In this document: positions 1 to 24,791 of the stretch, piece after piece | Numbering within the stretch: position 1 is the stretch's first letter | How the letters are laid out: every line of letters starts with the position of its first letter | Virus record (IMG/VR): IMGVR_UViG_3300009285_000622 | Coordinates: 1-24,791 of that record | DNA: 24,791 nt | Strand: one strand, 5' to 3' | Origin: a virus | Made by a program: the position numbers and the translations under genes | Notes under the pieces: generated by a model | Databases searched by the model: none | What the model saw: the letters and a program-made list of their open reading frames with translations, nothing else | Told to the model about the DNA's origin: nothing

Positions 1-498
1 CTTTCTCCACCTCTCCTTGGGAAAATTCTTTTCTTCTGGTGCCCATTGGGGAGCACCCCTAAACAATCCGTCTAATACGTTTAGGTAGTACTCTCTACCG
101 ATAATCTGGGCGTGGGTCGCACCTTCTGGTTTGTGATACCAATAGTTTCTATGGTCCCCCATCACATAAAGATTGGAGTTGCGATAGCACACATTGTCTT
201 TCTCGGGCACAAAGGTAAAATAATCCGGCGGGTAACAACAATCTGCTTCGGCGGATATCACAAATTTAGTCTTGGCTTCCCTGCAACCGATTTGCACTTG
301 GCGAAACATGTTAAACCCCGAAGTTCCGACATCGCCCACACATATATTGCGACCAAACCTACCAAACTGTATAGGCCTTTGGGAAACAGAAATTATTGGC
401 ATATCACCACAGTTTTTAAGTAAAGTCTCTTTGATCCGATTCTCGAATTTAGGATCCTCCTTATTACTGGTATAGTAGATAATTGTTGCGTCTATCAT
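1..498 (-). CDS. Glycosyltransferase-like protein, C-terminus cut by window edge
   Basis: The minus-strand frame is open from an ATG at 498 to the left edge of the window (166 codons, no stop), so the 3' end lies outside. The N-terminus (MIDATIIYYTSNKE) and the stretch FVISAEADCC around residues 79-88 look like a small GT-A-type glycosyltransferase, with E84-A-D86 in the place of the metal-binding DXD motif. The start overlaps the stop of the upstream GT2 gene as ATGA, which indicates translational coupling and membership of the same sugar-modification block. I infer transfer of a sugar to a glycan or protein. Donor and acceptor cannot be read from the sequence, and the family call is by motif only. 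Confidence 0.6.
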   Translation of the reverse strand, partial: MIDATIIYYTSNKEDPKFENRIKETLLKNCGDMPIISVSQRPIQFGRFGRNICVGDVGTSGFNMFRQVQIGCREAKTKFVISAEADCCYPPDYFTFVPEKDNVCYRNSNLYVMGDHRNYWYHKPEGATHAQIIGREYYLNVLDGLFRGAPQWAPEEKNFPKERWRK

Positions 499-1298
499 AT
501 TCCCCACTTTGGTCTAATCTCATCGCGGTAGTAGTCGCCCCATACCTTTAGTGCATAAGCCCAACCTGCAACCTTGTTGGCAGGATTTTCAGGAGATCCG
601 TCATTGTGTGTGCGCGGGAAACCCCGATGCTTGTGCGCAAACCATGTATTTTTATTTAGCATTAACTTGCCACCAGCTTTCCATGTCTTAAATTGCATTT
701 CGTGAGAGTCTTGATAGTGTGGCCCATAACCGTCTGTCTGCAACTCTCCAATTACCTTGTTCCACCACGCCCTCGGCATTAACCACATCGACCCCTGCAT
801 GGCCATAGTTTCATCAATTGCGACGTTTTGCCTTTCTTTATCCCTACTCCTCCACGGTTGGGCCGCAAACTTATACACATTGTTTCCACAATCTTGAATC
901 GTAAGTTTTTCATAGTCTACATAAGGAATATCCATCTTTTCCCATTTGACGGGATCCAAAAAATATCTCCTCGCAGTCATTATCCAATTTGATTCACAAA
1001 AGTCAGTCATTATTTTGTCATAACCCGGTCCAAATATACAATGTTCATCGGTACGCATGATAAATTCTCCTCTGGCTATATCCGCACCAGCGTTAATCGC
1101 TCCTCTCATGCCACGATTGGCCCCCAGCTTCACGTAGCGCACTCTGGAATCGTTCCTAAGCTCAAAAGTGGGTTCATGGCCATCTATCACGGCAATCACT
1201 TCCAAATCACGCCCCAGTTGTGAGTTTTCAAGTAAAGAATCAATGGTTTTAATCAATAAAGGATCTTTGTAGTCTGGGATAATTACGCTTAGCTTCAT
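495..1298 (-). CDS. Family 2 glycosyltransferase (paralog of 1846-2730)
   Basis: This is a 267-aa cytosolic GT-A glycosyltransferase. The N-terminal MKLSVIIPDYKD strand and nucleotide-binding region, the GMRGAINAG segment (about residues 63-71) and T83-D84-E85-H86 in the DXD position are typical of GT2 enzymes that use NDP-sugars and a divalent metal. A DETMAMQGS segment follows further on. The same motifs occur in the gene at 1846-2730 (GMRGGVNAG, CDAHC, DDTMTFQGS), so the two are paralogs on either side of a methyltransferase gene. It overlaps both neighbours by ATGA. No signal peptide or membrane segment is visible. The sugar specificity is unknown. Confidence 0.85.
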   Translation of the reverse strand: MKLSVIIPDYKDPLLIKTIDSLLENSQLGRDLEVIAVIDGHEPTFELRNDSRVRYVKLGANRGMRGAINAGADIARGEFIMRTDEHCIFGPGYDKIMTDFCESNWIMTARRYFLDPVKWEKMDIPYVDYEKLTIQDCGNNVYKFAAQPWRSRDKERQNVAIDETMAMQGSMWLMPRAWWNKVIGELQTDGYGPHYQDSHEMQFKTWKAGGKLMLNKNTWFAHKHRGFPRTHNDGSPENPANKVAGWAYALKVWGDYYRDEIRPKWGI

Positions 1299-1858
1299 TT
1301 CCGTTTAACAATAATTAAATTATCATCATGGAATTTTCGGGGAGATTTTACGAGGACACAGTTGTATTCGCTAAGTGCGACCCTTATTTTATCGGGAAAC
1401 TCCACGTCCTCGACAATGTAGATCACGTCTTGCTTGAGTATCGGCATTAAATATTTGGCTACTTGTATTTGGTATTCTTTTTGATGGAAGCCGTCGTCAA
1501 TAAAGATGTCGATGTCTGTCCCTGTTTGGTCAATTACTTTCTCCCAAGTTTCCGCTTTGAGTTCATCCCCCATGAAACATTTTATTCTTTCGTCTGCGAA
1601 AATTGCCTTTGGTTGGATATCCACTCCGTATATCTGGGCATTGGGAAAATACTCTTTCCACATGTACAAACTGGCACCAAGACGGTAAAACCTAACGTGT
1701 TTCATGGTTTCAGGTGTGCCTACACCCAACTCTATAACTTTTTTAACGGATTTCCTGATATCCTTAAACAGATTGTGATAAAAAGGAGTATAGAAATGTT
1801 TAATTTGTGGGCATTTATCAGTGCCATACTTATTTGCTAATTTTGTTAAATAGTCCAT
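1295..1858 (-). CDS. Class I SAM-dependent methyltransferase
   Basis: This is a 187-aa Rossmann-fold methyltransferase. The N-terminal LANKYGTDK...H.Y..FY segment, the SAM-binding VIELGVGTPE (41-50), MWKEYFPNAQIYGVDI (66-81), FIDDGFHQ (119-126) and IYIVEDV (146-152) match the layout of sugar or macrolide O-methyltransferases of the MycE/TylE type and related polysaccharide-cluster enzymes. The Asp/His-rich FIDDGFHQ segment is where these enzymes bind metal or the catalytic base. It lies between two paralogous GT2 genes and overlaps both (13 bases at its start, ATGA at its end). The likely role is O-methylation of a sugar or chain terminus laid down by those enzymes. The exact substrate is inference. 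Confidence 0.78.
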   Translation of the reverse strand: MDYLTKLANKYGTDKCPQIKHFYTPFYHNLFKDIRKSVKKVIELGVGTPETMKHVRFYRLGASLYMWKEYFPNAQIYGVDIQPKAIFADERIKCFMGDELKAETWEKVIDQTGTDIDIFIDDGFHQKEYQIQVAKYLMPILKQDVIYIVEDVEFPDKIRVALSEYNCVLVKSPRKFHDDNLIIVKRK

Positions 1859-2730
1859 AGTTTTCTATCTTCTGGCCATCCAGGTACGGGCCAAAACTTC
1901 TCAATTAACCAGGAAAATGGGTGTATCATATTGGGTTCTTCGTTCCCCATCCAGTGTTTTGCGCCGTAAGAATGTCCACCTGCGGTTTTTGTATCAATCT
2001 TAAATCTTTTGGCGTGGGAGCCCGCAACATTTTTATAAAAGTTTTTGTTTTTGAACAGATGTGCATACCAAGTATGCTTGTTTACTTTAACTTCACCTCC
2101 ACCCAACCAATATTTTAGTCCAACCTCAAGCGGTTCCCCCGCGAACTGTGTATAAGTATCTGGCTTATCGTCTAAAAATCCAACATGCTTCATAAAATAT
2201 TTTCTATTAGCAATGTAACAACTTCCCTGAAAGGTCATTGTGTCATCAATTAAGTATTCAGCACGCTCAATGGCCCTCTCTTTCCACTCCTGTGGGAAAA
2301 TTGAACGGCCATAAGTTCGGCTGTCGGTTGGATACGAAAGATAATGATAATCCTTGGGTGGAAACCTCATGTCTCTTTTCCAACCATCGGCATAAAGTGA
2401 GTATCTTCTGGGAATTACCAGCCAATTATCCTGAAAGTCTTTAAGTATTGTTTCGTCAAAACCTTCGGCAAATAGGCAATGCGCATCGCATTTCATAACA
2501 TAATCCCCAGTTGCCATTTGTAACCCCGCGTTCACCCCACCACGCATACCTTTTGGCTGGGTAGAGTGTATATAAGTAACCCCCCCGTTTTCGTTGACAA
2601 GGGATTGGGGAAGTTCATTATCTAAATTAACAATAATCTCAATATCGCTGGTGGCCTTTTCGAGAATATCTTTTACTGTTTCATTTAGATATGGTTCATC
2701 CTTGCTGGGGATTATGATTGAGAGATCCAC
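1846..2730 (-). CDS. Family 2 glycosyltransferase, GTG start
   Basis: This 294-aa GT2 enzyme starts at a GTG at 2730. Reading from there gives the standard N-terminus MDLSIIIPSKDE. The motifs GMRGGVNAG (61-69) and C81-D82-A83-H84 (DXD position) are present, followed by LIDDTMTFQGS. It is a paralog of the GT2 at 495-1298. Its first 19 bases overlap the end of the upstream HNH gene. That HNH end is itself a diverged copy of the dehydrogenase C-terminus, so this glycosyltransferase probably sat directly behind the dehydrogenase before the endonuclease arrived. There is no clear Shine-Dalgarno, only A/G-rich sequence, so coupled translation is likely. Acceptor and donor are unknown. Confidence 0.85.
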   Translation of the reverse strand: MDLSIIIPSKDEPYLNETVKDILEKATSDIEIIVNLDNELPQSLVNENGGVTYIHSTQPKGMRGGVNAGLQMATGDYVMKCDAHCLFAEGFDETILKDFQDNWLVIPRRYSLYADGWKRDMRFPPKDYHYLSYPTDSRTYGRSIFPQEWKERAIERAEYLIDDTMTFQGSCYIANRKYFMKHVGFLDDKPDTYTQFAGEPLEVGLKYWLGGGEVKVNKHTWYAHLFKNKNFYKNVAGSHAKRFKIDTKTAGGHSYGAKHWMGNEEPNMIHPFSWLIEKFWPVPGWPEDRKLWTI

Positions 2731-3209
2731 TTTTTATTTCTTTCTAAGATAACTCTTGTTATCTCGGGCTTGTATCCGGCACTTTCCGCCTTTTTTCTAG
2801 CCAAAATAGCGTCTGACTTTTTTATAAATCTACCCAGACTTATTCCTTTTCTATCAATCTGTATCATTGCCCTCCATTTATTGGTAATCTTATCCCAATA
2901 AACACCCTTATGTTTAGATTTATTGTGTTTCCACAATCCAGTATTAAACTTATTCTGACTCCTAGTAACCGTTCTTAAATTCTTTCTGCGATTATCTAAT
3001 TTGTTTCTATTGATATGATCTGTTTCAAATCCAAGTGGAGTATCATTAACAACACGGTGCATAGCAATATATTTATTATTCTCTTTTCTATAAATGTAAC
3101 CCTTTGTACTTATCCCCCACTTCCATTGATTCAAAAAATCAAATACGTCATTATCAACTAATGTAAAACTATTAGGATGCTTATTTGTACTAACGTTCAT
3201 TCTTTTCAT
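2712..3209 (-). CDS. HNH homing endonuclease with AP2 domain and captured C-terminal tail
   Basis: This is a 165-aa free-standing phage HNH endonuclease. The N-terminal FTLVDNDVFDFLNQWKW region leads into an HNH_3-type nuclease (H51, then ETDHINRNKLDNRRKNLR at 62-79), followed by an AP2-like DNA-binding domain (KHKGVYWDKITNKWRA to ARKKAE, about 99-142). The last 24 residues are not AP2. ESAGYKPEITRVILERNKKW matches the end of the upstream dehydrogenase at 13 of 20 positions. The gene overlaps the dehydrogenase by 20 bases and the following GT2 by 19. ATG codons at 3209 and 3200 are both possible starts. Such enzymes cut intron-less or element-less target alleles and spread themselves. Host target: probably the dehydrogenase 3' end (inference). 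Confidence 0.88.
   Translation of the reverse strand: MKRMNVSTNKHPNSFTLVDNDVFDFLNQWKWGISTKGYIYRKENNKYIAMHRVVNDTPLGFETDHINRNKLDNRRKNLRTVTRSQNKFNTGLWKHNKSKHKGVYWDKITNKWRAMIQIDRKGISLGRFIKKSDAILARKKAESAGYKPEITRVILERNKKWISQS
2726..2788 (-). repeat. Diverged copy of dehydrogenase 3' end (copy 2, inside HNH gene)
   Basis: This 63-base stretch aligns without gaps to 3219-3281 with 42 identical bases (counted by eye). It encodes the final residues of the HNH protein, which match the dehydrogenase C-terminus. It is likely the ancestral dehydrogenase tail, displaced by the HNH insertion. Confidence 0.75.
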
Positions 3210-3978
3210 TTAATTTTAACCACTCTTTGTTTTTATTTAAAATAGCACGAGTGATAACTGGATTATACCCTAAACTTTCCGAAAACGCGCACCAGGCATA
3301 TACGTCTTTAGGAATACATTTAGAATTAAACCCTCTTTTTTCTGGGAAGACAAAAGTCCACCACAGGTTGAAGCGGGGGTCATCTCCGTAAACAGCGTCA
3401 CGGATTGTGTAGTAATTTACCCCGTTCTTCTCGCAAACATCATAAAGCTCTTGGCATTGCGCAACTTTAAATGCAATAGCACGGTTTTCCGTTAGTTTGA
3501 TTACTTCAGCCTCGTAAGCTGTGACCTGTCGGATTTTTGTATTAGCGTTGTAGCAGGTGGTATAAAGGTCAATTAAAGTTCTTGCCGAACCCTCGTCTCC
3601 TCCTAAAATTAAAAATGGTCTACTTTGTTGGTCGGTCATCGGGTGGTTGACCGTTTCTCCCAGGTACTCAGGTTGCATCACGATAGATTTGTGGTATTTC
3701 TTGGCCAAATAATCGCTTGTTCCAGGATTAACTGTGGAACGGATAACCAGAAGGGGACACTTACACCAGGCTACGACCTCTTCCACAATACTCATGTCCA
3801 ACGCCCCCTCTTCAGGACAGGGGGTTGGAACGCAAATAAACGCAATGTCGCATTTATTGACTGCCTCTTTGTCGTTCGGGTGAGACAAAGTTAAATTAGG
3901 GTCATAGACTTCTGCATCAGGAAAAAGCTGGTGCATCGCCTTTCCCACCCAACCCATACCAATTATTCCCACTTTCAT
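3190..3978 (-). CDS. UDP-glucose/GDP-mannose dehydrogenase family protein, short form
   Basis: This 262-aa protein belongs to the NAD-dependent nucleotide-sugar dehydrogenase family, which oxidises an NDP-hexose at C6 to the uronate. Visible parts are the NAD-binding GMGWVG (7-12), ICVPTP (48-53), RSTVNPGT (80-87), PEYLGE (103-108), the middle-domain helix with N165 and K171 (TENRAIAFK), and the catalytic cysteine C221 in NSKCIPKD. Full-length enzymes have about 400-450 residues. This one lacks the C-terminal UDP-binding domain, so activity and substrate are uncertain. Its start overlaps the Tad2-like gene as ATGA, and its end overlaps the HNH gene by 20 bases. With the nearby glycosyltransferases it could supply uronic-acid donors. 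Confidence 0.8.
   Translation of the reverse strand: MKVGIIGMGWVGKAMHQLFPDAEVYDPNLTLSHPNDKEAVNKCDIAFICVPTPCPEEGALDMSIVEEVVAWCKCPLLVIRSTVNPGTSDYLAKKYHKSIVMQPEYLGETVNHPMTDQQSRPFLILGGDEGSARTLIDLYTTCYNANTKIRQVTAYEAEVIKLTENRAIAFKVAQCQELYDVCEKNGVNYYTIRDAVYGDDPRFNLWWTFVFPEKRGFNSKCIPKDVYAWCAFSESLGYNPVITRAILNKNKEWLKLNEKNER
3219..3281 (-). repeat. Dehydrogenase 3' end (copy 1) duplicated at 2726-2788
   Basis: This stretch encodes the dehydrogenase tail ESLGYNPVITRAILNKNKEW. It is 42/63 identical, without gaps, to the 3' end of the downstream HNH gene. The two copies flank the nuclease-coding part of the HNH gene like unequal direct repeats. Confidence 0.75.
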
Positions 3979-4184
3979 AATACATACCAGTCCTCTCCAG
4001 ACAAATCTCCGTTATTTATAATCCAAGGATGAAGGTCATCTTCTGCTTCTCCTGGTTTGTGTATTTGAAGAATATCATCCTTTAAAAGGCAATACCATCT
4101 TCTATCGTCCCATTCCCTGCGACTAACTCTTTTGCCCTCTAATATCACTGAAATAGCACCATCGAAATCCAAATCCTCTGACAT
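3975..4184 (-). CDS. DUF2829 / Tad2-like protein (candidate anti-Thoeris factor)
   Basis: This is a 69-aa protein that fits the DUF2829 pattern: F7-x2-A10-I11-x2-I-L-x-G17-K18-x-V20-x-R22-x2-W25 at the N-terminus and PWI (53-55) ... DL (60-61) ... DW (65-66) at the C-terminus. DUF2829 includes Tad2, a small phage protein that binds and sequesters the cyclic ADP-ribose-type signal made by Thoeris defence, which blocks the abortive response. The function here is inferred from the family pattern only; ligand residues were not compared with a structure. The gene opens the accessory block after the virion genes and overlaps the dehydrogenase start (ATGA). No strong Shine-Dalgarno is visible before its ATG. 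Confidence 0.68.
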   Translation of the reverse strand: MSEDLDFDGAISVILEGKRVSRREWDDRRWYCLLKDDILQIHKPGEAEDDLHPWIINNGDLSGEDWYVL

Positions 4185-4209
4185 TTCATACAGATTATTT
4201 CACAGTTCT

Positions 4210-4539
4210 TTAGGAGTAGTCAAGTGTGGTTAAATCTGTGGCTACATTATCAAAGTTTTGGTTTCCATCACACCAAGTTAATCTCATTCCCGATGTGGCA
4301 TCTATTTTCATAACTTTCCAATTAGCCGAACTCTCTGTTGTACCAGGATTGGCAAAAGCAATATAAGTAATATCTCCGTCTTCAGTTATTTTAACTGTGT
4401 AATCCACAAAATCCGTAAACTTAAACGGTTGGCCAGTTGAAAGACCACCGGATCTTCCGTGTTCAGACATGTCTATATCTGTTCCCTTGCGTGTTCCACC
4501 ACGACCAAAAAGCTGTCGATAAAGATCGTTTACAAGCAC
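4210..4539 (-). CDS. Small phage protein of unknown function, probably virion-associated
   Basis: This 109-aa protein starts at GTG 4539, five bases after a clear AGGAGG. An ATG three bases upstream in another frame reaches a stop after three codons, so the GTG is preferred. The N-terminus is LVNDLYRQLFGRGG, followed by a beta-rich part with FTDFVDYTVKITEDGDITYIAF and ending in DNVATDLTTLDYS. I recall this N-terminus and the 'VDYTVKI...ITYIAFANPGT' stretch as common in small proteins near phage tail and ejection genes, but no function is established. It follows the large ejection-type gene and a 119-aa gene, so a role in the particle or its assembly is likely. It contains no transmembrane helix. 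Confidence 0.6.
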   Translation of the reverse strand: MLVNDLYRQLFGRGGTRKGTDIDMSEHGRSGGLSTGQPFKFTDFVDYTVKITEDGDITYIAFANPGTTESSANWKVMKIDATSGMRLTWCDGNQNFDNVATDLTTLDYS

Positions 4540-4564
4540 ATTTGCCTCCTGGTTATTGTCACCA

Positions 4565-4924
4565 TTATTTTATTAACATCTTGTGTAACTGTTCTTCGTT
4601 TTCTTTAGTTTCTAAATAAAGGTGTGCGTACCTTACCAGTTGCTTAATCCGCTTTTCACCCATTGGGGGAGTACCAAGCTTAATTCCTAAATCAGTTAAA
4701 GCCCATTTAAGACCCTCTGGTGAATGATCCTCTGTCTGTGTTTTCGCATAATCAATTAAGGTTCTAATTTCAGTTTTGTAACTTTCAATTTCTGAGTGTC
4801 TGAAATCAAATAACTGTCCTATTTGTTCTACCAAAAGGATTCCCTCTGGAACAGTTATGTTTGTGGGAGTTTCTATTTTTCTTTCTTGTGGTTCATCAGC
4901 TTGGCCCGCAATTTTAATTTGCAT
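4565..4924 (-). CDS. Hypothetical helical phage protein
   Basis: This 119-aa protein has no recognised family. After a charged, probably disordered N-terminus (about 1-25), the rest looks helical, with heptad-like stretches (GILLVEQIGQLFDF, QLVRYAHLYLETKENEEQLHKML). The start ATG at 4924 overlaps the stop of the 1155-aa virion gene as TAATG. AGGAGG sits ten bases before it, inside the upstream gene's 3' end, so it has its own ribosome binding site as well as coupling. Its position between the ejection-type protein and the small 109-aa gene suggests a structural or assembly accessory role. That is inferred from position only. Confidence 0.65.
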   Translation of the reverse strand: MQIKIAGQADEPQERKIETPTNITVPEGILLVEQIGQLFDFRHSEIESYKTEIRTLIDYAKTQTEDHSPEGLKWALTDLGIKLGTPPMGEKRIKQLVRYAHLYLETKENEEQLHKMLIK

Positions 4925-7900
4925 TAAAGTTTAACCTCCTTTAATTTTTTTGGTCTAATTAATTTTAGTCTTTTCTTTTTAGTTAATCCAGTTATTTTTT
5001 TTGCTTTACTGATCTTAAGGGGCACGAACTTTGGTTGTTTAATTTTAATCTTTTTAGGTGCTTTCAATGCTTCTTTAATTGAGCCAACTCTCTTAATAAC
5101 TTCCATTACTTGTTTCTGATCTATCGCGCCAACCTCAAAAGCTTTCATTGCATTATTTTTAAGAGTCGTAAGTTCTCCCTTGAAATCAGCAAGTAATTCT
5201 TCATCCAAATCCCTATCTCCTGTTAGCCGAAGTTTGGGCATTGAAAAATCTAAACTAAGTGTCTTAGTTGAAGCACTTTCTTCGTCCCAATAAAAATACT
5301 TATTATTCACAACTTGCGTTCCTCCCTGACTAGCCTCAATATCCTTTTTAACTTTATTTTCAATGGCATTTTGTTGCAATTTCTCGGTTCTTCTTTCCAA
5401 CATCGGTTCATATGAGGATACGTTGGTTGAAATATCATAAGGAGTAACAAGATTCAATCTTTCTCTTTTAGATGGTTCCCCTGTTGGTGTAGTGTAAGGT
5501 TCTAAAGTTTGACTTAAAAAGGGAATATTTTTCTTTATTCCTTTTCCAAAAGTGGTTCCTTTTCTATAAATTGGATCAACTAACGTTGTAATCCATCTTA
5601 CCAGTCCCTCCATTGGAATTATTTGGCCTGCTGTAAAGGCAAGATTCCCTGCCACTGAATAATCTGCATCTCCTGAAAAAAATTTAACGAAGTTGTTTAT
5701 CCCCTCCAGAAAAGTTTGACCAGAGAGAAACCTTGCCATACTCATAACAGTGCTCCCCGCTTTTTCTAGTTGAGTATCAGTGAGAGCAGTTCTTGATTCG
5801 TCTTGGTAATACTTCATGGCTGCAGGTAAAGCGAAAGCCATCGCAAAAGGCCCTGCATACATCATTGATACCCACTTATCACCAACCTTGACCGAGAAAG
5901 GTTTTCTCCCAGAAGCATAAAATAATTCTTTTTGCTTGGGGTCAGTCGGAATATCCCAAGTAGTATTTCCCTCCAAAGCAAACTTAGCACCAATTGCTGT
6001 TATTGTTGAACCTAAAATAGCTTTTCCCAATTGTTCTCTCGCGTTTTTTACACCAATAGTTGTTGCAACACCAACAGGTGAGTATTCCAACCATTGCTTT
6101 GCAAAATTCATGGGAGTCCTTATAAAAGGCACGAACCACCGCACTGCTTTGGGGGCTTTATATGTCCACGCAGTAACCGAATCAATAGCATTTAAAAGTT
6201 TTCCCTGCCCCTCAGGGAATAAACCTTGCCTGAAAAGTGAGTATTCTGCTGTTTTGGCCGCTTCTTTGGCTGTCGCACCCCTTGCCAACTCCCCCCCCTC
6301 TATAATTGTCGAAAAGAACTTGTCTGCCGCTTCCATAGCCCTTGTGGGGATAGTCATTACTCCAGGAAGCCTCCCAGTACCTATGTGGGCTATATCAGGC
6401 TTCTCAATCGCTTTAGTGCCCTTAAATGACTTCACAAAAGCATCCACTGCGTTTGGAAAACTCTTGATAGCTCCCGTGTAATATTTTGTTGCTTCAATGG
6501 GTTTTCCTTGAAAAGCAAGGGTTGCTGGTCTGGTAACAAACGTCTGGACCATGTTTGAAAAAGCATTCCTGATGTGTGTTCTAGGATTAGACAACATATT
6601 GTTGTAGCGAAACTCATCCAACACCTCCATTATTGACGGTTTGACAAACTTTCGATAAAAAGCCGTGATACTATTAGCATCGTCCCAATTAACTTTAGTT
6701 GCTTCTTCTACAATTCTTGCCGTGTTTTTTTCCGTTTTGCCAATTTCCTTAAGCAGAAGTTGCCTAACAGACTGATCTTCTGCACCAATGGCAAAGGATT
6801 CTAATTTTCTTCCTGCATCTGCGGCACTACTCGAAACTACTCTCAACGAATCAACTAAATCTGCCATCTCTGTTCGCAACTTTGCAGTATTTCCCTTAGC
6901 AACCAAACTGGTAATGTTTTTATCCAATTCAACCAACCTCTGTCTAGCCTTTAATAAAGAGGCTTCTGCCGCTAGAGTTTCATCTCTGGTTGTTATTTTG
7001 GTTAGAATTTCCGATTTCTTTGCTTCTGCGAGAACCTCCGCATGAGATAGTGTTCTTCCTTTAGCTTTCTCAAGTGTGGGTTGGAGCGTTTCTATACTTA
7101 CTTTAATAGCTTGCTTTTCCTTGGGGGTTAAGTTAAGTCTATTGAGATTAATGTTTCCAACATACTTCTGTGATACAATATCAGTCGATGTACGACTTTT
7201 CAAAGGTTTGGACGGAGCAGAAACTTCGATACCACTTGCACCCCTCGTTTTTAGAGCAATTTTTTGGGACGCTGGCTGTACTTGGGGCTTTGTTGATAGT
7301 CCCGTTGATATTTGGGATTTTGGTTTGGTTTCTAATGTCACTTTTCTCATAGCATTTATTTGTGGTAGTTCTTCTATTGGTTTTATTCTCAACTTAACCT
7401 TACCTCCCTTGGAGGAAATAATCAGTTCCCCAATGCCCCCTACTCCTTTAGGTTGGGTGGGAACTTCTTTGGCGACTTGGGGTTTACCCAAAGGAAACTT
7501 ATCTTTATTTATGTCTCTTACTTGTAAACCCGCTCTCTTTTCAGCTTCGTATCTAGCTACTTTGGCCAAATCATCGGGGAAAACTGGGTCATAAGGGTTC
7601 CTATTGTACTTTTTATTAAATTTGAGCTGAAAATCCCATTGAGCATTTGTCATTAATTGGGGTTTAACCAGTTTTTCTCCTGCTACCCACCGGCCAGCCT
7701 TATCTCTTAATTGATTAACAACTTCTGGAGGATTAGTAACTAACTTTTTAAGTGCCCCCACTCCCGACGCGCCTCCACCCACCAATCCGCCGAGAATAAT
7801 TCCGGCACCAACACTTTTTATAACTTCCCATGGATCAAACTCTTTTCCATATTGGAGATCAAGCCCATAAGTCAACCCACCAAATCCACCATAACCAGAA

Positions 7901-8391
7901 CCTTTCATAACCCCCGTTTTAATTGCCTGCTTTAACCCGCCCTTAATAACTTGTTTTCCTCCCTCTTTGACCAAACCTTTCCCAATAGTAGTCAAGCCCA
8001 AAGTTCCAACATCAAAAATACTTTCCGCCAGTGGAGCCGCCCCGCTTGCAAGATTCTGTAGACTAATAGGTCTTTTATTTACGAGAGATTCACCAATTTC
8101 TTTACCCGTCCTCACTGTCCCCACTAAATAATTTCTTGGAATGTTAACTATACTTTCTGGAATTGCCATGCCGAGATTTATTACAGATTGAGCAGCTTTA
8201 TTTTGTACTTGTGGTTTAGGAAGAGTCATTCTTGGCAATGACGATATTTTATTAAAACTTGATAGCTCATTGGCAACTCTATTTAAAGTTGGATTTGAAG
8301 CGACCTGGGCTAATCCTTGTAGAATAGTGTAATCAAAAAATCCCTTAACTTTTGATATTGCGGACTCAATTAAATTCTTCTTAGTGGCCAT
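4924..8391 (-). CDS. Large internal virion / DNA-ejection-type protein
   Basis: This 1155-aa protein is the largest product in the window. It has several Gly/Ala-rich hydrophobic segments that could insert in membranes (AGIILGGLVGGGASGVGAL near 195-215, AILGSTITAIGAKFAL near 790, AGPFAMAFALPAAM near 845). A helical central region contains FRYNNMLSNPRTHIRNAFSN (about 593-612) and, later, RWFVPFIRTPMNFAKQW (about 750). The SNPRTHIRN and PFIRTP motifs recur in giant internal/ejection or polyvalent proteins of other phages. The C-terminus (about 1115-1155) is extremely lysine-rich and could bind DNA. It follows the nozzle and coiled-coil genes, as ejection proteins do in podoviruses. No lytic transglycosylase motif was found. 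The start ATG has no Shine-Dalgarno, but the TTGCAAACCT element lies upstream of it. Confidence 0.72.
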   Translation of the reverse strand: MATKKNLIESAISKVKGFFDYTILQGLAQVASNPTLNRVANELSSFNKISSLPRMTLPKPQVQNKAAQSVINLGMAIPESIVNIPRNYLVGTVRTGKEIGESLVNKRPISLQNLASGAAPLAESIFDVGTLGLTTIGKGLVKEGGKQVIKGGLKQAIKTGVMKGSGYGGFGGLTYGLDLQYGKEFDPWEVIKSVGAGIILGGLVGGGASGVGALKKLVTNPPEVVNQLRDKAGRWVAGEKLVKPQLMTNAQWDFQLKFNKKYNRNPYDPVFPDDLAKVARYEAEKRAGLQVRDINKDKFPLGKPQVAKEVPTQPKGVGGIGELIISSKGGKVKLRIKPIEELPQINAMRKVTLETKPKSQISTGLSTKPQVQPASQKIALKTRGASGIEVSAPSKPLKSRTSTDIVSQKYVGNINLNRLNLTPKEKQAIKVSIETLQPTLEKAKGRTLSHAEVLAEAKKSEILTKITTRDETLAAEASLLKARQRLVELDKNITSLVAKGNTAKLRTEMADLVDSLRVVSSSAADAGRKLESFAIGAEDQSVRQLLLKEIGKTEKNTARIVEEATKVNWDDANSITAFYRKFVKPSIMEVLDEFRYNNMLSNPRTHIRNAFSNMVQTFVTRPATLAFQGKPIEATKYYTGAIKSFPNAVDAFVKSFKGTKAIEKPDIAHIGTGRLPGVMTIPTRAMEAADKFFSTIIEGGELARGATAKEAAKTAEYSLFRQGLFPEGQGKLLNAIDSVTAWTYKAPKAVRWFVPFIRTPMNFAKQWLEYSPVGVATTIGVKNAREQLGKAILGSTITAIGAKFALEGNTTWDIPTDPKQKELFYASGRKPFSVKVGDKWVSMMYAGPFAMAFALPAAMKYYQDESRTALTDTQLEKAGSTVMSMARFLSGQTFLEGINNFVKFFSGDADYSVAGNLAFTAGQIIPMEGLVRWITTLVDPIYRKGTTFGKGIKKNIPFLSQTLEPYTTPTGEPSKRERLNLVTPYDISTNVSSYEPMLERRTEKLQQNAIENKVKKDIEASQGGTQVVNNKYFYWDEESASTKTLSLDFSMPKLRLTGDRDLDEELLADFKGELTTLKNNAMKAFEVGAIDQKQVMEVIKRVGSIKEALKAPKKIKIKQPKFVPLKISKAKKITGLTKKKRLKLIRPKKLKEVKL

Positions 8392-8396
8392 AGAAC

Positions 8397-8413
8397 AACT
8401 TTATTCTAAAGTT
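8397..8413. promoter_or_regulatory. Inverted repeat in the leader of the 1155-aa gene
   Basis: A perfect 7-base inverted repeat (AACTTTA / TAAAGTT, 3-base loop) lies between the TTGCAAACCT element and the ATG at 8391. It could form a weak hairpin near the start or an operator-like site. Confidence 0.5.
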
Positions 8414-8417
8414 TTCT

Positions 8418-8427
8418 AGGTTTGCAA
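8418..8427 (-). promoter_or_regulatory. TTGCAAACCT element, copy 1
   Basis: This is an exact TTGCAAACCT on the minus strand. It comes three bases after the stop of the 406-aa gene, and its downstream edge is 27 bases from the next ATG (8391). It is identical to the copies at 9677-9686 and 22824-22833. The next start lacks a Shine-Dalgarno. TTGCAA could serve as a -35-like box (inference). Confidence 0.7.
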
Positions 8428-8429
8428 AA

Positions 8430-9650
8430 TTAGAAGATAGGAGCTAATGGTGAAAGTAGACTAAGTTCTTCTTTTTTTGCAGGTGTTGTTATGCCAGTGT
8501 AAGTTGGAGTCGTATTTGTTGCACCACCAGAAACGGAATATGCCGAAGTAGGTGATGTAGTTGTCTGATTAAGCATAGTATTTACAGCACCCTGTCCACC
8601 ACTCGCAAGCTGTTCATTGTATGCCATTGCCTGCTGTAAGGCCAATTCAGACTGTTGTTTTTGTTGTTGTAATGCCGCATTTGTTTGTACCGTCGCCAGA
8701 TTGATTTGAAAGACTTGGTTTCTTAAATCTTGCAAGGCCTGCAACCTCATCGAGGACTTATTTTGCCCAGCTTGTTCTTTCATGTTTTGGATTTCAGCCA
8801 TCTTTTCATCAAAAGATCTCCTTGTCTCATTTAATGCCTGGTTTTTTTGTGTTTCAAGGCTAAAAAGAGAGGATTCATATCTGTCATTAAGATTTGCCTG
8901 GAGATCGGTTATTTTTGATAATGCTGTCTGATATGCCTGTTGGGTTGTTGCCTGGCTTCTTTGGTATTCTCTTCCTGTTAACTCATTATATGCTTCTCCC
9001 GCTGATGACGCGCCACCAAATCTCTGTTGTCCGCCCATTTGAAGCTCATTGTAAAGTCTTCTACTTGCCGCCAATGCGTTTTCTTTAGCAGTGCCCGCTT
9101 CTGTTCCAGATTGTGTTAGTTGTCTTTCACCCACAGTTTTCTCTGTTCCAAGATTTTGTTTAGTTGCTTCATATTGACCCGTTATGTCTTTTTCTACTGT
9201 TGGCTGATTGGCCCTTATTGCTCCCTCGTAAGCTCCTATCCCCGACATGGCAGAACTATAAATCGTATCAATTTCCCTCATTATAGCGGCCATCGGATCT
9301 TCTTGTTGTTCTTGGGGTTGTTGTGGAGTTCCTCCACCCCCACCCCCCCCTCCACCACCAGGTGTACTTGGCACATTTGAAGTTTGAGACCCTAAAACTA
9401 GGCCACCAGTATTTTTGACTGTACTAACAGCTTGTCTCTGTGCTGGTGTAGATGAAAGACCGTAATTTATACCACCAGGATATGATGGACTTGTGGGTGT
9501 TGCTGGTACATTATATCCATAAACCCTAGAAGCTGGAACACCAGTAAGGGATTTGTTTACATCTCCCGGGAACAAATTTACATTTTGAAGTCCTAAAGCA
9601 CTCTTAATGCTGTAAAGCCCACCCGCTAGTATATCTCCAAAACTTGCCAT
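8430..9650 (-). CDS. Coiled-coil virion protein with polyglycine linker
   Basis: This 406-aa protein has three parts. The N-terminal domain (1-100) is rich in Gly, Ser, Thr and Pro, then a run of ten glycines and a PQQPQEQQEDP linker. A long helical coiled coil follows (about 115-345, rich in Gln, Glu, Ala and Lys). A low-complexity Thr/Ser tail ends the protein. It resembles internal or ejection-associated virion proteins by position, between the nozzle and the 1155-aa protein, and by composition, but has no specific family motif. The glycine run is encoded by C-rich sequence with an 8-base homopolymer (9343-9350), which may slip. The start ATG at 9650 has no Shine-Dalgarno and is preceded by the TTGCAAACCT element. 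Confidence 0.65.
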   Translation of the reverse strand: MASFGDILAGGLYSIKSALGLQNVNLFPGDVNKSLTGVPASRVYGYNVPATPTSPSYPGGINYGLSSTPAQRQAVSTVKNTGGLVLGSQTSNVPSTPGGGGGGGGGGTPQQPQEQQEDPMAAIMREIDTIYSSAMSGIGAYEGAIRANQPTVEKDITGQYEATKQNLGTEKTVGERQLTQSGTEAGTAKENALAASRRLYNELQMGGQQRFGGASSAGEAYNELTGREYQRSQATTQQAYQTALSKITDLQANLNDRYESSLFSLETQKNQALNETRRSFDEKMAEIQNMKEQAGQNKSSMRLQALQDLRNQVFQINLATVQTNAALQQQKQQSELALQQAMAYNEQLASGGQGAVNTMLNQTTTSPTSAYSVSGGATNTTPTYTGITTPAKKEELSLLSPLAPIF

Positions 9651-9660
9651 ACCAAAATTA

Positions 9661-9675
9661 TTAAATATGTATTAA
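9661..9675. promoter_or_regulatory. Imperfect inverted repeat in the leader of the 406-aa gene
   Basis: TTAAATA and TATTAA arms around a 2-base loop, with one bulged base, lie between the TTGCAAACCT element and the ATG at 9650. This is the same arrangement as at 8397-8413 and 22802-22816, but less perfect. Confidence 0.35.
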
Positions 9676-9676
9676 C

Positions 9677-9686
9677 AGGTTTGCAA
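9677..9686 (-). promoter_or_regulatory. TTGCAAACCT element, copy 2
   Basis: This exact copy comes one base after the TAA of the nozzle gene and 27 bases from the ATG at 9650. With TTGCAA as a -35 box and an 18-base spacer, AATAAT falls in the -10 position, seven bases before the start codon. That would predict an almost leaderless mRNA (inference). Confidence 0.7.
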
Positions 9687-9687
9687 A

Positions 9688-11631
9688 TTAAACCCTCTGT
9701 GAACTCGATAACGCACCAGAACTCTGTTGTGATGCCGTTACTTTAATACTTAGTAATTCAAAATTAGAGTTGGCTGCATCTGAAGTAACTTCTACCTGAA
9801 ATAGCCGGCACTGTTTAAAAAGAGATCCCCATTTTGTAATTTCGTCACTTACAACAACTGCAGTAGTGCTTTCCGATTGTCCCCACTTGGTTGTTCCCCA
9901 CCTGTCCATACCCCACCCCGTACTTCCTGCGGCTTCCGCCCCGGTTATTGTAAAGGATTTAATTGTTGATGTTGCCCCGGTTCTATCCTCTGCAAGTATA
10001 TTAACAGTTGTTGATCCTACTATTGCCCTAAAAAGAATATAGAAGAATTTTAAGATATAAAGGCTGGTCCAATCACCAAAAGAGTTTTTACCAGTTCTAA
10101 CAGTCTTAATTATTACTTGACCATTATCGGAATTTACAGCAGCATCAAAAGTGTAAATTACATTATCATCATAACTTCCGATAACCCATTTTTCAGATCC
10201 TGAAGAATCTATATATCTCATCATTCTTGAAACACCAAAAGGTAATTTCCACTTAGAGGCCCAACAACCCCTTTCTCTATCATAGACGATCATTTCTTTT
10301 CTGAGCGGAAAACAAAGAATATATTTATTATCGAGATAAACTGCATTGGCAGTGGAATAATCATCGTCATTCAACATATCCAAATATGGCCTAATTTTGG
10401 CCGAAACTTCATTTGTTCTTATAATGTTAAGGAAATTGGGCTCGTACCCAGTTACATAAACCCCATCGCGACCAAAATAAAATGTATCATTTTCAACTGT
10501 GGCAATTGTGTCCTGCGAAGAACAACCAACAGAGGTCGATATTGGCATATATTGGGGATCAAGAACAACAAAATTACCTATTGTGATAGTTGAAAGTTCA
10601 ACAAGATAAGAAGCCCTCTCTTTATAGACAACAATTCTGTCTGCAATCGGCTGTACTGCAATTCCTTTTATATTGTCTCCCGAATCGGGATCAACATAGA
10701 TATACCCACCGCCATACACCCAAGAAAACTTGGTATGATTAGGATATCTGCCTGAGATCATTATTTTATTCGGATCCGTGTCAGAAACACACAGCAATCT
10801 GTCCTTGTATTTGGTAATGAATTTTGATCTTACACCACCTGTATTATTGGCCAGTGGTGGTTCTATTACTTCACTTGCTGGGCTCCCGCGGTCAACATAA
10901 TTTGTAACATTTGCAGCAGTTGAAGCAAGATAAGTTTCGTCTCCCTGTGTCCCCCGATAAACCTCATATCCACCCAAAGTTGCCGCACTTGGAGCAGTCC
11001 AAAACAAATGATATTCTGTATCGGAAAGGACACTTGGCGCATCTGTTACTACATACGACGTAGTTGCGGTTGTTTGACCCCCGTTTGCACCAATAGCCAA
11101 AACTCTATATGAAACTCGGTTTGTTCCTGTTACACCTGAATAATTAGTGGCTGAAAATCCCGTAGGAGCACTAATTGTTGCAAAAACAGATAGATCAGTG
11201 CCGTCATATTCAGTAAAAGAAACATTTTCGCTTACAATATAGGTTTTACCGCCAAGTTGTTCCGTGTGCATTATTGATCCACTTGGCCAACTTTGACCAG
11301 TTATTGTATCTGAAGTTGCACCATTCTTTTTTTCCAAATAACCCTCGTCTGTCAGAGCAAGTATTTCATTTGTTGTCTCATCCGTTGATTTATAAGTTCC
11401 CAAACCACGTATTGTTCCTGTTGCACCCGCTGTGAAATAAGTTACCGTTCCCCATCTTCCTGTAGGAGTTCCTTTGCCAACAAGGATTATATTGTCGGCT
11501 TGGGCCATTTCTTCATTGTCAAGCTCTGTTGGTCTTAAAAGAAGATTTAGTCCTTTGCGAAAAGACTTCCATTCAGATTCTATTGACTTTCTCGGTTTGT
11601 AATTAACTGGTTGTGTATCATAAATTGCCAT
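9688..11631 (-). CDS. Tail nozzle / tail tubular protein B-like, with FN3 insert
   Basis: This 647-aa beta-rich protein resembles podovirus tail-nozzle or stabilisation proteins (T7 gp12-like). The N-terminus carries FRKGLNLLLRPTELDNEEMAQADNIIL (about 24-50), typical of these proteins. Repeated propeller-like strands follow: TIRGLGTY, KDRLLCVSDTDPNKIMISG, FYFGRDGVYV, NKYILCFPL and ERGCWASKW. An FN3-like domain is inserted at about 153-250 (SAPTGFSAT ... YHLFWTAPS..LGGYEVYRG). It is encoded one base after the adaptor candidate, in the usual adaptor-nozzle order, and would form the distal tail tube of the particle. There is no Shine-Dalgarno before the ATG, so coupled translation is likely. The fold call rests on motif memory. 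Confidence 0.75.
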   Translation of the reverse strand: MAIYDTQPVNYKPRKSIESEWKSFRKGLNLLLRPTELDNEEMAQADNIILVGKGTPTGRWGTVTYFTAGATGTIRGLGTYKSTDETTNEILALTDEGYLEKKNGATSDTITGQSWPSGSIMHTEQLGGKTYIVSENVSFTEYDGTDLSVFATISAPTGFSATNYSGVTGTNRVSYRVLAIGANGGQTTATTSYVVTDAPSVLSDTEYHLFWTAPSAATLGGYEVYRGTQGDETYLASTAANVTNYVDRGSPASEVIEPPLANNTGGVRSKFITKYKDRLLCVSDTDPNKIMISGRYPNHTKFSWVYGGGYIYVDPDSGDNIKGIAVQPIADRIVVYKERASYLVELSTITIGNFVVLDPQYMPISTSVGCSSQDTIATVENDTFYFGRDGVYVTGYEPNFLNIIRTNEVSAKIRPYLDMLNDDDYSTANAVYLDNKYILCFPLRKEMIVYDRERGCWASKWKLPFGVSRMMRYIDSSGSEKWVIGSYDDNVIYTFDAAVNSDNGQVIIKTVRTGKNSFGDWTSLYILKFFYILFRAIVGSTTVNILAEDRTGATSTIKSFTITGAEAAGSTGWGMDRWGTTKWGQSESTTAVVVSDEITKWGSLFKQCRLFQVEVTSDAANSNFELLSIKVTASQQSSGALSSSQRV

Positions 11632-11632
11632 A

Positions 11633-12277
11633 TCATGCTAGGTCTTTCAGTGGATTAGTGAAATTCATCATTGTCTTTCGAGGTTGGCCATCAGATCCTT
11701 TCATCTCTCGGCCCATTAGGTTGGCCAATTGAACTTCTGCCTTTCGATCTGCGATTGGAAACCTCTCATCGTTTCTGGAATAAAGAACATAACTTTCCAC
11801 TTTTCTTGACACCACTTGAGGGTCTGAAAGCTCACATACATCTGTTAGTGTAAGAAGTCCAGACGGAAATCTTTGGTAAATAACTGAAAGTGTTGCATTG
11901 GCAATTGGATTGTTAAGGATAAGGTTGTAACCCGCTGCAGGATTACCTAAAACATAAGAGAAATAATCAGCCGAATCAAGATCGTACTTTTCCTCGACTT
12001 CGTGCACAGGATAAACAGTCCAATCACCATTTGAAAAAAGTTGCGGATCCTGCATACATTCACGAAAATTTGATGGAAGCGAAACAGTTATATTATTACT
12101 TATTCCGACAAGGTACTCGTTTTTAAATTCAGATAATTGCCCCTTAGAAGAGGCATCCCACACTGATTGATCTGCATAATTTGTTCTTGTTGCAAGTTCG
12201 TCACCAATGGGCAAGGCCGCCTCTAAATCAAGGGTAGAATTTACATCTATAAGAATCGAGGATAAAGTCTTAGCCAT
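11633..12277 (-). CDS. Head-tail adaptor candidate (gp11/gp4-like)
   Basis: This 214-aa protein has a helical N-terminus (AKTLSSILIDVNSTLD), then SLPSNFRECMQDPQLFSNGDW and a C-terminal helix-rich part (RKVESYVLYSRNDERFPIADRKAEVQLANLMGREM). Proteins of this size and layout, directly before the nozzle gene, act as the adaptor that joins the portal ring to the nozzle in podoviruses. The assignment is mainly by position and general pattern. It ends one base before the nozzle start. No Shine-Dalgarno precedes its ATG at 12277. The sequence following the upstream stop (TTGAACC) only loosely resembles the TTGCAAACCT element. Confidence 0.55.
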   Translation of the reverse strand: MAKTLSSILIDVNSTLDLEAALPIGDELATRTNYADQSVWDASSKGQLSEFKNEYLVGISNNITVSLPSNFRECMQDPQLFSNGDWTVYPVHEVEEKYDLDSADYFSYVLGNPAAGYNLILNNPIANATLSVIYQRFPSGLLTLTDVCELSDPQVVSRKVESYVLYSRNDERFPIADRKAEVQLANLMGREMKGSDGQPRKTMMNFTNPLKDLA

Positions 12278-12296
12278 AAATCAATAATAGAAAGGT

Positions 12297-12950
12297 TCAA
12301 AGGAGGTTAGCAACTTGGGCCCAATCCCTGTTCGGTGCTAAACATCCTGAAGCTAGGTGTGTAGCAAAAGACGGCACAGAGCACCACAATTGGGCAGATT
12401 TATTAAGTTCGGTAAACATTTCGTGGTCTGACACTCCGAACCTCCTCATCATTTCTATATTTTGCTTTAAGACTTCATTTCTGATCGCAAATGTGTGTGT
12501 ATTTGACGGGCAAGTACGATAAGTTTGTGTACCAATCAACTTAATCTCAAATTTGTGGTCGAATCTATCCTCTATGTAATGGGCGGGGTGATCGTAGGGA
12601 GACAACACAGACAATGTTTCGAGTGCTTTTTCGATTAGGGTAATTGTATTGTCTACCCAAAGGTAGTCGTCCTCAATAAACAAGATGTTGTCATCCATCT
12701 TTATCGCCACATCATAGGCCGTTAATAGTGAAGCATTTTTATTATGCGCATTTATCTCAACCACTTCTCCATATTCCCCAAAGGTTTTTCCCCAATCACA
12801 TGAATCTATTATGTAAGTAGTTTTATAGAGATTGCCTCCAGCTTTTAAAAAAGACTTATGGCACATCTCAACCAACTTCCACTTATCACCAGGAAAGAAA
12901 ACAGGGAGGTTGTCGGGTTTAAATGGTGAGATACGGTAAATTATTTGCAT
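12297..12950 (-). CDS. Glycosyltransferase-like protein with EDD motif
   Basis: This 217-aa cytosolic protein looks like a GT-A glycosyltransferase. It has an N-terminal MQIIYRISPF strand, a KTTYIIDSCD segment, NASLLTAYDVAIKMDDNILFIEDDY with E93-D94-D95 as the DXD motif, and a C-terminal region with FAIRNEVLKQNIEMMRRF and HLASGCLAP. This pattern is seen in phage and environmental glycosyltransferases without known specificity. It is the last gene of the central sugar block, directly before the adaptor gene. The plus-strand HNH gene separates it from the upstream glycosyltransferase at 13449-14006. A TATAAT box on the minus strand (12969-12974) may let it be transcribed independently. Confidence 0.72.
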   Translation of the reverse strand: MQIIYRISPFKPDNLPVFFPGDKWKLVEMCHKSFLKAGGNLYKTTYIIDSCDWGKTFGEYGEVVEINAHNKNASLLTAYDVAIKMDDNILFIEDDYLWVDNTITLIEKALETLSVLSPYDHPAHYIEDRFDHKFEIKLIGTQTYRTCPSNTHTFAIRNEVLKQNIEMMRRFGVSDHEMFTELNKSAQLWCSVPSFATHLASGCLAPNRDWAQVANLL

Positions 12951-12973
12951 TTAATCTATAATTAGGGTATTAT
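12945..12973 (+). promoter_or_regulatory. Possible promoter for the plus-strand HNH gene
   Basis: TTGCAT (12945-12950), a 17-base spacer and TATTAT (12968-12973) read on the plus strand. The -10 ends seven bases before the HNH ATG, so a transcript would be leaderless or nearly so. The -35 match is weak. Confidence 0.4.
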
Positions 12974-12998
12974 ACTGACAATGCTAAAGGTGTGTGAA
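12969..12998 (-). promoter_or_regulatory. Possible promoter for the glycosyltransferase at 12297-12950
   Basis: On the minus strand TTCACA (12993-12998), an 18-base spacer and a perfect TATAAT (12969-12974) lie 19 bases before the ATG at 12950. It sits inside the 5' end of the opposing HNH gene and overlaps that gene's own -10 region, so the two promoters would compete. Confidence 0.45.
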
Positions 12999-13499
12999 TG
13001 TTGTCGCCAATATTATACCCCAGGTAAGTTTCTTTTCAAAAGACAAAGGTATTGTCAGGAGTGTATTAAGGATGGGGTGGCACGAAAATTATCCATTAAA
13101 AAATATGATGTTTCAGAGAAAGGGAAACTTAAGAAAAAGGGTTGGATAGAAAGAAACAGAGACAGAGTAAGAGCTATTAAACAAAAATATGCCAACTCGA
13201 CAAAAGGAAAACTCCACAAAAAAGAATACCGCATAAAAACAAGGGAACACCGCCACGAATATATGAAAAAGTATTGGAGGGAAACTAAATCAAGAACAAT
13301 CGCTCATAACAAATACCGACGGCTATTTCCAAATCCGAAGTGTAGTGAGTGCAATTTGGAAGAAGACGTTCACATTCACCACAAAGACTTCAATGTATTT
13401 AACAACGATATAGAAAATCTTATTCCCCTTTGTTGTTCTTGCCACTTACTACTTCACAAATGGGTCAAAAATATCCCGCCCATACATACTCACAAATAA
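12981..13499 (+). CDS. HNH endonuclease on the opposite strand
   Basis: This 172-aa protein is the only convincing plus-strand gene. It has an N-terminal zinc-ribbon-like module (C5-E-C-C8 ... C25-Q-E-C28), then a basic linker with two related S-x-KGKL-x-KK repeats (about 45-82) of the kind seen in phage homing endonucleases. A C-terminal HNH domain follows, with CSEC (121-124), HIHHKDF (131-137), N141/N142 and CCSCH (151-155). It would nick or cut DNA and spread as a selfish gene. Its last 51 bases overlap, antisense, the 3' end of the glycosyltransferase at 13449-14006. No Shine-Dalgarno is present; the -10-like box abuts the ATG. Confidence 0.87.
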   Translation: MLKVCECCRQYYTPGKFLFKRQRYCQECIKDGVARKLSIKKYDVSEKGKLKKKGWIERNRDRVRAIKQKYANSTKGKLHKKEYRIKTREHRHEYMKKYWRETKSRTIAHNKYRRLFPNPKCSECNLEEDVHIHHKDFNVFNNDIENLIPLCCSCHLLLHKWVKNIPPIHTHK

Positions 13500-14006
13500 G
13501 TCTCTATCGTGGTTCTCCGTCGCCCCCTTAAAATGCTTTAATGTTCTTGCTGGTTCAGGGTGCTTTACGTTCACGTTTGGGTTTATGTGGACATCAACTC
13601 CCGCATTCCGTAATCGCATCGCATACTGGGTATCTGCGTAATAGACTTCAAACCTCTCATCAAAAGGCCCTATCTTTTCCCAAATGTTTCTAGGTAAAGC
13701 AAATATGTGAGCGTGGAAGACTTTGAAAACACCATTATTAACCATTGGTGAAACCACAGCATTTTCCATACAAAGCATATCTAGGGTTCCCCTCTCTAAA
13801 ATAATGTCATCGTTTGATAGAATCACAAATTCTGCGCCCATTCCAAAAGACATTTCAAGACACATGTTCCATGCTCCGGGCAATGTTTTCTGTTTACCAG
13901 CCAAGATAAGAAGATTATCATGGCCCTTTAATGAATTAATACACTTTTGTAACACCTCTCGCTTACCAGGATCACACTCATAATAAGGAATTGCTACCGT
14001 TATCAT
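13449..14006 (-). CDS. Family 2 glycosyltransferase
   Basis: This 185-aa compact GT2 enzyme starts with MITVAIPYYE. It has PGAWNMCLEM (43-52), the metal-binding N65-D66-D67 in VILSNDDI, FHAHIFALPRNIWEKIGPFDERF (the usual conserved acceptor-domain segment) and YYADTQYAMRLRNAG. The layout resembles short rhamnosyltransferase-type GT2 proteins. It overlaps the cytidylyltransferase-like gene upstream (ATGA), so the two are probably co-translated. Its 3' end is overlapped by the opposing HNH gene, and the C-terminus may have been altered by that insertion. Donor sugar is unknown. Confidence 0.83.
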   Translation of the reverse strand: MITVAIPYYECDPGKREVLQKCINSLKGHDNLLILAGKQKTLPGAWNMCLEMSFGMGAEFVILSNDDIILERGTLDMLCMENAVVSPMVNNGVFKVFHAHIFALPRNIWEKIGPFDERFEVYYADTQYAMRLRNAGVDVHINPNVNVKHPEPARTLKHFKGATENHDRDLFVSMYGRDIFDPFVK

Positions 14007-14446
14007 ACAGTTCTAACTTTTTCTTTAATTTGTGTTGAGGAAATTGGTAAATGTCTCGGTACATAAGTAAGTGCTATTCTTTGTTCCTCCAACCATTGAG
14101 GAGTAAAACCCATTTGCGCGCAATAGTCTTTCATAAGCCAATCAGAACCAACAACTATCACGTCGGGCTTAACCTCCATTATCGCAGACTTGCTATCTTC
14201 CCCACCTGTATTTTCAATAACTTTTGTAACCAACGAAGCAAAAGCTTCCAGCATTGCCTTACGATCTTCATAAGAAACAATGGGAGGCTTTCCCTTAAAG
14301 CGTTCTATAAAATCATCTGTATTCAATGCAATAATAACCTCTCCCTCCGGTCCCGCAATCTTTCTACACCACTCCAAAAGGTCAAGATGGCCACGATGAA
14401 CCATATCAAAAGTCCCCCCACTATATACTCTAAGTTGATCTTTCAT
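14003..14446 (-). CDS. Cytidylyltransferase-like nucleotidyltransferase (TagD/RfaE-type)
   Basis: This 147-aa protein of the nucleotidyltransferase alpha/beta phosphodiesterase superfamily has GGTFDMVHRGH (10-20) with the H17-x-G-H20 motif that holds the triphosphate, a central strand DVIVVGSDW (95-103) and ISSTQI (135-140) as the C-terminal signature. The family activates small phosphates, such as glycerol-3-P to CDP-glycerol (TagD) or heptose-1-P (RfaE/HldE domain). The exact substrate cannot be read. Its length fits a single-domain enzyme. It overlaps the downstream GT2 (ATGA) and the upstream 47-aa gene (17 bases), so it probably makes a donor used by these glycosyltransferases. Confidence 0.82.
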   Translation of the reverse strand: MKDQLRVYSGGTFDMVHRGHLDLLEWCRKIAGPEGEVIIALNTDDFIERFKGKPPIVSYEDRKAMLEAFASLVTKVIENTGGEDSKSAIMEVKPDVIVVGSDWLMKDYCAQMGFTPQWLEEQRIALTYVPRHLPISSTQIKEKVRTV

Positions 14447-14573
14447 TTCTTTTTTTAGACCTGACTATTTTGGTGCCATACTTCTTTGCCCATTTTTTAG
14501 CCAATTTAGGAAGTTTGGCAAACATATATTTTCTTTGTCTGATTGACTTGAATGGAATAATACTCACCCCCAT
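14430..14573 (-). CDS. Small basic phage protein (47 aa)
   Basis: This short frame runs from ATG 14573 to TAG. It overlaps the end of the 505-aa glycosyltransferase by 10 bases and the start of the cytidylyltransferase by 17. The product begins MGVSIIPFKSIRQRKYMF and continues with AKLPKLAKKWAKKYG, ending in a lysine/arginine-rich tail. The pattern PFKS..Q..YMF...P..A..WA resembles tiny phage proteins often found as 'PF.SKAQ.RYMF' peptides of unknown role. It fits the gap between two coupled genes exactly, which supports it being real. No Shine-Dalgarno is obvious; a GTG at 14567 is an alternative start. Confidence 0.6.
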   Translation of the reverse strand: MGVSIIPFKSIRQRKYMFAKLPKLAKKWAKKYGTKIVRSKKRNERST

Positions 14574-16081
14574 TTTTTAACAATTTCTTCCGTATGATCT
14601 GTAATCCACTTGGAACAATCCTCATCTTTAATCTTCTTTGGCACCTCAAATTTCAAGTGGATACTCTCATCTAACTTTATATCTCTTATAGTAGGAAGTT
14701 TTCCACTTTCCATTTGTTTAGTAAACCATTTATACCTTGGGGGGTTTAGTGCCCGCTCCCTTTTAACTATATTTTCTGGTGTTCCTTTGATTTCTGGCCA
14801 CAAGTTTATACACCTTGCTATATTGGTATCATCAACTACTATTTTTGATTCTAGAGACAGTGCGCGGGAGGCAATTTCTGTATTATCATATCCAAGTCCA
14901 TCATCAAAGAATTCCCACCAACCATTGAGTTTCTCAATTACTTTCTTTGGAATTGCTCCGTAGTCCATTTCAAAATCAAAGGGGTTGTCAGAATATCTTA
15001 TTCCCTCGTTTAATACTCTTGCGTTAGTCCATGATTTTGTTGTTAGGATCTTGGTTTCACCATTCCACCAATCTTCCTTATTATCCTTATCGGCAGGTAA
15101 GGCATTGTAATAAACATCAACGGGTGCAATTAAATCATTCAGATGATGACGATAAAGGTCAACTAAGTTTTCAATTCCACTTGCCGGCATTAGAACAAAA
15201 TCCTGTAACCACACAAGCAATTCTCCACCAGCCTTTTGCCAAGCTATATTATTAGCTCTCACTAAAGCGCACCTACGATTGTATTTATCTTTATCCCCCC
15301 TTAAATACTTTATGTCGAGATTGTACTTTTCAGCATATTTTTCAGCAGTCTTAACCCGATCTTCCTGGTAATCATCAACTATGATCCATTCAAAATTTTT
15401 ATAAGTTTGGATTGAAAGGTTATGGGACATAATGTTCCACCATCCACTCCTTATCGTGGGAGTTATCACTGTAACTCTTGGAGTGCTAATTGGTTGTTTA
15501 AATACATTAACCCATTCTTTCGCTATATTCCGCCATGCAAACTTTTTAGCGAATTTCCTAGCCTTAATAGATTCTTTTCTCCAAAGTTTTCTATTGCCCA
15601 TCATTTCAATGAGTTTTTCTTTATACTGTTCCATTACTTTAGGATCTTTAATGTCTCCATTAAGCGACACCCCGGCCCCCACCGTCTCATGTAGGGCCGC
15701 CAGGTCCATTGTAACAGGCACCAACCCATCATACTGGCAATCTAGTGCTGTAATGCAATTAATTTCTGTAAAATAGGTGGGGTAAGCCCAAATCCCGCAT
15801 TGTTTTCTAACTTCGGCCAATTCTTTCTTTCCAAGTCTCCCATGATCTATGATTCCAGGGTGTTGCATCATTATCATAACTGAAGCTTTCCATTGTCTGC
15901 GCTCTGGATTAGTTTTGGCTAGTTGGTCAAATAACTTCCAACCGTAACATACGTGAAATTGTGCATCGGGGTAAACCTTTTTAATGTCTGGCCAGATATA
16001 AAGAAGCATTTCCAAACCTCTGTCTGGCGAACTTCCGTAAAATAATCTATGTTGACGTGACGTGTTTGTGTTAAATTCCAT
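14564..16081 (-). CDS. GT4 C-terminal half fused to a family 2 glycosyltransferase
   Basis: This is a 505-aa two-domain protein. Residues 1-195 are the donor-binding C-terminal half of a GT4 (GT-B) enzyme: RLFYGSSPDRGLEMLL (12-27), YPDAQFHVCYGW (37-48) and an E106-x7-D114 version of the E-x7-E nucleotide-sugar motif. Its N-terminal half is missing here but forms the end of the upstream gene. Residues 200 to about 430 are a GT2-like domain (RVTVITPTIRSG, then EWIIVDDY). Its DXD site reads L-Q-D, so it may be weak or atypical. The ATG at 16081 overlaps the upstream TAA in the +1 frame and has GAGG nine bases before it. It probably acts together with the upstream protein. Confidence 0.8.
   Translation of the reverse strand: MEFNTNTSRQHRLFYGSSPDRGLEMLLYIWPDIKKVYPDAQFHVCYGWKLFDQLAKTNPERRQWKASVMIMMQHPGIIDHGRLGKKELAEVRKQCGIWAYPTYFTEINCITALDCQYDGLVPVTMDLAALHETVGAGVSLNGDIKDPKVMEQYKEKLIEMMGNRKLWRKESIKARKFAKKFAWRNIAKEWVNVFKQPISTPRVTVITPTIRSGWWNIMSHNLSIQTYKNFEWIIVDDYQEDRVKTAEKYAEKYNLDIKYLRGDKDKYNRRCALVRANNIAWQKAGGELLVWLQDFVLMPASGIENLVDLYRHHLNDLIAPVDVYYNALPADKDNKEDWWNGETKILTTKSWTNARVLNEGIRYSDNPFDFEMDYGAIPKKVIEKLNGWWEFFDDGLGYDNTEIASRALSLESKIVVDDTNIARCINLWPEIKGTPENIVKRERALNPPRYKWFTKQMESGKLPTIRDIKLDESIHLKFEVPKKIKDEDCSKWITDHTEEIVKKWG
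16071..16081 (-). other. Frame junction inside a split GT4 glycosyltransferase
   Basis: The message reads AAT GGA ATT TAA C. The upstream frame stops at TAA (16073-16071), while ATG (16081-16079) opens the +1 frame. Skipping one base after ATT gives ...SNGI-NTNTSRQ...RLFYGSSPDRG, a continuous GT4 sequence. This may be coupled reinitiation, a programmed +1 shift, a mutation or a sequence error. Confidence 0.7.
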
Positions 16082-17852
16082 TACTTACTACCTCAAATTT
16101 TTCCCTAGGAATACCCACACCTAATCTTCTTTGGTATTCCGATTTAACCATTATTTTGTCTATTGAATCTAATTTATCTAAATAAGACTGGGAAAACCAA
16201 ATATCGTGCAGGTCAATAAGAAATTTTTTGGTGCTCACTTTTCCAACTATACTATTATGTCTCCATTGAATAAAAATATTAAACTTGTCTCTCGAATTAA
16301 ATTTGTAGTAAGGAAGCCACAATACCCCGTTATAAAAACCCTCTTCTTTTCCAGGATCTCCATATACAGTAACTTTATATCCCATTTCCTGCCAATAATT
16401 AGACAAATAAATAACGGCGGTCTCACTTCCACCAATACCCTTTTCTAAACTCCGTGGACTCCATTTTTCGAAATGTTCTGTCCCAAAACTCGCTAAATAG
16501 CAAATTTCATCATCTTTCCATATTCTTGGTTCTTTGTATCGGTTGTATAATTTAACCATAAACGGCAAATCTTTAATCGAGTCGACAAAATTCTCTATTG
16601 TAGGAGCGATAAGGTCTTCTCTGTTGATGTCTTTGTAATAGCTAAGTAATTTATGAGCGTGTTCTGTGGCAACGTCCAATTCCTTATTATCAAAAAGGAC
16701 TAATTCATTATTCTTATTATTGGGTGTTGGGTTAACTTTATTTAAAAGTCTTGCGGCTTCCCATGCTTTCCGCACATTCCTATCTCCATGTAAATAATAA
16801 TCAAGCATTAGTTCAGCACCCAAAACCTTTAATTCTAAAATATTATCCATTTGTGCATTGGCCGTGCTTAATTCCATAGACATTCCTATCTTTAACCAGT
16901 GTTTGAGCGCAGACCAATTTTCCAAATTCCGATAAGCCCTGGCCAGGTGAAGATAAAGCAAGGGATCATAAGGAAATTCTTTCAATGCGTTCATTAAAAG
17001 ATCTCTTGAGTCTTCATGTTGCCCAAAGTGCCCCATACAAGTTGCCATTAATTTATAACAAATCGCTCTTTCTTCATCCCAACCACTTTTTAAAAGGTAT
17101 TCTTTTCCCATTTCTATACATTGAAGTAAATCTCTATCGTTTTGATATTCCGTATAAATTTTCATCAGATAGAGTAGCGTTCTGGGGTCAGCTTCACCAT
17201 TTTTTCTCTCGTCTTCAAGATCTAACTCAAGCAATCGTCTATTCCTGTCTGTGCGTTTTTCTATAACTTCTTTTGATTGGTTTCTGTCGGCCCCTAAGTG
17301 TAACCAAACAATAGGATTTTCTTTGCTATAATCTATTTTTGAGTGGACAAATTTTTCCCCATCTATAGGCACAGGACTTTCGTGTAATCTTTTTTTCCAA
17401 ACGATTCTTCCATTTCTAAGCAATCTTTCTCTTACTTGTGCCAGCTCTACCTCTTTGAAATTTTCAATGGATGGTTTACCGTCAAATTTGGCCCCATACC
17501 AATAAGTAAAGAAAACAGCATCGCTTTCTCCTCTTTTGGCTTTCTCTGCAAAACCCCTAATTAGTTGTGGGTTTATAATTACATCGTCTGAATCAGCCCA
17601 ACATATATAATCGGTGCCTTTGGGAACTCTTGCAAAATTGAAGTTGCGTTGTACAGAAAAATCGTCGCTCCATTTAAGATAAGAAAAGTCATATCCCATT
17701 TCTGTACACCATCTTTTAACTTCCGTGTAGGGTGTGTGATTGGCCGTAATATGATAGGAGTCAAACAACCCGTCTAAATTCCCAAAAAGGTGTTTTAGGT
17801 TCTCAAGTTTCTCATCACCCTCAACAATTACACAAAAGGCTAGTTTTACCAT
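16071..17852 (-). CDS. GT2 - TPR - GT4 N-terminal half multidomain glycosyltransferase
   Basis: This 593-aa protein has three parts. Residues 1-190 are a GT2-like domain with MVKLAFCVIVEGDE and the DXD site WADSDD (85-90), followed by WKKRLHES, as in SPBc2-type TPR glycosyltransferases. Residues of about 195-400 are helical TPR-like repeats (KIYTEYQNDRDLLQCIEMGKEYL, ATCMGHFGQHEDSRDLLMNALK, LHLARAYRNLENWSALKHWL). Residues 450-593 are the N-terminal half of a GT4 enzyme with GIGGSETA (473-480), YKVTVYGD and KSEYQRR ... FEVVSNGI. The GT4 fold stops abruptly where the linker to the second half should begin, and the next gene supplies that half. The start ATG overlaps the upstream stop as TGATG. 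Confidence 0.82.
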   Translation of the reverse strand: MVKLAFCVIVEGDEKLENLKHLFGNLDGLFDSYHITANHTPYTEVKRWCTEMGYDFSYLKWSDDFSVQRNFNFARVPKGTDYICWADSDDVIINPQLIRGFAEKAKRGESDAVFFTYWYGAKFDGKPSIENFKEVELAQVRERLLRNGRIVWKKRLHESPVPIDGEKFVHSKIDYSKENPIVWLHLGADRNQSKEVIEKRTDRNRRLLELDLEDERKNGEADPRTLLYLMKIYTEYQNDRDLLQCIEMGKEYLLKSGWDEERAICYKLMATCMGHFGQHEDSRDLLMNALKEFPYDPLLYLHLARAYRNLENWSALKHWLKIGMSMELSTANAQMDNILELKVLGAELMLDYYLHGDRNVRKAWEAARLLNKVNPTPNNKNNELVLFDNKELDVATEHAHKLLSYYKDINREDLIAPTIENFVDSIKDLPFMVKLYNRYKEPRIWKDDEICYLASFGTEHFEKWSPRSLEKGIGGSETAVIYLSNYWQEMGYKVTVYGDPGKEEGFYNGVLWLPYYKFNSRDKFNIFIQWRHNSIVGKVSTKKFLIDLHDIWFSQSYLDKLDSIDKIMVKSEYQRRLGVGIPREKFEVVSNGI

Positions 17853-18262
17853 CAGATTTTGTTTGCCATTCTAAATGCGGGCCATTTTTTAACCATTTTA
17901 ATACAATTTTTTCTTTCCGCAGGATCAAAACCATCAAACACCCTTTTCATCATGTTATAAATTGGCAACGGGTAAGAAGCCAAAGATCTACCCGTATGTC
18001 TATAAACCTGAGTAGTAATATCCAACTCTGCATTCTGATATTCTTTACGTTCTTTATACCAGTTTTCTCTTTGGCGAGGGTAGCCGTCTTCCCAAACCGC
18101 AATAATTATATTCATCAACTTTTCTCCATTAGTGGTAAATGGGGTCTTGGGCCGACCCAATTTTATCCACATATCAGAGATTATTCTGGCTGAGGCAACT
18201 GCCTGTGGGGGCACAATTTCATATTCATCGAAAAGTTTGCTAACTGAGGGAACTTTATCCAC
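17852..18262 (-). CDS. Hypothetical protein opening the sugar block
   Basis: This 136-aa soluble, basic protein has no family I recognise. Notable stretches are QAVASARIISDMWIKLGRPK (about 20-39), KLMNIIIAVWEDGYPRQRENWY and IYNMMKRVFDGFDPAERKNCIK. The only in-frame start before the first motifs is a GTG at 18262. No Shine-Dalgarno precedes it, and a promoter-like pair ends eight bases upstream, so the message may be leaderless. It overlaps the start of the large glycosyltransferase by one base (TGATG). Its place between the capsid terminator and the glycosyltransferases leaves open whether it is a virion protein or part of the sugar pathway. Confidence 0.6.
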   Translation of the reverse strand: MDKVPSVSKLFDEYEIVPPQAVASARIISDMWIKLGRPKTPFTTNGEKLMNIIIAVWEDGYPRQRENWYKERKEYQNAELDITTQVYRHTGRSLASYPLPIYNMMKRVFDGFDPAERKNCIKMVKKWPAFRMANKI

Positions 18263-18269
18263 TAAAGTT

Positions 18270-18298
18270 AGTATAACATTTCACACTACTTTTGTCAC
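18270..18298 (-). promoter_or_regulatory. Sigma70-like promoter after the capsid gene
   Basis: On the minus strand GTGACA (18293-18298), a 17-base spacer with TG in the extended -10 position, and TATACT (18270-18275) are present. Each box matches consensus at 5 of 6. It lies just past the capsid terminator and eight bases before the GTG at 18262, so it would drive the sugar block with little or no leader. Confidence 0.65.
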
Positions 18299-18301
18299 AC
18301 A

Positions 18302-18335
18302 AAAATCCTCCAGTTATATCAATCCGGAGGATTTT
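18302..18335 (-). terminator. Intrinsic terminator of the capsid gene
   Basis: A perfect 10-base inverted repeat (AAAATCCTCC / GGAGGATTTT, 14-base loop) starts 18 bases after the capsid stop and runs into a short T-tract on the minus strand. It separates the head module from the promoter of the sugar block. The A/T-flanked stem could also work in the plus direction. Confidence 0.8.
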
Positions 18336-18352
18336 GTTAAGAACCAATAATT

Positions 18353-19282
18353 TTAAAGACCGGATAACCACCCAGTAGTCTTTACACTTGCTCTCTCATC
18401 ATAAGAAACCAAGGTAAATTCTGTGATGTAAACACCAGCTTCAAAATCACCACTCTTTGCGCGATCTTCCCAGTGCGGTTCGCCTGTATTCACCAAGAAC
18501 GAGTGCTCAAAGTGATCTTCGCGAACAGCAAGTACAGTTAAGGTACCGTCCGTCTTGCGAACATCTTTGTGTGCCAAAACTTTGACAGTTTGACCTACCT
18601 CTGAGTCATAGACCCTTACCTCTTGGGTAAGTTTCTTGTCTGCGGCCTGAACATTCCTTGTAAGATTAGTTCCAAAGCCTGCCACACGCCTCTTAATTAC
18701 AACAGGAGCAACAACCACATCTGCGACATAGCTCGATCCGACTGCATCCCATGATGTTTGGATCATGTCGTTCAAGTCAGTTTCAGTAAATGATCTTGCT
18801 GAACCCCATGCTGTAACATTGGTAGTTATACAGTAATCAATACCAGCCATCTGTCGGGCGACACCAGAGCTACCAGCAGCAACGCCACCGTTGACTGTTG
18901 CATACTCCATTTCAGACTTTAGTCTGACAAGTGCCCTCTCTTTCTCTTTACCCAGCGCGTCTTCACCAGTAACCATAGCAATAGATGCTTTGGTTCTGGA
19001 AAGTTTAACTGGAGCATCGAGAATTACAGTATAGTTGGTTGATCTACCTTCCGCAGTCAAATCTGGATACGAAGTGTCTGCACCCTCAACTTCGGGATCT
19101 ACCGACGTAGCGCGTGCTTCATAAAACAAATTCCATTGATGCAACGGCTGCATGGCCGCAGGACCCACACCCAAATTAGAAACGAAATAATTATCCTCGT
19201 TTGGAGAGACATCTTTTAAGATGCTCAAAAGCGATTCTCTCATTTCGTTTGCTGCGTGATATGTATGTTTTCCAAAAGCCAT
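18353..19282 (-). CDS. Major capsid protein, SU10/DUF5309-like
   Basis: This HK97-fold major capsid protein candidate has 309 aa from the ATG at 19282. I prefer this start over the GTG nine bases upstream, because AGGTGA lies at proper spacing before the ATG and overlaps that GTG. Family-like features are the N-terminal helix with SLLSILKDVSPNEDNYFVSNLG, LHQWNLFYEARATS followed by EGAD, the RSTNYTVIL strand, VKLSRTKASI and the helix EKERALVRLKSEMEYATVNG. A C-terminal beta-domain includes DSEVGQTVKVLAHKDVR. It directly follows the acidic scaffold-like gene and is followed by a strong terminator, as expected for the most abundant virion protein. No cleavable pro-domain is obvious. Confidence 0.82.
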   Translation of the reverse strand: MAFGKHTYHAANEMRESLLSILKDVSPNEDNYFVSNLGVGPAAMQPLHQWNLFYEARATSVDPEVEGADTSYPDLTAEGRSTNYTVILDAPVKLSRTKASIAMVTGEDALGKEKERALVRLKSEMEYATVNGGVAAGSSGVARQMAGIDYCITTNVTAWGSARSFTETDLNDMIQTSWDAVGSSYVADVVVAPVVIKRRVAGFGTNLTRNVQAADKKLTQEVRVYDSEVGQTVKVLAHKDVRKTDGTLTVLAVREDHFEHSFLVNTGEPHWEDRAKSGDFEAGVYITEFTLVSYDERASVKTTGWLSGL

Positions 19283-19429
19283 ATTAATCACCTACTTTCT
19301 ACCTGTCTTTAACCACTTGTGGTCGTGGACAAGATAGATTTGATATAGTATTTTGTGCTCTTTTTAAGTCGGAGCATCAGACTACTATCTTATAAACAAA
19401 TAATGAAGTAAGTAATTAGGGGTTTGCAA
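19283..19429 (-). other. Long leader of the capsid gene
   Basis: This 147-base non-coding stretch lies between the scaffold stop and the capsid ATG, the longest gap in the window. It holds a TTGCAAACCC element at its upstream edge, an ACCAC/GTGGT inverted repeat with a 2-base centre (on the minus strand in CCACGACCACAAGTGG), A/T-rich sequence that could include promoter boxes, and AGGTGA before the ATG. No open frame of note. Confidence 0.55.
19420..19429 (-). promoter_or_regulatory. TTGCAAACCC element, variant copy before capsid gene
   Basis: TTGCAAACCC directly follows the TAA of the scaffold gene. It matches the other three copies at 9 of 10 bases, but here it sits 138 bases from the capsid ATG instead of 27-28. 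Confidence 0.55.
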
Positions 19430-20437
19430 TTATTGGCCTGCTCTGCGCAACCTTTCAGCTAAAGCACCGCGCTTGCCTACTATTGTAGCCTGCCTGAGAG
19501 CTTCCTGATCCGTTTGAGAATAATAGCCAGAAAAATGTCCTGATGGGACGGAAGCATTTATATTTCTTTTTGCATTTTCAGCTTCTTCTATAACTTCTTT
19601 TTCTTTTTTCTTCATTTCCACCTCCTCTTTTTGATTAGCATAACGTTGGTTCCATATCGTGTTAGATGCCTCCATAAAAGAAATAGTTTTCCCTTTTAAG
19701 TAAGGGGCAGTAGCCAGCTCCTTTCTTACATCATCCCAAAACATTTCATTAAACTCTTTGTTCTTAGGATCTATTTGTGGATACTTCCTGTGTACTCTGC
19801 GCACCTCACGATCTTCCTCAAAATCTCTGATACTCTTTTTAGTAGAAAGATCTGATAAAATAGCTCGCTTGTTCGCTTCTTCAGCCTCTTGTCGCGCTTT
19901 TCTCGCTTCCTCATTGGCTTGTCTAAGTGTTTGAATAAGCAGATGAGGGTCAATATAACCATCTTTATCAATCAAGTCGGCATAAATATCATCCACCTGA
20001 TCGGGTTTTAATTCAGAACTGTTTTTATCTATTTGTTGAGTAACTTGCGGGGCAAACTCTTGCATTGGAGGTATTAACGGCACTTCCGGAGTCGGCTCTT
20101 GTGGTTTTAAAGATTCCAAAACATTCTTATAAAGTTTTGTGTTTTCTTCTTTTAACTGTTTATTGTGTCTCGTGAGTTTATTGATTTGTTCAGCCGTCCT
20201 TTTGCTCACTTCAGTCTTTGGCTTTTCATCTTCTCCCGATTCTTCAGTCGACCCCTCTGTAGATTCTTCCGCTAACTCTTCTGTGGTCTCTTCTGCCGTT
20301 TCTTCCGATGCCACTTCTTCTTCTGCATGCTCTTTTTCCTCCAATTGAGGTGGCATATTCTTTTTAATATCTTGAATTATCTTAATGTCATCTTCGTAGG
20401 GTGGAAGTTTATTAAGTCTATCTCTTATTGAAGTCAT
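19430..20437 (-). CDS. Scaffolding protein candidate
   Basis: This 335-aa protein combines a very acidic low-complexity region (about 33-75, rich in Glu, Thr and Ser), a coiled coil (TAEQINKLTRHNKQLKEENTKLYKN, then QANEEARKARQEAEEANKRA and KEEVEMKKKEKEVIEEAENAKR) and a short basic C-terminus (GALAERLRRAGQ). This composition and the position directly before the major capsid gene are typical of internal scaffolds that guide procapsid assembly. The basic tail is the usual capsid-binding part. No protease motif is seen. No Shine-Dalgarno precedes the ATG; the leader shares an 11-base AAAGATTTAAT with the portal leader. Confidence 0.75.
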   Translation of the reverse strand: MTSIRDRLNKLPPYEDDIKIIQDIKKNMPPQLEEKEHAEEEVASEETAEETTEELAEESTEGSTEESGEDEKPKTEVSKRTAEQINKLTRHNKQLKEENTKLYKNVLESLKPQEPTPEVPLIPPMQEFAPQVTQQIDKNSSELKPDQVDDIYADLIDKDGYIDPHLLIQTLRQANEEARKARQEAEEANKRAILSDLSTKKSIRDFEEDREVRRVHRKYPQIDPKNKEFNEMFWDDVRKELATAPYLKGKTISFMEASNTIWNQRYANQKEEVEMKKKEKEVIEEAENAKRNINASVPSGHFSGYYSQTDQEALRQATIVGKRGALAERLRRAGQ

Positions 20438-20451
20438 ACTACTTTGATATA

Positions 20452-20673
20452 TTAAATCTTTCTAGTTAATAAGTCAAACAATTCATTAAGTCGCGGACCA
20501 TCCCAACTTGCGCCACAAGGACAAATAAGCATACCACGCTGGAATTTCACATTGGAATGATTACACTTATTAAAATTGATGTCCTCTTTTTCTTGTCGTG
20601 CCTCATACCTTGTTACGTCATCCGTAAAATCCAAAGGTGGCAATTTAGATCGAGTAGTTTTTTTCCGGCTCAT
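20452..20673 (-). CDS. Small zinc-binding protein
   Basis: This 73-aa protein has a zinc-ribbon-like C-terminal half. C37-N-H39 and C51-P-C53-G can hold a metal ion around FQRGML (residues by count from the ATG at 20673), followed by ASWDGPRL. The N-terminus is basic (MSRKKTTRSK). Its start overlaps the end of the possible coiled-coil gene at 20645-20839. It lies between portal and scaffold genes. Function unknown; small zinc proteins in head modules can be assembly factors. It differs in sequence from the second zinc protein at 22835-23089. Confidence 0.68.
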   Translation of the reverse strand: MSRKKTTRSKLPPLDFTDDVTRYEARQEKEDINFNKCNHSNVKFQRGMLICPCGASWDGPRLNELFDLLTRKI

Positions 20674-20839
20674 TTATTTGTTTTGTAACATTTTGAATAA
20701 TAGATTCAGCCGACTCTATAATATCAAATATTTCTTGGTAGGCTTGTGCTCTCTTTTGTACTTCAACGTATGCCTTGTGGAATTCCTTGAGGGTTTTGAA
20801 TTCCTCCGGCTGAAGCCATTTGTTCTGGAATGCCGACAC
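20645..20839 (-). CDS. Possible small coiled-coil gene overlapping the portal 3' end
   Basis: After the portal stop, another frame stays open for 39 codons down to 20645 and overlaps the next gene's start. The product LQPEEFKTLKEFHKAY ... EVQKRAQAYQEIFDIIESAESIIQNVTKQINEPE looks like a true amphipathic helix. It has no good start. GTG at 20839 is used here; ATG codons at 20953 and 21001 in the same frame lie deeper inside the portal gene. It could also be reached by a +1 shift from the portal frame near the GGAGG at about 20810. Confidence 0.35.
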   Translation of the reverse strand: MSAFQNKWLQPEEFKTLKEFHKAYVEVQKRAQAYQEIFDIIESAESIIQNVTKQINEPEKNYSI

Positions 20840-22796
20840 TAGGATTGGTTTGAGGTGCTGCTGGTAATCCTGCGATTGGCATATTCGGTATAGCGCCTGT
20901 TGTTGCTCCAGGTACACTTTGAGTTTCTGCTTTCTCGAAGTATCTATCTGCATCTCTGAGCCCAAGGTCTTCAAGTGTGCTTGTAAGGAGTTCTTTGACA
21001 TTAGGTCTAAATCCCTCTGCTGACAATAATTGTACCACACTGGGATTATTTAACAAAAGGTCTAATGCCTTTTGTCTTGCATCGAGAAGGTCCTGGCTTG
21101 CTCCTGAAGCCATACTTTTTACATCTGCGACATAATCATACAAACCGTCAAGGTCATGGGGTGTTAAAATAACTTCTGCAGAATCACCCTGTTCACTTAC
21201 TTCCATTTTGGGTTTGTAGACAAGTTTTTCAGGATTTTTTTCGTTGGGGTTGTCATAAATTGGATGCTTTGGTGTTTTACCTGCTTCAATTAAATCATTA
21301 AGTTCTGCTTCACTCATGTCGGGTCTCATTTCGACTATATCCGATATTGTTTTTGCGACTTCTGGCTCTAAAATCATTTCATCCAGACCCGCTTTCTTGA
21401 AGTAAGCAAAGTTTTCAGCTCCAACTATTTTCAAAATGTATTCTTGCTTTTTCGGATCCTTAAATAAGAATTGTCGGTTATTAGATAACCACATAAGCAT
21501 AATGTCTTTAATGAATTCTGCCAAATCATTCTGATTTTTTTGGTCACGAACATTCTGTTGTCTCAAAGAAGCCTTAACCTCTGTGGCTGTTTTGTCCGAT
21601 TCAAAAGGTGTTACAGTAGATGTTCCTTGGCTCATATCTCCCATTGCAACATTGAAAGCGGAAATTAGTGCGGAGTAGGTTGTTTCAAAATATCTAACTG
21701 CTTCACCATTACTTTGCATTTCTGTCACAGAATCAGGGCGAGTTACTATCCATTGTGCCTCTGGGCCATATTGGATTGTTTCTATCCTAACTTGACCCTC
21801 AACAATTTTAAGCGGAGGACGCTGTTTTAATATAACCTCGTCCATATACCCGCAAACTGTTGCTTGTATTGCTTTCCAAATTGGAATAACCGGCTCTACT
21901 TCACTCTCACCCAAGGCATCATCTTGAAGAGGATAATATTTTAGTTGTACCACACAAATTTTGCCATGCTCATAAGGGTTATTTATGTCTCTCATTATGA
22001 GTTTCCCTAAAGGCGAATAATCTATCCACCTGTCTTCTCTTAGTTCATGGACAACTTCCACTTCGGGATAAGCCATATCTTGTCCAGTTCTATCTTCAAT
22101 TCCACGAAGTTGTTTAACCCTACTTGGAAACTTTGTATTCTTACTAGACTTATTCATGTTTTCCCGAAGAATAGTTTTTAAAGTCCCAAGATAATTAAAC
22201 ATGGGCTTACCAGAGACATCAGTCTGCCTTTCCAAATCTTCTATCTTTTCCCAAGTTGAATATTGAAACCACTTAGCATTTTTTATGTGTTGAGCCGCTG
22301 AATCCATTCCACAATAACGGAGATCTAATGGTGTAAATTCATTTCCCTCCCATTTTATTGTCCCGTCCTCTTTGTAAATACATAACCACTTAACTATACC
22401 GAATTTTGATTGATAAAGCCTTGTATCCATATCTGAAATAGATATCTTAGTAAGCATAGAACCACCATGGTCTGCATCGTCCCACTGAAAGTCCAATAGC
22501 GCATTGTTCAATCTTGCCCCTAATACATCGTTGCCCTCTCTGGGAATAAGACGGCCCCTTAATTTATTATTAATAAGCCTGGCGTTTTTCTCGATCAGTG
22601 AGGTTCGAATTCTTGGATCAACTATTTTGGTTATATAAGGCCAATCATCGGGAAGCTTGCCATAATATGAGTCTGTTATATCATTCCAACCACCTTTTCT
22701 CGTTAGACGTATTTCGTTGTCTTGTGTCCACATTTCGTAGTGTTGGCGGACCTCTTTAAGTGTTTGTTCTTGTTTAGATAAAGCTGAATCATCCAT
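20763..22796 (-). CDS. Portal protein, P22-like
   Basis: This 677-aa protein is a candidate for the dodecameric ring through which DNA enters and leaves the head. It sits in the expected terminase-portal-scaffold-capsid order. Features in line with P22-type portals are the N-terminal helical part (SALSKQEQTLKEVRQHYEMWTQ), the wing/stem region with PLDLRYCGMDSAAQHIKNAKWF, an E-L-RED-W strand pair, and the long helix TATEVKASLRQQNVRDQKNQND with MLMWLSNNRQFLF. The C-terminus (about 590-677) is helical and then low-complexity Pro/Gly/Gln. The ATG at 22796 lacks a Shine-Dalgarno and is preceded by an inverted repeat and the TTGCAAACCT element. Confidence 0.82.
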   Translation of the reverse strand: MDDSALSKQEQTLKEVRQHYEMWTQDNEIRLTRKGGWNDITDSYYGKLPDDWPYITKIVDPRIRTSLIEKNARLINNKLRGRLIPREGNDVLGARLNNALLDFQWDDADHGGSMLTKISISDMDTRLYQSKFGIVKWLCIYKEDGTIKWEGNEFTPLDLRYCGMDSAAQHIKNAKWFQYSTWEKIEDLERQTDVSGKPMFNYLGTLKTILRENMNKSSKNTKFPSRVKQLRGIEDRTGQDMAYPEVEVVHELREDRWIDYSPLGKLIMRDINNPYEHGKICVVQLKYYPLQDDALGESEVEPVIPIWKAIQATVCGYMDEVILKQRPPLKIVEGQVRIETIQYGPEAQWIVTRPDSVTEMQSNGEAVRYFETTYSALISAFNVAMGDMSQGTSTVTPFESDKTATEVKASLRQQNVRDQKNQNDLAEFIKDIMLMWLSNNRQFLFKDPKKQEYILKIVGAENFAYFKKAGLDEMILEPEVAKTISDIVEMRPDMSEAELNDLIEAGKTPKHPIYDNPNEKNPEKLVYKPKMEVSEQGDSAEVILTPHDLDGLYDYVADVKSMASGASQDLLDARQKALDLLLNNPSVVQLLSAEGFRPNVKELLTSTLEDLGLRDADRYFEKAETQSVPGATTGAIPNMPIAGLPAAPQTNPSVGIPEQMASAGGIQNPQGIPQGIR

Positions 22797-22801
22797 ATTT
22801 A

Positions 22802-22816
22802 AAAGATTAAATCTTT
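22802..22816. promoter_or_regulatory. Inverted repeat in the portal leader
   Basis: A perfect 6-base inverted repeat (AAAGAT / ATCTTT, 3-base loop) lies between the TTGCAAACCT element and the portal ATG. TTTAAT inside it is a fair -10 box, 16 bases after TTGCAA. Confidence 0.5.
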
Positions 22817-22823
22817 GGTTGTC

Positions 22824-22833
22824 AGGTTTGCAA
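22824..22833 (-). promoter_or_regulatory. TTGCAAACCT element, copy 3 (portal)
   Basis: This exact copy comes one base after the TAG of the zinc-ribbon gene and 28 bases from the portal ATG. The placement is the same as at 8418-8427 and 9677-9686. Confidence 0.7.
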
Positions 22834-22834
22834 A

Positions 22835-23089
22835 CTAATAACCTTTAGTCAAATTGAGTAACTGCCAGTATGTTTTTAAACCATTTCTTACAATTTTATA
22901 TTTGCACTTAGAACAAACGCGCAGGAATTCTCTATCAGCACTTTCTACCATGTAGGAGGGTAAACTTTTTCTTTGTAATTCTCCACAATTTTGACAATAC
23001 CATTCGTCAAGCTCTTCTTTAACCAATCCTTTATTGCCACCACCCCACTTAGACCAACCATACATTAGTGCAGTTATTTTATATTTCAT
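22835..23089 (-). CDS. Zinc-ribbon protein between terminase and portal
   Basis: This 84-aa protein carries two CxxC pairs (CQNC at about 32-35 and CSKC at about 59-62) spaced like a zinc ribbon, with aromatic-rich flanks (MYGWSKWGGGNKG, TYWQLLNL). I place the start at the ATG at 23089, because GGAG lies six bases before it and it overlaps the terminase stop as ATGA. A TTG twelve bases upstream would give a slightly longer protein but has no ribosome site. Its role is unknown; by position it could act in packaging or portal function. Confidence 0.7.
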   Translation of the reverse strand: MKYKITALMYGWSKWGGGNKGLVKEELDEWYCQNCGELQRKSLPSYMVESADREFLRVCSKCKYKIVRNGLKTYWQLLNLTKGY

Positions 23090-24279
23090 GCTATGCTCCA
23101 ATTTCTTTGCTTTTTTACCGATGATTGATAATCAATAGGTTTCAAGCTTTCCATTCCATATCTCCCGGCAGTAAGCAAATGATCCATAAAATCTTGTGGT
23201 TCATTAATTATTTTGCCGTCTTTGTCTGTTAACCACAGGTAATTGCGGTATTCTTTCCAAATGTTAAGACTTCTTTTTGTAACATAAATTGTTTGGTCTT
23301 GAACATATTGGATTCCCTGTAGAACACTTCCAGGACCCTTTTGAGATGGTAATATAGAAATCCCATAAGAGGCAATCTCATCTATGCTTTTGGGTTCCGC
23401 ACTGTCTGCTATCACCAGGGTGTCTTGTGTTTGTTTAATTGCACCTGCAATATCCTTATTACTCATCCCTTTTCTATACAATAATTCATCCCAAACAAAA
23501 GCATTGTTCCAAATATAAACATCAACCAAGGCAGTAGTGTCATTAGAATAACCAAAATCCAACCCTTTTCTTTTCAATCTTGCCTCAGGTGGCACATCAT
23601 CAATTTGAATCCAATTTTTATATATTCTTCCCTCTGCTTCACCCAACAATCCCTCACCATACACTTTCCACCAATTTTTATTATTTTTTCTTGCCTCCAG
23701 CGCCAAAACACTCGATTTATCCAATACTTCATTGTCTTTATAAGTAAGAATAATAAAATCACAGTCCTCTCTATCTTTGACCGCCATTTCTCCTTGCATC
23801 TCACTGGAATAAAACCAAAATTCACTTACAGGATTCCAGTCCGCCCAAATTATTTTTCTTGTTCTAATCTCAAGTTGCGTAAAAGTCTCATAACTTATAT
23901 TGTTTGCTTCATTAACAAATAAAATATCTCGTCTTGGGCCTCTAACCTTACCCGGCTGATCCGCACTGAAAAATTCTAAAATCTTTTTCCCATACTTATC
24001 GCTAAAATCATATATATAATCAGTTTTATTCCATTTTGAAGCAATAAAATAACCATGCTCGGTCATTATATTAATAAAATCTCTAATCGCGCCCCTTTTA
24101 AGATGGGGCATTGTTTCAGAAACAACAGAAATGATTAATCGCCCTTTATAATTTTGTGAAGCATCTATTAACCACTGAATTATTGAAATTGTTTTTGAGG
24201 CAGATGTACCACCCGCTACTCCCCTGATTCTTTTAGTTAATTTACTTATTTTGTCATACGACCTCGTCTTGAGGTACAT
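23086..24279 (-). CDS. terL: Terminase large subunit
   Basis: This is the 397-aa motor ATPase and nuclease that packages phage DNA into the head. ATPase motifs are a Walker A GVAGGTSASKT (20-30) and a Walker B DILFVNE (118-124) with E124 as the catalytic glutamate; WADWNP (145-150) follows. The C-terminal nuclease has acidic residues in the expected places: D241 (KGLDFGYSND), D292 (VIADSAEPKSID) and D366 (DFMDHLLTAGRYG). The layout fits Terminase_3/PBSX-type large subunits of about 400-430 residues. The start ATG at 24279 has GGAGGA seven bases upstream and overlaps the small-subunit gene by 26 bases, so the two are coupled. Confidence 0.93.
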   Translation of the reverse strand: MYLKTRSYDKISKLTKRIRGVAGGTSASKTISIIQWLIDASQNYKGRLIISVVSETMPHLKRGAIRDFINIMTEHGYFIASKWNKTDYIYDFSDKYGKKILEFFSADQPGKVRGPRRDILFVNEANNISYETFTQLEIRTRKIIWADWNPVSEFWFYSSEMQGEMAVKDREDCDFIILTYKDNEVLDKSSVLALEARKNNKNWWKVYGEGLLGEAEGRIYKNWIQIDDVPPEARLKRKGLDFGYSNDTTALVDVYIWNNAFVWDELLYRKGMSNKDIAGAIKQTQDTLVIADSAEPKSIDEIASYGISILPSQKGPGSVLQGIQYVQDQTIYVTKRSLNIWKEYRNYLWLTDKDGKIINEPQDFMDHLLTAGRYGMESLKPIDYQSSVKKQRNWSIA

Positions 24280-24637
24280 TGGCAGTTCCTCCCATTATTG
24301 GCTTACCGCCGGAAGTAACATCGGTATCTGATTTCTCTCTCATGCCATGATTGTTTTCCAGTAATAACTTGACGATTGTTGCATTAATTTCTTTACCTCC
24401 ATATATCCCATCGTCAATTAATCTTTCGGCTTGTCTGACCATAATCTTTTTCAAAGAGTCGGAAAAGTCGGGGTATTTCTTGGCCCACTCATACAAAGTG
24501 TCTTTATGCACACCCAAATAAATGGCAAAACTTTCAATCTTTGGCAGGTGCATTTGCTCTTTACCAGTAGTAGCTAAATAATCATCTACTTTATTAACAA
24601 ATTGAGGATCATATTTTGTGGGTCTCCCAAAAGACAT
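24254..24637 (-). CDS. terS: Terminase small subunit
   Basis: This 127-aa protein has a helix-turn-helix-type N-terminal half (LPKIESFAIYLGVHKDTLYEWAKKYPDF, about 31-58) and a following helix (KKIMVRQAERLIDDG). It ends in a Gly-rich, acidic tail. It matches the DNA-packaging small subunits that recognise the packaging start site and load the large subunit. ATG 24637 is preceded by AGGTGA at good spacing. The gene comes right before the large-subunit gene with a 26-base overlap, and a TATAAT box lies just upstream. Confidence 0.85.
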   Translation of the reverse strand: MSFGRPTKYDPQFVNKVDDYLATTGKEQMHLPKIESFAIYLGVHKDTLYEWAKKYPDFSDSLKKIMVRQAERLIDDGIYGGKEINATIVKLLLENNHGMREKSDTDVTSGGKPIMGGTANVPQDEVV

Positions 24638-24654
24638 TTATATCACCTAATCGC

Positions 24655-24663
24655 ATTATACCA
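24655..24663 (-). promoter_or_regulatory. Extended -10 promoter of the terminase operon
   Basis: TGGTATAAT on the minus strand is a perfect extended -10 element, about 18 bases before the terS ATG. It has no convincing -35 partner, which extended -10 promoters can do without. It would start transcription of the packaging/head module. Confidence 0.6.
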
Positions 24664-24689
24664 CTTCTCCTTTAATATAGTCTTTTACT

Positions 24690-24785
24690 TTAATTTGTCA
24701 CTATCCACCCCACCACCATCAAAACCACTAAACACATTACAAGTATATAGAGAGTTAGATAATCGTATTTTGGGAATTTACGCAT
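24690..24785 (-). CDS. Tiny single-pass membrane peptide
   Basis: This 31-codon frame runs from ATG 24785 to TAA. The product MRKFPKYDY is followed by a hydrophobic helix (LTLYILVMCLVVLMVVGWIV) and ends in TN. Positive residues at the N-terminus suggest an inside-positive, single-span membrane peptide. It lies directly upstream of the terminase promoter. It is too short to name a family; holin-like or other small phage membrane roles are only possibilities. The ribosome site would lie at the window edge and cannot be judged. Confidence 0.45.
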   Translation of the reverse strand: MRKFPKYDYLTLYILVMCLVVLMVVGWIVTN

Positions 24786-24791
24786 GAAAAT

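Follow-up and report, generated by a model that had tools for sequence, protein, structure and literature searches.

A putative late-promoter box before virion genes of an uncultured phage group, and a pseudoknot in the capsid mRNA leader

Why does one short word recur between tightly packed phage genes, each time ahead of a gene of the virion module? The question arises from the window, the whole stretch of 24,791 nucleotides of viral DNA analysed here, in which TTGCAAACCT/C occurs four times on the minus strand against 0.19 expected. These are exactly the four TTGCAAACCY matches of the window, a number reached in none of 100 shuffles. An earlier note had placed all four correctly and had seen no copies elsewhere, which holds for the exact word but overlooks TTGCTAACCT at 12304-12313, a fifth copy that carries one mismatch, lies exactly 36 nt upstream of ATG 12277 and overlaps the upstream stop codon.

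Boxes and genes in the window

The boxes, their -10-like hexamers and the genes behind them are as follows.

22824-22833, minus strand: box TTGCAAACCT, extended -35 of the predicted portal promoter; ATG 37 nt on at 22796
22804-22809, minus strand: -10-like hexamer TAATCT of the portal promoter, a weak match assigned by sequence and by its position class in the 46-promoter alignment below
20763-22796, minus strand: portal protein gene, 677 aa (phrog_1216 portal, E 0.002; relatives), predicted leaderless mRNA
19420-19429, minus strand: box TTGCAAACCC of the predicted MCP promoter (word match and relatives)
19400-19405, minus strand: -10-like hexamer CATTAT of the MCP promoter, offset 24 from the box; predicted transcription start about 19393
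18353-19282, minus strand: MCP gene, SU10 MCP family (PF17236, E 4.9e-46; phrog_1328)
12304-12313, minus strand: fifth box TTGCTAACCT; a sigma70 scan also picks TTGCTA-18-TATTAT here
12284-12289, minus strand: -10 hexamer TATTAT, at -12 to -7 of ATG 12277
11633-12277, minus strand: virion-module gene, 214 aa, no named family, predicted leaderless; box kept in relatives
9677-9686, minus strand: box TTGCAAACCT, 36 nt to ATG 9650
9657-9662, minus strand: -10-like AATAAT belonging to box 9677-9686
8430-9650, minus strand: virion-module gene, 406 aa, no named family, predicted leaderless
8418-8427, minus strand: box TTGCAAACCT, 36 nt to ATG 8391
8398-8403, minus strand: -10-like TAAAGT belonging to box 8418-8427
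4924-8391, minus strand: internal virion protein gene, 1155 aa (phrog_6651, E 7.7e-22), predicted leaderless

The MCP gene probably starts at ATG 19282 rather than at GTG 19291 of the ORF list. At the adjacent gene, 17852-18262, there is a TG-extended -10 promoter that carries no box.

The four copies begin 0-2 bases past the stop codons of the upstream genes (ends 8430, 9688, 19430 and 22835), within the 0-3 bases given previously; they stand so near because the genes are packed so tightly that the gaps of 37-38 bp just hold a promoter. The constant distance to the start codon and the lack of a Shine-Dalgarno sequence, both claimed for the three genes behind exact TTGCAAACCT copies, were confirmed: from the first T of the box to the A of the ATG are 36 (8418), 36 (9677) and 37 nt (22824). 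Counting the fifth box, the ATG lies 36, 36, 36 and 37 nt downstream in four of the five units, the remaining unit being that of the MCP gene. At least one box at 36-37 nt appeared in 4 of 20,000 shuffles of all window leaders, against four observed. The AT-rich inverted repeat reported for each leader stands out in just two of the three, and its candidacy as part of the unit was rejected, with 6 of 49 spacers carrying one against 2.8 in shuffles and 29 of 500 shuffles scoring as high.

Conservation and promoter architecture

Comparison with relatives revealed the box at homologous places. It is present, allowing up to two mismatches, in 33 of 38 non-redundant portal leaders (0.69 expected), and it recurs in 14 of 17 leaders of homologues of the 11633-12277 gene (0.39 expected); exact TTGMAAACCY stands at 36-39 nt in 13 of 16 non-redundant relatives of the latter. 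The portal box is missing in relatives L019, L107, L108 and L111 and is placed farther upstream in L110. Four long relative records share the same regulon of portal, MCP, 11633 homologue and internal virion protein where these are covered, and show no box before replication or other early-type genes. None of 50,697 sequenced phage records matched the portal protein. Four phages among the nearest in the database, with 26-30% identity in MCP, have no pseudoknot and carry no box at the leader.

The box might instead be a conserved gene-boundary word that serves module exchange and plays no role in expression, since it sits directly past stop codons at gene ends and these phages do swap glycosyltransferase cassettes. 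However, most other junctions between genes in these genomes lack it, including all 23 terL and all 15 scaffold starts taken as negative controls, and its position is tied to a -10 element and not to the stop codon; we consider such a linker hardly credible.

Alignment of 46 non-redundant promoters on the ATG, which is the start codon in every one of them, revealed TAnnnT at -12 to -7, with A-11 in 38 and T-7 in 36, as in a sigma70-type -10 element. The distance from box to ATG is 36 nt in 24 promoters, 37 in 8, 38 in 4 and 39 in 7, and the mirror-image word gives no comparable spacing peak. Therefore, the A of the ATG would be +1 and the box would span -36 to -27. The consensus box, TTG(C/A)(A/t)AACC(T/C), consists of TTGMAA as a sigma70-type -35, separated by an 18-bp spacer from the -10 in the common 36-nt class (19 bp in the L015-L020 group), plus a conserved ACCY extension that the earlier reading had missed. 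In portal leaders three positions beyond the -35 hexamer are nearly as conserved as TTG itself (A6 33/33, C7 28/33, C8 29/33). The arrangement resembles bacterial sigma70 promoters in its TTGMAA at -36 to -31, its spacer and its TAnnnT, with the ATG at the predicted +1; unlike ordinary sigma70 promoters, it has the ACCY past the -35 and is confined to virion-module genes in a single phage group. The window has weak -10 hexamers, and scanning it for generic sigma70 promoters gave 56 against 52.7 in shuffles, no excess.

The MCP leaders provided a test between promoter and translation signal. A -10 matrix trained on the leaderless promoters was applied to 19 MCP-type leaders, which have no start codon at the tested position, and peaked at offset 24 from the box, a height reached in 0 of 1000 shuffles. 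Although 107-143 nt separate the box from the gene in MCP leaders, the -10 keeps its offset, which favours a promoter. A translation or RNA-processing signal, with RNA spanning the box and the fixed spacing guiding a ribosome or nuclease, was the other option of the earlier note; it would fit the constant box-ATG distance and the scarcity of Shine-Dalgarno sequences (1 of 49 box leaders). However, the MCP gene has a normal Shine-Dalgarno far from its box, the co-conserved TAnnnT is DNA promoter grammar, and the transcript would begin downstream of the box. The signal was therefore rejected on the MCP offset, and we regard it as very improbable. The note's first option, a promoter with TTGCAA as the -35 and nearly leaderless mRNAs, gains support from conservation before homologous genes, from the -10 at -12 to -7 and from the MCP offset, all read from sequence.

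Therefore, we propose that the box very probably forms the upstream half in a class of late promoters that express the virion-module genes together and give predicted leaderless mRNAs. Bacterial RNA polymerase with a primary-type sigma would start RNA within 0-2 nt of the ATG, so that the portal, the internal virion protein and the products of 8430-9650 and 11633-12277 would be translated from leaderless AUG mRNAs. Messages of this kind have been documented for bacteria (PMC4633059) and are described as frequent among phage transcripts (PMC5312081).

The capsid mRNA leader

The leader behind the fourth copy, whose structure the earlier reading did not recognise, contains the following elements.

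19356-19383, minus strand: H-type pseudoknot of the MCP mRNA leader (pairing, and covariation in relatives)
19383-19380 with 19370-19367, minus strand: pseudoknot S1, AGTC with GACT
19376-19372 with 19360-19356, minus strand: pseudoknot S2, TGCTC with GAGCA
19299-19337, minus strand: second MCP-leader hairpin (fold z -2.12), ending directly upstream of the Shine-Dalgarno
19287-19297, minus strand: Shine-Dalgarno AAGTAGGTGAT of MCP; relatives read AAAGGAGGTGAT

The two helices of 4 and 5 pairs interleave and are 100% paired in 20 sequences, with 25 cells of both-sided, compensatory change against 5.4 in shuffles and at most 2 in slid controls. A conserved loop A and a TAAA linker belong to the fold. 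Searching IMG/VR with the pattern placed 22 of 24 matches in MCP-type leaders; in relatives the pseudoknot sits before MCP or scaffold-MCP genes, and the box lies 41-49 nt upstream of its stem 1. Hairpins similar to the second one are found in several, not all, relatives. Rfam gave no match at E<=1 in the window and no leader match at E<=10 in five relatives; in L005, microRNA matches occur at 9-124, away from the leader. We found no description of either the promoter or the MCP leader in the open-access literature searched.

The MCP promoter would yield a leader of about 110 nt, with the pseudoknot about 10 nt from the predicted 5' end, followed by the hairpin and the Shine-Dalgarno. Most likely, this structured leader protects the 5' end from decay and so increases or adjusts capsid output, or else acts as a regulatory site. 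T4 gene 32 offers a parallel, a phage message whose 5' leader also carries an H-type pseudoknot ahead of the ribosome site (PMC3014915). Unlike gene 32, the gene concerned here is a capsid or scaffold-capsid gene, and the pseudoknot differs in sequence, carries the conserved loop A and the TAAA linker and lies near the predicted 5' end.

Recognition of the box and implications

Two versions of the promoter reading differ in what reads ACCY, a phage-supplied factor acting with sigma or sigma itself by direct contact, and the two are about equally likely. In the first, to which we give somewhat less than an even chance, a DNA-binding protein of the phage recognises TTGMAAACCY instead of a -35, in the manner of MotA, and sigma reads the -10 alone. 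It accords with the strong conservation of A6, C7 and C8 outside the -35 hexamer, with -10s that are degenerate in most of the clade (box and exact TATAAT coincide in only 2 of 12 records), and with the confinement of the box to virion-module genes, the promoter of neighbouring 17852-18262 being box-less. T4 middle promoters likewise join a host -10 to a word peculiar to the phage, the MotA box of about 9 bp, which is centred at -30 and overlaps the -35 region (PMC2988021). However, TTGMAAACCY, centred near -32, is not the MotA box wwwTGCTTtA, and T4 middle promoters demand an excellent -10 whereas the -10 here is often weak. PF09158 (MotA-type) had no match in 9 records in a search run without positive control, and TTGMAA by itself makes a fair sigma70 -35, its 18-bp spacing being acceptable. 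The sole activator-like protein, a Mor-family HTH (L084:5486-5686), was rejected as it is present in one genome only.

In the second version, which likewise falls slightly short of even odds, the host primary sigma prefers an extended -35 and no phage factor is required, consistent with a sigma70 -10 across the 18-bp spacer, a TTGMAA that keeps 4-5 of the six bases of TTGACA, and a perfect TATAAT in some relatives. Against it, box plus TATAAT gave 10 matches versus 12 for a mirrored control in 192 genomes of the putative host phylum, to which the one bacterial MAG carrying a relative belongs, although the box of that relative has 2 mismatches.

A phage sigma factor was rejected: across ten phage records, four of them 36-44 kb long, no Sigma70_r4 match rose above the cut-off, and the only weak one (G005, 16.7 bits) fell in the portal region. 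A T7-like single-subunit polymerase is unlikely because a -10 is present; PF00940 (T7-type RNA_pol) had no match in 9 records, a search in which positive controls were also silent.

More speculatively, these phages may run a dedicated late regulon, in which a factor of their own reads the 9-10-bp box to make leaderless virion mRNAs, and a new, capsid-only pseudoknot family sets capsid stoichiometry, either by responding to capsid protein or to the state of the host or by preventing 5' decay; their hosts would probably be ultra-small uncultured bacteria.

The pseudoknot, compact, strongly covarying and absent from Rfam, suits direct structural and decay assays, and structure at such a place in a phage message is rarely documented. 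As the ATG stands at the predicted +1 in most virion-module genes, with the capsid gene the lone leadered exception, a division of labour is suggested between leaderless expression for scarce parts and a structured leader with Shine-Dalgarno for the most abundant. The analysis suggests a way in which an uncultured phage group could turn on its virion genes, and offers a readable late-promoter grammar for a group whose portal matches none of the 50,697 records, so that transcription starts and late operons become callable from sequence.

Copies of the box and their recurrence in relatives

Search of the window, a viral record of 24,791 bases, for the ten-base box TTGCAAACCY revealed the four copies claimed in the earlier note, exact and in place on the minus strand. 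The total of four did not hold, since a one-mismatch word at 12304-12313 shares the 36-nt spacing of the other units; the window thus holds five units.

Box units in the window
8418-8427, minus strand: TTGCAAACCT, exact word match
9677-9686, minus strand: TTGCAAACCT, exact word match
22824-22833, minus strand: TTGCAAACCT, exact word match
19420-19429, minus strand: TTGCAAACCC, exact word match, copy of the major capsid protein (MCP) gene
12304-12313, minus strand: TTGCTAACCT, one-mismatch word, exactly 36 nt to ATG 12277

The three TTGCAAACCT units lie 36, 36 and 37 nt before the ATG. The shuffled window gave a mean of 0.19 matches and never reached the four observed. With two mismatches allowed, 38 matches against 36.7 showed no enrichment, so the signal is confined to the near-exact word.

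Profile matches and relatives placed the genes behind the copies in the virion module, as had been proposed. These are the portal (phrog_1216, a weak match, yet full-length relatives exist), MCP (PF17236, E 4.9e-46), an internal virion protein (phrog_6651, E 7.7e-22) and two genes of no named family, 8430-9650 and 11633-12277, each boxed and lying between named virion genes. The virion protein gene 9688-11631 (phrog_3287) is box-less and starts 1 nt beyond its neighbour's stop. A large cassette of glycosyltransferase-like genes occupies 1-4184 and 12297-17852, part of it lying as an insertion between the capsid and 11633 genes, and relatives carry other sets at this position.

More than 50 related loci were collected from IMG/VR by portal, MCP, structural and terminase queries. 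Leaders were tested without presupposing the box, taking, for the in-frame ATGs around each gene start, the best TTGMAAACCY match at a distance of 34-43 nt upstream. The box recurred at the same places. Of 38 non-redundant portal leaders, 33 had it within two mismatches, as did 14 of the 17 leaders before 11633 homologues; shuffled leaders predict 0.69 and 0.39. The same test found it at 0/23 terL and 0/15 scaffold leaders, and the other control genes gave 1/15 (9688 homologue), 1/16 (12297 homologue) and 3/24 (17852 homologue). The mirror-image word showed no distance peak. In four long relative records, boxes precede the portal, the MCP leader, the 11633 and 8430 homologues and the internal virion protein, where present, and tail-type genes as well; none was seen there before replication or other early-type genes.

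Promoter grammar and recognition of the box

When 46 non-redundant leaders with a box were aligned at their start codons, all of them ATG, T-12 (29/46), A-11 (38/46) and T-7 (36/46) stood out. Judged from sequence, this pattern is a sigma70 -10 where one is canonically found, provided that the A of ATG is counted as +1. On this numbering the box runs from -36 to -27, with TTGMAA as the -35, an 18-bp spacer and ACCY as an extension. Polymerase would start RNA at the ATG, and four units would be transcribed as leaderless mRNAs. Among 49 boxed leaders, a Shine-Dalgarno is present in just one. The subgroup L015-L020 of relatives shows a perfect TATAAT, 19-bp spacing and box-to-ATG distances of 37-41.

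The MCP copy decided between the promoter and translation-signal readings offered earlier. Box and capsid start are 107-143 nt apart in relatives, and the window's box is 138 nt from the ORF start. A -10 matrix trained on the leaderless set alone and applied to 19 MCP-type leaders peaked at offset 24 from the box, and the best score at offsets 23-26 was 3.52; shuffles averaged 1.04, and 0/1000 scored as high. Therefore, the -10 follows the box and not the ATG, which argues for a promoter. MCP transcription is predicted to start near 19393.

Outside the hexamer, A6 (33/33), C7 (28/33) and C8 (29/33) nearly match the TTG in conservation, in leaders chosen without requiring the box. A phage factor may read ACCY, in keeping with this conservation beyond the -35, with the weak -10s that prevail in the clade (2/12 records combine the box with an exact TATAAT) and with box use limited to virion-module genes. 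Sigma alone may also read it, as TTGMAA is a fair -35 and the spacing is normal. Ten phage records yielded no sigma region 4 hit over cut-off, and MotA and T7-type polymerase searches of nine records, run without a positive control, gave no match. One relative encodes a 66-aa Mor-family HTH protein (L084:5486-5686; PF08765, E 3.5e-6), a possible late activator with no homologue in the other long relative records.

Gene 17852-18262 has a box-less promoter (18263-18298, minus strand), GTGACA-17-TATACT with a TG preceding the -10; it ends about 7 nt short of the GTG start, and many relatives are alike (TGCTATAAT etc.). It would be a second leaderless class, probably constitutive. The region's two best sigma70 matches, TTGAAA-16-TATAAT and TTCACA-18-TATAAT (11/12 each), lie together at 12969-13039 (minus strand), upstream of gene 12297-12950.

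The capsid leader

Features of the window MCP leader
19383-19356, minus strand: H-type pseudoknot, AGTC-TGA-TGCTC-C-GACT-TAAAAA-GAGCA, about 10 nt downstream of the predicted start
19337-19299, minus strand: hairpin at the leader end, fold z -2.1
Downstream of the hairpin, minus strand: AAGTAGGTGAT, then ATG 19282

Both pseudoknot helices (4 and 5 pairs) are fully paired in 20/20 sequences. Both sides had changed in 25 cells, compared with 5.4 after shuffling, and in at most 2 when the partner was shifted by 1-3 columns. Covariation was also analysed on 15 sequences. Scanning 2.9 million viral contigs for the pattern returned 24 records, 22 of them in MCP or scaffold-MCP leaders of this phage group, counting L125 and L130, which have the same leader though the record stops before MCP. 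In most of the 22 the box lies 48-57 nt upstream of TGCTCC; the other two records (L118, L121) fall inside coding sequence. A structural regex found the pseudoknot in further relatives, including distant L102, L104 and L111. The leader has no Rfam match.

The portal box is lost or varied (TTGATAACC, TTGCAAAGT) in distant relatives L019, L102-L104, L107, L108 and L111, and GGAGG precedes the 11633 homologue in L111. The pseudoknot is kept in L019, L102, L104, L107 and L111 despite this, so promoter and RNA element are separable.

Fold z was below -2 in four of seven tested leaders and not in the remaining three. The relatives' counterpart of AAGTAGGTGAT is AAAGGAGGTGAT, and GTG 19291, the ORF-list start of MCP, is read here as part of the Shine-Dalgarno region.

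Host, novelty and role of the capsid leader

Relative L093 lies inside a 1.2-Mb bacterial groundwater MAG, from a phylum mostly of 0.5-1.4 Mb genomes, and ribosomal L30 had no match in this MAG; we take both to fit Patescibacteria. Box plus TATAAT was not enriched in 192 genomes of the phylum (10 vs 12 mirrored), a count that may not bear on the host of the window, as the L093 phage has the box only as a two-mismatch word. Relative L094, a phage contig with sigma70-type promoters and the capsid-leader pseudoknot, sits in a bin labelled Micrarchaeota and is likely misbinned, because such promoters are bacterial.

Leaderless sigma70-type promoters are a known kind, as are phage-specific replacements of the -35. 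Neither this particular class of box nor the pseudoknot of the capsid leader was found in Rfam or the open literature searched. The portal had no match among 50,697 phage records, and four of the closest relatives of the capsid in that set had neither box nor knot at the leader.

Conservation, spacing, the -10 and covariation are, at the sequence level, the established part of the mechanism. The capsid leader would protect or regulate the MCP mRNA. Its pseudoknot may be a site of autoregulation by a protein, as in T4 gene 32 (PMC3014915). Protection is the role that we prefer, because no other product is as abundant as the capsid and the knot lies close to where the mRNA is predicted to begin.
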